A stretch of DNA of 64,000 nt. Origin: Craspedostauros australis (taxonomy: Eukaryota > Bacillariophyta > Bacillariophyceae > Mastogloiales > Achnanthaceae). The translations under genes were made by a program, and so were the position numbers. The notes beneath the pieces were generated by a model that was not told the origin of the DNA, did no database searches, and was given only the letters and a program-made list of their open reading frames with translations. The DNA lies in NCBI GenBank assembly GCA_026770025.1, contig JAMXDE010000005.1:3038001-3102000 (forward strand), written 5' to 3'. Of the stretch, positions 1-64,000 are shown one piece after another (the stretch's first letter is position 1; each line of letters begins with the position of its first letter).

Positions 1-1001
1 GGTGATGGTGTCGGCTGTGCAGTTGGAATAGCTGTTGGCACAACAGTGGGAGCAGATGTTGGGACTGTAGTTGGTGAGGTAGTCGGTGCAGTAGTCGGTG
101 CCGAAGTTGGTGCTGAAGTCGGCCCTCCTGTTGGTTCTGCCGTTGGAGATAAGGAAGGCGCCCGTGTTGGATCAGCCGTTGGCACGGGGGTGGGTGCCAA
201 AGTCGGGATGGTCGTTGGTGTGGAGGTTGGCACAATTGTTGGGACTTGCGTTGGTGAGGAGGTTGGCACAATTGTTGGGACTTGCGTTGGTGAGGACGTC
301 GGCACTGGATCTGCTTGCGTGGTTGGCGTCGAGCTCGTGGTGGACGTGGGCGCTGCTGTGGGTGCAATCGTGGTTGAGGTGGTGCTGCCTTCATTCGTTG
401 GCGGGAATGTCGGCGAATTTGTGCCATTTGCCGGATTCACAGTGGGCGCATTCGCGACCGGTTGCGTCTCAAGGCCTGTGGGAGCTTGTGTGACTGGCAT
501 CATAGTTGGTTGTGCCGTGGTGGAGACGGCTGCGGTCGGGCTGCTCGATGTCATGTTTGGATCATTCGTCACGGCTCTGCCCACCGTAGAGCCACGCCCA
601 GTATCAGTCTGCCCATCGATGATGAGGTAGACGCCGACGAGGGTCGCGATGATGGCCAGGATACAGCAGACGGCCATCATGCCAGAGATTCGTCGCCTCC
701 TTTTGCGCTTTTTCACGATGTTCAGTTCTTCGAATCTTTCACCTGGCGGGATCTCTTTCACTTCGAACCCTGTTTCTTCGTCTCTGATGATCACCCCGCC
801 ACCGCCGCCGAGAGCGCGTTGGTTGGAGACAATGAGTCCCTCGTTGTTCACCCATGTTCCTTCATTGCTCAACGAGTTCTCGTCGAATGGACGATCATCC
901 GTGCTTGGAGGATCGACGGATCCAAACTGGCTGTCCACCATGTGCGTTTCGTTGGTGGACTTCGTCCCGAAGCTCTTGACGTATCCCATCGTCGCACTCA
1001 T
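1..1001 (-). CDS. Pro/Thr-rich type II membrane protein, 3' end beyond window
   Basis: Reading on the minus strand from the ATG at 1001–999, the frame stays open to the window edge, giving at least 333 residues. Residues 1–115 are hydrophilic and begin MSATMGYVKSFGTK. A basic stretch (VKKRKRRRR) immediately precedes one hydrophobic segment at about residues 118–140, which predicts a type II orientation with a cytosolic N terminus. After the membrane segment the chain is a low-complexity stalk of xPTxxPT units rich in Thr, Pro, Val and Ala, including a perfect in-frame 36-bp tandem repeat at 223–294. Such stalks are usually heavily O-glycosylated and are common in diatom cell-surface proteins (general knowledge). 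No catalytic domain is visible in the part present. The neighbour at 2691–3683 has the same N-cytosolic/one-TM layout. The function is unknown. Confidence 0.75.
   Translation of the reverse strand, partial: MSATMGYVKSFGTKSTNETHMVDSQFGSVDPPSTDDRPFDENSLSNEGTWVNNEGLIVSNQRALGGGGGVIIRDEETGFEVKEIPPGERFEELNIVKKRKRRRRISGMMAVCCILAIIATLVGVYLIIDGQTDTGRGSTVGRAVTNDPNMTSSSPTAAVSTTAQPTMMPVTQAPTGLETQPVANAPTVNPANGTNSPTFPPTNEGSTTSTTIAPTAAPTSTTSSTPTTQADPVPTSSPTQVPTIVPTSSPTQVPTIVPTSTPTTIPTLAPTPVPTADPTRAPSLSPTAEPTGGPTSAPTSAPTTAPTTSPTTVPTSAPTVVPTAIPTAQPTPS
223..294. repeat. 36-bp tandem direct repeat, two copies, in-frame
   Basis: Two adjacent 36-bp copies lie at 223–258 and 259–294 and share the core GGTTGGCACAATTGTTGGGA. 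They add 12 residues per copy to the Pro/Thr stalk of the minus-strand gene, so length changes here would keep the frame. Confidence 0.85.
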
Positions 1002-2690
1002 GTTTGCTTGGTTCTTTGCTTGTGTGGGCTTGTATCGTTGTTGCTTGTTGCGGTTGCACTAATGTTTGATACGGTTGCGTCGGATACGATACGGTTGTTG
1101 CGATTGCTTGCTTCGTGTCGTCAATGATCTGGATGTTCGTTGAGGCACGGAACAGAGACCTGGTTATGGTGGTGCAGGATTGTGCGCTTATGGGCTGTCT
1201 TGCTTCCGAATGGCTCAGGTGCTGTCCGTATTGCGCTGTGATGGAATCGATTGCAGCGTGTAGGTATGAGTATGCGACTGTCCCTGATCGTTCCTTGAGT
1301 GTTTCTTCGCTTGCGTATCCTCAATGACACAGAAAGCAGATGAAGAAGTGATGGAGACCTTTGGAAGTGAAGAAAGACGACACAATGGGGTTGGAGGAAG
1401 CAGGGATGCGAAAGTGAAGGTGGTGGTGTTGTTCTTGGTGTTGTTCTTGGTCTTGTGCTCGCTGGCACTGTGGGCGTTCGCGGGAAAAGCGTGTGGAAAG
1501 GATGACCACGCGAGGACGGAACTGGTGGCAATACCAATACCTGCAAACAGTCGTGGGAAATGGCCAGAGAAATGGATGAAAGAAAGGCGTTGGTGTGCTT
1601 TGGATGTGGATCCAGATGGAGTCTGCAGGCTTGGATCGACACGCAGATGATGGAAGGTGGTTGGCGGTTTTATGGCTCGAATGTGTGTCACTTGGACTTG
1701 CGCAATCAAACTCACATCTTCTTTGAATCCAATGAGGTTGGTGAGGTTGATCGTGTTGTGAGGTGGGATCGGATGAGAAATGTGACGGCAAGGTTTCTGT
1801 TGTATGTGCTGGATACATCGGCGACACTACACATGTCGTATAAGACACACATGTGACTCTGTTGAATGACCAACCACGATCGTGTTTCCGTTGCTGATTG
1901 AATTCATCCGTTCAAATGAGTCGTAGTTGGGTGGACTCATTCGACTAACGTTGTTTCTTCAATCGTGGAGAGCACAAAACCACGATTGCGCACTGTTTGT
2001 ACCGCGAAAGAATCTCACACGATGAGAGAAAGGTAACGAGATCTGACAACCTGCAACCACTTCCGGCGCGAGTTGGTGTGTATGATCCATGATGATGATG
2101 ACGGTGGGACTGCTGTTGCCGCTTACAACGGAAGAGCACTTTTGGTAATTGGGATTGTAGTCGTAGTATAGTAAGACTATTTCTATCAGTAAAGTACGAC
2201 TATGATGTTGTTTTACGTTCTCAGCAATGTTGGACATGAATGAATGTGGGGCAGGGGCAGGTCGTGTTGACGTTTGAATTGTCTTTCGTTGCTGCCGTGC
2301 CTTGCTTCGGTTTCTCATCATCAATCGGAAGCTAAGTCCAATGATGCGAGTGAGCATGGGTGCCCGCACTTACACATATAGTAGTACCCTGCACAGCGCA
2401 ACAGCGGAGCCTGTCTGGTGGCGTCTTCCGAAACCCGCCAGCCGTCTGGGCAGCTTCCACTGCCGATGTTGCGCGTTGAGCAGATGCGGTGCATCTTGAT
2501 GCATTGGGTTGCATCGGATGGCATCGGATCGGCCGGAGTTCGGCTGGATCGGTCCGATGGACGCTCTCGCTGGCCGTGTGTCGCCAGCAGTACCGCACGC
2601 ATGTCGACGCAACCACTTAACGTGTTCTCTGTTGTATTGAATGCGCATGCAAAGGATCAGCGTTCGCCGCTTGGTACGGGATGAAGACAT
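1002..2690. other. Intergenic, no supported gene
   Basis: This 1.7 kb upstream of the 1–1001 gene and downstream of the 2691–3683 gene contains only short ORFs overlapping on both strands, with no recognisable domain. An ORF at 1324–1650 (+) has a Val/Leu run but no other support. The promoter of the 1–1001 gene should lie here; I see no clear core element. Confidence 0.5.
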
Positions 2691-3683
2691 CTACGTTTGC
2701 GTTCTCAGCAAGTCGCATTCCGCGTCGTTGATCTGGAATACGGAGGACGCGGCGATGAGTGGGAACGGCGCGTCTCCGGTGTCTGTGTTGCGCAGCAGGA
2801 AAAGCTGATAGTCACCGTTGGGCAGGGCCGGCACCTCGAGATTGAATTGGCTTCCGGACGACGCGTCGTCGCAGTCCTGGGATCCGCACGACCAGATCCA
2901 TGCATCGTAGTCGTCGCCCATGGCGGCCAGCGGCGTGGTGGGAGCAGGGTAGATGCCCAGCCAGTCATTCGTCAGGGGTTCGCAGTTCGTGAATGCGGCA
3001 CTGATGACGGTCGGGTTAACGAGGCAGGGGACGTCGATTGTGATGGCCGACACGCACGCATCAGTCGGTGCTTGGGTTGGAGCATCGGATGGCATCGCCG
3101 TTGGGCTGGTGGTGTTGACGGCGGTCACGACGGAGGTTGGGAGGTCTGTCGTTGCGGTAGTGTTGCCACCATCGTCCACGCCACTATCTGGTGTGACAGA
3201 TGGAGGCGACGTCGTGCTATTTTGATTGTCGGTACTGTTGTTGCTGGACGACGTCTCGCCGCCGATCGCGCCTGCAACTTCACTCCGCGCTGATGAGGAC
3301 GAGGATCCACCATTTCTGCGAACGGAATACGTGATGACACCGACGATCAATCCCATCGCCAACAAGACGTAGAGCGCGAACATCTTCCTTCGCTTGCCGC
3401 CGCTGCTCTTTGGCTCATCGGCGAACACGCGCTCTTGCTCATCGGCTTCCGATGGCTCGCCATCCATGGCTGGCGGGGTCGACATGACACCGAAGGCGTC
3501 GTTGCCGTCGGTCAGCTCGACGCATCCGTCTCCGCCATCCTGGATCTCGATCGTCCTGCCGTCTTCCAGCAGAACGAGGTCATCGTTGGGTTGTGCTTCC
3601 GCGGTGTTCTCATAGGACTGCTCATATTCCATGGCGGCTGGTGTTGCATCGCCTGATCCTGCGGTGTCTGTTACTTCGGCCAT
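2691..3683 (-). CDS. Type II membrane protein with C-terminal Cys-containing beta-type ectodomain
   Basis: A complete single-exon ORF of 330 residues, ATG at 3683–3681 and TAG at 2693–2691. Residues 1–100 are acidic and cytosolic-looking. A basic GGKRRKMF precedes one membrane segment (about 102–120, ALYVLLAMGLIVGVITYSV). A Ser/Thr/Asn-rich linker with several N-glycosylation sequons (NNST, NQNST, NTTATT) follows to about residue 210. The last 120 residues form a compact domain starting ACVSAITIDVPCL, with a DWLGIYP motif, a WSCGSQDC cysteine pair and a LPNGDYQLFLL strand. DW-x-G-x-Y followed later by a G-x-Y strand is reminiscent of SKICH/Fn3-like beta sandwiches, including the N-terminal domain of plant purple acid phosphatases; that assignment is an inference. 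The protein at 13025–13870 has the same layout and shared cysteines, so the two form a small local family. Partner and function are unknown. Confidence 0.8.
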   Translation of the reverse strand: MAEVTDTAGSGDATPAAMEYEQSYENTAEAQPNDDLVLLEDGRTIEIQDGGDGCVELTDGNDAFGVMSTPPAMDGEPSEADEQERVFADEPKSSGGKRRKMFALYVLLAMGLIVGVITYSVRRNGGSSSSSARSEVAGAIGGETSSSNNSTDNQNSTTSPPSVTPDSGVDDGGNTTATTDLPTSVVTAVNTTSPTAMPSDAPTQAPTDACVSAITIDVPCLVNPTVISAAFTNCEPLTNDWLGIYPAPTTPLAAMGDDYDAWIWSCGSQDCDDASSGSQFNLEVPALPNGDYQLFLLRNTDTGDAPFPLIAASSVFQINDAECDLLRTQT

Positions 3684-5204
3684 GCTGATTGGTGTTCCTG
3701 ATATTGGTGGTGATGTTGGTGGTGATGATACTATTACGTACGTTTGGTATGGTGCGAGTGGGTTGATGTGGGCGAATGGTTGTGGACGAGCTACTCGTGC
3801 GACCAGAACTCAACTGTATGTAGTATACGTATGCGCAATGTTGGAGGTCACGAACAACTTTGTGGCTGTGTGTCAGGAGGCAGTCGTCTTGTGGAACGAG
3901 GCAAAGAGTGTGCAGAAGAACGAGATGGTGGATGTTCTCGTGTATGTTCTTGCAGATGCTCTCCTTGAGGTTTCTTCACTTTCTCATTCACCCCAGGCAC
4001 AGCACAACACAGCGCTGGTACATGCAAGATGGAATGCAAGAAGGAGCGAACGGAGAAACAAGATGGTGAATCGTTTGCACTTTTTACGTGTTGGCCAAAT
4101 TGGTGGACATCACTGTGGAGGACGGCATGATGGGTGACATGGAAGGCTGACTGGTTGTGTCGGAGTGTGGATGACGGAGGGGATCCTGTTGGGGTCGTCC
4201 CCATGTGTGACAATCGATGTGACAAGTTCTTCGTTTCTCCCGTTCTCCACGGTCACAATCACGTGCACACAGCCAACACATTTCTTGTTTGGACAACAAA
4301 ATTGTGGACGCAGTGTTTCATGTGTATCGTCGTTGTTGTTGGTTTGGCGCCATATCTTGTCGGCATGTCACTTATGAACCGATCCAAGAACAATAAGTGA
4401 GTTGATGTCCCGATGACCGCCAGTCACCGAAAACCTCAACCGTCAAGTCCATTCAGCCGTTGCAAACGCGAATCAAACACGAGTCAGTATCATCGTAACA
4501 ACGCTCCGCAGAAGGGAACAACCATCCGATCATTCATCCGATAGAAAATCCAATGAGCGGCACTGGAGTTTCCGAAGAACAATCGGCGGTCACCGACACC
4601 AACAGCGAGCACAACAAAGCTGAGTAGACTTCTGAACTAAATTAGATGGGCGCGGGCCGCAAGCAGGGGCAGAGAGGCAGGTGCGTCTCCTCCGTGGAAT
4701 TGCAATGAAGGTAGAATGCTCTATCCGCACTCTCTCCAGCTTTGACAAGCGCCGAAGTCGCAAGAACGCTTCTTACATCTTCGTTTGATCTCTATCACAG
4801 CCACAGTTCTTCGTATGGTTCACTGCTGCAATTGTGTCGACCATTCAACAGATCATTCTGCTACTACTGTTGTTGGTGATGGCGGTGTTCTTCGAGACCT
4901 TCTGCAGACTAAATCACAGAGTAGTGAATGTTGGCTGCCGTATTCGTACGTATCTGCCAAGGATGTCGTTTGGCACAATCCACGCCGTGAATACCAATAC
5001 TAAGGTCAACCAATGGTATCAGCCGGACGTACGAATACGAGTGCGCAGGGTGTCTCCATCCATTGCCATTGCTGCGCGTTGACGAATGGAAACTGTCCAC
5101 TCTGTGTGTCTTTGGAAGATGAAGAGACGGCCATGGCAGGCAGACCGCCTCGCCACCCGCGCGTTTGACGACGGCAACCCCACAGCCACCACCATTGTTA
5201 CCCA
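3684..5204. other. Intergenic, no supported gene
   Basis: About 1.5 kb between the 5' end of the 2691–3683 gene and the 3' end of the 5205–5747 gene. Only short overlapping ORFs without domains are present. Nothing else stands out. Confidence 0.5.
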
Positions 5205-5747
5205 TCATCTCCGGCGAAATTTGGCCGCCTGCTTCTTCTTCTTGACGCCCTTGGCCGATCGTGATGCGGAGGTTGGATGCGAGAGCGTCTGCGATGATCT
5301 CTTCTTGCCCTTTCGATGCACGGCGGCATGATCCGTGCTGTGCATGTTGACCAACGCGGACACCAGGAAATGATCTGCCTGGCTCTTCTTGTTTGTCGCT
5401 TGCTGCTTCATCGTTGCGATGCGCTGCGCAAGTACCGCGTTCATCTTGACTTCCTCCTGTTGCTGCACTTCGCGTATCCTCTTTTCTTCCAATTTGGTCT
5501 TGAGCAGTTGGGATGACGCGCTTTGTGTTGGTGGGGCATCTGCTTTGCCCTTGGAAGCACCGCCCGTGAATTCAGACAAGTCCAACCCTGACGCAAAGCA
5601 TGATTCGAACTGTCCCTTGCACTGCTTTTCCTTTGTGGCGTTACTCTTGTTGTTGTTGCTGTTGTTGCTGTTGTTGCTGTTGGTGGTGGTGGACGGCACG
5701 TTTGACCGTGTTTCTCCACGCGAAGCAAGCTGAAGGCTTGATGGCAT
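5205..5747 (-). CDS. Small basic Asn/Ser-rich coiled-coil protein, unknown function
   Basis: A single-exon ORF of 180 residues with ATG at 5747–5745. Residues 15–40 are a Ser/Asn-rich low-complexity run encoded by a (TTG)n/(CTG)n-type microsatellite on the plus strand (5643–5690). Residues about 80–118 are charged and heptad-like (KLEEKRIREVQQQEEVKMN), which predicts a coiled coil. The tail is strongly basic, with KGKKRS and a terminal KGVKKKKQAAKFRRR that looks like a nuclear or nucleolar localisation signal. Coding signal on the opposite strand is weaker. I do not recognise a family; ribosome biogenesis or RNA binding would fit the basic tail but is a guess. It is transcribed divergently from the glycosyltransferase gene at 6335. 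Confidence 0.6.
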   Translation of the reverse strand: MPSSLQLASRGETRSNVPSTTTNSNNSNNSNNNKSNATKEKQCKGQFESCFASGLDLSEFTGGASKGKADAPPTQSASSQLLKTKLEEKRIREVQQQEEVKMNAVLAQRIATMKQQATNKKSQADHFLVSALVNMHSTDHAAVHRKGKKRSSQTLSHPTSASRSAKGVKKKKQAAKFRRR

Positions 5748-6334
5748 CGTTCTTGTTCCTGGTTGAATGGAGGCCGTGAATGGAGATGTTCTTGTGTGAA
5801 ATCAAGTGGAGTGTTGTATTCCAGAGATCACCCGGAGAGTATGGTCGAGTAGAGCAGAGTTCAGTGAGATTGTGCTGCGTTCGCACGTATCGATCGTAAC
5901 ACCATTCGCGGTGAGCGTGGTGTTTCAGTTTTGAAGCCGTCGTGTTGTTGTCTTGCGAAACGAAAACGTCATGGTCGATCAGTTTTTCTCGTTTTGTTGG
6001 TGTTGCTGTTGGTGGTTGGTGATGATTCATGATTGAACGGTGGCGGGACTAAATATCTTGCTTCCGTCAAACATTTCGTTTGGCGAACAACACGAACAAA
6101 AACATGAGGCACAACAACGCGAAGAGAGTGACGCGTCTTTGTGCTTTGCTGCGATCTTTCTTTCTTGCTTGCTTCTCTCTCCCTTCATTCAGAATCATCA
6201 AGCGAGCATCATCGACCACGTGCCTCGAGCATTGATTGACGCGCTGTTATCCATCGCTCACTGTCCATACCTTCCACAACTTGCTCACAACTTGCTCACC
6301 ACCCATTCAGTATCCACATGCATACGGCTACTCT
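5748..6334. promoter_or_regulatory. Divergent intergenic region shared by two genes
   Basis: This 587-bp interval separates the minus-strand start at 5747 from the plus-strand start at 6335, so both promoters must lie here. No consensus TATA or other box is obvious by eye. Confidence 0.4.
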
Positions 6335-8047
6335 ATGATTCAACGTCATGCCCGACGAAAGCTATTTCAGAATCACAAGCGCAGCAGCAGCAATAACAGC
6401 AGCAATAACGACAACAGCCACGTGGTCAGCACGGTCAAGCACAGATGGAAGAAGTACGCGCTGTTCGTATGTCTCTGCATCGTTGTGACAGGGATGCTGA
6501 ACGCGTCGATCAGGTCGGTGACGATTCCCTTGGACGCCACCCCCCTTCGCAGCACTCCCGCCGATCGAGCGAGTCTGAACCAGTCTGCGCATGCGGCGAA
6601 GAACAACTTCTTGGTGGCATGTCGAGGTGATATAGAGCGCCTCTGTCCGTCCTCATCTTCCACTGCGTCGCCATCAGGACGGCATCCATCGAATGGCCAC
6701 AGGCAGGAGAGCGCTGTCGAGGACGGCAACTCAAACGGCACGGTGCTTCAAAACCAATCCGCGAACCTCGGCGATGTCATCAACTGTCTCCGATCTCAAA
6801 GGCCGAAATCGAAACTCGCTGCCTCGTGTCGCGATGCCATGAAACCACCTCGGCCGCATCCCTTTGGTGGGGCGGTGGATGCAGCAGGGAATTGGGGCTA
6901 CGTCCACAACCCCAAGGTTCTGCTAAATGCAGCAACGCAGAGCGATGGGGTTTCCACGTCTCCGGATGGCCCCAAACCAAGCCGCGCGGTCGTTTGTGCA
7001 TCGCCTGGACGGGGTCATGAAGGAATGGAAGGATACCAAGCGCTTCAGAAGATCCGCGATCAGCTGTCGACTCCTGCGCGCACTCGTGCCACACAAGACG
7101 GTGCTTCCCACCGCATTCGCAATCACTCTATCATCCGCAGTGCTGCCAGAATCATGTGCATCGTTTACACCTACCATGGTACGAGAGAACGACTTGAAGC
7201 CATCCGCAACACCTGGGCACCCAAATGCGATGGATTCTTGGCATCGTCCACCTTCACAGATCCATCGACTGGCACGGTTTACATTCCCCACAAGGGCAAG
7301 CAGGGATCGTACGATTCCATTTGGCAGAAGGTCACGAGCACGCTTGTTTACGTCCACAGCAACTTTCTGGATGACTACAGCCACTTTCACGTTTGCGGCG
7401 ATGACACCTACGTCGTCGTTGACAACCTGCGTGCCTTTGTGAACGGCATTGGCCTGGACGCGCACGCACACGACGACACCATGCCGTTGTACCTTGGCGG
7501 GTGGATCCGACCAACATGGCGCAATCCAAAGAGCTTGCCAAGTCCTGAGTTCTACTACAATGGGGGCGGACCTGGATACACGCTCAACCGCGCCGCGCTC
7601 GCGCTCTTCGTCGATAAGTCATTGCAAGCAGAAACTGCGAGATGCCCGCACGACAAGGTGCACAGCGCCGAGGACCTCTTCATGGGCAAGTGCCTGTGGC
7701 ATGAGAATGTCTTTGGCTATGACACGCGCAACCGCAATGGGCAGTCGAGATACCATCATTACGATCCAAAGACACTCGCACAGCACACCACGGCATCATT
7801 TGCCGACAACACCACAGACTTTTCGTGGATTGAACAGCTGCGATGGATCCAGAGCATTCCTGTGGGAACGGCACCGCACGTCGCAGGCATGATTGTCGAG
7901 GCAGTTGACACGGGCAGCGCCGCGCCGCAGTCAATCACGTCGACGATAGCTCCCGACAGCATCGCCTTCCATCTCATCAAGGATCCCGATTACATGCATC
8001 GGATCCATGCGATTCTTTACCCCGGTGATTCTTCGCATTGCACTTGA
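6335..8047 (+). CDS. C1GALT1-like GT31 glycosyltransferase with GLG1-like Cys-rich repeat
   Basis: A type II Golgi-style glycosyltransferase of 570 residues. I chose the ATG at 6335 because the longer frame upstream has no ATG and this Met gives a short basic, Ser/Asn-rich cytosolic tail before the membrane anchor at about residues 41–60 (KKYALFVCLCIVVTGML). At about 90–165 two segments, ACRGDIERLCP and VINCLRSQRPKSKLAASC, match the Cys-rich GLG1 (Golgi apparatus protein 1) repeat pattern. From about residue 270 the catalytic part resembles core 1 beta-1,3-galactosyltransferase: RIMCIVYTYHGTRERLEAIR, a W-x-K-V-x-x-T segment, CGDDTYVVVDNLR carrying the DXD-type metal/UDP-sugar motif (about 355), YLGGWIRPTW, NGGGPGYTLN, and SAEDLFMGKC. 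The catalytic half looks complete. The likely role is beta-1,3 transfer of a hexose from a UDP-sugar onto a glycoprotein in the Golgi; sugar and acceptor cannot be read from sequence. Confidence 0.85.
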   Translation: MIQRHARRKLFQNHKRSSSNNSSNNDNSHVVSTVKHRWKKYALFVCLCIVVTGMLNASIRSVTIPLDATPLRSTPADRASLNQSAHAAKNNFLVACRGDIERLCPSSSSTASPSGRHPSNGHRQESAVEDGNSNGTVLQNQSANLGDVINCLRSQRPKSKLAASCRDAMKPPRPHPFGGAVDAAGNWGYVHNPKVLLNAATQSDGVSTSPDGPKPSRAVVCASPGRGHEGMEGYQALQKIRDQLSTPARTRATQDGASHRIRNHSIIRSAARIMCIVYTYHGTRERLEAIRNTWAPKCDGFLASSTFTDPSTGTVYIPHKGKQGSYDSIWQKVTSTLVYVHSNFLDDYSHFHVCGDDTYVVVDNLRAFVNGIGLDAHAHDDTMPLYLGGWIRPTWRNPKSLPSPEFYYNGGGPGYTLNRAALALFVDKSLQAETARCPHDKVHSAEDLFMGKCLWHENVFGYDTRNRNGQSRYHHYDPKTLAQHTTASFADNTTDFSWIEQLRWIQSIPVGTAPHVAGMIVEAVDTGSAAPQSITSTIAPDSIAFHLIKDPDYMHRIHAILYPGDSSHCT

Positions 8048-9611
8048 ACGAAGCATTCTGAAAAATTAAACCGTGACGAATTTTCGGCAAGCAACCCGCC
8101 TCACTCGTGCATTGTTCTATCATTCATTCATTCGTCCGCGCACTCACATGGATTCACTGCGCAGCATTTCATTGACTTGCATTTGATCGCGGCGAGATCG
8201 CGTGGCGAATATGATGCGCATGATGAAACAAGCCATCATGCGAGTACGACGACAAACCAAGTGCGAGATCCCGTTTGTAGCGCATGCGACTGGTATTGCT
8301 CTTCTCGACAGGATACGAACACTCTGCTACCTGAGAAGAGGCGCATCTGGGTCGACGAAGTATGCGACGGTGGCATCGCCGCCACTCTACGAATACTCCA
8401 CTCGTTCATTCATTCGAACATGCATGGTAGATTGAGCAGAATCGACATTCTTCATGTCGTGCTCGTATGGTACATGCGTACGAGGATGGGACCATGCCCC
8501 CATCACACAAAAGAAGGAACTCTCGTTCATGTCTCCAATCCTTGATGAGGATTACCGACAAATTGGAGCCGCAAGCACTTGTACCATCGCCTGTACACAC
8601 CATTGACGAAAAGCACATCATCGTGTTTGTGACAATCTCTCTTGGAAGAGGCGTGTTTCGATCGTGGAGAGAGAGAGAGAGAGAGAGAGGAATCACAACC
8701 ATGATTCGAAGGAAAAAGAGAGAGGCTACAGTCCGTCAATCAGGCAGCAGAGAGCTTCGGGATGCGTTTTATTTGCAGGGACATGATGGTCGCTGATTGA
8801 TTGGTTGGATGAACGCGGGCACAGATGGCGAATGGTGATGGCGGTGGTGTGATTGCGAGCAGAGCAAGGTGCGAGTAGTACACAGACTGCGCCAAGGCCG
8901 ATGATAGGTCTGCAGCAAAGAGAGTGAAGTTGACGTGATGAACGAAGCTCCTGCAATCGGATTGTGGCGGAGTGGTGGGCATCGAGATTGTGGCTCACAC
9001 GTTTGCTTTCAAAATTTGAGCCTATCAACGGATTGCGTTCTTGCCGACCGTTGCAATTCGATTCAAGAGTGCCGAGCTCGTCACGCCTTTTCCATTGTCA
9101 CACGCCTTAAGTAAAGGTTCAACATCGGACATCAACGGAGACAAAACGTGTTCACTCGCCACAAATCTCGGCTGCGAGCAACATCAACTCACTCCAACCA
9201 CATCCATTTCCCTTCAGCCTTTTACAACGTTCCTGACAAACAAAATTTCAGTACTCATCCCCTGTCAAACATCTCTCGAAGAACAAGACGGGAGCCATCA
9301 TCAACCGGCGCATGTCCACAGACGCTGATGGACGTTGATGCATGGCCATCATTGTAAATGTACGAGTATCAACAACAGAAGGATCACAACTCATTCAGCA
9401 CTCTATTCGCAGCAGCATCCAAGTAACTTGCATTCCACCAGCATTGTCAACATCAACGACACAGATCACGAAGGACGAGCATCGAGTAGACCAGAGTCGC
9501 CAACACCAACACCATCACCTCTCCCCCAGCCCATCATACTCCACATAATCCGTTCATTTCAACGAACACACGAAGACGATTCCAACAATACACAACCATC
9601 AAACATCAAGC
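8048..9611. other. Intergenic, no supported gene
   Basis: About 1.56 kb with no convincing coding frame on either strand. It contains the (GA)n tract at 8667–8690. The part after about 9,300 is rich in A, C and CAA/CCA and reads like the 5' leader of the small gene starting at 9612. Confidence 0.5.
8667..8690. repeat. (GA)n microsatellite
   Basis: About 24 bp of uninterrupted GA dinucleotides. Similar GA/CT tracts occur just upstream of several genes in this window. Confidence 0.9.
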
Positions 9612-10016
9612 ATGAACCTGCAACTCCCACGCGTATTGAAAGAAAGCGTGCTATGCGACGCATGCACCACGGTCCAGGACATACTGTTCGATCCGGATGA
9701 GATCGGCGGCGATCGTTGCAATGGCGACGAAGACCTGTGGAATGATCTGGTCTTTCAGGATCGCACGCCCACACCGCCGAAAAAGCCGTCAGTGCCGACC
9801 GACATTGCCTTTGACGACGGCTCCGATGATAGCGTCTCGGAGCTCTGCAGTCTCCGCATGGGCGATTCAAGGCAGTTTTCGGATAAGCAACACCAGCACC
9901 ATCGGCAGGAGGCGTCACGGATGAAATCCATGGTGCGACCCGATGACAAATGGAAACTGTATCTGGACGAGAGTAATACTCGTCGGCGTGGTCGTACACA
10001 GACATCCAGGCGGTGA
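9612..10016 (+). CDS. Small hypothetical protein
   Basis: A 134-residue ORF with an in-context start (AAGC ATG AAC) and stop TGA at 10014–10016. The first third contains a C-DAC pair and many acidic residues (FDPDEIGGDRCNGDEDLW), then a Pro-rich RTPTPPKKPSVPTD segment, then a Ser/Asp stretch (FDDGSDDSVSELCSL). The C terminus is basic (NTRRRGRTQTSRR). There is no signal peptide or membrane segment. Local GC content is higher than in the flanks and the frame is clean, which is why I keep it, but no family is recognised and an unannotated intron could extend it. Confidence 0.45.
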   Translation: MNLQLPRVLKESVLCDACTTVQDILFDPDEIGGDRCNGDEDLWNDLVFQDRTPTPPKKPSVPTDIAFDDGSDDSVSELCSLRMGDSRQFSDKQHQHHRQEASRMKSMVRPDDKWKLYLDESNTRRRGRTQTSRR

Positions 10017-10964
10017 CGCACGGCGACGTCGACAATGGCATCGCTCTGCGCATGCAAAGGCCTTGCGTCAACACGTTTGTGCGCGAGGGCGTAGGCCAAC
10101 ACAGTATGGTACGAGCATAACCGAAAACAATAGAGAACAGGAAAATTTGCATGCAGGCATGCATGGGGTGCTGGGTTCATAAAAACACACACGCACACGA
10201 TGTGAATTGAGAATAAAAGAGAGAGAGAGGAAGGGAAACCTTGGAAGAAGGTGGCAGGAAGGGAGAGTCCATTGACGACTCCGAGAGATGGCCACATAGT
10301 GGAACCAGAAGACAGCTCTGTTATCGGACTGGAAGCACATGAAGAAACGAAGGCTTGGCGAACAACGGGTTGCACGCCGTTGTTTTACAACCACGCCCTT
10401 CGCGTTCTTCTCGGCCGTTCTGGTGGGAGGCCTCCTTTCCACAAAGGCCGATCCGACGAAGTGTTCTCGTCGGCACAAAGGCAAGGAAGCCAGTGCGATT
10501 GTTCTCGCAACCACAAGCAGCAGCTCACCACGCCGCGCTCTTCGTGAGACGAGTGAAGCAAACAACACTCCACTGTACCATACGTATGCGCTTGACGAAG
10601 ATTCACAAGATGAGACTCAGAAGAGATGGCAGAAGGTTAGACCGAACACCGGCCATCGTTCGTGTATCCTTCAGAGAAAGAGCAACGAAAACAGTTCAAA
10701 GCCATGTCAAAACGGCATCCAAGATTGGCAAAGCCGATCAACGATTGTGTCGCCTTGTGGCACCTCATAATATATAATACATCAAGTCGTATGCACGCAG
10801 ATGCACAGGCAATCTAATAGTGTGGATAGTACTTTCGTATGTGCATGGCGTGACTACGGTAGAATCCTCCACAAGGTGTGCTTACCATGCTTGTAATTGC
10901 AAGCACAGTACGAGTATGCACGTTACGAGTATGCGGAGTAGAATAGGCTTTAACCCAGTTCACT
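10017..10964. other. Intergenic between convergent genes
   Basis: This region lies between the ends of the plus-strand 9612 gene and the minus-strand BioD gene. It should hold both 3' UTRs. I looked on the minus strand for a DAPA aminotransferase (BioA) exon following BioD and saw none. Confidence 0.5.
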
Positions 10965-12355
10965 TCAGGCCATACCATGCCGCGACTTCCAAACTTTTGA
11001 CAGGTGCGTGTTGAAAGCTGCGAGGCAGTCTTTCACTTCTGGCTTGTCGTACCATTCGAACAGCGGTTCAGGTTCCGGTGGAGGCGTCGGCAGGGAGATG
11101 ATCGATGATTCGTATGTGGAGAAGACATCTTCTTGCTTTCTCACCGCCGGCGCGTTCCTTAGTTCAAAGAAAGATAGTGGGCGAATGGATGAATACATCA
11201 GTGCATGCGAAGAGGTGAGCCAGTAAACGTGTGGAACATGAATGAGGAACGCCGACATTGCCAGCGAAAGCTACATACTTGGAGGAGGCGGCGTTTATGA
11301 GTTCCTTCGCGTCAACTCGAGCAACCAATTGACAACACCCGTTCCATCCGGAGCTTTGCGAAGACGCTCTCTCCTCCTAAGAGATGCAACACATCGCTTC
11401 ACTTCTCCTGCGCAACTCCAGCTTACCAACTGACATATTCCCTCAAGGCACTCCGATTATCGAATTCGGTCTCCAGCAGCACGATGCCATCAACCGTGAA
11501 GTCTCTCGACAGAAGGCTTTCCAACGCCGACAGCGTCGCGCTGATGCCACCCAATCGACCATCACCAACGAGCACCACGGATGCATCAGCTGCGTATTTC
11601 TTGTAGAGATCACTCTGCGGTATCCAGCCCCACCGAGTCATGCTAGAATCGACATGACCATCTACCACATTCTCAGGTGATGATGATGAGGGACTCAGCA
11701 CTCCGCCGGCAGTCTCGATCCATAATGTTGATGTATCGCACGACCGTTCCCTCAAGAATTGCTGAAATCGTGCGTGCACCTCATCGTCGCTGACTGGCTT
11801 GTTCTCGATTCGAGCAGCAACATGGGGCGAAGTAAAGGAGTCCCAAGAGAACAGTGTGGTCGTCATGTTCTGCGGTTTCGTCGTTGTCGCAGACGGCAGT
11901 CCGTATTTGACGACGAAGCCGTCGTCCGACCCACCGCATTGAAGCGGCTTCAGATAGTGCACGCGCCGTCCACCGTCCGCATCAGCCGTTGCATCATTTA
12001 CTTCTGCCAAGGAGGCTCGCATCAATCCTGCAGATACCAGCGTCTTCCCAACATCCGTATTGGCGCCAAAGATGAAGTGCCTGCGGGTTGACTGCTGATC
12101 CAGTATTCCCGAGTACCCGTACGAGCGCGCAGACTGAGACGAGGGACTGGAGAACGCCCGCGAAGCTGCAACCCGCTGCAGGCACATTGTCTTAGATATC
12201 CTCATGGCCATTCTAACCGGTGCGTTCATAGACCTCATCTTCAGCGGTCCCTCAATGACTTCGCGGAGAGGTGGATGTGTCAGCTTGGTCCAGTTGGCAT
12301 CAGCTGCAACATGTTCTGCGAGCGTGTTTGCGAAATTCCACGATCTTGTGGCCAT
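10965..12355 (-). CDS. BIO3: Dethiobiotin synthetase (BioD), three-exon model
   Basis: This enzyme closes the ureido ring of biotin (DAPA + CO2 + ATP to dethiobiotin). Exon 1 runs 12355–11427. Its N terminus is rich in Arg, Ser and Ala (RISKTMCLQRVAASRAFSS), typical of a mitochondrial presequence; a Met at 12238, 12211 or 12205 could be the true start. The P-loop FIFGANTDVGKT is at about residues 94–105, followed by YLKPLQCG and IETAGGVLSP, all BioD signatures, and a VVLVGDGRLGGI strand. The frame hits a stop directly after a strong GTAAGC donor at 11426. I propose intron 1 at 11426–11377 (50 bp), exon 2 at 11376–11339, intron 2 at 11338–11132, and exon 3 at 11131–10965. Exon 3 encodes VFSTYESSIISLPTPPPEPE and a following EWYDKPEVKDCL. 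That C-terminal stretch resembles the linker seen in fused BioD-BioA (BIO3-BIO1) proteins, but no BioA part follows. The 3' exon boundaries are inferred by eye. Confidence 0.75.
11377..11426 (-). other. Proposed BioD intron 1
   Basis: The donor GTAAGC (11426–11421) is followed 50 bp on by a CTCTTAG acceptor ending at 11377. Splicing restores the frame (TG|G) and removes the stop codon immediately after the donor. The length is short for this genome, so the acceptor is the less certain end. Confidence 0.5.
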
Positions 12356-13024
12356 CAACTAAAATACCACTATGAATATTCAGTTGTCCTTTTTGCCCAT
12401 AAAAGTAGGTCAAATTTGTATCGTGTGAATTGTCATATTGATATTTGAGTAACACTAGACTCAGAATCCAGAACCACGACTTACATCATTTATACACGAC
12501 TAATGCGATAATTCGCGATTCAGATGCGCACACAAGACTGATAACCGTTTTTCTCCTTCACGAAACACACGCAACTCATGTTCACATTTTGCCATACTCT
12601 TCCACTCACACCAAGTGTTTGGTCCGGTCAGGTGAGGTTTGAACTCAACATGTCATGTCATGTCGTACTCAATCAAGCAGTCAAGCACGAGCCAAACAAG
12701 AACATGAGACATCATTGGATATGATGCTGGGAGGCAGGATGGCACGGTTCGGTAGTGGGCTGGTCTCAGATTGCATGTCAACGAGACAGCATGAAGCCTG
12801 AGATGACAGTCGCAACGGACATGAGGACACAAAGGTTGGAACCATAAGATCGGATTGCATTGCTCTGCTCCACGTATATTTCGCATTGCTCAACGTCGAC
12901 TTGCTAACTTTCGCTGTCCACCACATTTACTCGACTTCATTGGAGAGAGACAGAGAGAGTGCCAACCACATTGTCCTCCGGCTCCACCAGATTCTTCCCG
13001 TTCTCTCTTCCGCAAATCATTATC
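12356..13024. promoter_or_regulatory. Divergent intergenic region, BioD and the 13025 gene
   Basis: About 670 bp between divergent starts; both promoters should lie here. The first 100 bp upstream of BioD is AT-rich. A GA-rich tract (GGAGAGAGACAGAGAGAG, about 12941–12958) sits about 70 bp upstream of the ATG at 13025. Confidence 0.4.
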
Positions 13025-13870
13025 ATGCCGCTGCGAAACGAAGGACAGCTGCCGTTGCGCGTGGATTTCGAAAGCGCCACGACCTCCGATGAGCACGTCG
13101 ATGATCTGCATCCGCGGTCGATCATGTCCATTGTTTGCGGGGAGGAGGAGAGGCCATTCGATGAATACAGAACAGACAAGACTCCCACGAAGGCCTCGGC
13201 AACTGCGTTGCACGACCATGTCTTGGCAATACCCACCGCGGAATCCTCATCCACTCCAAGCGACGATGGTGAATTGGAAGTTGGGAACGATCATAGCGGT
13301 GATCGTTCCCGCAACAAGGGCGACGGCAGGAGAAGCACAGGCGCTCCAGCATGGATCCAAACATGTCTCAGACGGAGCAATCGCAAGAAGGCGTGCATTG
13401 CATTGATCGTTCTGCTAGTGGCGTCTGCCGTTGCTACGATCGTCATTGCCGTCATGTACACGAGAGCAAACGGCACCTCGACCGACAGTTCGATAGCGTC
13501 CGCGCCGCCGGAATGCGTTGAATCCGTGTCCATCAACCGCACATGCTTGACTCCGGGCACTGATGAACTCGTCGTTGGAATCATCCAATGCAGCGCCGGT
13601 CCGAACAATGTCATCGTGTTCGCGCCGCAAGCCAACGGCGATGTCGTCTCGACGATGATGCCCGACGCCGCGGCGTTTCCGGCGTGCCATGATGACAACT
13701 GCACAGGCAAGATTGAGCATGTCATTTTGCCAATATCCACCGACCTGGAGGATGGAGCGTACAGAGTGATTCTGCTGCAAAGATCGCAGGTTGATGGAGG
13801 CACGACGATCGATAGCATCCGGGCATACTCCGATCTCGTCACGTTGTCCGATGTGTGCGAACACTCGTGA
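13025..13870 (+). CDS. Type II membrane protein, paralogue of the 2691–3683 protein
   Basis: An ORF of 281 residues. I start it at the first ATG in frame (13025, MPLRNEGQLPLRVDF); the frame upstream is open but has no ATG. Residues 1–115 are hydrophilic. A basic RRSNRKK leads into one membrane segment at about 122–143 (ACIALIVLLVASAVATIVIAV). The short ectodomain begins ECVESVSINRTCLTPGTDE and ends with DGAYRVILL, with cysteines in FPACHDDNC. Cysteine spacing and the CV-x(7-8)-CL start and DGxYRx(I/F)LL end match the ectodomain of the 2691–3683 protein, but the DW-x-G-x-Y motif is replaced by NNVIVFAP and the Pro/Thr stalk is much shorter. A surface sensor or adhesion role is possible; nothing in the sequence proves it. 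Confidence 0.75.
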   Translation: MPLRNEGQLPLRVDFESATTSDEHVDDLHPRSIMSIVCGEEERPFDEYRTDKTPTKASATALHDHVLAIPTAESSSTPSDDGELEVGNDHSGDRSRNKGDGRRSTGAPAWIQTCLRRSNRKKACIALIVLLVASAVATIVIAVMYTRANGTSTDSSIASAPPECVESVSINRTCLTPGTDELVVGIIQCSAGPNNVIVFAPQANGDVVSTMMPDAAAFPACHDDNCTGKIEHVILPISTDLEDGAYRVILLQRSQVDGGTTIDSIRAYSDLVTLSDVCEHS

Positions 13871-14167
13871 TTTGCTGCTGGCGCAGGTGCGTGAATCGCT
13901 CGCGGATATTGGAGTAGTTCACAATAAGGATGGTGCTCACATTCCACAAGCCAAGAAGAAGAAGAAGAGGAGGAAGAATACAGCATCGGACAGATATGTA
14001 ATGCTGTCTCTCTCTAGCAGTATTCTACTCGAAGTCCACCATGGTTGATGTCATACTCGTAGTTGGATGCTCACAGCCTTCTTGAGTCAGCACTTTGCGC
14101 ACTTGCAGAAAATTCTACACTCTGGTGCCGCAGGAGTGCAATCGTTCGACGAGTGTTCTGCCCTACT

Positions 14168-14923
14168 CTACTCCAGCTCGACCACCTTCGCATCCAACTT
14201 GCGCTCCGCAAGCATAGCCAGCAGGGCGACCAGGCTAGCATTGTTTCCGGCCGCCGCCACAGTCGATTGATACTGTTCTGGGACGATGGGATCCAGAATA
14301 CCCGTCGCAATCGCAAGCAACCCGATGATGGCGAGGAACCGCGGACGCTGCTTCTGCCAGAATCGCTGGTGATACCCCTCGGCCTGGAAAAAGCGCGTGC
14401 GCTGCTCCACCGACGTCATCTGCGGAGTCCATCCATCCGGTCGGGAGAGGTCCTTGTTCTGCTGGATCCACGCGCGTGCGGACGACTCCTGATCATCATC
14501 GTGAGGGAAGATGACGGAGGCGTACTGCCGCGATCCGATCTCCGGCTTTTGCGTGCGAAAGAACTCCTGCAGCAGATCCTCGAAGCTGAGCTTGTCATCG
14601 TCGTAGACGACTCGCACGCCCTCCACCCACTGGCGTCCGTAGCACACATTCTGATAGGATGGCGCGGATGTTGCATCGGGATTGCCGGTGTATCCCGCGA
14701 CCGTTTCCAGCACGCCATCGACCTTCAGGAGCTCCTCCGATGGTTCCCAGAAGCATCCCATTCCGAAGGTCGCCTGCTTGGTGGCCTGCAATTGCACGGC
14801 GTTGGCACGTTGCGTGGTGGAAGACGCGCCGGCGGTCCCGCATGCGAAGGATGTGGCTTCTTGCAGCAGCGAGCCACCGCACAACAGCGCCAGCGACAGG
14901 CTGCTTGTCCTTGTCCTCGTCAT
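14168..14923 (-). CDS. Divergent MsrA-like peptide-methionine sulfoxide reductase, membrane-anchored
   Basis: An ORF of 251 residues with ATG at 14923–14921. Residues 1–22 form a signal peptide (SLSLALLCGGSLL), followed by ATSFACG, which resembles the diatom plastid-targeting cleavage motif (ASAF-like), so a plastid or endomembrane location is possible. Residues 51–59 are ATFGMGCFW, containing the catalytic GCFW of MsrA; VDGVLETVAGYTGN and a SYQNVCYG segment follow, as in MsrA. The usual TGHAE motif is replaced by QWVEGV and the HDPT…ND-x-G-x-QYRS motif by QKPEIGSRQYAS, so the conserved Asp is absent while the Glu is kept. AEGYHQRFWQKQ matches the family's AEDYHQ end. A hydrophobic stretch at about 197–215 (FLAIIGLLAIATGILDPIV) predicts a C-terminal membrane anchor, unusual for MsrA. 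It may reduce Met-sulfoxide or be a diverged relative with another substrate. Confidence 0.8.
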   Translation of the reverse strand: MTRTRTSSLSLALLCGGSLLQEATSFACGTAGASSTTQRANAVQLQATKQATFGMGCFWEPSEELLKVDGVLETVAGYTGNPDATSAPSYQNVCYGRQWVEGVRVVYDDDKLSFEDLLQEFFRTQKPEIGSRQYASVIFPHDDDQESSARAWIQQNKDLSRPDGWTPQMTSVEQRTRFFQAEGYHQRFWQKQRPRFLAIIGLLAIATGILDPIVPEQYQSTVAAAGNNASLVALLAMLAERKLDAKVVELE

Positions 14924-15475
14924 GGTTGATGTAGAGTAGTGCTATGGACGCAATCGGAGTTGTGCTGCTGTGCTCTGTGGTATTAATGAGAAAGAGGATG
15001 CTCACGTGAATGCTGACGGTGAGTTTGTGTTGTGTTGGGACACAAAAAGATTCGGCATGCTTGGAAAATTACGTGGCGCGAACAACAAGTTCAAGATCGA
15101 GATGGGCGAACACTACGAGTAAGAACGAAGGCCAGACGACATTAGACTTATCATCAGACCAGAGAGAAAGAGAGAGACGGATTGACGGGAGGGACTGGTT
15201 GCGCTACTGCGCCCACCCCCAACAGAACCACCATGTACCTACCTACAGACCGACACAATCACGCTTCAAACACTGCGTATCATTATACTCGTATCTATTG
15301 TATTATATATGCACTCTTCCAACTTACTCTACTGTAATAAAATTGTCGAAAGAGGCAAGCGCACTGTCGGCAGTCTCCATCCCAAATGTGATGGTGCCAT
15401 GGTCGTACGGCATCGACTTGTGCGAGTCCGTCAAATCATCCATTCGAGTCCAACTTATGCGTCTCGCGTGCGCTT
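14924..15475. promoter_or_regulatory. Spacer between ATPase A and MsrA-like gene
   Basis: This 552-bp spacer should contain the 3' UTR of ATPase A and the promoter of the MsrA-like gene, both on the minus strand. A GA-rich run (AGAGAGAAAGAGAGAGACGG) lies at about 15160–15180. Confidence 0.35.
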
Positions 15476-18400
15476 TTACATCATGCCGGTCAGAACGGAC
15501 ACGTCATCTCCATCGACATCCGCGGGATCATCTACGCCGTCTCCCATCCCCAACCCGTGCACTAGCACGTTCAGAGATCCATCACCGGCGCTGAGTTTCG
15601 AGCGATCGGCAAAGGCATCGAGTTCCGCGCATCTGGTGATGATGGCTCCGGTGAAGGCGTCCCGAGTGATCCCGAAGAGGTAGTTGCCATTGCCGTCATT
15701 GGTGAGGCCTTCCGGACGCTTGCGGTTCGGATCGTTCAGGGTCTTCAGGTACTTCTTGTGGCGCTGCACGAGGTCGTCAACCTTGCTCTTACCGCCCCAC
15801 GCCATGTAGTAGTCGACGGCATGCAGGAAGTAGTCTCCGACCATGTCCTTGAAGCCATGCTCGAGGAAGTGCTCACCCGCCAGCTCGTTGGCAAGGGCAC
15901 CGTGGTGGAGCCGTCCATTTTTTATCGACGCGAGGATCGCAAGGTTGTATGCATGCTTGATCTTGGGATCCCGTTTGTTCTTCGTGCTGATCGCGAGCTC
16001 TTCGGCCTCCAGTATGAACAACAGGTGGATCCAGACCCGGCCTCTGGCCTTCAACAGCTGGTGGGCATTCTTTATCAGCTTGCGCATGGCTGCCAAGTAC
16101 CGCCGATTTCCGGTGTCCCTGTATTTCTGTGCATTTGTCAGCCCCATCAAGAATGCCTCTCCCATCTTGACCTGCAGTGCCGGTTCTCCCGAGCAGACCA
16201 CGAGAAAGTTGGCCATTAGCCGGTTCGCGATTCTGTATCGACGATGATACAAGGAGAGGTACGCCCGAGTGGAAAACAGTATACAGTTGTGAAGGCACTC
16301 CGACGGATCCAAATTCTCGGTGCTGACGTTGCGGCGGGACAACGTTTCAATCTCAGCCCAATCGATCTGCTCCTCTCCCATGAAGGAGGCGAACAAGAAC
16401 TGAAAGTTGTCCGCCATGCCACGGAAGGCATTGATTTTGTAGCTCTCCAACATGTCAAGGACTTTGTTGTTTGCCTTGGCCAGCGGACCCAGCTCCATGC
16501 CATAGAAGTATCCCATCTGGATAGCACCTTGGTAGTTGAGAATCCCAATATCGAACTCTCCGACCTCCATCGAATCCAGATAGCCCTTCCTGTGCTGCCG
16601 CAGAACTTCAGGGTAGGGAAGGGTGTATGGAATGACGTAAGTGCCTGCGATGAACCGAAAGTGACCTTGCAGCGTCTTCGCATCCAGTCTTTCGAGGATG
16701 TGATGGCCGAGATCCATGCAACGTTCGGCCATGGCTTGATCTCCCATACCGCCGACCACCAGGCTGTATGTGATCAAGGCATTTGCCGATTCAGCGCAGA
16801 TGCCATACTTGATGGTCTTGGTCAGCATCACGCAGAGGTTGAGGACCACCAGGAGCAGATCGCTTACGGCCTTGGTACATATCGACATGTCGCTGCATAT
16901 CTTCATCGCGAAGGTCTTCTTCGGATCCGTCATCCACGGCCGTGCGAGGATCTCTTCGTTCGTGTTGTTCTTGAGGAAGCGCCGGATCTTCATCATGGCT
17001 TTGGCGATGTGGAGCACGTACCATCGCTTGGGGAACACTTTCAACGATCGGAGCAGACGCATCTCCACAGCCAAGGTTTCCGCGTGGCGGTTCTCCCGCG
17101 CCAGCGCTCTGGCCATGGAGAAGTACGTTGGCATCTTGTCTTCCAAAGACCTTGCTGTCTCCAGCACTTCATCGCAGAGCTTGTACCCAACCTCATAGTT
17201 GCCCAGGGACAGCTCGACGTCAGCACGCTTGCTGTAGACCTGCAAGCAGACGTCATAGTGCTCGTCGCTATCCCAGAGCGATGAGCTCGCTGCAGTTTGG
17301 CTTCCAGCAGATCTGGTAGTCTTGAGAGAGGTCTTGGGGGGTGGAACGATTTTCACAAGCTGCAGCGCACTATGCGCCTTTCGGAGGTATCCGACGGCCG
17401 CTTCCAGAGCTGCCATCTCCAACGCCTTCTCACCGACCTCCAGGTTCATGGTGACTGAGAACATGTGATCCTTGGTCTGCACGCTGTTCAAGTGGTCCGC
17501 AGCCACGAACAAGAGACCATCGTCAACACCCGCAATGGAGGAAGGTGAACTGAACATTTCGCTGGATGATGAGGAATCTGCGGACTGGAAAGACATTGTG
17601 GTCTTGTCTCGTGTGTAGGCTCTACTCTTTTCGTTGCAATGGTGTGTGCTGGAAGGATCGGCACCATCATTCTCTCCTTCCTGTTGAAGGTGAAGCTGCA
17701 TGCATCGGTGCATCTTCAGCAAGCAGCGACCGATCCGCAAGCGCAGCTTGTCACAACCCTCGCCAGCTAGGATCATACCGTGCGCCGCCTGTTGGATGCG
17801 ATCGTGCGCGAAGTGGTACTTGGTGCCACCGATGGGGTTGGAGATGAGACGCTGCAGAACTGCCTGCTCCAGAATGACCGAAAGCTCTTGCGTTGTCGAT
17901 ATGCCATCCATGGTATTAATGGCACCATCCACGTGCTTGCACTCATTCCGGAGCACCCGGTGCAGCACCGAGATGTCGAACACCGATCGGATGTACGCTG
18001 CGATGGACAGCACCTGCTGCAGCTGCATTGGGAGGTCCCGTAGCTTGGATTCGATGATGCCGATAATGTTGTCGCTGATGGGTAACTGAGCGCTGCTGGC
18101 ATTGCTGCTTTCATCACTTTCTGTGTTCAAGAGGTTCCATTTCCATTGTTGAGAAATAGGACTGAAGCCAAGGATCTGCTTTCTTTCGAGCTCTTCGAGT
18201 GCTTGCAACGCAAAATATATGTTGCCGTCAGTCTTGGCATGGAGCTTCTCGGACAGGATGCCAATATCTCCACAGTCCAGCATGATCGACAGCCACGCGG
18301 TCATCTCGGCGAGTGTGAGGTTGTTGATCGTGATCTGATGGAGACTTCGTAGATGACGACGTTTCTTGGCCTGAGATCTTGCCGTGGACGCACTTCTGAT

Positions 18401-19483
18401 TGATCCCTCATCAGCATCACCGCCAGCTGCCGTGTCGTGATAGTCATCATCGTCCTCGTCTGGTGACAATGGCTTGGCGAGGCAGCGCGATAGGGGATGG
18501 TCTGGGGCGAGTTCTGGCGGTTGGTCGTCGTGCGCATTCGTGGTCTGGCGGATGGCGCCCAGCAGGAGGAAGTGTTTGAGCCCCGGATCTGCCACCATGT
18601 GAGCGATCAGGTCCAGCCCGACGTTGGCGGACCATTGCAGATCGTCAAGGAACATGTAGATGGGTCGTTCCTTCGTCGAGACCGCCTTGATGAATTGAGC
18701 AAAAATATACTTGAGCTGATTCCAGGTCTTCTCCGTGAGCACTGCACTCGATGCTGGCAAAGAGGACCCGTCGTTGCGTTGGGCCTGGCTGCTGTTCAGG
18801 CTTGCGCTGCAATCGTCGCTGCGATGGCTGGCGGAGTGGCTCATGACGGAGTCATCTCCTCGCAATGCCGTGGGTGAGAGAACGGAAAGCGACGGTGCCA
18901 CGTTTACCAACGGACGAAGCCCGCCAGTGGGAAAGGTCACTCTGACACATTCGCGGATCCGATCGAGTTCTTCCTTGGATCCGCGCTGAAGCTGGCCTGT
19001 GAAGTCCTGAATGGCCTGCACGATGGCTGAGAATGGATCGCTCTGACCCGTGTATTCGTCATACTTTCCGCGAAGGACGTAGCAGCAGGAGCAAGCTGTG
19101 GCTGTCGCTGCTTGATCATTGCTATGCTGCTGCTGCTGCTTCTGGTCGATGTCAGTGTTGCAGATGCAGCATGTCTCCAAGAAGTGATCGGCAAGGGCAG
19201 ACTTTCCTGTGCCGCTGGCACCCCAAATCAGCATGGCTGGATACACATCGAGGATTTTGGTTGGCGATGGTTTGGGTTTGAGTGGCGACGGCGTTGCCTT
19301 GCCCTCCTCATTCAATGGTTCCTCTGAGGGAGGAGCACACTTCTGGTGCGCACCTATCACCTTGTCCTTGAAGGCCTTGAGCTGCTCGAGCTCTGCCTCT
19401 CTGCCAAGAAAGCGCGGCGTTTGCCTCCAGGGAGCAACGCCGCTTGGTGAACCAGATGGATTTGATGCATGATGCGATTCCAT
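15476..19483 (-). CDS. STAND-type ATPase with TPR-like C-terminal region, paralogue A
   Basis: A single-exon gene of 1335 residues with ATG at 19483–19481. The short N terminus (about 20 residues before GVAPWR) is followed by the AAA_16/COG3899 entry motif FLGREAELEQL (25–35), Walker A GASGTGKS (88–95), a Q-rich insert between CCIC (about 105–108) and CSCCY (131–135), GKYDEYTGQSDPFSAI, and Walker B IYMFLDDLQWS (275–285). LLLGAIRQ (sensor-like) and FAHDRIQQAAHGMI follow; the latter is the hallmark just before the TPR-like helices of COG3899 proteins. The C-terminal half is helical and ends AVDYYMAWGGKSKV, then DPNRKRPEGLTNDGNG, NYLFGITRD and a final DDVSVLTG. It is the most diverged of the six and lacks the acidic N-terminal extension of B–D. 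It probably acts as an ATP-driven signalling switch; no output domain is visible and the ligand is unknown. Confidence 0.9.
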   Translation of the reverse strand: MESHHASNPSGSPSGVAPWRQTPRFLGREAELEQLKAFKDKVIGAHQKCAPPSEEPLNEEGKATPSPLKPKPSPTKILDVYPAMLIWGASGTGKSALADHFLETCCICNTDIDQKQQQQHSNDQAATATACSCCYVLRGKYDEYTGQSDPFSAIVQAIQDFTGQLQRGSKEELDRIRECVRVTFPTGGLRPLVNVAPSLSVLSPTALRGDDSVMSHSASHRSDDCSASLNSSQAQRNDGSSLPASSAVLTEKTWNQLKYIFAQFIKAVSTKERPIYMFLDDLQWSANVGLDLIAHMVADPGLKHFLLLGAIRQTTNAHDDQPPELAPDHPLSRCLAKPLSPDEDDDDYHDTAAGGDADEGSIRSASTARSQAKKRRHLRSLHQITINNLTLAEMTAWLSIMLDCGDIGILSEKLHAKTDGNIYFALQALEELERKQILGFSPISQQWKWNLLNTESDESSNASSAQLPISDNIIGIIESKLRDLPMQLQQVLSIAAYIRSVFDISVLHRVLRNECKHVDGAINTMDGISTTQELSVILEQAVLQRLISNPIGGTKYHFAHDRIQQAAHGMILAGEGCDKLRLRIGRCLLKMHRCMQLHLQQEGENDGADPSSTHHCNEKSRAYTRDKTTMSFQSADSSSSSEMFSSPSSIAGVDDGLLFVAADHLNSVQTKDHMFSVTMNLEVGEKALEMAALEAAVGYLRKAHSALQLVKIVPPPKTSLKTTRSAGSQTAASSSLWDSDEHYDVCLQVYSKRADVELSLGNYEVGYKLCDEVLETARSLEDKMPTYFSMARALARENRHAETLAVEMRLLRSLKVFPKRWYVLHIAKAMMKIRRFLKNNTNEEILARPWMTDPKKTFAMKICSDMSICTKAVSDLLLVVLNLCVMLTKTIKYGICAESANALITYSLVVGGMGDQAMAERCMDLGHHILERLDAKTLQGHFRFIAGTYVIPYTLPYPEVLRQHRKGYLDSMEVGEFDIGILNYQGAIQMGYFYGMELGPLAKANNKVLDMLESYKINAFRGMADNFQFLFASFMGEEQIDWAEIETLSRRNVSTENLDPSECLHNCILFSTRAYLSLYHRRYRIANRLMANFLVVCSGEPALQVKMGEAFLMGLTNAQKYRDTGNRRYLAAMRKLIKNAHQLLKARGRVWIHLLFILEAEELAISTKNKRDPKIKHAYNLAILASIKNGRLHHGALANELAGEHFLEHGFKDMVGDYFLHAVDYYMAWGGKSKVDDLVQRHKKYLKTLNDPNRKRPEGLTNDGNGNYLFGITRDAFTGAIITRCAELDAFADRSKLSAGDGSLNVLVHGLGMGDGVDDPADVDGDDVSVLTGMM

Positions 19484-20254
19484 GATGTATTACGACTATA
19501 TCACATATGAGCTGCACGTATGTATTGGTATGAGCGTGCTAGAGCTGGGCGATGGGCGATGGGGTGTTCACAGAGGAGAACAAGATGATGCTCCATCGTT
19601 GCTCTTGGCGCCAGATTGTGCTTTGGGGGGCACGGCCTCCGGAGCAGAAGAGAGAGAGAGAGAGAGGGAGAGATTGGGATGAATAATCCTTGTTGCCGAT
19701 TGATTTGCACAGCGACGCGTTCATCTACCCATTTGTAGTAGTATGTGCTGGACGAGAACGGACGGCTGCGAGTGGTTTGCACACGGCAACCACCCAAGAG
19801 GAAGAGAGAGAGTCCCACACCTTCGTGCCGAACTTCAGACCCAGAGACACCGAAGTCAAGACCACATAGCTCTGCGGCAAGGATGGCATCTCGTGACCAA
19901 GTGCCCCTCTGCCTCTGCGCGGCCATTTCCTACCCGGATTCGCAGCGAATGAATGACTTGTGTCTTGGGCAACACCGCTTTAACCTCAGCGACACAAAAG
20001 GACAAACTTTCCCAACCCACAACTCGTGCGACGACGAGCCAGATGCCACCACCACCGTGGAAGAATGAGCGTGACACTTTTCTTCGTCGCTCACCTTGCT
20101 GAAACCAATCCTGTATCGTGGCGTCACTCATGAATCAAAAGCAATCGACTGAATGCAAGATCTAATCGTAATATACAAAGTTGCGGTAAATTACAATAAT
20201 TTGTAAAATATGAGGATGATTATGTTCTTTTGAAGTACATCACAAACGGACACA
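19484..20254. other. 5' flank of ATPase A
   Basis: No gene seen. This interval should hold the promoter of A. It contains a GA tract at about 19646–19674, roughly 165 bp upstream of the ATG. It is not recognisably similar to the 5' flanks of B, C and D. Confidence 0.4.
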
Positions 20255-20467
20255 CTAGAAGATGCGTGCGATCAACAACATCAAGGACACTCCAATCAAA
20301 AAATTGACGACACCCAACGTGTTCTTCGTGTTGTCTTGCATACCCAACGTCATCAACGACCATCCGCAAGCCACATGTTGTGAAAAGCACCATGGCGCAT
20401 CATCCGGTTCATCGGTTTGCACGCAACTCGGAGGAGCCACCCACGGGTACATGCGAGTCAATTGCAT
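20255..20467 (-). CDS. Possible 70-residue tail-anchored membrane protein
   Basis: A short frame with ATG at 20467–20465 ending in a clean hydrophobic segment (TLGVVNFLIGVSLMLLIARIF) preceded by a Cys- and Trp-containing part (SCVQTDEPDDAPWCFSQHV). It lies just outside the block duplicated between B and D, so D has no counterpart. The amphipathic-to-hydrophobic layout is protein-like, but the length and lack of homologue memory leave this weak; it could be a last exon or chance. Confidence 0.25.
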   Translation of the reverse strand: MQLTRMYPWVAPPSCVQTDEPDDAPWCFSQHVACGWSLMTLGMQDNTKNTLGVVNFLIGVSLMLLIARIF

Positions 20468-20736
20468 GCTCTGCTCTGCTTCAGCGGAGAGGCTTGTTGC
20501 ATGGTTCGAAGGCGACAAAAGGAGCCGCAGGGCAGGTGTTGGCGGCCTCCGACCACGATGGTTTGGTTTACTCGTGTTGCAACTGCTGTCATGACCATTA
20601 CTATTATTATTACTATTAATGTTGCCTATTACCAATTACCGTTGGCCATCGTTCTACTATTCTGTGTGCTGATTCCTCAATCTGCCACAAGAGCAAGGAA
20701 GACAGATCACTTCCACCGAATGCTCACACATATCCC

Positions 20737-23700
20737 TTATGCAATGTCCGTGAGGATGGAGAGCTCATCCTCATCGAGGCCCACAGATCCCTCCACGCCA
20801 TCTCCGAGCTCCGATCCGAAGACGAGCACTCCGGCACCTTCCTCAGGGCCGTCTTTCGCATCGATGAAGGCTTCGATCCCTGTGCCTCTTGTGGTGATCG
20901 CTCCGGTGAAGGTGTCGCGGGTGATTCCAAAGAGGTAGTTGCCTTTGCCGTCGTCGGTGAGACCCTCTGGACGTTTGCGGTTCGGGTCGTTGACATTCTT
21001 GAGGAACTTCTTGCGACGCTGCATGACGTCGTCCACCTTGATCTTGCAACCCCACGCCTTGTAGTAGTCGACGGCGTGCACGAAGTAGTCGCCAGCCATG
21101 TCCTCGGAACCACACTGGAGGTAGTGCTCTCCTGCCAGCTCGTTGACCATGGCAGCATCCTGGATGCATCCGGCTCGGATTGCAGCGAGGATCGCGATGT
21201 TGTAGGCATCCTGAATCTTGGAGTGCCGTTTGTTCTTCATGGTGACAGCGAGGTCCTCCGCTTCGAGGATGAGCACTAGATGGATCCATGCTTGTCCTCT
21301 GGCTTTGGTCATCTTCTTCAGTTTCTTGGTTTTCTTGCGCAAGATTGTTAAGTGTTGCTGATTCCCTGTCTCCCTGTATCGTTCCGCATTGATGACGCCC
21401 ACGATGTAAGTGTCAGCGAGAGCAGCTAATGCTGATGGGTCGCCCGTGGCGAGGAAGACGAAGTTGGAGAACAAAGGGTCTGCCATTGCATAACGCCGAT
21501 GGAAGAGCGCCAAATACCCTCGACTGTAGAACATCGTACAGTCCTTGAGTGCATTGGAAGGGTCGAACTTCTCAACGGTGGGATCGCGACGGGATAAAGC
21601 TTCGATTTCGTCCCAATCGATTGGATCTTCTTTCAACATCACCCTGAACATGACTCGATAGTTGTCTGACAGTCCCTCGTAGGCCCTGAGTTTGTAAGTG
21701 TCCAGCTGGTCAAGCGCTTCCTCGTTTGCCTTGTGCAACGACTTCAATTCCAGCCCATACATAAGTCCGTGCATGACGCAGTTTTGGTAATTGAGGATAC
21801 CAATGCCAAATTCTCCAACCTCCATCGAGCGGCGATACCCTTTCTTGTGATCCCGCAGGGCATCTTCGAAAGTGGACCTGAACGAGTTGACGTAGGTCGC
21901 GGAAGTCAATCGGAACATGCCTTCCAGATGCCTTCCATCGACCTGCTCGAGGATCAGGTCGCCGATCTTCATACAACGCTGGGCCAGGGCTTGCTCTTTC
22001 GTGCCACTCAGTAGAAGTCCATATGCACCGAAGGCGCTTCCTGTCTCTGCGCAGATGCCGTGCTTGATAGATGTGCACAGCATCTTGCAATAGTTCAAGG
22101 TGGCCAAGTCCACGTTGTTTGTGGCACTGGTGCACATGTTGAAGTCTGCACCAATCGTCATGGCAGTGAGCTTCTTCTTATCCGTCATCCATGATCTTGC
22201 GAGGATCTCTTCGTTGGTGTTGTTCTTCAGGAAGTGCTTGACCTTCGTCCTGCTCATCATAGTGTGCAGCGAGTACCATCGCTTGGGGAACGCTTTCAAC
22301 GATTGGAGCAGACGCAGCTCCATCTCCATGCAGTCTCTGTGGCGATCCTGCCTGGTCAAGGCTCTGGCCATGGAGAAGTGGGTTAGCGCCTTGTCGTCCG
22401 GTGATCTGGCTCTCTCTAGCACCTCTTCACAGAGCTTGTAGCCGACCTCGTAGTTGCCGATCGACAACTCGACGTCGGCGCGTGCCCGATAGACCCGCAG
22501 GCAGATGTCGTAGTGCTCATCACTATCCCAGATCGATGAGCTGGCAGCGACTTGGGTTCTGGTAGACCCTTTGGTCTTGGGGGAGGTGTTGGGAGATGAG
22601 CCAGTTCTCACTCGCTGCAGCGCTTCATGCGCCTTTCGCAAGTACCCGGCGGCTGCTTCGAGCGCTGCCATCTCTGTGGCCTTCTCGCCAACCTCCAGAT
22701 TCATGATGACGGAGAACATATGGTCCTTGGTCTGCACGGTGTTCAAGTGGTCCACAGCCACGAACAACAGCCCATCATCTACTTCTGACGTAGTAAAGGT
22801 CGAAGTGAATGTTTCGGTTGACGTTACTGAGTCTGTGGACTGGGAGGGCATTGCGGCCTTGCCTTGTGGGTGACTTTTGCGTTGCTTCTTGGGCTCGTGG
22901 TCAGTCCCATGATTCACATCGTTGCCATGCTCTTCTTCCTCGTCCTCTTGAAGACGAGCCTGCATACGTCGGTACATCTGCAGCAAGCAGTGACCGATCC
23001 GCACGCGCAGCTTGTCGCGAGCCTCACCGGCTGGGATCATGCCTTGTGCGGCCTGCTGGATGCGATCGTGCGCGAAGTAGTATTTGGTACCACCGATGGG
23101 GTTGGAGATTAGACGCTCCAGAACCGCATGGTCCAGCATACTGGAGAGTTCTTGCTTGGAGGAGATGCGAGCCATGGAATCGATCTCTCCATCCACGTGC
23201 TTGCGCTCGCTTTCGAGCACCCGATGCAGCACCGAGATGTCGAACATCGATCGGATGTAGGCCGCAATGGACAACACCTGCTGCAGCTGCATGGGAAGGT
23301 CTCGCAGCTTGGATTCGATGATGCCGATGATGTTATCGCTGATGGGTAGTTGGGCGCTACCGGCGTTGCTGTCGTCGTCATCCCCTGGGTTGGAAAGGCT
23401 CCACTCCCATTGCTGGGAAATGGAGTTGAAGGCGAGAATGTCCTTTCTCTCCAGCTCTTCGAGAGCTTGCAGGGTGAAGAAGACATTTCCGTCTGTCTTG
23501 GCGTGGAGCTTCTCGGATAGATCTTCGATGTCGTTGCAGTCCAGCATGCTTGAGAGCCATGCGGTCATGTCATCCAGCGCGAGGTTGGTGATCGTGATCT
23601 GCTGGAGGGTTCGCGGAGGGCGGCGCTTCCTGGCTTGGGACATTGATGTGGTGGAAGTCACAACGGATGCATCATCGGGACCACCTGCTTTGTGGGTGCC

Positions 23701-24924
23701 GTCTTCACCCTCCTCTGACGACAACGGCGTGACGAGGCACCGCGCCAGCGGGTGGTCTGGAGTGAGATCCAGTGGTTCATCTGTATGCGGGTTGGTGTCC
23801 TGACGAATGGCACCAAGCAGAAGGAAGTTTTGCAACCCGAAATCAGCTACCAACCGGGCAATCAGGCTAAGGCCCACCTCGGCAGACCACTGCAGATCGT
23901 CGAGGAACATGTAGATGGGTCGTTCCTTCGTCGAGACTGCCTTAATGAACTGTACGAAGATGTACTGGAGTTGGTTCCACATCTTTTCTGTCATGGCTCC
24001 GCCCGCCGCTGGTGAAGGCGATTCACCGTTGGCGATGCTACCGTTCATGCTGGTGCTGTAGTTATCGCGCTGGCTGACGGATTGGCTCATAACAGAAGCG
24101 TCGCCTCGTGCTGACTTGGATGTCAAGATGGAGAGAGATGGCACCACTTTCACCATTGGACGAAGCCCGCCGCTGGGGAATGCCGCTCGCACGCATTCAC
24201 GCATCCGATCGAGTTCTTCCTTGGGTCCGTTCTTGAGTTGAGATGTGAAGTCTTGGATGGCCTGGACGATGGCCGAGAATGGGTCACTCTTTCCTGTGTA
24301 CTCGTCATACTTTCCACGCAGGACGTAGCAACAGGAGCAAGAGGATGACGAGGATGCTGCCTGTTCGTTGCTCTGCTGCTTCTGCTTCTGGTTGGAGCCC
24401 TTGCTGCAAATGCAGCATGTCTCCAGGAAGTGATCAACGAGAGCGGACTTTCCTGTACCGCTGACACCCCAGACCAGTACAGCTGGATGCACATCGAGCT
24501 TCTTGGTTGCTTTTGGTGTTGATGATGGTTCAGTCTTGGCCTTGTTGTCTGCCTCATCAGTCGATGGCTCCTGCGGAGAAGGAAGATTAGTCGTAGCATC
24601 GCTCTTGTGCTCACCGATGACCTTGTCCTTCAGAGCTTTGAGCTGCTCGAGCTCTGCCTCTCGACCGAGGAATTGCGATGTATCCTTCCAGGGAGCGACG
24701 CCACTTGATGGGCCAACTGCACCAGCTCCATCGTCGTTCGTGGTGGTGTTAGGGTTGGCGTCGTCTTTGGCCATGCCAGATCCATCGTCGATGGAAGAGA
24801 AGGAGGTGCTGACGTTCTGCTCTCCTTCCTCCTCTGCCTCCGTGGAAGAGTATCCGTCCTTTTGGAACTCTCCGATGGATGATGGGAGGTTGTCAAAACA
24901 GATTTGGGCCTGTTCGATCTCCAT
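20737..24924 (-). CDS. STAND-type ATPase with TPR-like C-terminal region, paralogue B
   Basis: A single-exon gene of 1395 residues. I start at the ATG at 24924 (MEIEQAQICFD) because all subfamily members align there; the open frame upstream only translates the (CT)n leader. Residues 1–75 are acidic and low-complexity. FLGREAELEQL is at 85–95, Walker A GVSGTGKS at 153–160, the CCIC–(Q/S-rich)–CSCCY insert at about 170–200, GKYDEYTGKSDPFSAI at about 204–219, Walker B IYMFLDDLQW at 337–346, LLLGAIRQ at about 368–375, ITITNLALDDMTAWL (443–457) and FAHDRIQQAA (617–626). The rest is TPR-like helix, then AVDYYKAWGCKIKVDDVMQR, NDPNRKRPEGLTDDGKG and NYLFGITRDTF, ending DELSILTDIA. Very close to D across the gene and its flanks, with short diverged patches. 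Confidence 0.92.
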   Translation of the reverse strand: MEIEQAQICFDNLPSSIGEFQKDGYSSTEAEEEGEQNVSTSFSSIDDGSGMAKDDANPNTTTNDDGAGAVGPSSGVAPWKDTSQFLGREAELEQLKALKDKVIGEHKSDATTNLPSPQEPSTDEADNKAKTEPSSTPKATKKLDVHPAVLVWGVSGTGKSALVDHFLETCCICSKGSNQKQKQQSNEQAASSSSSCSCCYVLRGKYDEYTGKSDPFSAIVQAIQDFTSQLKNGPKEELDRMRECVRAAFPSGGLRPMVKVVPSLSILTSKSARGDASVMSQSVSQRDNYSTSMNGSIANGESPSPAAGGAMTEKMWNQLQYIFVQFIKAVSTKERPIYMFLDDLQWSAEVGLSLIARLVADFGLQNFLLLGAIRQDTNPHTDEPLDLTPDHPLARCLVTPLSSEEGEDGTHKAGGPDDASVVTSTTSMSQARKRRPPRTLQQITITNLALDDMTAWLSSMLDCNDIEDLSEKLHAKTDGNVFFTLQALEELERKDILAFNSISQQWEWSLSNPGDDDDSNAGSAQLPISDNIIGIIESKLRDLPMQLQQVLSIAAYIRSMFDISVLHRVLESERKHVDGEIDSMARISSKQELSSMLDHAVLERLISNPIGGTKYYFAHDRIQQAAQGMIPAGEARDKLRVRIGHCLLQMYRRMQARLQEDEEEEHGNDVNHGTDHEPKKQRKSHPQGKAAMPSQSTDSVTSTETFTSTFTTSEVDDGLLFVAVDHLNTVQTKDHMFSVIMNLEVGEKATEMAALEAAAGYLRKAHEALQRVRTGSSPNTSPKTKGSTRTQVAASSSIWDSDEHYDICLRVYRARADVELSIGNYEVGYKLCEEVLERARSPDDKALTHFSMARALTRQDRHRDCMEMELRLLQSLKAFPKRWYSLHTMMSRTKVKHFLKNNTNEEILARSWMTDKKKLTAMTIGADFNMCTSATNNVDLATLNYCKMLCTSIKHGICAETGSAFGAYGLLLSGTKEQALAQRCMKIGDLILEQVDGRHLEGMFRLTSATYVNSFRSTFEDALRDHKKGYRRSMEVGEFGIGILNYQNCVMHGLMYGLELKSLHKANEEALDQLDTYKLRAYEGLSDNYRVMFRVMLKEDPIDWDEIEALSRRDPTVEKFDPSNALKDCTMFYSRGYLALFHRRYAMADPLFSNFVFLATGDPSALAALADTYIVGVINAERYRETGNQQHLTILRKKTKKLKKMTKARGQAWIHLVLILEAEDLAVTMKNKRHSKIQDAYNIAILAAIRAGCIQDAAMVNELAGEHYLQCGSEDMAGDYFVHAVDYYKAWGCKIKVDDVMQRRKKFLKNVNDPNRKRPEGLTDDGKGNYLFGITRDTFTGAITTRGTGIEAFIDAKDGPEEGAGVLVFGSELGDGVEGSVGLDEDELSILTDIA

Positions 24925-24976
24925 GGTGCGAAGTGATGTGGTGTGGTGTGGTGTGATGTGATGTGGAGTGGTAATA

Positions 24977-25013
<37 letters not shown>

Positions 25014-26060
25014 TCGATTTCGGCCAAGGTGGCAATGTTATGACCTTCGAACTTCTCTTGCAGAATGATCATTCACCTTTGAGCAAAGCAGCGCGTGGAT
25101 TGCCACAAGATTGTCGCGAGATCGCCAGGAGCCGCGAAGTTGGGAGTGCTGAGGGAGTGAGGCCCTGTCACTTGATTTTATCGCTGTTGGTGCCACATGA
25201 TGCTGTTGATAGCGAAACAAAAAAAGCATGATGGCATTTCCTTGTTTGCTTGATTGATTGTCTGTTTTTGGTTGTTGCGCTGTCGACCACCCAACAGAAA
25301 GAGGCGGGTATCGCGCGACTTGTTTCCAAAAAGCGTCGCCTCTCATTCCGCTCGCGCCATTTCCGCTTCGAAACAAACTGTGACGTCTCATCAGATCTTG
25401 ATGACATCTTCACACCAACAAGCAAGAGGTTGGGGGCCTTGCCCTCTGGCGGGTGAGAGAATGGCATCAAAGTCAAGACTGGACGAGCGACAGAGATGCA
25501 TCCCTGTGCCAAAGTGCCCCTTGTTGATGGCGCGGCCGTTTCTTGTTTGGACCGACCTCCCTTGTGCCACATCCACTGCCTCCCAAAGTGACATGGGCGA
25601 AAACGCTCCCGTGAAGACAAGATCCGTGCTGCAGCTTTTTCGGATCCTGATCGTCGATGACAAAAAGGCAGGACAACGTCTGGGTGGAGCGAAGAGTGGA
25701 ACGCCCGCCTCCGCGACGGCCGTTTGCCAACGAACGCGCGAAAACTGCACGCGTTTTCGTATCTTTGTTTGGCTACTTTGAGTCCTATGTATCGAGGTCA
25801 CGAGCGAATCGGAACACCTGATGAACATCACATCGCAGAGTATCCTCGTGATCGTACTGTTGGAAGGTCCAGTCGATTCAGTCGGCACTATTTCAATAAG
25901 TGTGGCATATCAGTATCTACCGCAACATCCAAGACTAAAACACTCTTTGACTTGTCGCGATCGCTGTTGTTGGTGTCGTCATTGCTTGCAAATTGGTACC
26001 AGTTATACACCTTTGCATTAAAACCTATGCAATGTTGTGTTTGGGATGCTAATACGCTAA
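24925..26060. repeat. 5' flank of B, duplicated upstream of D
   Basis: This 1.1-kb noncoding segment aligns almost throughout with 50097–51205 upstream of D, and in two parts with 39353–39666 and 44249–44640 around the insertion upstream of C. Shared landmarks include the (CT)n leader tract, AACTTCTCTTGCAGAATGAT and TCATTCCGCTCGCGCCATTT. It should contain the promoter of B. Similarity to D stops near 26,060, where unrelated repeat debris begins. Confidence 0.8.
24980..25010. repeat. (AG)n tract in the 5' leader of B
   Basis: About 31 bp of AG dinucleotides 56–86 bp upstream of the B start codon, so the transcript side carries a (CT)n tract. The same tract is about 21 bp at D (50151–50171) and about 11 bp at C (39389–39399). 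Confidence 0.9.
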
Positions 26061-26389
26061 ACTAGCATTTAGGTTAGGAGAGGATTTCCTGGCACTCATG
26101 ACTCACTCTCACTCGGATTGGTCCGGACCACATCTTGGATAGCCACGTTTGGAGCAAGCATGAGTCATTGAAGAAGATCTTTGGGCCCTCGGATCCAAGA
26201 AAAAGGATTCCAATGACCAGGTCATTGGAACTCTTTCCATGGGAATCTCGATGTCCGGCTAAGACAGCCGGATCCAGGGAACAGCAAGACGTGGAACCTG
26301 TATTGTAGACCTTTGCTATGCTCCCATCCCAATGGACGGAACCACCTGTGGTACTGGTGCTACATGGCCCTGCGACCCTTTTGTGAAAA

Positions 26390-28690
26390 CTGTGAGGAAT
26401 CGGGAGGACGACTTTGTCAAGATACCTAAGATTACCGCACCTCTCAATACATCATGATGACTCAATAGATTCAACTATTGTTGATCACACTCGGACCACC
26501 TTGTAGCATGTCCTACCTCAGATGACCATCTGTGACTGGCATCACACCCAGTCATGCCCTGCAACAGAGTCTGTCCATGGTCTATCACGACAATGAGTGC
26601 GAACCTGGGATCCAACCACAAGGGATGCATCTGCGCATGAGCCAAGACTATGAATGATACAAACAATAAATCTCTAACAAGTCAACATGCCTCGATGGAA
26701 AGAGACACTCCGGAATCACCCAAAAGGGAGAACCACTGAGGAAGAGAAATGGAGGCGATCCCTCAGTCACCCAAGAGCACAAATGGTGACATGACATGTG
26801 ACAAAGACTGTTGGAAATCCGGGGTTATAGTTAGTACTAAATTCTAATCTGCTGTTAGAAACTGTACCGTTTTAGAACTGTGAGCACAATCTCACTTTCT
26901 CTTCCGTTTTCGTTTTCTTGGCAGGCATCTGTCGCGGTAACGACACGGGGCGTCCTGTTGTCTCTTAGGTGCTTCCCCCTTTATTCATCATGCTCTGTTC
27001 TTGCTTCCTTGTCTCTGCACTGTCGTAGCTGTCTACGTTTGCATGGTAGGGATCTGCAGTCCTGAGCACTTGCCTGTCTCATGTTTCCTTCGTTGATCCT
27101 CATGACACCATCGTCTCATAGCCGATGTCACCTTTGGTGATGTTCCAAACCTGTGGATGTTCTGATCCTTTCTGATGTTCCAAACCTGCGGATGTTCTTG
27201 TCCGCAGGAGGGGCGTGTGTTGTCCTCTGAAGAAGGTGCGTCATTTGCCCATGTGTCAGGAATCGGGGGTACGCTTTTACTAAGATACCCATGATTGCCG
27301 CACCTCCCAATAATATCTTCACAACTCGACGAGGTCAACTTTGTTGGTAACACTCGGACCACCTTGCAGCCTGTCCCCCATCAACCCTCTGTTCATGAAT
27401 GACATCAACATCAGTCATGTCCCACCATGGAGCCTATCCATGTACCACCGCTGTAATGAGGGCGAACCTATGGATCGACCTCTAGGGATGTATTCGCACA
27501 TGAGCCAAGACTATGGACAAAACTGTCGATATGTGTCAGACATGTCGACGCACATCGACGGACAAGGGATCGCTTCTCTGAGAAAGAGAAACGGAAGCGA
27601 TGCCCCTATCCGCTCAAGAGCACGATTGACGACGCGACATGGAATGAACATGACCGGTGAGTATGTGATGATGGCGCAGGAGGAATACTGAGGAACCGAA
27701 GGTCCAGTGGGATCGATCAGACTGAGACCCATGCTGAAGGTACCTGTGCGTCTATGAGAGATGCTGCTCGAATGTAGAAGATGCAAATCACCACGAGGAT
27801 GCATGATGAATCTGCAGAAGAGAGCATGAGAGCAAGCTGATGAAGCAGATGAAAGCAACCATGGACAAGTGCATGATCATGGTAAACTGCTACAGATTAC
27901 ACTTGCTGCTGAATTGGAATTGGAGAGTCAAGGAGTTTGTTCTCACAGTTCTAAATTGGTACAGATTGATAACAGATTAATCTACTACCTAACCCCGGAT
28001 TTCCAACACCCATGGACATGCTGTTCTGATCGACGTCGTCGTCTGGATGGTTGCCATGGTTGGCATGGTATCGGGACCTCCTGATCCGCCATGGGTGTCA
28101 TCCTTACGTTACCAGAGGACAGGCTACCCTCCTCGCGGTTATACAGGTATCAATCGCGTCCGTATGCTTAGTCATAGTCATAATGACATGGTATACAAAG
28201 GTGTGACAAATAGTCTCCGAACATGTGACGAATAATATTCAAAGCTGTGACGAGCAATGTTGGGAGGTGCGGCAATCACGGGTATTACGACAAAGTCGTA
28301 CCCTCAATTCCTAACAAAAGACAATCACAGAAAATGTGGTGGCAGCATGGGAGGAATACTGAGGTATTGATGATGATGTGGGATCGATCGACATGAGACC
28401 CATGGCAAGGTACCTGCATGGCTACAAGATGTCCTGCATGAGTGTAGAAGAGAAACAACGCTACTGAAATGCACCATGAGATGGCAAGAGAGAGAGAGAG
28501 AGAGAGCAAGATGATGATATAGATGAAAGCAACCATGGGCACGCATATGATCATGTTGTGCTGCTATGGATTTTGCTTGCTATTGAATTGGGGTTGAGAG
28601 GAAACAATACGATTGATCTCTCAGTTCAAAAACAGCACGATCTAACAACAACTTAGAATACTACTATTACTCTGGATTCTCAACAAGTAT
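26390..28690. mobile_element. Nested, decayed LTR-like repeat block
   Basis: No coding sequence survives, but several repeated modules are visible. A roughly 400-bp module at about 26,393–26,800 recurs diverged in the same orientation at about 27,257–27,660 (shared ACTCGGACCACCTTG and GCGCATGAGCCAAGACTATG-like stretches). A 19-bp inverted pair, TGTTGGAAATCCGGGGTTA at 26809 and its complement ending at 28008, has the TGTTGG…CCAACA ends typical of Copia LTRs. The last 340 bp of that unit recur diverged at about 28,330–28,685, and a segment around 27,257–27,312 recurs inverted at about 28,254–28,312. No 5-bp target duplication flanks 26809–28008, so this is not a clean solo LTR. It separates B and its flank from the cyclase gene. 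Confidence 0.6.
26809..28008. repeat. 1.2-kb unit bounded by 19-bp perfect inverted repeats
   Basis: The left end TGTTGGAAATCCGGGGTTA (26809–26827) is the exact reverse complement of the right end (27990–28008). TG…CA termini with an inverted GGAAATCC/GGATTTCC core are what Copia-type LTRs show; a TIR DNA element is the alternative. Confidence 0.65.
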
Positions 28691-30126
28691 TGGTTGATTG
28701 GTGATGCCGTCCACACACATTGATCCTAAGATGGCTAATCTCGATGTGCTTTGTCTTTTAATAAATTAGTACTGCATTTGGTACTGCGGTTTAAACAAGC
28801 CTCCCAGAGCACTCAACTCCGCTCTGCGAGCCACAAATGTGCCTGGATCAGGGTGCGCTGGTCTCGTTTTTGTTCGACGAGATTTCAGGACCGTACGTAC
28901 CGTACTTTGTGCGGTGCGCTCTTCCTGGCGCTCCTCCGCACTACTCTACTCTACTCTACTCTACTATGCAGTCTACGCACAGTGCGAGGTCGCAATCTCA
29001 ACTGGATTAACCACCTTGAATCATATTTCCCTCAACCTTTAGGCTTATTCGTTTCTCTTGACAGACGTCGTATCCATGTCTCACATGCATCCTCTGCGAC
29101 GACGTATCTGCAGCCCATCTTTTCTTTGGCAGGCCTATTGATGCGTCATGGGATGTCAGCGTGCTAAAGAGGACAGACACTTCAGGATTCTCCCGCGCTG
29201 CGGCGAGGCGGCGGAAGTATCGTTCGATTGTGCCGAACAACTCTTTGGAAAGGTGGCAAGACACCCAACCATCACACGGGACCACATTCGACACATCCTT
29301 GGAACGCTCAGCATCATCTTGGTCCTTCTTGAGAACAAGAAAAAGTGGTATGGTCGCTGTCATGTTCAACCTCTCAGAAAACAAGAAGTTCGTTCACAAG
29401 GAGGCTGTGTTGTTGTTTGTATCCACGATGTGAGTTCAGTTTGTATTCACGAACGATCGTTGGTGATGATGGATAAAGGCGAACAAGAATCACTGTTTCG
29501 CATGGAACATGGCGATTGTGCCAACAACATGAGGATTCCTGTTTTTGTTGCACGAAGGCGGAAACGATACCAAAGAGCATGTTGCGCTTTGCGTTTGTGT
29601 GTATGCATTGATAAAAGTCGTGTGGTCCGTTCAGCCGCTGGCTTCGTCAACTCACCGAACCGTTCACACGTTTGACTCTCCCAAGTTGCTTCGAAGAGCA
29701 TAATTGCTCATGTCTCGCACTCGCAGCGGCGTCGCGATCTCTCTCTATGATTCAGGAAGGCCTTGTCCAACAAACTAGCGAAACGGTGCTCTGTTTTCTT
29801 CTGTCTGGTTCTCTCACAATGTTTGCATGAGCAGATCGTACGGAACAAGCACTTCATGCCCAAGACACACCATCCGTACATGAAGTGAAGCCTTGCACAA
29901 ACCACTTGTTGCGGCTCCACAAGATCAAACACAATCCACAAAGCCAACACGTTCAGATACGCGCACTCTGCGCTGCGACCTACTCTACTTTACTCTCCTC
30001 TCCTCTGTTGCGGAGTGACACAGTCATAAATACAACCACAATCTCAACCACAATCTCAATCATTTCGCTGCCACAACAACTCTTGACAAGCACTCACACA
30101 AGTACGGTCAGAGCAGGGAGGTGACG
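28691..30126. other. 5' flank of the cyclase-PDE gene
   Basis: About 1.4 kb with no convincing gene. It contains a pentanucleotide CTACT run at 28945–28970 and a second CTACTCTACTTTACTC stretch near 29980. The promoter of the cyclase-PDE gene is expected in the last few hundred bases. Confidence 0.45.
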
Positions 30127-33100
30127 ATGATCAACGAAGACTACAGGAAACCAGGCGCCATCGAGGATGGCAGCGTCTACGTACCCAGCTCGGACGCGAC
30201 ATCATTCCACAGCTCCTACGATGAACCCAAGGTTGACGAGGTTCAGGAAATCCGCGACGTGTCCAGACGCGACACGAGGAGCGTCCGATGCTGGCGCTGG
30301 ATTGTCACGGGGGCGCTGTTTGCCACGGCGGTGGCAGTCAGCCTCACCACCTATATGGTACGTTGCTTCTCTCACTTCGGTCTGCTCTCTAGTGCCACGA
30401 CGTTGCGAGAGGAACTACCGCAGAATACTCCGGCGACGCAGAACGGGTGATCGGACACGATACTTTTCTCACGACTGTTGCTTCTCCCTTTGTCCTTGCC
30501 CGTCTTTCAATATGTATCATACCATGGCGATGCTCGTAGCTGCTTGACAATGAGCAAACTTCGATCATGGAGGCCACGGTGAGTACCGGCTGTGCTCGTA
30601 CGGCTGGGGATTACGACTATGAGTCTTCGTGGCTTTGGGGCTTGTAGGCTTTGGGGCTGTGTGGTTGCATGTACCATACAAGTCGACCAGATAAGCATCC
30701 CGGTGTTGACCAAGAACGTTTGCTTGACCGGTTGGCTGCTAAGCCGCTGCTCAGCTGACTGGGAACCTTCTTCTTCTTGTACTGTGGTTAGCTCTACTCG
30801 TAGTATACCAATACTCTGTCGACGATCGTTTACCATGCCTGCCTGCCTACGCTTCGCCACTTCGTCCACCATCGTACGAGCAATGCTCTCACACCCAATT
30901 GATCCGACTCAACACCATGCTTGCCTTACACACCTGCGCTGTCCGAATGCTCCTACGATAGTATCGAAGCGTCACACAATCACTTGAGGACAATGCATTG
31001 GGCCATGTTGGACGCTTGCAGTTGGCTTGCAAAACACTTGCGGACTCCATGTCTATCTATGTCGAATCAACTAATCAGACCTGGCCCTTCATCACCATGC
31101 CATCCTTCCAGACCCACGTTGACAACTTCCTGCAGCTGTCTCAGATGGAATTGGCTGGGGCCTTCCATCGAGTGGAGCCAGGCGACGAAGAAGAGGAGTG
31201 GGAGAAGTACGCAAGTGAGCGCTACGAAAAGATGGTCGAGGACTGGCACGTGGAGAGGTACGGTCATACGAATAGGCTGAAGCCGGTGGGCTACAACCCC
31301 CATGTATACGCCATCGATCCAACCCTATCACCTGATAGACCTGACTCACGTTTTCCTGCCTGGGAGTTCGGCCCCCCGCCGTTCACATATGGGTTGATCA
31401 ACAGAGACATGGCCACCAGACCAGATAGAATCGTCAACGCGCTCTTGCATCTTCGTAACCAGACCCTCATGACTGGCGCATTCGACATCAGGAAACAAAT
31501 ACAGGTCGTGATGACCGAGCAAGAGCATGCTAAGTATCATTCCCGCCTCCGTGCATCAAAGACAGACCATCCGCATTCCTTCGTGTACCATCCTGTCCAT
31601 CAGCATGCGTCAGATCCGACATCAAGGATTGTTGGTTTGCTGAGCGGCGCAGTGAGCTTGGATGCGCCGCTCAGGAACTTGCTTCCCACTAACATGAAGG
31701 GAATCATCGCAGTCATCAAGAATACCTGTGGTCAAACGTTCACCTACATCATTGATGGCAACGACGCACTTTATCAAGGAGAAGGTGAGTGTGTGCAGAT
31801 TGGTTGGCTGGCTCTGTTGCAAGCTCAATTCCTGGCGATTGTGCTTGGGGTTGCTCAATCCATGTTCGTGCTGCCACAGAAGAGGAACAAATGGCGCAAC
31901 TCTGCGTATCCCGATTCGCACTTGTGTGCACGTCAACATATTCACACGTGCTGACTGTCGCTCACACCATTCCGACTACCTTGCTGTGTACACCAATACT
32001 CTGCTCTACTCTCCTCAACATTGTCCCAACTTGCACAGGTGACTTTCACGATCCGAAGTATAACAAGTATGAATTCACTATCGATCTGTCACTTAGCAAT
32101 CATCCTGACTTCGCAGCAACTCCCAACCATTGTCAATACACAATGTTCGCCTACCCTTCCAGAAGATTCGAAGACCAATTCTACAATGCTCTTCCAAGGA
32201 TCTTTGCCGGCGCCGTATCAGCCGTGATATTCATGGTCGCGATCATCTTCTACATTTATGACATGTTCGTGCACCGCCGCAACGAGAAGCTGGTAGCCAG
32301 CGCGGCTCAGTCCAACGCTCTCGTTTCAAGTCTCATCCCCTCCAACATCCGCGACCGGATCATCCAACACGACTCAAATGAGCATGGCGACGTGGAAAAG
32401 CGCATCGCCAACATGAAGAACTTCCTCGCAGGCCGCGTGGACGACGGCGACCTGAACAAGCAGCCGATCGCTGATCTGTTCCTGGAGACGAGCATCATGT
32501 TCGCCGACATTGCAGGCTTCACGGCCTGGAGTTCCATCCGAGAGCCATCGCAGGTATTCACGTTCCTGGAGGCTATCTTCTCGTCCTTCGACCGGCTGGC
32601 GCAGGCCCGCAGGGTGTTCAAGGTTGAAACTGTAGCCGATTGCTACGTCGCAGCGACTGGGATCCCCGAGTACAAGAAGGATCACGCCGTGGTCATGGTC
32701 CGCTTCGCACACGACATCCTCCGCAGGATGGATGCCATGACCAAGGACTTGGAGATCTCTCACGGGCCAGACACTGCCGAGCTCTCGTTGCGCATTGGCA
32801 TCCATTCGGGCCCGGTGACAGCTGGTGTGCTGCGCGGCGAACGAGCTCGATTCCAGCTGTTTGGAGACACGATGAACACGGCCTCGCGCATGGAGAGTAC
32901 TGGCCAGATCGGCCGCATCCACATTTCGGCAGAAACGGCAGACTGTCTCACTGTTTGCGATAAGGGACATTGGGTTACCAAGAGGGATGGGCTGGTGCAT
33001 GCCAAAGGCAAAGGGGAAATGCAAACGTACGTACTCGTATGGCATATTTGATGCTGTTGTGCCGTGTTGCGCTGTGTTGTGCTGTAATGTGCTGCGCCAT

Positions 33101-34838
33101 GCCTTGCTGGCTCGTGTGATGGAGAAGGCGGACGCCATTGGTCTTCTCATGCTATGCATGCCAGAACGCTTCTGCTACGCATACACATATTCATGCCACT
33201 CTCACACATTTTGTTGATCCAAACGTCTTCTCTGCTTTTCCGACTTTTCCACGATACTCTACACATCCTATGCTCACGTTTACTCCCAACAGATTTTGGA
33301 TCAAGCGCATCCAAGAACAGGGATCCGACGGCCTTAGCGTAGCCACGGAAACTGTGGGTACACACAGCAGCCTGTCTGACTCGGTCGGTCCAAAAGGAAC
33401 GGGTGGGGCCTCGTCCGATGCGATGAATGACGACATGAGTGAGCGGACGATGCGGTTGGTCAACTGGAATGTTGAGATGATGACGACGCTGATGCAGCGC
33501 ATCATGGTGTACCGTCGACACATGACAAAGATTCCAACGAAGAAGGCTTCCACATCCGATCACATGTTGAAGTTTCAACTGCGGCAACGGCAGGAGCAGC
33601 AGGAGCAATCTGGGATTGACTCCATGAAGTTCCCGCTCAACGAGGTCCAGGAGATCATCTACCTCCCTCCGTTCAACCCAGACGTGGAGAAAGCGACGAC
33701 CGAAGAGCTCGGCGGGGAGGCGGTAGAAGTTCCAACTGCCGTGACCAAGCAGCTCCGGTCCTTTATCACAGCCATCGCGCAACTGTACAATGAGAGCAAC
33801 TCCTTCCACAACTTCGAGCATGCATCTCACGTGACCATGTCCGTCATCAAGCTGCTATCCCGCATCGTCGCTCCGACGGCCGATGAGCTCAAGATGCGGA
33901 AAGACGCTGCATCGGTGGCGAATGAGGCCCACAAGAACAACAAGCTCGGCACTCCGTCTTCGCGTGCCTTCTCATCCGACGTGCAGGCTGCCCAAAGCAT
34001 CGCGGCGACCCTGCACGATCACACCTACGGCATCACGTCCGATCCGTTGACGCAGTTCGCATGTGCATTCTCGGCGCTCATCCACGACGTTGATCATGCA
34101 GGCGTCCCCAACGCCCAGCTGGTGAAGGAGAATACCCGGATCTCGAAGATCTACCACAACCGATCCGTGGCGGAGCAGAACTCGCTGGTGCTCGCGTGGG
34201 ACATGTTCATGATGGAGGAATACGCCGATCTGCGTTCCTGCATCTGCGGATCCTTCGACGAGCTCGATCGCTTCCGCAAGCTCGTGATCAACGCCGTGAT
34301 GGCGACCGACATCGTCGACAAGGACCTGAAGCAGCTGCGCAATGGTCGGTGGGACAAGGCATTCAAGGTATCTTCGGGGGGCGGCGGCGTCGGCCGTCCA
34401 GAACAGGATCTCGTGGCCGATGCCACCAACCGAAAGGCAACGATCGTGATCGAGCATCTGATCCAGGCCTCGGATGTGGCGCACACCATGCAGCACTGGC
34501 ATGTGTACAGGAAGTGGAACGAGCGGTACTTCAAGGAGTGTTACGCCGCCTACAAGGACGGAAGGGCACCAAGCGATCCCATCGAAACGTGGTACAAGGG
34601 CGAGATCGGGTTCTTCGACTTTTACGTCATCCCTCTGGCGAAGAAGCTGAAGGAGTGTGGCGTGTTTGGTAAATCGAGCGACGAGTATCTGAACTACGCC
34701 TTGGCCAATCGAAAGGAATGGGAATTGAAGGGCGAGGCTGTCACGCAAGGACTGGCGCGAGATGTCCTTGCCGAAGCGGCGGCAGCAGGAGCAGCAAGGA
34801 GAGATAGGGAAGTGGGGCAACATGCTCTACTACTATGA
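30127..34838 (+). CDS. Transmembrane class III nucleotidyl cyclase fused to cyclic-nucleotide phosphodiesterase
   Basis: My five-exon model is 30127–30357, 30540–30578 (a 13-codon microexon), 30962–31784, 32039–33026 and 33293–34838, all GT-AG and frame-consistent, giving 1208 residues. TM1 is at about 58–77. An extracellular region of about 340 residues includes ADSMSIYVESTNQTWPFITM, and TM2 is at about 419–442. The cyclase domain (about 505–690) has FADIAGFTAW (metal Asp), FKVETVADCYVA (second metal Asp and the Glu used for guanine recognition), SGPVTAGVLRG and LFGDTMNTASRMES (catalytic Asn and Arg). The usual guanylate-cyclase Cys before LFGD is Gln, so guanylate versus adenylate specificity is open. 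The PDE domain has FHNFEHASHV (about 865), HDVDHAGVPN (about 957) and IQASDVAHTMQHW, so all metal ligands are present. One protein can therefore both make and hydrolyse a cyclic nucleotide at a membrane. It runs opposite to the ATPase genes around it. Confidence 0.9.
30540..30578 (+). other. 39-bp microexon of the cyclase-PDE gene
   Basis: CTGCTTGACAATGAG… between GTAG and GTGAGT encodes LLDNEQTSIMEAT. It sits exactly between TM1 (exon 1) and YRSVTQSLEDNA (exon 3), where related cyclases have an LxxNEE-type segment. Both flanking junctions are phase 0. Confidence 0.65.
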
Positions 34839-35164
34839 CAGCGTCAACACACAAACGACAAGTCATTTGAAACGGCCGGAGGGGAGGTATGTAGACCGTA
34901 TCGCGTAAACCGTATTTATACGGTTTACGTGAATAAATCGCAAGAGCACACTGGAAAGAATGCCTTGAGTATTGCATAGTCCAAAGAATGGGTCTGAGAA
35001 CCATCAGAGCGATCTCCCGATACATGTAAAACATCATATTATGTTACATATTCTATTATATTACCATTACTATTGCCATCATTCTACTATTCTGCATGCT
35101 GATTCCTCAATCCGCCACAAACGCAAGGAAGATAAATCGCTTCCACCGAATGTTCACACGTGGC
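34839..35164. other. Convergent 3' region of cyclase-PDE and ATPase C
   Basis: This 326 bp holds the hairpin/AATAAA element and, from about 35,045, a 3' flank shared with B and D (GCATGCTGATTCCTCAATC-type sequence). No gene. Confidence 0.5.
34904..34929 (+). terminator. Perfect 12-bp stem hairpin beside AATAAA, 3' UTR of the cyclase-PDE gene
   Basis: CGTAAACCGTAT (34904–34915) pairs exactly with ATACGGTTTACG (34918–34929) around a TT spacer, 66 bp past the stop codon. An AATAAA polyadenylation signal follows at 34932–34937. The pairing is certain; a role in 3'-end formation or regulation is inferred. Confidence 0.55.
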
Positions 35165-38100
35165 CTACGAAATGTCCGTGAGGACGGAGAGTTCATCGTC
35201 GTCGAGGCCCACAGATCCCTCCACGCCATCTCCGAGCTCTGATCCAAAAACGAGCGCTCCGGCACCTCCCCCGGGGCCGTCTTTCGCATCGATGAAGGCT
35301 TCCAGCGCTGCGCCTCTTGTGGTGATCGCTCCAGTGAAGATGTCACGGGTGATTCCAAAGAGGTAGTTGCCTTTTCCGTCGTCGGTGAGACCCTCTGGAC
35401 GTTTGCGGTTCGGATCGTTGACATGCTTGAGGAACTTCTTGCGGCGCTGCATGAGGTCGTCCACCTTGATCTTGCAACCCCACGCCTTGTAGTAGTCGAC
35501 GGCGTGCACGAAGTAATCGCCAGCCATGTCCTCGGAACCGCACTGGAGGTAGTGCTCTCCTGCCAGCTCGTTGACCATGGCGGCATCGTGGATGCAGCCA
35601 GCTCGGATTGCAGTGAGGATCGCGATGTTGTAGGCATGCTGGATCTTGGAGTGCCGTTTGTTCTTCATGGTGACAGCGAGGTCCTCCGCTTCGAGGATGA
35701 GCACTAGATGGATCCAGATTCGTCCTCTGGCCTTGATGATCTTCTTCAGTTTCTTGGTTTTCTTGCGCAAGATTGTTAAGTGTTGCTGATTCCCTGTCTC
35801 CCTGTATCGTTCCGCATTGATGACACCCACGGTGTACAACCCAGCGAGTATGCTTATGCATGATGGATCTCCCCTAGTGAGGAACATGAAGGTGGAGAAC
35901 AAAGAGTCTGCCATCGCATACCGCCGATAGATGAATGCCAAGAATCCTCGGGTGTAGAGAATCATGCAATCCTTGAGAGAGTCAGATTGATCGAACTTGT
36001 CCACAGTGGGATCGCGATGGGATAAAGCTGTAATTGCGTCCCAATCGATTGGATCTTCTTTCAACATGACCCCGAATAGGTATCGATAGCTGTCTGACAA
36101 TCCGATGTAAGCCCTGACTTTGAAAGTGTCCAGCTGGTCAAGTGCTTCCTCGTTTGCCTTGTTTAGCGACTTCAGTTCCAACCCACTGATGAACCCTCGC
36201 ATGACGCAGCTTTGGTAATTAAGGATACCGATGCCAAATTCCCCAACCTCCATCGAGCGGTGATACCCTTTCTTGTGATCCCGCATGACATCTTCGAAAG
36301 TGAAGCTGAATGGGTTGACGTAGTTCGCCGACGTGAATCGGAACATGCCTTCCAGATGCCTTCCATCTGTCTGCGCGAGGATCAGGTCACCGATCTTCAT
36401 GCATCGTTCGGCCAGAGCTTGCTCTGCCATGGCGCTAAGCACAATTCCATATGCACCGAAGGCGCTCACAGATTCTGCGCAGATGCCGTACTTGATAGAT
36501 GTGCACAGCATCTTGCACAAGTTCATCATCAGCAAAATTGTGCTTTTGGTGACACTGGTGCACATGTTGAAGTCTGCACCAATCGTCATGGCGGTGAGCT
36601 TCTTCTTATCCGTCATCCATGATCTTGCGAGGATCTCTTTGTTGGTGTTGTTCTTCAGGAAGTGCTTGATCTTCATCATGCTCTTGATAGTGTGCAGCGA
36701 GTACCATCGCTTGGGGAACGCTTTCAACGATTGGAGCATCTCCAGCTCCATGTTGAGAGTTGCCATGTGGCGATCCTGTCTGGTCAAGGCTCTGGCCATG
36801 GAGAAGCGCGTTGGCATCTTCTCTTCCATGGATCTGGCTCTCTCGAGCACCTCGTCACAGAGCTTGTAGCCGACTTCGTAGTTGCCGATCGACAACTCGA
36901 CGTCGGCGCGTGCCCGGTAGATCCGCAGGCAGATGTCGTAGTGCTCATCACTATCCCAGATCGATGGGCTGGCAGCAACGTCGCTTGTTGCTGCTCTTTG
37001 GTTCTTGGGAGAAGGATTGGGAGATCTCTTGCTTCGGACACGCTGCAATGCGCCATGTGCCTTTTCGAGATATGTTGCAGCTGCTTCAAGGGCTGCCATC
37101 TCCAAGGCCTTCTCGCCAACCTCCAGATTCATGATGACGGAGAACATATGGTCCTTGGTCTGCACGCTGTTCAAGTGGTCCGCGGCCACGAACAACAGCC
37201 CATCATCTACTTCTGACGTAGTAAAGGTCGAAGTGAACGATTCCGTTGACGTTACTGAGTCGGTGGATTGGGAGGGCATTGCGGCCTTGCCTTGTGGGTG
37301 ACTTTTGCATTGCTTTTTGGGCTCGTGGTCAGTCCCATGATTCACATCGTTGCCATGCTCTTCTTCTTTGTCCTCTTGAAGACGAGCCTGCACGCGTCGG
37401 TACATCTGCAGCAAGCAGTGACCGATCCGCACGCTCAGCTTGTCGCGAGCCTCGCCGGCTGGGATCATGCCTTGTGCGGCCTGCTGGATACGGTCGTGCG
37501 CGAAGTGGTACTTGTTCCCTCCGATGGGATTAGAAACCAGCCGTTCCAGAACTGCATTTTCCAGCATGTCAGAAAGCTCTTGGGTGGTCGATATGCCGTC
37601 CATGGTATCGATCTGGCCATCCACGCGTTTGCACTCATTCTCGAGCACCCGATGCAGCACCGAGATGTCGAACATCGATCGGATGTAGGCGGCAACGGAT
37701 AGCACCTGCTGCAGCTGCATGGGAAGGTCTCGCAGCTTGGATTCGATGATGCCGATGATGTTATCGCTGATGGGCAGTTGGGCGCTACCGGCGTTGCTGT
37801 CGTCGTCATCCCCTGGGTTGGAAAGGCTCCATTCCCATCGGTGAGAGATGGGGTTGAAGGCGAGAATGCCCTTTCTCTCCAGCTCTTCGAGAGCTTGCAG
37901 GGTGAAGAAGACGTTTCCGTCTGTCTTGGCGTGGAGCTTCTCGGATAAATCTTCGATGTCGTTGCAGTCCAGCATGCTCGAGAGCCATGCGGTCATGTCA
38001 TCCAGCGCGAGGTTGGTGATCGTGATCTGCTGCAGGGTTCGCGGAGGGCGGCGCTTCCCGGCTTGGGACATTGATTTGGTGGAAGTCACGACGGATCCAT

Positions 38101-39352
38101 CATCGGGACCACCTGCTTTGTGGCTGCCATCTTCACCCTCCTCTGACGACAACGGCGTGACGAGGCACCGTGCCAGTGGGTGGTCTGGCGTGAGATCCAG
38201 TGGTTGGTTAGAAGGCGGGTTGGCGTCCTGACGAATGGCACCAAGCAGAAGGAAGTTCTTGAGCCCTGGATCAGCCACCATTTGGGCGATCAGGTTGAGG
38301 CCCACCTCGGCAGACCACTGCAGATCGTCGAGGAACATGTAGATGGGTCGTTCCTTCGTCGAGACTGCCTTAATGAACTGTACGAAGATGTACTGAAGTT
38401 GGTTCCACATCTTTTCTGTCATGGCTCCGCCCACCGCTGGGGAAGGCGATTCACCGTTGGCGATGCTACCGTTCATGCTGGTGCTGTAGTTATCGCGCTG
38501 GCTGACGGATTGGCTCATGACAGAAGCGTCGCCTCGTGCTGACTTGGATGTCAAGATGGAGAGAGATGGCACCACTTTCACGAAAGGACGAAGCCCGCCG
38601 TTGGGGAATGCCGCTCGCACACATTCACGGATACGATCAAGTTCTTCCTTGGGTCCGTTCTTGAGTTGAGATGTGAAGTCTTGGATGGCCTGGACGATGG
38701 CCGAGAATGGGTCACTCTTTCCTGTGTACTCGTCATACTTTCCACGCAGGACGTAGCAGCAGGAGCAAGAGGATGACGAGGATGCTGCCTGTTTGTTGCT
38801 CTGCTGCTTCTGGTTGGAGCCCTTGCTGCAAATGCAGCATGTCTCCAGGAAGTGATCGACGAGAGCGGACTTTCCTGTACCGCTGACACCCCAGACCAGT
38901 ACTGCCGGGTGTACATCGAGTCTCTTGCCAGGTTTTGCTATGGGTGTCGTTGGGGGCGGCGGCGTTGCCTTGCCCTCATCAGTCGATGGATCCTGTGAGG
39001 AAGTAGTAGTGGCATCGCTCTGGTGTTCTCCGATGACCTTGTCCTTCAGAGCTTTGAGCTGCTCGAGCTCCGCCTCTCGACCAAGGAATTGCGATGTATC
39101 CTTCCACGGAGCGACGCCACTTGATGGGCCAACTGCACCAGTTTCGCCGTCGTTCCTGTTGGTGTTAGGGTTGGTGTTAGGGTTGGCGTCGTCTTTGGCC
39201 ATGCCAGATCCATCGTCGATGGAAGAGAAGGAGGTGCTGGCGTTCTGCTCTCCTTCCTCCTCTGCCTCCGTAGAGGAGTACCCGTCCTTTCGCAACTCCC
39301 CAATAGACGCCGGGAGGTCGTCAAAACAGATTTGTGCTTGTTGGATCTCCAT
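35165..39352 (-). CDS. STAND-type ATPase with TPR-like C-terminal region, paralogue C
   Basis: A single-exon gene of 1395 residues, started at the ATG at 39352 (MEIQQAQICFDDLPASIGEL) by alignment with B and D. It has an acidic N terminus with a short NPNTNPNTN duplication. FLGREAELEQL is at about 89–99, Walker A GVSGTGKS at 155–162, then the Cys–Q/S–Cys insert, GKYDEYTGKSDPF, YMFLDDLQWSAEVGLNLIAQ, LLLGAIRQDANPPS, FAHDRIQQAAQGMI and TPR-like helices. The tail has VDDLMQRRKKFLKHVNDPN, RPEGLTDDGKGNYLFGITRD and DELSVLTDIS. The TPR half is more diverged from B and D than the ATPase half. Its upstream region is split by a 4.6-kb insertion 314 bp before the ATG, so its distal regulatory sequence is displaced. 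Confidence 0.92.
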   Translation of the reverse strand: MEIQQAQICFDDLPASIGELRKDGYSSTEAEEEGEQNASTSFSSIDDGSGMAKDDANPNTNPNTNRNDGETGAVGPSSGVAPWKDTSQFLGREAELEQLKALKDKVIGEHQSDATTTSSQDPSTDEGKATPPPPTTPIAKPGKRLDVHPAVLVWGVSGTGKSALVDHFLETCCICSKGSNQKQQSNKQAASSSSSCSCCYVLRGKYDEYTGKSDPFSAIVQAIQDFTSQLKNGPKEELDRIRECVRAAFPNGGLRPFVKVVPSLSILTSKSARGDASVMSQSVSQRDNYSTSMNGSIANGESPSPAVGGAMTEKMWNQLQYIFVQFIKAVSTKERPIYMFLDDLQWSAEVGLNLIAQMVADPGLKNFLLLGAIRQDANPPSNQPLDLTPDHPLARCLVTPLSSEEGEDGSHKAGGPDDGSVVTSTKSMSQAGKRRPPRTLQQITITNLALDDMTAWLSSMLDCNDIEDLSEKLHAKTDGNVFFTLQALEELERKGILAFNPISHRWEWSLSNPGDDDDSNAGSAQLPISDNIIGIIESKLRDLPMQLQQVLSVAAYIRSMFDISVLHRVLENECKRVDGQIDTMDGISTTQELSDMLENAVLERLVSNPIGGNKYHFAHDRIQQAAQGMIPAGEARDKLSVRIGHCLLQMYRRVQARLQEDKEEEHGNDVNHGTDHEPKKQCKSHPQGKAAMPSQSTDSVTSTESFTSTFTTSEVDDGLLFVAADHLNSVQTKDHMFSVIMNLEVGEKALEMAALEAAATYLEKAHGALQRVRSKRSPNPSPKNQRAATSDVAASPSIWDSDEHYDICLRIYRARADVELSIGNYEVGYKLCDEVLERARSMEEKMPTRFSMARALTRQDRHMATLNMELEMLQSLKAFPKRWYSLHTIKSMMKIKHFLKNNTNKEILARSWMTDKKKLTAMTIGADFNMCTSVTKSTILLMMNLCKMLCTSIKYGICAESVSAFGAYGIVLSAMAEQALAERCMKIGDLILAQTDGRHLEGMFRFTSANYVNPFSFTFEDVMRDHKKGYHRSMEVGEFGIGILNYQSCVMRGFISGLELKSLNKANEEALDQLDTFKVRAYIGLSDSYRYLFGVMLKEDPIDWDAITALSHRDPTVDKFDQSDSLKDCMILYTRGFLAFIYRRYAMADSLFSTFMFLTRGDPSCISILAGLYTVGVINAERYRETGNQQHLTILRKKTKKLKKIIKARGRIWIHLVLILEAEDLAVTMKNKRHSKIQHAYNIAILTAIRAGCIHDAAMVNELAGEHYLQCGSEDMAGDYFVHAVDYYKAWGCKIKVDDLMQRRKKFLKHVNDPNRKRPEGLTDDGKGNYLFGITRDIFTGAITTRGAALEAFIDAKDGPGGGAGALVFGSELGDGVEGSVGLDDDELSVLTDIS

Positions 39353-39666
39353 GGTGCGAAGTGTTGTGATGTGGAGTGGTGATGCACAAGAGAGAGAGTG
39401 TGTGATCGGTTTCGGCCGAGATGCCAATGTTATGACTTCCGAACTTCTCTTGCGGAGCGATCATCCACCTTTGAGCAAAGCGGTCCGTGGATTGCCACAA
39501 GATAGTCGCTGGATTGGAAGTCACGAGCGCAGGGGGCTGGAATGCCGTGTTCCTTGGTTGCTCTTGGTGTCATGTGATGCTGTCGATTGCGGGGCGGAAA
39601 AGCACAATGATATTTCCTTGCTCACTCGATTGTCTGTTTTTGGTTGTTGCGCTGTCGACCATGCTG
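39353..39666. promoter_or_regulatory. Proximal 5' flank of C, cut off by the insertion
   Basis: This 314-bp segment aligns to the first part of the 5' flanks of B and D, including a shortened AG tract (39389–39399) and TTGGTTGTTGCGCTGTCGAC. It ends at the CTG that is duplicated on the far side of the inserted element. Confidence 0.7.
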
Positions 39667-41079
39667 GGAGCAGGGGAAATAGACGACATTTTCCCGGATG
39701 TAGGGAAAATGTCAGCATTTCCTGTTATTGCTTTCCCATATTTCCCAAGATTGCAAAACGAGTCCCATTGCATCTGTTTGGCATCATGTGTAGTGCTTTG
39801 TAAGAACTTCACATGTACCATGTCGACTGCTCCATGTGTTGTACAATGATACCATCAACTTTGTGTATCGCGATTTCCGAGACACGTTCAAGTCGTGTTG
39901 TTTTCGCTGTTCCAACAAACGGTTGCCGGTTGTGTGCAATTCTACTCGCATTTGCAAAGAGCGTTTTTGGATTGTTCTCATTTAGTCGCTTCGCCCATGC
40001 ACGTTTCTTCGCAAATCCGATTGCTGTTGCGCGATACACAGATGGCACTCATTGGTGGTGGATTGCTGCAAGCAGAACAAGTGTGCGCATTCAAGTGCGT
40101 CATGCGGAGAACAGAGCAGTTGTGATTCAAAGACGGCGGAGCGGTCTATTTACACTCATGACCGCACACCTGGTTGTCTGATGTTTGCTTGTATTCATAA
40201 GGGAAGAGAGATACAGAGTATGTGGGAGTGCAGTAGAGTGGAGGAGTACAGCGCCTGTGTTCTGATACGAATGCGAATGTGAAGAGTGCCAGCATGAGCA
40301 TTCATGGTGCTGCGTATCGGTTTTGGGGTTGGTGCTGACGCATCGCGGCGCACCAATGTGGTGCTGCGTACTCAAGGTGCATGCGGAGAAATATGCTGTT
40401 TCATTGCATTGCCGCATACCCAGCACTGTTGGAATGTGTGGTGAAGTGCGAGCACGCTCTTCTCCTTCCACCACACAGAGAAAGTTCTGGCATTCCCGTT
40501 CTCAGCCTCAACTTGGCATCCTGATGCAAGGCGAGACCCGATGTGGAGGATGCGAATGCAGAACACCATTGTTACAGACGTGGTAACAAAGAACAATGTC
40601 CTGTGCATACTTATCCTGAGAATGACGACAACATGTTTGCGACAATTGCAGTGTTGCTCTTCTCCGCTCACGCTTGGGCTTGTTCCTTGACAACGGAATA
40701 GTGGTGTGCGCTATTTGCATCCAAGCAATGGCGCAACATCTGACGTTCGTGTTCGTTTCGGAAGAGCATCACAGGTCTGGAGGACAGGGCGCAATGATTC
40801 TTGTATGGAAGCATGCATTTGTTTCCGCCACAAGCATAAATGTCATTCGCAAACTGGTTGGTCATGATGCATCAACAAACGCGATTGTCGATGTGCTCCA
40901 ACAGTGTGCGACGGACCTGCGCCGGCGTGCAATTTGCTGTCCATGTGTCGCCCCGCGCGTCTGATCGCTGCGTCATTGCACATGGAAAGTGGATGCGCAA
41001 GCGCAGCCAAAGTGCACGTGCAGCGGATGTCCGGCGGACGTGCAACGCATGTGCATTGCAGTTGTGCGCACTGCACATG

Positions 41080-41712
41080 GACTTCGACTGCACATGCGCA
41101 TGTACATGCACTTCGGCTGCACTGTACTGTACTGCACTGCACATGCACATGCACTTTCCGAGCACATGCACTTCACATGCAGATTAACACGCACTTTTCA
41201 TGCACATGCACTGCACTGCACATGCACTTTTCATGCACATGCACTTTCCGCGCACATGCACTTCACACGCAGATGCACACGCACTTTTCATGCACATGCA
41301 CTGCACTGCACATGCACTTCGACTGCGCATGCACTTCGACTGCGCGTGCACATGCACATGCACTGCACTGCACTGCACATGCACTTTTCCAGCGCCTGCA
41401 TTTTCCCTGCGCATGCACATGCACTGCACTTCAACTGAACATGCACATGCACTGCACTTCAACTGAACATGCACATGCACATGCACATGCACATGCACAT
41501 GCACTGCACTTTTCCTGCGCCTGCATTTTCCCTGCTCGTGCGCATGCACTGCACTTCGACTGCGCTTTTCCTTGCGCCTGCATTTTCCCTGCGCATGCAC
41601 TGCACCTGCACATGCACTGCACTGCACTTTTCCTGCACATGCATTTTCCCTGCGCATGCATTTTCCCCTGTGCATCCATTTTCCCCTGCGCATGCATTTT
41701 CCCTGCACAACC
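41080..41712. repeat. TGCACATGCAC-type minisatellite inside the inserted element
   Basis: Irregular tandem array of GCACATGCACTTTTC, GCACTGCACTGCACATGCAC and GCGCATGCATTTTCCCC units. Self-complementary ATGCAT/TGCA steps recur every few bases. Both strands stay open in several frames and translate to Met-His-Cys repeats that are not genes. Confidence 0.85.
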
Positions 41713-42057
41713 ACAATTCCCAAGACATAACTACGACATGATTCGGTCCTCACTGAGACATAAATCATATTCTATTTCTAGTCAATACTGCATAGACTAA
41801 CATCATTGATCACACGAAAGAATCATACCAAAGAAGAAAAGGATGATTTAATGCAATTGAGGCGTTATCTATTTCCCCAATACACTAGTATGGACCTTAT
41901 TCCTCTGTTGTTTGTTGCTAATTAGTACTAAAATTAAAGTGGAAGTGATGCTGTGATGGCCAAGAGGCAGGATCGTGTTCATGTCCTATCGGACATAACA
42001 CAGACATAAATAAGACATAAATACGCATCAGAACATGAGATGACCCGGATGTGCAGA

Positions 42058-42330
42058 GAATGTGCAGTTTGCAGGGAAGATGTCGACGCATGCGTGCATG
42101 CGCGAGGAATGTGCAGTTTGCAGGGAAGATGTCGACAAATGTGCGGATGCGGGGAAAATGTGCAGATCGTTGGGAAGATGCTGACAGATGTCCGGATGAG
42201 CGTACGAATGTTGACAAATGCGACGTTGTGCACGAAATGTGCAGATCGCAGGGAAGATGTCGACACATGCGCGGATGCGCGGAGAATGTGCATGATGTGC
42301 AGTGCATGCGCGAGGAATGATGTGTGAAGG
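42058..42330. repeat. 49-bp tandem repeat inside the inserted element
   Basis: Units start at 42058, 42107 and 42156, each beginning (G/A)AATGTGCAGTTTGCAGGG or close to it and continuing AAGATGTCGAC. Further degraded units run to about 42330. The GCAGGGAAGAT core resembles the terminal inverted repeat. Confidence 0.8.
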
Positions 42331-44248
42331 ATGTTGTCGTGATGGGCGTGCACCGCACGCGCAGTCCTCGTTGCGCATGCGGAGGATGTGCTGTGCAGAG
42401 CGCGCATTGGCATCATCCAGACGCAATTGGAATTTGTCGGTGAGGCACGCGCATGCTGAGAGGCACATGACATCAAAACTCGCATGCGAGTACGCATAGC
42501 CGGACAAACAATTGCATGCGATGGCGTTTCCCTTGGGGAAATTGTGCAGACTAAGAGTTGATTCACGATGTGCGCCTGTTCTGCAACAGGTCAGGGAGTG
42601 CCGGTTCGCATCTCTTATTGCTCCCCCATGACGCCATCACTGACAGGTAAATGCGCAACGGCGTTTCGATGGAAGTGCTGTTCTGCACCAAAACAGAGAA
42701 TACGATCAGTTCAATCGCGCACCATCAACACATCCGCGCCTTGACGAAGGGAGATCCGTCTTCACTGCACTTGCCCGCACTTTCCATCCAGTCATTGCAA
42801 ATGCAGTAGCAAAAATACAGAAGTGCAACACCCTCTTGTGCCGTGGTGACCTGTTGATGCTGATCCGGCTTCTGCCAATGGTGCATGTGGTGACTCCCCA
42901 TTGTCCAAACCTGCCGTTGCTGTTTTTCTCACGAAAAGAGGGAGAACTGTTCAGGTTGCCGCAATGATCGTGTGCATGACATCATTGTGATATTTTTGTA
43001 TGGATGCCGGGCGCAACTTCGATCGGAGGAGAAAGAAAGAGATCGCGATGATGTTGATGTGGTTGGACTTGCTCGATTTCTCCAACTCCTCGTGCGCGTG
43101 TCAGCTCCAATCCAGTCGCCGCCGCCCACGTCATACCATCCGCATGCATCCATGTACAACTAACACAGAACCTCCTTGTATCTGGTCATTGGCATCTTGA
43201 TCACTGTTTGCCAGTATCGACCGCGCGCAAGGATTGCAGAAGTACGCGCTGTCTCGCAGAACAAAACAGAGGAGAGCCAACGCCCGCAGTCACACCGCGT
43301 TGTGCTCTGCCGTGGTACGCGAACGATCATGCCCTTGCGACCATACCAGTGCCATACGAGCCAAGATGAGCAGTGCTATTCGAATGACAATCATCTTGCT
43401 ATTGCAACACACAAGTGCAAAAGTGTCTCAATGAAACACTACATCAATGACAACTGGTTTGTGAACTGAATAGAGTGCGAGCAGAGCAAGGTGGAGTAGA
43501 GTATTGTAGGAGTAGAGCAGTAGCTATCAGTGCAACAATGCACGAATGTGCCAACAACAACGGTCCACTTCCATTTTGTGATGACAGCAGCAGCATGTTT
43601 GTGTGGTTCTTCTCGCATGGCACGTTGTGTGTTGTGTTCTTTGGCGCACACTGAGATGGACAAAGTCGCACCACGGAGAACACACGCTTTGTCGCCCTCT
43701 TCAAAATCGAAGAACACTTTTCGTGACCAAAGGGTTTGCGTGAGAGGAGTATTAGTTGCAGTTCGCCGGACATTGTTGTCACCGCAAAATGGACTGCAAC
43801 CTGGCATGGCAAATGACACAGAAACGAGACAGCAAGCGCGCGCTTGTGAGTTCACAGAAGGATGACCAGGAACCACGAGCAGTCGATTCCTCTATTTGTG
43901 TTGGCGATTTGCGTGGATGGAACAGAGACACCGAGTGCATGACTGTGGGTGTCGCGCCCGTCGGATGACAACGAAAGCGGGTCCAACGCCGAGAAACACT
44001 CGGTGCTGTGTGAAGGACATGAACGACGCAGAAACCAACGCAGAACCAAACGACCACACCAGCCACCACCAAAACCAAGGAGCACAAACGCCAACAACAA
44101 CCCCCATTGGAGTACTATCGATACCACTTGCGTTTGTTTTGCATTGTCCTGACAGCATTGGTCGTATCAGTCTGATGCGGGGAAAATTCCCGTGAACAAG
44201 TGCAAAAAAACATCCTTTTTTTTGAGCGACGACTATTTCCCCTGCTCC

Positions 44249-44640
44249 CTGCGGAAAGAGACGGGCATCTCGTGTCTTGTTTCCAACAAGCGTCACCTCT
44301 CATTCCGCTTGCGCCATTTCCGCTGCGAAGCAAACTGTGACGCCTTGTCAGATCTCGATGACATCTTCGCACCAACAAGCAAGAGGTTGGGCGCCTTGAC
44401 TTTTGGCGGGTGAGAGAATGGCATCAAAGTCAAGACTGGACGAGCGACAGAGATGCATGTCTGTGCCAAAGTACCCCTCGTCGATGGCGCATGGGCGAAG
44501 ACGCTCTTGTGAAGGCGAGATCCGTGCTGAAGCTTCTCCGGATTCTGATCGTTGATGACAAAAAGGCAGGACAACGTCTGGATGGGGCGAGGAGAGGAAC
44601 GCCCGCCTTCGCGCTCATGGTTTCCAAACAAACCTCTGCA
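44249..44640. repeat. Distal 5' flank of C, displaced by the insertion
   Basis: CTGCGGAAAGAGACGGGC onward aligns with 50446–50870 upstream of D and with the matching part upstream of B. It is the continuation of the C flank that ends at 39666. It contains no ORF of note. Confidence 0.75.
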
Positions 44641-45911
44641 TACCGGTACACGTCATTTAGGGGGTTATCGTATGCAATTTGAAGAGTCCCAGAGTCCAAA
44701 GCTGTGTGACTCGGAAGAGACATTGCTTTGGGGGTGTTGGTTTTCCGTTTTTTGCACGTCGTCAGGAGTATGATCTGTCCTTCAACCGGTATCGACACCG
44801 TTTGATGTCGAGGACAAAGCTATGTCAGACGGTGATGGAACTGTAGTAGACTCGGAAGTAAGCTATGAAGATTGTTTCTGATTGCTTGTTTTATGTGCTA
44901 AGCTTGTTATTGATAGGAAGATCGAGTGAAAAGGTAGGGAGTCATGCTGTCGTGCTTCAGCCGTCCTTGTTGCGCATAGCACCATGTCGTGGCGCTCCGG
45001 CACACACACACAGTCCTCAATGGATGCCATCTGCAGAGTAGAGCCTGGCCTGTGACATGGATTTGCTTCAAATTAAGCACAGGTTCTGCAGGATGGCGAA
45101 TTTGGACAGGTGGCAGGGACGCATGAGCTGGAGCGTGAGCCGAGTATGGATTGTAGGTTCAACTACACACCATGCGTGTGGTAGCCTTTCATTCTGGCAC
45201 TGGGTCGGAGTACCGGATACGATTTGCATGACATGGATAGCTGAGTCCCGGATAAGTCCCGGATCAAGTTTGTCCCAACTCACTTCAACTCACTTCTATT
45301 CTACTTGTTTTGGGGGTCTGCGGTTTATTGATTATAAGGTACTATTGCAGATTGATCTCAATCAACACAACGAGACCAGTCTCCAATTAAATCTAGAGAG
45401 AGGATCAACTGGATGACAACACGCGAACATGTCAGCAAGGACGAACAACCCTCGCGGTTCGCCTCCTTGGGGATGATCCCTCCTTGGTGGCCTCTCGTTT
45501 GGGGTGCTATACTATGATCTGCTATGATCCGCACATACTCGTACACAGCACAAGAACTTGTCACGCAACCATTCGACATCATTCACGTCCCCCGCTCACA
45601 CGAGCTACGAGCACTCGTCGATCCACCGATGGAAGGCCAAGTCCGAAAGGAATTGCCTTCCACCCTGTCTCAGCAGAGAGGCTTGATGCATGGTTCGAAG
45701 GCGACAAAAGGAGCTGCAGGGCAGGCTTTGGCGGCGTCCGACCACGATGGTTTGTTTTACTCGTGTTGCAACTACTGCCGTTACGATTACTGCTGCTACT
45801 ATTAATACTATCACCATTACCATCATTCTGCTGTTGCTGTGCGTGCTGATTCCTCAATCTGCCACAAGAGCAAGGAAGATAGATCACCTCCACCGAATGT
45901 TCACACGTGGC
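44641..45911. other. Intergenic, then 3' flank of D
   Basis: No gene is seen from 44,641 to about 45,660. From about 45,663 to 45,911 the sequence aligns with the 3' flank of B (20,475–20,736), including GCATGGTTCGAAGGCGACAA. This is the lower boundary of the B/D duplication. Confidence 0.5.
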
Positions 45912-48900
45912 CTACGCAATGTCCGTGAGGACGGAGAGCTCATCCTCATCGAGGCCCACAGATCCTTCCACGCCATCTCCGAGCTCCGATCCGAAGACGA
46001 GCACTCCGGCACCTTCCTCAGGGCCGTCTTTCGCATCGATGAAGGCTTCGATCCCTGTGCCTCTTGTGGTGATCGCTCCAGTGAAGGTGTCGCGGGTGAT
46101 TCCAAAGAGGTAGTTGCCTTTTCCGTCGTCGGTGAGGCCCTCTGGACGTTTGCGGTTCGGATCGTTGACATGCTTGAGGAACTTCTTGCGGCGCTGCATG
46201 AGGTCGTCCACCTTGATCTTGCAACCCCACGCCTTGTAGTAGTCGACGGCGTGCACGAAGTAGTCGCCAGCCATGTCCTCGGAACCACACTGGAGGTAGT
46301 GCTCTCCTGCCAGCTCGTTGACCATGGCAGCATCGTGGATACAGCCAGCTCGGATTGCAGCGAGGATCGCGATGTTGTAGGCATCCTGAATCTTGGAGTG
46401 CCGTTTGTTCTTCATGGTGACAGCGAGGTCCTCCGCTTCGAGGATGAGCACTAGATGGATCCATGCTTGTCCTCTGGACTTGCTGATCTTCTTCAGTTTC
46501 TTGGTTTTCTTGCGCAAGATTGTTAAGTGTTGCTGATTCCCTGTCTCCCTGTATCGTTCCGCATTGATGACACCCACGGTGTAAGTGCCAGTGAGAACAG
46601 TTAGTGCTGATGGGTCGCCCGTGGCGAGGATGCAGAAGTTGGAGAACATAGGGTCTGCCATTGCATACCGCCGATGGAAGAGCGCCAAATACCCTCGACT
46701 GTAGAACATCATGCAGTCCTTGAGTGCATTGGATGGGTCGAACTTCTCAACGGTGGCATCGCGACGGGATAAAGCTTCGATTTCGTCCCAATCGATTGGA
46801 TCTTCTTTCAACATCACCCTGAATATGACGCGATAGTTGTCTGACAGTCCCTCGTAGGCCCTGAGTTTGTAAGTGTCCAGCTGGTCAAGCGCTTCCTCGT
46901 TTGACTTGTGCAACGACGTCAATTCCAGCCCATGCATAAGTCCTTGCATGACGCAGTTTTGGTAATTGAGGATACCAATGCCAAATTCTCCAACCTCCAT
47001 CGAGCGGCGATACCCTTTCTTGTGATCCCGCAGGATATCTTCGAAAGTGAACCTGAACGAGTTAACGTAGGTCGCGGAAGTCAATCGGAACATGCCTTCC
47101 AGATGCCTTCCATCGACTTGCTCGAGGATCAGGTCGCCGATCTTCATGCATCGCTGGGCCAGGGCTTGCTCTTTCGTGCCACTCAGTAGAAGTCCATATG
47201 CGCCGAAGGCGCTTGCCGTCTCTGCGCAGATGCCGTGCTTGATAGAGGTGCACAGCATCTTGCACAAGTTCAAGGCGTTCAAGTCCACCTGGTTTATGCA
47301 ATTGGAGCACATGTGGAAGTCTGAACGAATCATCATGGTAGTGAGCTTCTTCTTATCCGTCATCCATGATCTTGCGAGGATCTCTTCGTTGGTGTTGTTC
47401 TTCAGGAAGTGCTTGACCTTTGTCCTGCTCATCATAGTGTGCAGTGAGTACCATCGCTTGGGGAACGCTTTCAACGATTGGAGCAGGCGTAGCTCCATCT
47501 CCATGCTGGCTCTGTGGCGATCCTGCCTGGTCAAGGCTCTGGCCATGGAGAAGTGGGTTAGCGCCTTGTCGTCCGGTGATCTGGCTCTCTCTAGCACCTC
47601 TTCACAGAGCTTGTAGCCGACTTCGTAGTTGCCGATCGACAACTCGACGTCGGCGCGTGCCCGATAGACCCGCAGGCAGATGTGGTAGTGCTCATCACTA
47701 TCCCAGATCGACGAGCTGGCAGCGACTTGGGTTCTGGTAGACCCTTTGGTCTTGGGGGAGGTGTTGGGAGATGAGCCAGTTCTCACTCGCTGCAGCGCTT
47801 CATGCGCCTTTCGCAAGTACCCGGCGGCTGCTTCGAGCGCTGCCATCTCTGTGGCCTTCTCGCCAACCTCCAGATTCATGATGACGGAGAACATATGGTC
47901 CTTGGTCTGTACGGTGTTCAAGTGGTCCACAGCCACGAACAACAGCCCGTCATCTACTTCTGACGTAGTAAAGGTCGAAGTGAATGTTTCGGTTGACGTT
48001 ACTGAGTCTGTGGACTGGGAGGGCATTGCGACCTTGCCTTGTGGGTGATTTTTGCGTTGCTTTTTGGGCTCGTGGTCAGTCCCATGATTCACATCGTTGC
48101 CATGCTCTTCTTCCTCGTCCTCTTGAAGGCGAGCCTGCATGCGTCGGTACATCTGCAGCAAGCAGTGACCGATCCGCACGCGCAGCTTGTCGCGAGCCTC
48201 ACCGGCTGGGATCATGCCTTGTGCGGCCTGCTGGATGCGATCGTGCGCGAAGTAGTATTTGGTACCACCGATGGGGTTTGAGATGAGACGCTCCAGAACC
48301 GCATGGTCCAGCATACTGGAGAGTTCTTGCTTGGAGGAGATGCGGGCCATGGAATCGATCTCTCCATCCACGTGCTTGCGCTCGCTTTCGAGCACCCGAT
48401 GCAGCACCGAGATGTCGAACATCGATCGGATGTATGCCGCAACGGATAACACCTGCTGCAGCTGCATGGGAAGGTCTCGAAGCTTGGATTCGATGATGCC
48501 GATGATGTTATTGCTGATGGGTAGTTGGGCGCTACCGGCGTTGCTATTATCGTCGTCCTCTGGGTTGGAAAGGCTCCACTCCCATTGCTGGGAAATGGAG
48601 TTGAAGGCGAGAATGTCCTTTCTCTCCAGCTCTTCGAGAGCTTGCAGGGTGAAGAAGACGTTTCCATCTGTCTTGGCGTGGAGCTTCTCGGATAGATCTT
48701 CGATGTCGTTGCAGTCCAGCATGCTTGAGAGCCATGCGGTCATGTCATCCAGCGCGAGGTTGGTGATCGTGATCTGCTGGAGGGTTCGCGGAGGGCGGCG
48801 CTTCCTGGCTTGGGACATTGATGTGGTGGAAGTCACAACGGATGCATCATCGGGACCACCTGCTTTGTGGGTGCCGTCTTCACCCTCCTCTGACGACAAC

Positions 48901-50096
48901 GGCGTGACGAGGCACCGCGCCAGCGGGTGGTCTGGAGTGAGATCCAGTGGTTCATCTGTATGCGGGTTGGTGTCCTGACGAATGGCACCAAGCAGAAGGA
49001 AGTTTTGCAACCCGAAATCAGCTACCAACCGGGCAATCAGGCTAAGGCCCACCTCGGCAGACCACTGCAGATCGTCGAGGAACATGTAGATGGGTCGTTC
49101 CTTCGTCGAGACTGCCTTAATGAACTGTACGAAGATGTACTGGAGCTGGTTCCACGTCTTTTCTGTCATGGCTCCACCCGCCTCCGGTGAAGATCCATCG
49201 CCGATGGCGGTGCTACCGTTCATGCTGATGCTGTAGTTATCGCGTTGGCTAACGGATTGGCCCATGACAGAAGCGCCGCCTCGGGCTGACTTGGATGTCA
49301 AGATGGAGAGAGATGGCACCACTTTCACCATTGGACGAAGCCCGCCGCTGGGGAATGCCGCTCGCACGCATTCACGCATCCGATCGAGTTCTTCCTTGGG
49401 TCCGTTCTTGAGTTGAGATGTGAAGTCTTGGATGGCTTGGACGATGGCCGAGAATGGGTCACTCTTTCCTGTGTACTCGTCATACTTTCCACGAAGGACG
49501 TAGCAGCAGGAGCAAGACGGTGCTGTCGCTGCCTGTTCGTTGCTCTGCTTCTGCTTCTGGTTGGAGCCCTTGCCGCAAATGCAGCATGTCTCCAGGAAGT
49601 GATCGACGAGAGCGGACTTTCCTGTACCGCTGACACCCCAGACCAGCACAGCTGGGTGCACATCGAGCTTCTTGGTTGCTTTTGGTGTTGATGCCGGTTC
49701 AGGCTTGGCCTTGTTGTCTTCCTCATCAGTCGATGGCTCCTGTGGATGAGGAGGATTAGTCGTAGCATCGCTCTGGTGTTCTCCGATGACCTTGTCCTTC
49801 AGAGCTTTGAGCTGCTCGAGCTCCGCCTCTCTACCAAGGAATTGCGATGTATCCTTCCAGGGAGCGACGCCACTTGATGGGCCAACTGCACCAGCTCCAT
49901 TGTCGTTTGTGGCGTTGGTGTTACGGTTGGCGTCGTCTTTGACATTGCCAGATCCATCGTCGATGGAAGAGAAGGAGGTGCTGGCGTTCTGTTCTCCTTC
50001 CTCCTCGGCCTCCGTGGAAGAGTATCCGTCCTTTTGGAACTCTCCGATGGATGATGGGAGGTCGTCAAAACAGATTTGAGCTTGCTGGATCTCCAT
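45912..50096 (-). CDS. STAND-type ATPase with TPR-like C-terminal region, paralogue D
   Basis: A single-exon gene of 1394 residues, started at the ATG at 50096 (MEIQQAQICFDDLPSSIGEF). Walker A GVSGTGKS is at 154–161; the Cys insert is shorter (CCICGKGSNQKQKQSNEQ… CSCCY). YMFLDDLQWSAEVGLSLIAR, LLLGAIRQDTNPH, FAHDRIQQAAQGMI, AVDYYKAWGCKIK and the RPEGLTDDGKGNYLFGITRD tail are all present, ending DELSVLTDIA. It is nearly identical to B over long stretches but carries patches that match other members: SNPEDDDNSNAGSAQLPIS as in E, and VDDLMQRRKKFLKHVNDPN and GCIHDAAMVNEL as in C. That mosaic pattern suggests gene conversion within the array. Confidence 0.92.
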   Translation of the reverse strand: MEIQQAQICFDDLPSSIGEFQKDGYSSTEAEEEGEQNASTSFSSIDDGSGNVKDDANRNTNATNDNGAGAVGPSSGVAPWKDTSQFLGREAELEQLKALKDKVIGEHQSDATTNPPHPQEPSTDEEDNKAKPEPASTPKATKKLDVHPAVLVWGVSGTGKSALVDHFLETCCICGKGSNQKQKQSNEQAATAPSCSCCYVLRGKYDEYTGKSDPFSAIVQAIQDFTSQLKNGPKEELDRMRECVRAAFPSGGLRPMVKVVPSLSILTSKSARGGASVMGQSVSQRDNYSISMNGSTAIGDGSSPEAGGAMTEKTWNQLQYIFVQFIKAVSTKERPIYMFLDDLQWSAEVGLSLIARLVADFGLQNFLLLGAIRQDTNPHTDEPLDLTPDHPLARCLVTPLSSEEGEDGTHKAGGPDDASVVTSTTSMSQARKRRPPRTLQQITITNLALDDMTAWLSSMLDCNDIEDLSEKLHAKTDGNVFFTLQALEELERKDILAFNSISQQWEWSLSNPEDDDNSNAGSAQLPISNNIIGIIESKLRDLPMQLQQVLSVAAYIRSMFDISVLHRVLESERKHVDGEIDSMARISSKQELSSMLDHAVLERLISNPIGGTKYYFAHDRIQQAAQGMIPAGEARDKLRVRIGHCLLQMYRRMQARLQEDEEEEHGNDVNHGTDHEPKKQRKNHPQGKVAMPSQSTDSVTSTETFTSTFTTSEVDDGLLFVAVDHLNTVQTKDHMFSVIMNLEVGEKATEMAALEAAAGYLRKAHEALQRVRTGSSPNTSPKTKGSTRTQVAASSSIWDSDEHYHICLRVYRARADVELSIGNYEVGYKLCEEVLERARSPDDKALTHFSMARALTRQDRHRASMEMELRLLQSLKAFPKRWYSLHTMMSRTKVKHFLKNNTNEEILARSWMTDKKKLTTMMIRSDFHMCSNCINQVDLNALNLCKMLCTSIKHGICAETASAFGAYGLLLSGTKEQALAQRCMKIGDLILEQVDGRHLEGMFRLTSATYVNSFRFTFEDILRDHKKGYRRSMEVGEFGIGILNYQNCVMQGLMHGLELTSLHKSNEEALDQLDTYKLRAYEGLSDNYRVIFRVMLKEDPIDWDEIEALSRRDATVEKFDPSNALKDCMMFYSRGYLALFHRRYAMADPMFSNFCILATGDPSALTVLTGTYTVGVINAERYRETGNQQHLTILRKKTKKLKKISKSRGQAWIHLVLILEAEDLAVTMKNKRHSKIQDAYNIAILAAIRAGCIHDAAMVNELAGEHYLQCGSEDMAGDYFVHAVDYYKAWGCKIKVDDLMQRRKKFLKHVNDPNRKRPEGLTDDGKGNYLFGITRDTFTGAITTRGTGIEAFIDAKDGPEEGAGVLVFGSELGDGVEGSVGLDEDELSVLTDIA

Positions 50097-51231
50097 GGTG
50101 CGAAGTGATGTATGTGATGTGATGTGATGTGATGTGGAGTGGTAATACACAAGAGAGAGAGAGAGAGAGAGTGATCGATTTCGGCCGAGGTGGCAATGTT
50201 ATGACCTTCGAACTTCTCTTGCAGAATGATCATTCACCTTTGAGCAAAGCAGCGCGTGGATTGCCACGAGATTGCTGCGAGATCGGCAGGAGCCGCGAAG
50301 TTGGGAGTGAGGCCCTGTCACTTGGTTGATCGCTGTTGGTGCCACATGATGCTGTTGATAGCGAAAGAAAAAAGCATGATGGCATTTCCCTTGCTTGCTT
50401 GATTGATTGTCTGTTTTGGTTGTTCCGCTGTCGACCATGCTGCGGAAAGAGGCGGGTATCGCGCGTCTTGCTTCCAAAAAGCGTCGCCTCTCATTCCGCT
50501 CGCGCCATTTCCGCTTCGAAGCAAACTGTGACGTCTCATCAGATCTTGATGACATCTTCACACCAACGAGCAAGATGTTGGGGGCCTTGCCTTTTGGCGG
50601 GTGAGAGAACGGCATCAAAGTCAAGACTGGACGAGCGACAGAGATGCATCCCTGTGCCAAAGTGCCCTTGTTGATGGTGCGGCCGTTTCCTGTTTGGACT
50701 CTTTGTGACTGGATGGCCGACGTCTCTTGTGCCACATCCACTGCCTCCCAAAGTGACATGGGCGAAAACGCTCCCGTGAAGACAAGATCCGTGCCGCGGC
50801 TTTTCCGAATCCTAATCGTTGATGACAAAAAGGCAGGACAACGTCTGGATGGGGTGAGGAGCGGAATGCCCGCCTTCGCGACGGACGTTTCCCAACGAAC
50901 GTGCGAACACTGGCGCGCGTTTTCGTATCTGTGTTTGGCTACTTTGAGTCCTATGTGTCGAGGTCACGAGTGCATCAGAACACCTGATGAACATCACATC
51001 GCAGAGTATCATCGTAATCGTACTTTTGGAGGGTCCAGTCGATTCAATCGGCACACTTTCGATAAATGTGGTATATCAGTATCTGCCGCTGCAGCCAAGA
51101 CCAACAACATGCTTGACTTGCAGCGACCGCTGTTGTTGGTGTTGTTATTGCTTGCAAATTGGAACTAGGTGTATACCTTTGCATGATGTAATGCTGTGTT
51201 TGTAATGCATAATGTAATAATATCCCAATCC
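50097..51231. promoter_or_regulatory. 5' flank of D; preserved empty site of the C insertion
   Basis: This flank aligns with the B flank and, in two pieces, with the C flank. The uninterrupted CGACCATGCTGCGGAAAGAG near 50432–50451 shows the sequence before the element inserted at C. Just upstream of the ATG is a GTGAT pentamer run (about 50112–50136) and the AG tract (50151–50171). The region runs directly into the 3' end of E. Confidence 0.65.
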
Positions 51232-54200
51232 TTAATCGATGTCAGTCAGCACAGAGAGATCATCATCATCGAGGCCCACGGAACCATCCAGACCATCCCC
51301 AAGCTCCGATCCGAGCACGAGCGCGTTGCCGTGACCATCTCCACCCTTGCTACGATCGGTGAATACGTTAAGCTCGGTGCATCTCGAGGTGATCGCTCCA
51401 GTGAAGGTGTCCCGGGTGATCCCGAAGAGGTAGTTGCCATTGCCGTCGGCTGTGAGGCCCTCTGGACGCTGACGGTTCGGATCATTGAGAGTCTTGAGGT
51501 ACTTCTTGCGCCGCTTCTTGATGTCGGTCACCTTGCTCTTGCCACCCCACGCCGTGTAATAGTCAACGGCGTGCACGAAGTAGTCACCAACCATTTCCTT
51601 GGAGCCGTGCTCGACAAAGTGCTCTCCAGCCATCTCATTGGTGAGGGCAGCATCATGGATGCAGCCGGCCTTGGTTGCTGCGATGATCGCAAGGTTGTAG
51701 GCATGCTGGATCCTGGGGCTCTGCTTGTTCTTGAGGGTGATCGCGAGCTCTTCTGCCTCCATCATGAGCACGTGGTGCATCCAGAATTGGCCTCTGGCCT
51801 TGGCGATGTCTCTCAGCTTCTTGGTCAGCTTGCGCAGGGTCGTGAGATAGCTGCGTTTTCCTGTCTCTCGAAACCTCGCAGCGGAAATCAGTCCTGTGAT
51901 GAAGCACTCCCCCACTATGTACTGAAATGATATCTCGCCAATATTGAGGAGGACGAAGTTTCGGATCAGTCGTTCCGCAAGTTCGTATTGCCGATGGAAC
52001 AAGGTCAGAACAGCCCGGGTGTAGAAGAGCATCGAAGCCGAGATGAGCTCAGATTGGTCCAGAGTCTCCGTCGTGACGTCGCGCTTGGACGAGGCCTCCA
52101 ACTCAGGCCAGTCGACCGGCTCTTCTTCTCGGAAGTTTGCGAACATGACCCGGAGATGCACGGCGATGCCTCCAAATGCCGTAATCTTGTATGCCGCCAT
52201 CTGATCAAGGACTGCTTCAGCCGCCTTGAGCAGCGGTCCCACCTCCAGCCCGGAGAGCATTCCCGCGAAGACGGCGCCTTGATAATTTAGGAGGCCCATA
52301 TCGAACTCTCCGACCTCGAGAGAATCCAGATAGCCTCTCCTGAACTGCCGCAGCAGATCTGGGAAAGGACGGCTGAAGGGGATGATGTACCAGCTCGTGA
52401 TGAATCGGACATTGCCTTGGGTCGTTTTCCCGTCCACCAGATCGAGGATATCATGTGAGATCTCTGTGCAACGTTCTGCCGTGGCTTGTTCCCCCATACC
52501 GGCAATGACGAGGCCGTAGGTGATGAAGGCGTTGGCCGATTCCTTGCAGATGCCGTACTTGATGGTGGTGGACATCATCTTGCAGAGGTTGAGGATCACC
52601 AGAAGCATGTTGCCGGTGGCCTTGGTGCAGATGGCGAAGTCGGCGGCGACCTTCATGGCGAAGAGCTTCTTTGGGTCCGTCATCAGTGGCATTGAGAGGA
52701 TCTCCTCGTTGGTGTTGTTCTTCAGAAAAGACTTGATCTTCATCATGCATTTTATGATGTGAAGCGCGTACCATCGCTTGGGGATGGTCTTCAGTGATCG
52801 GAGCAGACGCAGCTCCACAGCCAGGGTTTCGGCATGGCGGTCCTGTCTGGCCAAGGCTCTTGCCATGGAGAGGTATGTCGCCATCTTGTCCTCCAACGAG
52901 CGGGCTCTCTCCAGCACTTCGTCGCACAGCTTGTAGCCGACCTCGTAGCTTCCCAGCGAAAGCTCGACGTCAGCGCGCGCGCAGTAGACCCGCAGGCAGA
53001 GACCGTAGTGCTCATCGCCGTCCCAGATGGATGGGCTGGCAGCAGCCTGGCTTCTGGCAGATCCCTTGGTCTTGGTGGAGATCGTCGCAGGTGCGCTGCT
53101 TCTCACAAGCTGCAACGAAGCATGTGCCTTCTGAAGATACCCGACAGCAGATTCGAGGGCTGCCATCTCCAGGGCCTTCTCACCCACCTCCATGTTCATG
53201 GTGGCAGAGAAGATATGGTCCTTGGTTGGTACGCTGTTCAAGTGGTCCGCGGCCACGAACAGGAGACCGTCATCGACTTCTGAAGTGGTGAAGGTCGAAG
53301 TGAACGTTTCGGCCGACGTCGTCGAATGCGTGGATTCAGACGACATGTTGCTCTTGTCTTCGGCTTCCGTCCCGCTCGCCTTCTTGTGCCTATGGTTGAT
53401 CCCGTGAGGCTCTTCATAGTCCTCCTCGTGCTCATTCTGAAGACGAACCTGCATGCGTCGGTATACCTTCAGCAAGCAGTGTCCGATCCGCACGCGCAGC
53501 TTGTCGCGAGCCTCACCGGCTGGGATCATGCCTTGTGCCGCCTGCTGGATGCGATCGTGCGCGAAGTGGTACTTGGTACCACCGATGGGATTGGAGATGA
53601 GACGCTCCAGAACTGCGGTCTCCAGCATGTCAGAAAGCTCTTGGGCGGTCGATATGCGATCCATATCGTCGATCTCACCGTCCACGTGTTTGCACTCGTT
53701 CTCGAGTACCCGATGCAGCACCGAGATCTCGAACATCGATCGGATGTAGGCGGCAACGGATAACACCTGTTGCAGCTGCATGGGAAGGTCTCGCAGCTTG
53801 GACTCGATGATGCCGAGGATGTCATCGCTGATGGGCAGCTGGGCGCTACCGGCGTTGCTATTATCGTCATCCTCTGGGTTGGAAAGGCTCCATTCCCATT
53901 GCTGGGAAAGGAGGTTGAAGGTGAGGATGTCCTTCCTCTCCAGCTCTTCGAGAGCCTGCATGGTGAAGAAGATGTTACCCTCTGTCTTGGCGTAGAGCTT
54001 CTCGGACAGATCTTCGATGTCGTTGCAGTCCAGCATGCTCGAGAGCCATGCGGTCATGTCGTCCGGCGTGAGGTTGGTGATCGTGATCTGGCGCAGATTC
54101 CTTGGATGACGGCGCTTGCCGACTTTGGACATTGACGTGGATGCAGTCATGACTGATGCATCGTCAGGCCCAGCAGCTGCATTTTGGTCGTTATCGATGG

Positions 54201-55389
54201 CAGCGTCTGGCGACAGCGGCGCGACGAGGCATCGCGAGAGAGGATGGTCGGGGGAAAAGTCCATGGGTTCATCAGTATGCGGGTTGACGTCCTGACGGAT
54301 GGCGCCGAGCAGCATGAAGTTTCTGAGCCCGGGATCGGCCACCATTTGTGCGATGAGGTCCAATCCGATGCTGGCAGACCACTGCAGATCGTCTAGGAAC
54401 ATGTAGATGGGTCGTTCCTTCGTCGAGACTGCCTTGATGAACTGCACGAAGATGTACTGGAGCTGGTTCCATGCGTTGTCGGTGACTGCTCCACCCGACG
54501 AAGGCGCGGATAAGTCGCCGTTCATCTGGCTGCCGTGCATACTCATGCTCATGCTGTAGTCATCGCGACGGCTGACGGACTGGCTGATGACGGAGGTATC
54601 GCCTCGGGCTGACTTGGGCATCAGGATGGAGAGAGATGGCACCACTTTCACCATTGGGCGAAGTCCACCAGTGGGGAAGGCCTTCCGCACGCATTCACGC
54701 ATGCGATCGAGTTCTTCCTTGGGTCCGTTCTTGAGTTGGGTCGTGAAGTCTTGGAGGGCTTGGACGATGGCCGAGAAGGGGTCACTCTGACCCGTGTACT
54801 CGTCATACTTTCCACGAAGGACGTAGCAGCAGGAGCAAGAGGATGATGAGGATGCTGCCTGGTCGTTGTTCTGCTGCTGCTGCTGCTGCTGCTGCTTCTG
54901 GTCGACGCCAGTGTTGCAGATGCAGCACGTGTCGAGGAAGTGATCGACGAGAGCGGACTTTCCTGTACCGCTGACACCCCAGACTAGTGCTGCTGGATGT
55001 ACATCGAGTCTCTTCCTTGGCTTTGGTTTGGGTGCTGGTGGTGTTGTTGCCTTGGTCTTGTCCTTGGCCTCATCAGCAGATGATTCCGGTGCAGGAGGAG
55101 TGGCATTGCTCTGGTGTTCACCGATGATCTTGTCCTTCAGAGCTTTGAGCTGCTCGAGCTCCGCCTCTCTGCCGAGGAAACGTGATGAATCTTTCCATGG
55201 AGCGATGGCGCTTGCTGGGCCAGACAGATTGGGTTGATCAACAGTTGGATTATTAGGGGCGTCGGTATGGACGAGATCAGAGGGCAGACTGTTGAGCATT
55301 ACATGCTTGTCTGCATCTGGTTCACCATGGTGGGCCTCCCCGATCGACGGGAGCCTCTGGAGACGGGAATGGCGTTGTTGAATCTCCAT
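51232..55389 (-). CDS. STAND-type ATPase with TPR-like C-terminal region, paralogue E
   Basis: A single-exon gene of 1385 residues. I start at the ATG at 55389 (MEIQQRHSRLQRLPSIGE) by analogy with B–D; another in-frame ATG lies at 55401. Walker A GVSGTGKS is at 138–145. The Cys insert is long, with an eight-Gln run encoded by pure CAG/CTG repeats (about 54,871–54,897) between CCIC and CSCCY. YMFLDDLQWSASIGLDLIAQ, LLLGAIRQDVNPH, SDDILGIIESKLRDLPMQLQ and FAHDRIQQAAQGMIPAGE follow. The C-terminal part reads AVDYYTAWGGKSKVTDIKKR, KYLKTLNDPNRQRPEGLTAD, NYLFGITRDTF and DDLSVLTDID. The TPR half clearly differs from B–D and is closer to F. Complete and apparently functional. Confidence 0.92.
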   Translation of the reverse strand: MEIQQRHSRLQRLPSIGEAHHGEPDADKHVMLNSLPSDLVHTDAPNNPTVDQPNLSGPASAIAPWKDSSRFLGREAELEQLKALKDKIIGEHQSNATPPAPESSADEAKDKTKATTPPAPKPKPRKRLDVHPAALVWGVSGTGKSALVDHFLDTCCICNTGVDQKQQQQQQQQNNDQAASSSSSCSCCYVLRGKYDEYTGQSDPFSAIVQALQDFTTQLKNGPKEELDRMRECVRKAFPTGGLRPMVKVVPSLSILMPKSARGDTSVISQSVSRRDDYSMSMSMHGSQMNGDLSAPSSGGAVTDNAWNQLQYIFVQFIKAVSTKERPIYMFLDDLQWSASIGLDLIAQMVADPGLRNFMLLGAIRQDVNPHTDEPMDFSPDHPLSRCLVAPLSPDAAIDNDQNAAAGPDDASVMTASTSMSKVGKRRHPRNLRQITITNLTPDDMTAWLSSMLDCNDIEDLSEKLYAKTEGNIFFTMQALEELERKDILTFNLLSQQWEWSLSNPEDDDNSNAGSAQLPISDDILGIIESKLRDLPMQLQQVLSVAAYIRSMFEISVLHRVLENECKHVDGEIDDMDRISTAQELSDMLETAVLERLISNPIGGTKYHFAHDRIQQAAQGMIPAGEARDKLRVRIGHCLLKVYRRMQVRLQNEHEEDYEEPHGINHRHKKASGTEAEDKSNMSSESTHSTTSAETFTSTFTTSEVDDGLLFVAADHLNSVPTKDHIFSATMNMEVGEKALEMAALESAVGYLQKAHASLQLVRSSAPATISTKTKGSARSQAAASPSIWDGDEHYGLCLRVYCARADVELSLGSYEVGYKLCDEVLERARSLEDKMATYLSMARALARQDRHAETLAVELRLLRSLKTIPKRWYALHIIKCMMKIKSFLKNNTNEEILSMPLMTDPKKLFAMKVAADFAICTKATGNMLLVILNLCKMMSTTIKYGICKESANAFITYGLVIAGMGEQATAERCTEISHDILDLVDGKTTQGNVRFITSWYIIPFSRPFPDLLRQFRRGYLDSLEVGEFDMGLLNYQGAVFAGMLSGLEVGPLLKAAEAVLDQMAAYKITAFGGIAVHLRVMFANFREEEPVDWPELEASSKRDVTTETLDQSELISASMLFYTRAVLTLFHRQYELAERLIRNFVLLNIGEISFQYIVGECFITGLISAARFRETGKRSYLTTLRKLTKKLRDIAKARGQFWMHHVLMMEAEELAITLKNKQSPRIQHAYNLAIIAATKAGCIHDAALTNEMAGEHFVEHGSKEMVGDYFVHAVDYYTAWGGKSKVTDIKKRRKKYLKTLNDPNRQRPEGLTADGNGNYLFGITRDTFTGAITSRCTELNVFTDRSKGGDGHGNALVLGSELGDGLDGSVGLDDDDLSVLTDID

Positions 55390-56823
55390 GTTGCTATGCA
55401 TCAAAAGTATGGCAGCAGTGACGTTATGTATGTGCTCGTGTGGAGGTAATGTCGATTTATGATTTTCTTTGCGAACGAATGAGGATGGTATGCGCGTCCC
55501 TATTCGTGAGTGTTGAATGGTGCGATTGGAGCTATGTCATTTGTGCGCGTCTACTTCGTGCGTTCTCGTGTGTCTGCGAGAAGTTGTTGTTTATCGTGCC
55601 GTTTCTGTGTGGGTAGCTGTTTGGAGGGGTTGTGAAGTCACTGCACCTGGAGATTCTGTGATGGTTCACTGTTGCAGGGACCGAACATTCGTGTGCGAGT
55701 GCCTCGTTGGTGGCAGGCTTCGCGAAAGCGTCGAAACGATGAAGGAAGTTGACGCAAGCGCGCAGGGTGGACGTGTCAGGTTCTTCGCAAATCGCCGAAC
55801 TATGCTGTCTCGTTGAAGGAATAAGTGGAGCCACCTATTAGGCCCAAAGAAAAAGCACAGCGTCGACTGAGGAAAGCGAGGGGCACTTCAAGAACAACAA
55901 CAGATGCCACGCACAGTCCCAGGAGTGATTGTGTTGGCGGGAAGGTGCAATGGCTGCGGCGGTCACATTGCGAAAGAGCGGACTGAGGAGTCGCCCAAGT
56001 CGCGCATAACACCGCCACGACGAAGAAGTTGATGAAAAGTCAATCCACACACATCACCATGCCCCGGTGAGCTCGGATTACTCTCCGATCCTTCCCAACA
56101 AACTCACCAGATTCAACGATCACAGAAGGCAATTGTTCCGACGTAGCCTTGGGCACTTTGTGCGTTCTGATGACGCGCGGTTCGTCGGGAATCTGTGGCT
56201 TCCGTGCGAACGATGGATTAATAATACGGTACGTCAAGACTTGACGAGCGACTGCGCCATAGTTTCTGATGGTGCTGACGTTGAGCAGAACGTGTTGTTC
56301 GCGAGAGAGTTTCGGGCGTGATGACCGAAGGGCAGTTGGGAGATAGATTAACTGTGTGGAAAAAACATCACCGACAGACAGAGTTTCTTCTCATTTCGGC
56401 CATTTCACTGCAACGAACAACAACTCCGTGCCTTCTACACGAACAATCAGCCCAGTCAAGAGTTCCATCGAGTTCACTCGCTGGCTGTCGTTGGAAACTG
56501 GCTGTGGCAGATTCCTATCTGTCTGTATGTTTGCATGGAAGCAGAAATGTGTAATTTTACTTTGCTGTGTTCCGCTCATTTCCGAGGTGCCTGTTTGAGT
56601 GCAGTGTCTGTTTGTTTGTGTGAACACACAATGGCATGTATGTTTGTCACAACGTCACCGCTCATCTCAGTGCCTTCAGTGGATCCCAAGTGCACACATT
56701 CCACTTCTTCAAACTAGTCGTGGGTCTGCGCACCTCCTTGAAGTCGTGGAAAATGGCGTTGTTCGTAACTCTTGATCGTGTCCTATTCTTAGATTACTGA
56801 CTCATGCGATGTCAGGCTCCTCT
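55390..56823. other. Intergenic, E and F
   Basis: This 1.4 kb should hold the promoter of E and the 3' UTR of F. No gene or recognisable repeat is evident; it is not similar to the B/D flank. Confidence 0.5.
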
Positions 56824-59800
56824 TTACATGTCGGTCAAGACGGAGACATCGTCATCCTCGAGGCCCATCGAGGCACGCGCAGCATCGTTGAACCCTGATC
56901 CGAACTGAAGCGCGTCGCCAGAAGACTCGGCGCCAGCACCGTGCTTGGAGCGATCGGCGAAGGCATCGAGTTCTGTACACCTCGAGGTGATCGCTCCAGT
57001 GAAAGGATCTTTGGTGATGCCGAAGAGATAGTTGCCGTCGCCATCGTTGGTCAGACCCTCGGGACGCTGACGGTACGGGTCATTGAGGGTCTTCAGGTAC
57101 TTCTTGCGACGCTGCTTGATGTCGGTCACCTTGCTCTTGCCACCCCACGCCTTGTAGTAGTCAACGGCGTGCACGAAGTAGTCACCAACCATGGCCTTGG
57201 AGCCGTGTTGCGCGAAATGCTCTCCTGCCATCTCGTTGGCAAGGGCAGCTTCGTGAATGCAACCAGCTTGAGTTGCTGCGATGATGGCGATGTTGTAGGC
57301 ATGCTCGATCTTGGAGTGCACCTTGTTCTTCGTGGTGATCGCGAGCTCTTCCGCTTCCAGCAGGAGCACTTGATGGATCCAGATTCGTCCTCTCGTGTTG
57401 GCCACATGTCTCAACCTCTTGATCCTTCTTCGCAGGTTTGCGAGTTCGCGACGGTTTCCCTTCTCTCTGTACTTCCCTGCGGCGATCAGACCACCAAAGA
57501 AACTCTCTGCGAGTATGTACAAGTAAGAGGGTTCCCCCTCCGATATGGTCAGGAAGCTGTTGAGGAGCCGCTCTGACATTTCGTACCGCCGATGGAACAA
57601 GGCCAGAACAGACCGGGTGTGGAAGAACATGCAGTTCCAGACGACCTCAGACTGGTTCAGATCCTCGGTGATGACATTGCGGCGGGATGCTGCGTCCAGC
57701 TCAGGCCAATTGATCGCCTGTTGCTCCGTGAAGTACCTCAGCATGATTTGCAGGTGTTCGGCAATGCCGCTGAAGGCTTTGATTTTGTACGCCGACATCT
57801 GGCCAAGGGCTGCCTCAGCCGCCTTCTGCAACGGCCCCAGCTCCAATCCGTAGGAGAATCCCGCAAACGCGCAGGCTTGGTAGTTGATGATGCCCATATC
57901 GAACTCCCCGACCTCCAGAGAGTCAAGATATCCCCTCCTGAACTCTCGTAGCATGCCTGGGAAAGACGCCTTGAAAGGGATGATGTACCAGCCCGTGATG
58001 AATCGGACTTGGCCTTGGGCGGTCTTCCCATCCGCCTGATCCAGGATGGTATGTGCGAGCTCTGCGCAGCGATCTGCTGTGGCTTGGTCTCCCATACCAC
58101 CGACGACGAGGCCGTAGGTGACGAAGGCGCCGGCCGATTCCTTGCAGATGCCGTACTTCATGGTGGTGGACAGCATCTTGCAGAGGTTGAGGACCACGAG
58201 GAGCATGTTGTTCGTCGACTTGGTGCAGACGGCGAAATCGGCGGAGATCTTCATGACGTACTTCTTGGTTGGATCCGTCATCCATGGCCTTGCAAGGATC
58301 TCCTCGTTGGTGTTTTTCTTCAGGAAGGACCTGAGCTTCACCATGGCCTTGGCGATGTGGAACATGTACCATCGCTTGGGGAACGACTTGAGCGATCTGA
58401 GCACGCGCAGCTCCACGTCCAGCGTCTCTGCATGACGGTTCTCTCTGCCCAAGGCTCTCGCCATGGAGAAGTATGTTGGCGTCTTGTCGTCCATCGATCT
58501 GGCCTTCTCGAGAACTTCGTCGCACAGGCTGTAGCCCAGTTCGTAGTTTCCAAGCGACAGCTCGACGTCGGCGCGAGCACGGTAGACCTTCAGGCAGACG
58601 TCGTAGTGCTCGTCGCTGTCCCAGATCGATTGGCTGGTTGCAGCTTGGCTTGCGGCGGTCTTGTGGGATGCCCCGATTCGCACACGACGCAGGGCTGCAT
58701 GTGCCTTTTGGAGGTATGTCGCAGCTGCTTGAAGGGCCGCCATCTCGAGCGCCTTCTCGCCGACTTCGAGGTTCATGGTGACGGAGAACATGTGGTCCTT
58801 GGTCTGCACGCTGTTCAAGTGGTCCGCGGCCACGAAGAGGAGGCCGTCATCCACGCCGGAAACGGAGAAGCCCGAGATGGACGATTCTGCAGATGTGGCA
58901 GAATGGGTGGATTGAGAGCACATCGAGGTCCTGTCATGACTGTAGGCCCTGTCCCTCGTCTTGGTATGAGAGGCTCTGGACGGAACGGCTTTGGCCTTGT
59001 TGTTGGCCGCGACATTGGCGGTGGCACTTTTGGCAGCAGCATATCCGAACTCGTGCTTGTGCTCGTCGTCGCGCATATGCTCCTGCTTGGTGCGGTGCAG
59101 CCTCAGCAAGCAGCGGCCGATGCGCAGGCGCAGCTTGTCGCGGGCCTCGCCGTAGGGGATCATGCCGTGCGCCGCCTGCTGGATGCGGTCGTGCGCGAAG
59201 TGGTACTTGGTGCCGCCGATGGGGTTGGAGATGAGACGCTCCAGAACGGCGCGCTCGAGCAAGTTCGAGAGGTCTTGCGTGGTGAAGGCGCCTTTGGTCG
59301 CCTCGAAGGCTCCATCCACGTGCTTCAGTTCGTTCTCCAGAACTCGGTGCAGCACCGAGATCTCGAACATCGATCGGATGTAGGCGGCGATGCAAAGTAT
59401 CTGCCTCAGCTGCTTGGGGAGGTCTCGGATGTTGGACTCGATGAGGCCGATGACGTTGTCGCTGACGGGCAGCTGGGCGCTGCTGGCGTTGCTCCTCTCA
59501 TCTTCAGCTGGCTTCGCAATATTCCACTCCCATTGGAAGGAGATGCGGCTGAAGACGAGGATGTTCTTGCGCTCCAGCTCTCTCAGCACCTGCAACGTGA
59601 AGAAGATGTTGCCGTCAGTCTTCCTGTAGATCTTCCGGGACAGGTCCTGCACATCGTCGCGTTCCAGCATGGTCGACAGCCACGCCGTCATCTCAGCGAG
59701 CGTGAGATTGGCGAGCGCAATCTGATGGAGGGTTCGTGGACGGCGGCGGTCGTTGGATTGGGATCTTGGCGTGGACTCGGTCCTGGTGGACCCTTCGTCG

Positions 59801-61053
59801 TTGATGTCAGAGGTCTGGCCGTCTTCTTGGGCGTCGACCGATGACAGCGGCTTGACGAGGCACTGCGACAGGGGGTGGTCGGGGGCGAGCTCCAACGGCT
59901 CGTCGGTGTGCGGGTTGGTCTCCTGGCGGATGGCGCCGAGCAGCATGAAATGCTTCAGGGTCCGATCGGCCACCAGGTGGACAAGCAGGTCCAGGCCGAT
60001 GCTGGCGGACCATTGCAGATCGTCGAGGAACATGTAGATGGGTCGTTCCTTCGTGGAGATCGCCTTGATGAACTGCACGAAGATGTACTGGAGCTGATTC
60101 CAAGTGTTCTCCGTGAACACCTCGTTCGGTGCCGTCGAGGAGCCTGCGCCGTTGATCTGGCTGCCATTGAGGCTGACACGGTAGCTAGCGGAGTTGCTCG
60201 TGACGGAGGCATCTGCCCGGGCCGGCTTGGGCGAAAGGATGGAGAGGGATGGGATCACAGTCACCAGCGGGCGGAAGCCTCCGGTGGGGAAGGCCACTCG
60301 GATGCATTCGCGCAGCCGGTTGAGCTCCGATTTGGGGCCGCGCTTGAGCTGGGCCGTGAAGTCCTCGATGGCCTGGATGATGGCCGAGAATGGGCTGCTC
60401 TGGCCAGTGCACTCGTCGGACTTGCCGCGCACGATGTAGCAGCAGGTGCAGCATGATGACGATGATGCTTCCGTAGGTGGAGTTGCTGCTGATGTTTCTG
60501 CTGCTGTCTGTTCGTTGTCCATCTGCTGCTGCTGCTGCTGCTGCTGCTGTTGATGCTCGGAGCTGCTGTTGCAGGTGCAGCATGTGGCCAGAAAGTGATC
60601 GACGAGCGCAGACTTGCCCGTACCGCTGATACCCCAGAGCAGCACGGCCGGATGCACGTCAGGCTTTCCAGTTGGTGCCGTTGGGCCACTCTCGTTCGAT
60701 GGCTCCTGTGCATGGAGATCGACGTTCTGATCCTGCTCGATGATCTGCTTCTTGAGGTTTCGGAGTTGCTCCAGCTCTGGTTCTCTGCCGAGAAAGCACG
60801 ATGATTCCCTCCACGGAGCACCACCGTTCGATGATCCGGATGGATCGCTGGTTTCACCGGCTTTGCCATCGTCGATGTTTCTGCCGCTGTTGCTCATGGC
60901 GCTAGCAGAAGGGAAGACGGTGGATGGGAGGTTGTTGATGTTCTGCTCCTCCTCGGTGTATCCATCATCGTAGAAGTCTCTGCCTGACGAAAAGACCTGC
61001 GCTTTGGATGGGCGCTGCTGGCTGACTGGGCTAGATGCGTGCTGGATCTCCAT
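56824..61053 (-). CDS. STAND-type ATPase with TPR-like C-terminal region, paralogue F
   Basis: A single-exon gene of 1409 residues, started at the ATG at 61053 (MEIQHASSPVSQQRPSKAQ); the open frame upstream is Ser/Thr-rich leader. Walker A GISGTGKS is at 141–148. The insert runs from CCTC through a ten-Gln tract to CCTCCY, the longest of the six. Here GKYDEYTGxSDPF has become GKSDECTGQSSPF. YMFLDDLQWSASIGLDLLVH, LLLGAIRQETNPH, FAHDRIQQAAHGMIPYGEAR and TPR-like helices follow, then AVDYYKAWGGKSKVTDIKQR, NDPYRQRPEGLTNDGDG, NYLFGITKDPF and DDVSVLTDM. Codon use is more GC-rich than in B–D (see 59,100–60,400). All core ATPase motifs are intact. Confidence 0.92.
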   Translation of the reverse strand: MEIQHASSPVSQQRPSKAQVFSSGRDFYDDGYTEEEQNINNLPSTVFPSASAMSNSGRNIDDGKAGETSDPSGSSNGGAPWRESSCFLGREPELEQLRNLKKQIIEQDQNVDLHAQEPSNESGPTAPTGKPDVHPAVLLWGISGTGKSALVDHFLATCCTCNSSSEHQQQQQQQQQQMDNEQTAAETSAATPPTEASSSSCCTCCYIVRGKSDECTGQSSPFSAIIQAIEDFTAQLKRGPKSELNRLRECIRVAFPTGGFRPLVTVIPSLSILSPKPARADASVTSNSASYRVSLNGSQINGAGSSTAPNEVFTENTWNQLQYIFVQFIKAISTKERPIYMFLDDLQWSASIGLDLLVHLVADRTLKHFMLLGAIRQETNPHTDEPLELAPDHPLSQCLVKPLSSVDAQEDGQTSDINDEGSTRTESTPRSQSNDRRRPRTLHQIALANLTLAEMTAWLSTMLERDDVQDLSRKIYRKTDGNIFFTLQVLRELERKNILVFSRISFQWEWNIAKPAEDERSNASSAQLPVSDNVIGLIESNIRDLPKQLRQILCIAAYIRSMFEISVLHRVLENELKHVDGAFEATKGAFTTQDLSNLLERAVLERLISNPIGGTKYHFAHDRIQQAAHGMIPYGEARDKLRLRIGRCLLRLHRTKQEHMRDDEHKHEFGYAAAKSATANVAANNKAKAVPSRASHTKTRDRAYSHDRTSMCSQSTHSATSAESSISGFSVSGVDDGLLFVAADHLNSVQTKDHMFSVTMNLEVGEKALEMAALQAAATYLQKAHAALRRVRIGASHKTAASQAATSQSIWDSDEHYDVCLKVYRARADVELSLGNYELGYSLCDEVLEKARSMDDKTPTYFSMARALGRENRHAETLDVELRVLRSLKSFPKRWYMFHIAKAMVKLRSFLKKNTNEEILARPWMTDPTKKYVMKISADFAVCTKSTNNMLLVVLNLCKMLSTTMKYGICKESAGAFVTYGLVVGGMGDQATADRCAELAHTILDQADGKTAQGQVRFITGWYIIPFKASFPGMLREFRRGYLDSLEVGEFDMGIINYQACAFAGFSYGLELGPLQKAAEAALGQMSAYKIKAFSGIAEHLQIMLRYFTEQQAINWPELDAASRRNVITEDLNQSEVVWNCMFFHTRSVLALFHRRYEMSERLLNSFLTISEGEPSYLYILAESFFGGLIAAGKYREKGNRRELANLRRRIKRLRHVANTRGRIWIHQVLLLEAEELAITTKNKVHSKIEHAYNIAIIAATQAGCIHEAALANEMAGEHFAQHGSKAMVGDYFVHAVDYYKAWGGKSKVTDIKQRRKKYLKTLNDPYRQRPEGLTNDGDGNYLFGITKDPFTGAITSRCTELDAFADRSKHGAGAESSGDALQFGSGFNDAARASMGLEDDDVSVLTDM
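60526..60553. repeat. (CTG)n tract encoding poly-Gln in F
   Basis: A pure CTG run on the plus strand, read as CAG codons by gene F. It lies between the two Cys clusters. Lengths differ at the same place in A, B, D and E, so this site changes length readily. Confidence 0.8.
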
Positions 61054-63017
61054 GGTATTATAGTATATGATAGATGTATTGTGCGCGTAACTGGAACCAG
61101 AGCTGGAACTGGAGCTGGAACTGAAAATGTAAGTGTGGGTGCGGGTGTCTGAGCTAACTGTATGTGCGGCTGTGAGAGTATGTGTCGTTGTCAGAGGATG
61201 TAATGCCGATGCTGGTATTGATGCTGCTGTCGATGCTGGGGAAGAATTTATGCACAAGTACTATGATCGATTGACGAGGGGTTGGCAGAACGAGGAGTAC
61301 TGGTCGGCTTGGTTTGGTTTGGTTTGGTTTGGCTTGGCTTGGCTTGGCTTGGCTTGGCTTGGCTTGGTTTGGTTTGGTTTGGCTTGATTGGATTTATGAG
61401 ACGGCGTCGATGTTTGGCAGAGGATGGCTTTCGGAAGCGGCAAGCTCGTTTTGAGTGCGTTTTGTGAGGACGATTTGTGCACTGGTTGGAGGACTGTGGA
61501 AGGGACATACTCGCTCTGTTCCATTCAAGCCTGTCGGCATTTCTGGCTCTAGCCGCCGAAAGCACACGAGTCCAAGACCGAGAAGGACATTCGAATGAGG
61601 TAGTGTCGGAGAAGAGGCACATGAGGCAGAGGCGATCGAACACGAATCCAAGATCAAGAGAGGTAGAAGTGGAGGCTGATACAACCAAGAGAATGTTGAG
61701 GTACAACGAGCAACGAGAACTACCACGTTATTTATCATGATGTCAGATTGTGTGGAGTTTCTGGGCTTTCGAAAAGTGGGAGCTTTGTGGCAAACAGTAT
61801 GTTTTGGTATGTTTGCTCGTGGCGATGCGAAACTATTTCGTCTCGTGGCGATGCGCATCCACGAAAAAGTCGTCGAGGACACGAATGAACCATGAAATGA
61901 GGAAGTCGATCGACTGTCGGACATGCAGCACATGGACGCGAAGCGGGGTTGTTTCACTCTTTTGTCAACGCAAAGCAGAAACGTACACGTGACAAATAAG
62001 CCAGATTCGACGACGCACTGGACATCAGAGAAGGAAACGCTCCAATCAACGAATAGTGTCACACACTGGTGACGCATCGCATTGCGAACCCGGAGATCTT
62101 GCTCAGGACAAAATTGTAGTATGGTCATCCATCACCAAAAGCAGACATAGATTCCTTAACACAGTGAATGACCACAGCGACTGTCCAAGATTGGACGAGC
62201 GATAGGAGAACAATCGGGCCTAAATCTGGGGATATCAAGGGCATTGACTTATGGGATAGGTGTGAAGTGCCCACGCGACATTTGCGAAGAGGCGTATGAA
62301 TGCTGTCGCTCTTGCTTCGCTCGGATCGGTTTTTTTCATTCCCTCTTGATGACTGTTGGGTTCCCAAGTGCCGTTCAAAATGTCTAGTGGGATTGTTCCG
62401 GTACAATGGGTTCGAGCTTTTGTTGGCGCCTCCTCGCACATGTTCGTCACGTTTCATTCCCGTTGTCTGCTGAACAGAGCATTTCCACTTCCGATGTCGA
62501 ACTGAGAAGTCGGAAGATTGTACGTTTGGATGCAACGTTGCGTGTCTGTCTGTCCTTCTCCGGCCATGATTGACAGTTTGTTTGTCTTTTGGTTGTGTTT
62601 GTCAGTCAGTTTGTGATTTCCACAATCAGTTCAGGTTGATGTTCTTGTCCTTGTTCGACTCCGTTTCCACGTTCGCGACCACACCGTTCACGAACAATGC
62701 AAACACGACCCATTCGAGTCAGAGGCACGTTTGGACACGAATCGATGCAACAATAGTCGGGGTAATCAAATGATGAGACGCAACAAACGGACGAACGAGA
62801 TGTTGATCTTGTGACCGAAACACACGCGAAACGGGCGTGTTTGGGAAAGTGCGACAGGATCCACCCACACATCAAGAGGGACATCAACAGCGGTGTTGGA
62901 GGGAGACAGTCTGCGAGCACAAGGAAGAGCGCATCCAATTGCTTTTTGCACCACACCTCAATGCTCATACCCATCAAATCAAATCAAATCGAAGCAAGCC
63001 AAGCCAAGCTAAGCAAG
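61054..63017. other. Divergent intergenic region, F and GlyRS
   Basis: About 2 kb containing the promoter of F and, at the far end, that of the glycyl-tRNA synthetase gene. Apart from the pentanucleotide repeat at 61310–61385 I see no gene; a 244-residue minus-strand ORF at 61394–62128 has no domain and unlikely composition. Confidence 0.5.
61310..61385. repeat. TTGGT/TTGGC pentanucleotide repeat
   Basis: About 15 pentamers arranged in blocks: TTGGT units, then TTGGC units, then TTGGT again, ending TTGGC. It lies about 260 bp upstream of the F start codon. Confidence 0.9.
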
Positions 63018-64000
63018 ATGTCGACAGAAGAAGAGTCCAAGATGCAGGACGAGCTCGATGCTCTGAACGCCAAGATCACGAAGCATGGATCCGAAGTGCG
63101 GCAGCTGAAGAAGGATGGCGCTGCTGCGGATGCCATCGATGAGGCAATCAAGGCGTTGCAGGCTCTCAAGATCTCCGCCGCGGATCTGCAGGGCAAGCTG
63201 CAGGCCAACGTGCCGCAGTTCAACCGCAAATCCTTCGATGACTTGGTTGTGCGCAAGATGTTCGTCGTTCCGTCCTTCGAGATCCATGGTGGTGTCAAGG
63301 GGCTCTTCGATCTTGGTCCTCCTGCGTGCGGCCTCAAGGTGAGTGGAGTCTGACAGTTAGGTCTAACTGTCGTGTCTAGCTGTTGTGTCTATCTGTTGCG
63401 TCTATCTGTTGCGTCTAACTGTTGCCACTGATAGTGGAGTGGATCACCATGCAAGTGTTCCTGCGCACTCTGCTCTGCTACTACATTTGTGTACTTGAAC
63501 TCTACCTATGATACAATCCAAAACTATATTCTGTTCCTCCATGAAATGCGCCAACTAAACTAATCAATTATTTCTCGTCCCTAACACAACAACTCGAATG
63601 CAACAGGCCGCCATGATCGATCTCTGGAGGAAGCACTTCGTGTTGGCGGAGAACATGCTGGAAATGGAGTGCACCTGCCTGACCCCAGAATCCGTCTTGA
63701 AGACCAGCGGCCACGTGGAGCGCTTCACCGATCTCATGGTCAAGGACAAGCAGACCGGGGAATGCTTCCGCGCTGACAAGATGCTGGAAGATGCCATCGA
63801 TGACCTCATCGAGAAGACCCCCACCATGCCGGCCGAGGAGCGCGAGGATCACCTCAAGACCCAACGGCAAGCGGATGCCTTCAGCCCGGAGGAGCTGGAT
63901 GGGCTCCTTGCCAAGTACGGCTGCAAAGCTGCCAACGGAGATCCCTTCGGCGCGTGCTTCCCATTCAACCTCATGTTCAAGACCAGCATCGGCCCAGAGG
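63018..64000 (+). CDS. Glycyl-tRNA synthetase (eukaryotic alpha2 type), first two exons
   Basis: It charges tRNA-Gly with glycine. Exon 1 is 63018–63338 (107 codons, donor GTGAGT) and exon 2 begins at 63607 after CAACAG; the frame is still open at the window end. Residues 1–60 form a WHEP-type helical hairpin (SKMQDELDALNAKITKHGSE…VRQLKKDGAAADAIDEAIKAL), as in animal and plant cytosolic GlyRS. FDDLVVRKMFVVPSFEIHGG and GLFDLGPPACGLK follow, then in exon 2 DLWRKHFVLAENMLEMECTC, LTPESVLKTSGHVERFTDLM and NLMFKTSIGPE: class II GlyRS motif 1 and active-site entry. The frame upstream of the ATG is open back past another ATG at 62961 (MLIPIKSNQIEASQAKLSK), so an alternative longer form for organelle targeting is possible but not convincing. 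Confidence 0.93.

Follow-up and report, generated by a model that had tools for sequence, protein, structure and literature searches.

A tandem array of stand-alone AAA_16-TPR proteins sharing a C-terminal peptide in the diatom Craspedostauros australis

Six long ATPase-TPR proteins encoded in a row in a diatom genome raise the question of how proteins that carry no recognisable catalytic domain might pass on a signal. In the window analysed here (the whole stretch of 64,000 nucleotides), the ORF list contains six ATG-started frames of at least 1300 aa on the minus strand and no more, and their row is interrupted by a gene on the plus strand:

15476..19483, minus strand: W1, AAA_16-TPR protein, 1335 aa, intronless; AAA_16 E 1.6e-16
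20737..24924, minus strand: W2, AAA_16-TPR protein, 1395 aa; recent duplicate of W4
30127..34838, plus strand: guanylate cyclase-phosphodiesterase gene, multi-exon (Guanylate_cyc E 2.2e-49, PDEase_I E 7.3e-29), with approximate exon limits and apparent membrane segments judged by eye
35165..39352, minus strand: W3, AAA_16-TPR protein, 1395 aa
45912..50096, minus strand: W4, AAA_16-TPR protein, 1394 aa
51232..55401, minus strand: W5, AAA_16-TPR protein, 1389 aa; mosaic
56824..61053, minus strand: W6, AAA_16-TPR protein, 1409 aa

A sequence-only reading of this DNA had described a tandem array of six intact intronless genes, and the six uninterrupted frames of 1335-1409 aa bear this out. The array itself is larger than six, because at least 16 copies are spread over C3:2.954-3.253 Mb in three blocks, each of a single orientation (four plus, six minus and six plus). 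One family motif has 110 matches genome-wide, some of which may be second haplotypes, and none in a reversed control, and the family appears to comprise about a hundred genes. The lineage-specific expansion proposed earlier holds locally, as all 11 C3-cluster copies that have sufficient sequence fall in one clade (FastTree support 0.999), but the six genes are only a part of the 110-match family. Nor is the stand-alone state special to the array, since 10 other full-length copies scanned are likewise stand-alone.

AAA_16 was found above its Pfam cut-off in all six window proteins (E 6.4e-15 to 3.9e-18) and in 16/16 family members scanned, and TPR_12 was found, under its cut-off, in five of the six. 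The motifs on which the sequence-only reading was based (FxGRxxE, Walker A, Walker B, FAHDR, QAA and W/K) were recovered, and FxGRxxE begins at residue 25-89 after the short low-complexity N terminus that it had described. All six proteins carry GxSGTGKS as their Walker A; Walker A and Walker B residues are invariant in 16/16 aligned members, as are F335, D337-W341, FAHDR 613-617, QAA 620-622, W1285 and K1290 (W5 numbering). Pfam detected no kinase, histidine kinase or cyclase in W1-W6 at E<=1 and no fused catalytic output in the 16 members at E<=0.1; the claimed absence of a catalytic output domain is thus upheld and a hidden catalytic domain is rejected on these scans. NB-ARC is not among the 18 Pfam families matched at E<=0.1 in the 16 members. 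With NCBIfam, TOMM_kin_cyc was matched in eight of the 16 (best E 1.5e-11), TIGR02928 in seven, holB in three and a T3SS chaperone family in two, and no family in W5; the first three are read as the ATPase part, the positions of the matches within those members not being given. PADLOC anti-phage defence models gave no family at E<=0.01 in three proteins scanned. A hidden upstream exon is unlikely because the regions upstream of W2 and W4 are similar across 1.15 kb, of which W3 matches only about 350 bp, and because the upstream ORF 50199-50828, in the same frame, has no Pfam match at E<=0.01.

Each of the 15 pairs among W1-W6 has a whole-gene dN/dS of 0.25-0.36, which points to purifying selection maintaining all six genes. 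The regions around W2 (20481-26053) and W4 (45670-51213) share 93.6% nucleotide identity. In region trees W5 is a mosaic, its NTPase half clustering with W2-W4 and its TPR middle with W6 (UFBoot 100 for residues 86-640, 100 for 921-1110 and 80 for 1111-1310).

A candidate output element, which the sequence-only reading had overlooked, is a conserved C-terminal peptide that follows a diverged low-complexity linker:

15489..15508, minus strand: W1 tail, DDVSVLT
20750..20769, minus strand: W2 tail, DELSILT
35178..35197, minus strand: W3 tail, DELSVLT
45925..45944, minus strand: W4 tail, DELSVLT
51245..51264, minus strand: W5 tail, DDLSVLT
56834..56853, minus strand: W6 tail, DDVSVLT

The chain end D-x-x-S-[VI]-L-T was present in 17/17 full-length copies chosen without regard to the tail, a count for which 11 full-length copies were taken from 17 AAA_16 places and L012, L015, L019, L021, L023 and L024 were left out. 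The first four of these are members of a different subfamily that lacks the tail peptide, L023 is interrupted by the locus end, and L024 is broken into three frames and retains the peptide. A larger count of 35 rows contains 18 selected by the tail itself and is not counted as evidence. Some members of the family have a variant tail or none, because a relaxed pattern at the correct distance was found in only 40 of the 100 listed motif copies (5/100 in the control). The peptide has a hydrophobic core and an acidic flank, a combination that might be SUMO-interaction-like.

Differences between paralogues, a second feature absent from the sequence-only reading, gather midway along the TPR region, with sharp limits in the clearest paralogues. 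The stretches delimited in the window are as follows:

21307..22170, minus strand: W2 diversified TPR stretch, about residues 919-1206
35834..37114, minus strand: W3 diversified TPR stretch, about residues 747-1173
46479..47342, minus strand: W4 diversified TPR stretch, about residues 919-1206
51868..52647, minus strand: W5 diversified TPR stretch, about residues 919-1178

W2 and W4 differ at 6.3% of sites inside the stretch versus 3.0% outside (P 0.017), and their dN/dS is 0.85 at residues 905-1160 versus 0.22 elsewhere (Fisher P 0.0005). Differences inside and outside are 18.0% and 7.7% for W2/W3, 18.9% and 8.7% for W3/W4, and 9.3% and 3.3% for W5 (L044) against L042, each contrast being reached by 0/2000 permutations. 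Three tandem paralogues on another contig differ by 17-19% in one stretch versus 0.6-1.4% elsewhere; the hump is sharply bounded in C2 copies and recurs in other groups with shifting limits. Diversity is concentrated in the sensor repeats while the switch is conserved, as seen between paralogues and with stretch limits that depend on the group. Diversifying selection is unproven, because synonymous changes are elevated in the stretch too and dN/dS is below 1 in nearly all comparisons, and a hump of this kind could equally arise from drift combined with conversion of the flanks. Variable sites common to different paralogue groups are barely above chance (34 observed vs 24.0 expected, 31 vs 28.3 and 31 vs 27.3), and an excess of variable sites in alternate helices (113/321 vs 60/285, the sites not being independent) is suggestive only. 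Diversification of the reverse-transcriptase type was rejected on an ordinary substitution spectrum free of adenine bias in four pairs. The idea that silent donors for the variable stretch lie apart from the genes was also rejected: of the 11 places that match the L034 stretch, 10 adjoin a match to the L034 flank, and the remaining one is a lone match of 93 bases at C1:761576.

Structure models predict an NTPase, possibly with a winged helix in a MalT/Apaf-1-like arrangement, followed by a long C-terminal TPR-type superhelix. The predicted NTPase and TPR sensor folds resemble MalT, 6mfv (presumably PH0952) and Apaf-1 in structure comparison, in which helical repeats can score high Z without common function. 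A single PDB match at E<=0.001 came from Foldseek, to a chain belonging to a Pol II elongation complex, and the matches were otherwise mostly generic TPR scaffolds. Sequence search of the PDB gave no match with W5 alone or with a TPR profile, and only generic P-loop matches with an NTPase profile.

Our leading reading, held tentatively and at somewhat under even chances, is that these proteins are lineage-expanded stand-alone STAND-type ATPases serving as ligand-gated switches, in which a diversified TPR sensor is combined with a common tail meeting a partner in trans. The features that the sequences show directly are the intact Walker A/B, the low-complexity linker, the near-invariant tail, the absence of both catalytic ends, the selective maintenance and the differences in the TPR middle. 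Each copy would recognise its own ligand (a peptide, small molecule or protein) through the diversified stretch, and binding would let ATP replace ADP so that the protein opens or oligomerises, by analogy with MalT and Apaf-1, in which ligand binding has this effect. The common peptide, on its flexible linker, might then recruit one shared partner, and the output would be borne in trans by this tail-bound partner; with distinct sensors and one recruited partner, many sensors would therefore feed one output. Gene conversion may even out switch and tail, with the sensor stretches remaining distinct. Action of the ATPase-TPR hub in trans, as suggested earlier, is plausible, and the tail peptide could serve directly as bait for a shared partner.

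The same features might also be those of constitutive TPR assembly scaffolds or chaperone-like adaptors of ATPase ancestry, whose TPR middle is least constrained and whose flanks are overwritten by gene conversion. We consider this unlikely, though it deserves serious weight, since the invariant Walker residues, the sharply bounded and recurrent hump and the raised W2/W4 dN/dS in the stretch all speak against it.

Two proposals on partners are each improbable in our judgement. In one, free-standing guanylate cyclases would be controlled in trans by the ATPase-TPR proteins, an arrangement that would take the place of the single-chain fusion known from some bacterial relatives and from soluble adenylyl cyclase. 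The cyclase-phosphodiesterase gene within the array, Guanylate_cyc domains in 2/24 relatives scanned and 150 Guanylate_cyc matches in the genome (in places several per gene) are in its favour. However, 5/100 copies lie within 10 kb of a cyclase versus 4.1 expected (P 0.38) and 1/100 within 5 kb versus 2.2 expected; the cyclase was therefore rejected as a conserved neighbour, and the one in the window is probably outside the ATPase-TPR system. This neighbour test used 100 of 110 motif places, 127 of 150 cyclase rows (those omitted being mostly second fragments and weak rows) and 53 of 88 silicon transporter (SIT) rows, with sizes known for 15 contigs and the others set to 1.05 times the largest coordinate seen. 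In the other proposal, part of the family would be tied to SIT genes in silicon or cell-wall signalling, with silicon-responsive regulation. A family gene is found within 5 kb of six of the 32 near-complete SIT genes versus 0.73 expected (four pairs on the same strand with gaps of about 2.0-2.1 kb, two divergent at about 1.0 kb), but this proximity is post hoc, assumes gene extents, includes seven genes added from hand-picked tail matches and represents roughly two independent arrangements. An initial test on the 53 SIT rows was not significant (3/100 within 5 kb vs 0.97 expected, P 0.097), and no SIT lies within the window. A published SIT1-coexpressed gene has a diatom-only domain, and COG3899 is found in 3/30 T. 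pseudonana proteins with that domain. Neutral copy-number growth of a largely redundant or decaying family is very improbable given the six intact frames, their dN/dS and the tail in 17/17 copies, despite broken material such as L024 and the lone C1 match.

Among known systems, the nearest are bacterial COG3899 proteins (kinase-AAA_16-TPR-GAF-histidine kinase), whose AAA_16 and TPR core aligns with the diatom proteins at 20-27% identity in the best segment; FLDDLQW, F-x-HDR-x-QQAA and WG...K reach at least 80% on both sides. The module had been said to be fused elsewhere to catalytic domains, and 24 relatives picked from 84 loci (23 bacterial, mostly cyanobacterial, and one viral contig) agree, with Pkinase in 22, GAF in 23, HisKA and HATPase_c in 14 each, GGDEF in four and Guanylate_cyc in two. 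At least 258 residues precede the match in 80/84 loci, and four loci on viral contigs, one of them among the 24, have similarly long N- and C-terminal extensions, whereas the diatom copies lack both catalytic ends. At the sequence level the diatom proteins correspond to just the middle module of the bacterial multi-domain chain, and their tail peptide is absent from 215 ORFs of at least 400 aa in the relatives' loci. Even without a role in recognition, the family shows the middle module of a bacterial sensor kinase type standing alone and multiplying. In mammalian soluble adenylyl cyclase, the C-terminal part is NTPase-TPR-like and cyclase domains are in the same chain; none was found in the 16 diatom members. 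Compared with the STAND ATPases MalT and Apaf-1, the likeness is in predicted folds, and no DNA-binding, CARD or other effector domain was found in the diatom chains.

Plants and fungi have receptor repertoires that combine a conserved nucleotide switch with diversified repeats. A bolder reading, possible but one we would not expect to hold, is that this unicellular diatom has a germline repertoire of about 100 NLR-like STAND-TPR recognition proteins, in which a homogenised ATPase switch, a common docking peptide and a diversified TPR stretch of about 200 residues would bring many specificities (self, mate, bacterium, virus) to a single response. If so, the genes would be concrete candidates for diatom discrimination of mates, bacteria and viruses, and a large, intronless AAA_16-based repertoire in a single-celled diatom would suggest that multicellularity is not required. 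COG3899 copy numbers in diatoms are already published (T. oceanica 42, T. pseudonana 48, P. tricornutum 11 and F. cylindrus 2; PMC3491386), in a table row that is silent on architecture, tail, clusters and the diversified stretch, and no description of the array, tail or variable stretch was found in open-licence literature. Among stramenopiles, such repertoires have been proposed for brown algae, whose candidate immune receptors are NB-ARC-TPR and LRR-ROCO proteins with diversified repeats (PMC11378527, citing Zambounis 2012 and Teng 2023). The brown-algal and the diatom proteins are both stramenopile nucleotide-switch proteins with diversified repeats, but the brown-algal NB-ARC-TPR receptors use NB-ARC and repeats on separate shuffled exons, whereas the diatom genes use AAA_16 and are single uninterrupted frames, with the diversity held within one exon in a unicellular host.

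The minus strand of the window carries six intact ORFs of 1335-1409 aa (W1 to W6), exactly where the sequence-only reading had placed an array of stand-alone ATPase-TPR genes, and the ORF listing of the 64 kb contains no further ORF of at least 1300 aa. The relevant features are the following:

11423-12358, minus strand: ORF with an AAA_26 domain (Pfam, E 3.5e-15) that seems to have nothing to do with the array
15476-19483, minus strand: W1
20737-24924, minus strand: W2
30127-34838, plus strand: multi-exon gene with guanylate cyclase and PDEase_I domains, within the array; one of 150 genomic Guanylate_cyc matches
35165-39352, minus strand: W3
45912-50096, minus strand: W4
51232-55401, minus strand: W5
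56824-61053, minus strand: W6

AAA_16 scored above its cut-off in all six proteins, and Pfam gave no catalytic output domain in them at E ≤ 1, nor was one found in ten copies from elsewhere in the genome scanned with them. The N terminus before FxGRxxE has 24-88 low-complexity residues, in agreement with the 20-90 claimed. The proteins of the array are best read as STAND-type ATPase-TPR proteins, a known kind. Hidden upstream exons appear unlikely, because W3 has only about 350 bp of upstream DNA in common with W2 and W4 (these two are similar across 1.15 kb, at 88%) and the single same-frame upstream ORF scanned contains no domain. The tightest intergenic gaps, from ORF coordinates, are 1.1 kb (W4-W5), 1.25 kb (W1-W2) and 1.4 kb (W5-W6). 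Positions 20481-26053 and 45670-51213 are two copies of one duplicated segment, with 93.6% identity across 5.6 kb, and cover W2 and W4 together with about 1.1 kb upstream. Whole-gene dN/dS was 0.25-0.36 in 15 of 15 window pairs, a codon-level measure showing purifying selection and bearing out the claim that the copies are maintained.

The array is real, and the size of six given for it was too small. In the genome (74.8 Mb, 90 contigs), the DNA pattern FAHDR[IV]xQAA had 110 matches and its reversed control none, though genome-wide counts are possibly inflated if some contigs are second haplotypes. The window spans positions 3038001-3102000 of contig C3, where 16 matches lie at 2.954-3.253 Mb in the order four plus, six minus (the window) and six plus. 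Positional analyses rest on 100 listed places of the 110; 45 of these lie within 30 kb of another, whereas uniform placement predicts 7.7 and never gave more than 19 in 500 draws. The expansion proposed earlier is local: in a tree of 35 sequences, all 11 copies of the C3 cluster for which the sequence sufficed fall into a single clade (support 0.999). Eleven full-length copies elsewhere in the genome are 29-37% identical to the array. Judging by its domains (RVT_2, E 4.5e-41), the element at L023:4278-8882 (minus strand), which immediately adjoins an ATPase-TPR gene, is of copia type. COG3899 counts for other diatoms were already in print (42, 48, 11 and 2 in four species, in a 2012 table in PMC3491386), and PMC3478156 reports COG3899 also in 3 of 30 T. 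pseudonana proteins with a diatom-only domain. The openly licensed literature searched yielded no description of this array, its C-terminal tail or its diversified stretch, the latter two being features absent from the earlier account.

The tail, D-x-x-S-[VI]-L-T, begins 9-21 residues before the stop in 17 of 17 full-length copies picked regardless of tail, namely the window six plus eleven taken from 17 AAA_16 places; those left out are L023 (cut by the locus end), L024 (a family copy broken into three frames, with tail), and L012, L015, L019 and L021, a distinct AAA_16 subfamily in which the tail is absent. In L012 and L021, AAA_16 is preceded by about 600 residues that give no Pfam match at E ≤ 0.01. 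Place 2 is D, E or once G and place 3 is V, L or once M; D1380, S1383, L1385 and T1386 of W5 are invariant in a 16-member alignment, and the preceding linker is scarcely alignable between copies. DD[VL]S[VI]LT had 52 genome matches versus 6 for the reversed control, and among 30 examined, 25 sit 9-13 aa before a family-protein stop, one within a family protein and four elsewhere; with D or E permitted, there were 75 versus 38. Since a relaxed match lies 2.13-2.43 kb downstream in only 40 of the 100 listed motif copies (mirrored upstream control, 5 of 100) and the distinct subfamily lacks it, the tail is characteristic of much of the family but not of every member.

Nucleotide identity along the window genes falls in the TPR middle in all eight pairs tabulated, scarcely so in W2/W4. 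The clearest case is the C2 tandem trio L034/L035/L036, compared over the last 500 codons: identity is 74-88% in 16 of 18 100-bp steps over a 600-bp stretch and 95-100% in coding steps outside it, and alignment is soon lost behind the genes. Differences are 17.0, 16.9 and 19.1% inside versus 0.6, 0.7 and 1.4% outside (0 of 2000 permutations as extreme). The trio are paralogues because all lie on one contig, as are the C3 copies L042, L048-L050 and those of the window. The hump of differences was present in 10 of 10 pairs tested: inside versus outside, 5.8 and 0.5% for L048/L049, 10.4 and 4.4% for L048/L050 (stretch further downstream), 9.3 and 3.3% for W5/L042, 18.0 and 7.7% for W2/W3, and, weakest, 6.3 and 3.0% for W2/W4 (P 0.017). 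Because these pairs overlap and the stretch limits vary, "cassette" applies strictly to the C2 copies only. Between W2 and W4, dN/dS rises to 0.85 across residues 905-1160 from 0.22 in the rest of the gene (Fisher P 0.0005); the contrast is weaker for W3/W4 (0.51 versus 0.33, P 0.014), and for W2/W3 (0.43 versus 0.32, P 0.11) it does not reach significance. Synonymous changes in the C2 trio cluster in the stretch too, a pattern that selection alone would not produce and that calls for conversion of the flanking sequence or for exchange of the stretch itself. Variable sites of one paralogue group overlap those of another scarcely above chance. W5 is mosaic: the NTPase half clusters with W2-W4, the TPR middle with W6 (ultrafast bootstrap 100 each; 80 for W5-W6 at residues 1111-1310).

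Across the copies, the switch motifs and the tail are conserved, divergence is greatest in the middle of the TPR region, no catalytic domain is found, and selection is purifying. The family is a credible candidate for a recognition repertoire, in which the TPR stretch would bind a ligand, ATP would drive opening or oligomerisation, and the tail may recruit a partner common to the copies. That the proteins instead serve as scaffolds is the leading alternative, possible but rather unlikely. Regulation of cyclases is improbable: a guanylate cyclase gene lies within the array, but co-localisation of family genes with cyclases is not enriched genome-wide. PMC5485032 describes a response of guanylate cyclases to mating cues in diatoms. 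A silicon-linked regulatory role is equally improbable. Silic_transp had 88 genome matches, 32 of them at E below 1e-227, and 6 of 32 silicon transporter (SIT) genes lie within 5 kb of a family gene versus 0.73 expected; however, this proximity was found post hoc, amounts to about two independent arrangements, and had fallen short of significance in the initial test (P 0.097). The Silic_transp matches suggest a diatom genome; SIT genes also occur in a few groups besides diatoms. The 32 near-complete matches are accompanied by fragments; many are near-identical in score and a few have internal stops. Four copies, matched piecewise, lie at C3:3.130-3.196 Mb between two ATPase-TPR cluster blocks, and others adjoin ATPase-TPR genes at C2:1.009-1.035 Mb, C61:18-92 kb and two places on C37; with assumed gene extents, four pairs are same-strand (gap about 2.0-2.1 kb) and two divergent (about 1.0 kb). 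Neutral growth of the family is very improbable.

As for systems comparable to a recognition repertoire, candidate immune receptors of NB-ARC-TPR and ROCO type with shuffled repeat exons are described for brown algae in PMC11378527. Relatives were identified with a profile in bacterial genomes (the best 80 of at least 550 related stretches) and also came from viral contigs (4). Matches in these 84 loci start at W5 residues 74-197, and 62 start by residue 200 and end at or beyond 1280; at least 258 residues stand before the matched part in 80 of 84, and none of 215 ORFs of at least 400 aa from these loci has the tail. Judged by these alignments, the diatom proteins correspond to the middle module of such relatives, with both ends gone. 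Among 24 relatives hand-picked to cover a range (23 from bacteria and one from a viral contig), AAA_16 was found in 24, GAF in 23, Pkinase in 22, HisKA and HATPase_c in 14 each, GGDEF in 4 and Guanylate_cyc in 2, whereas the diatom proteins have no catalytic domain.
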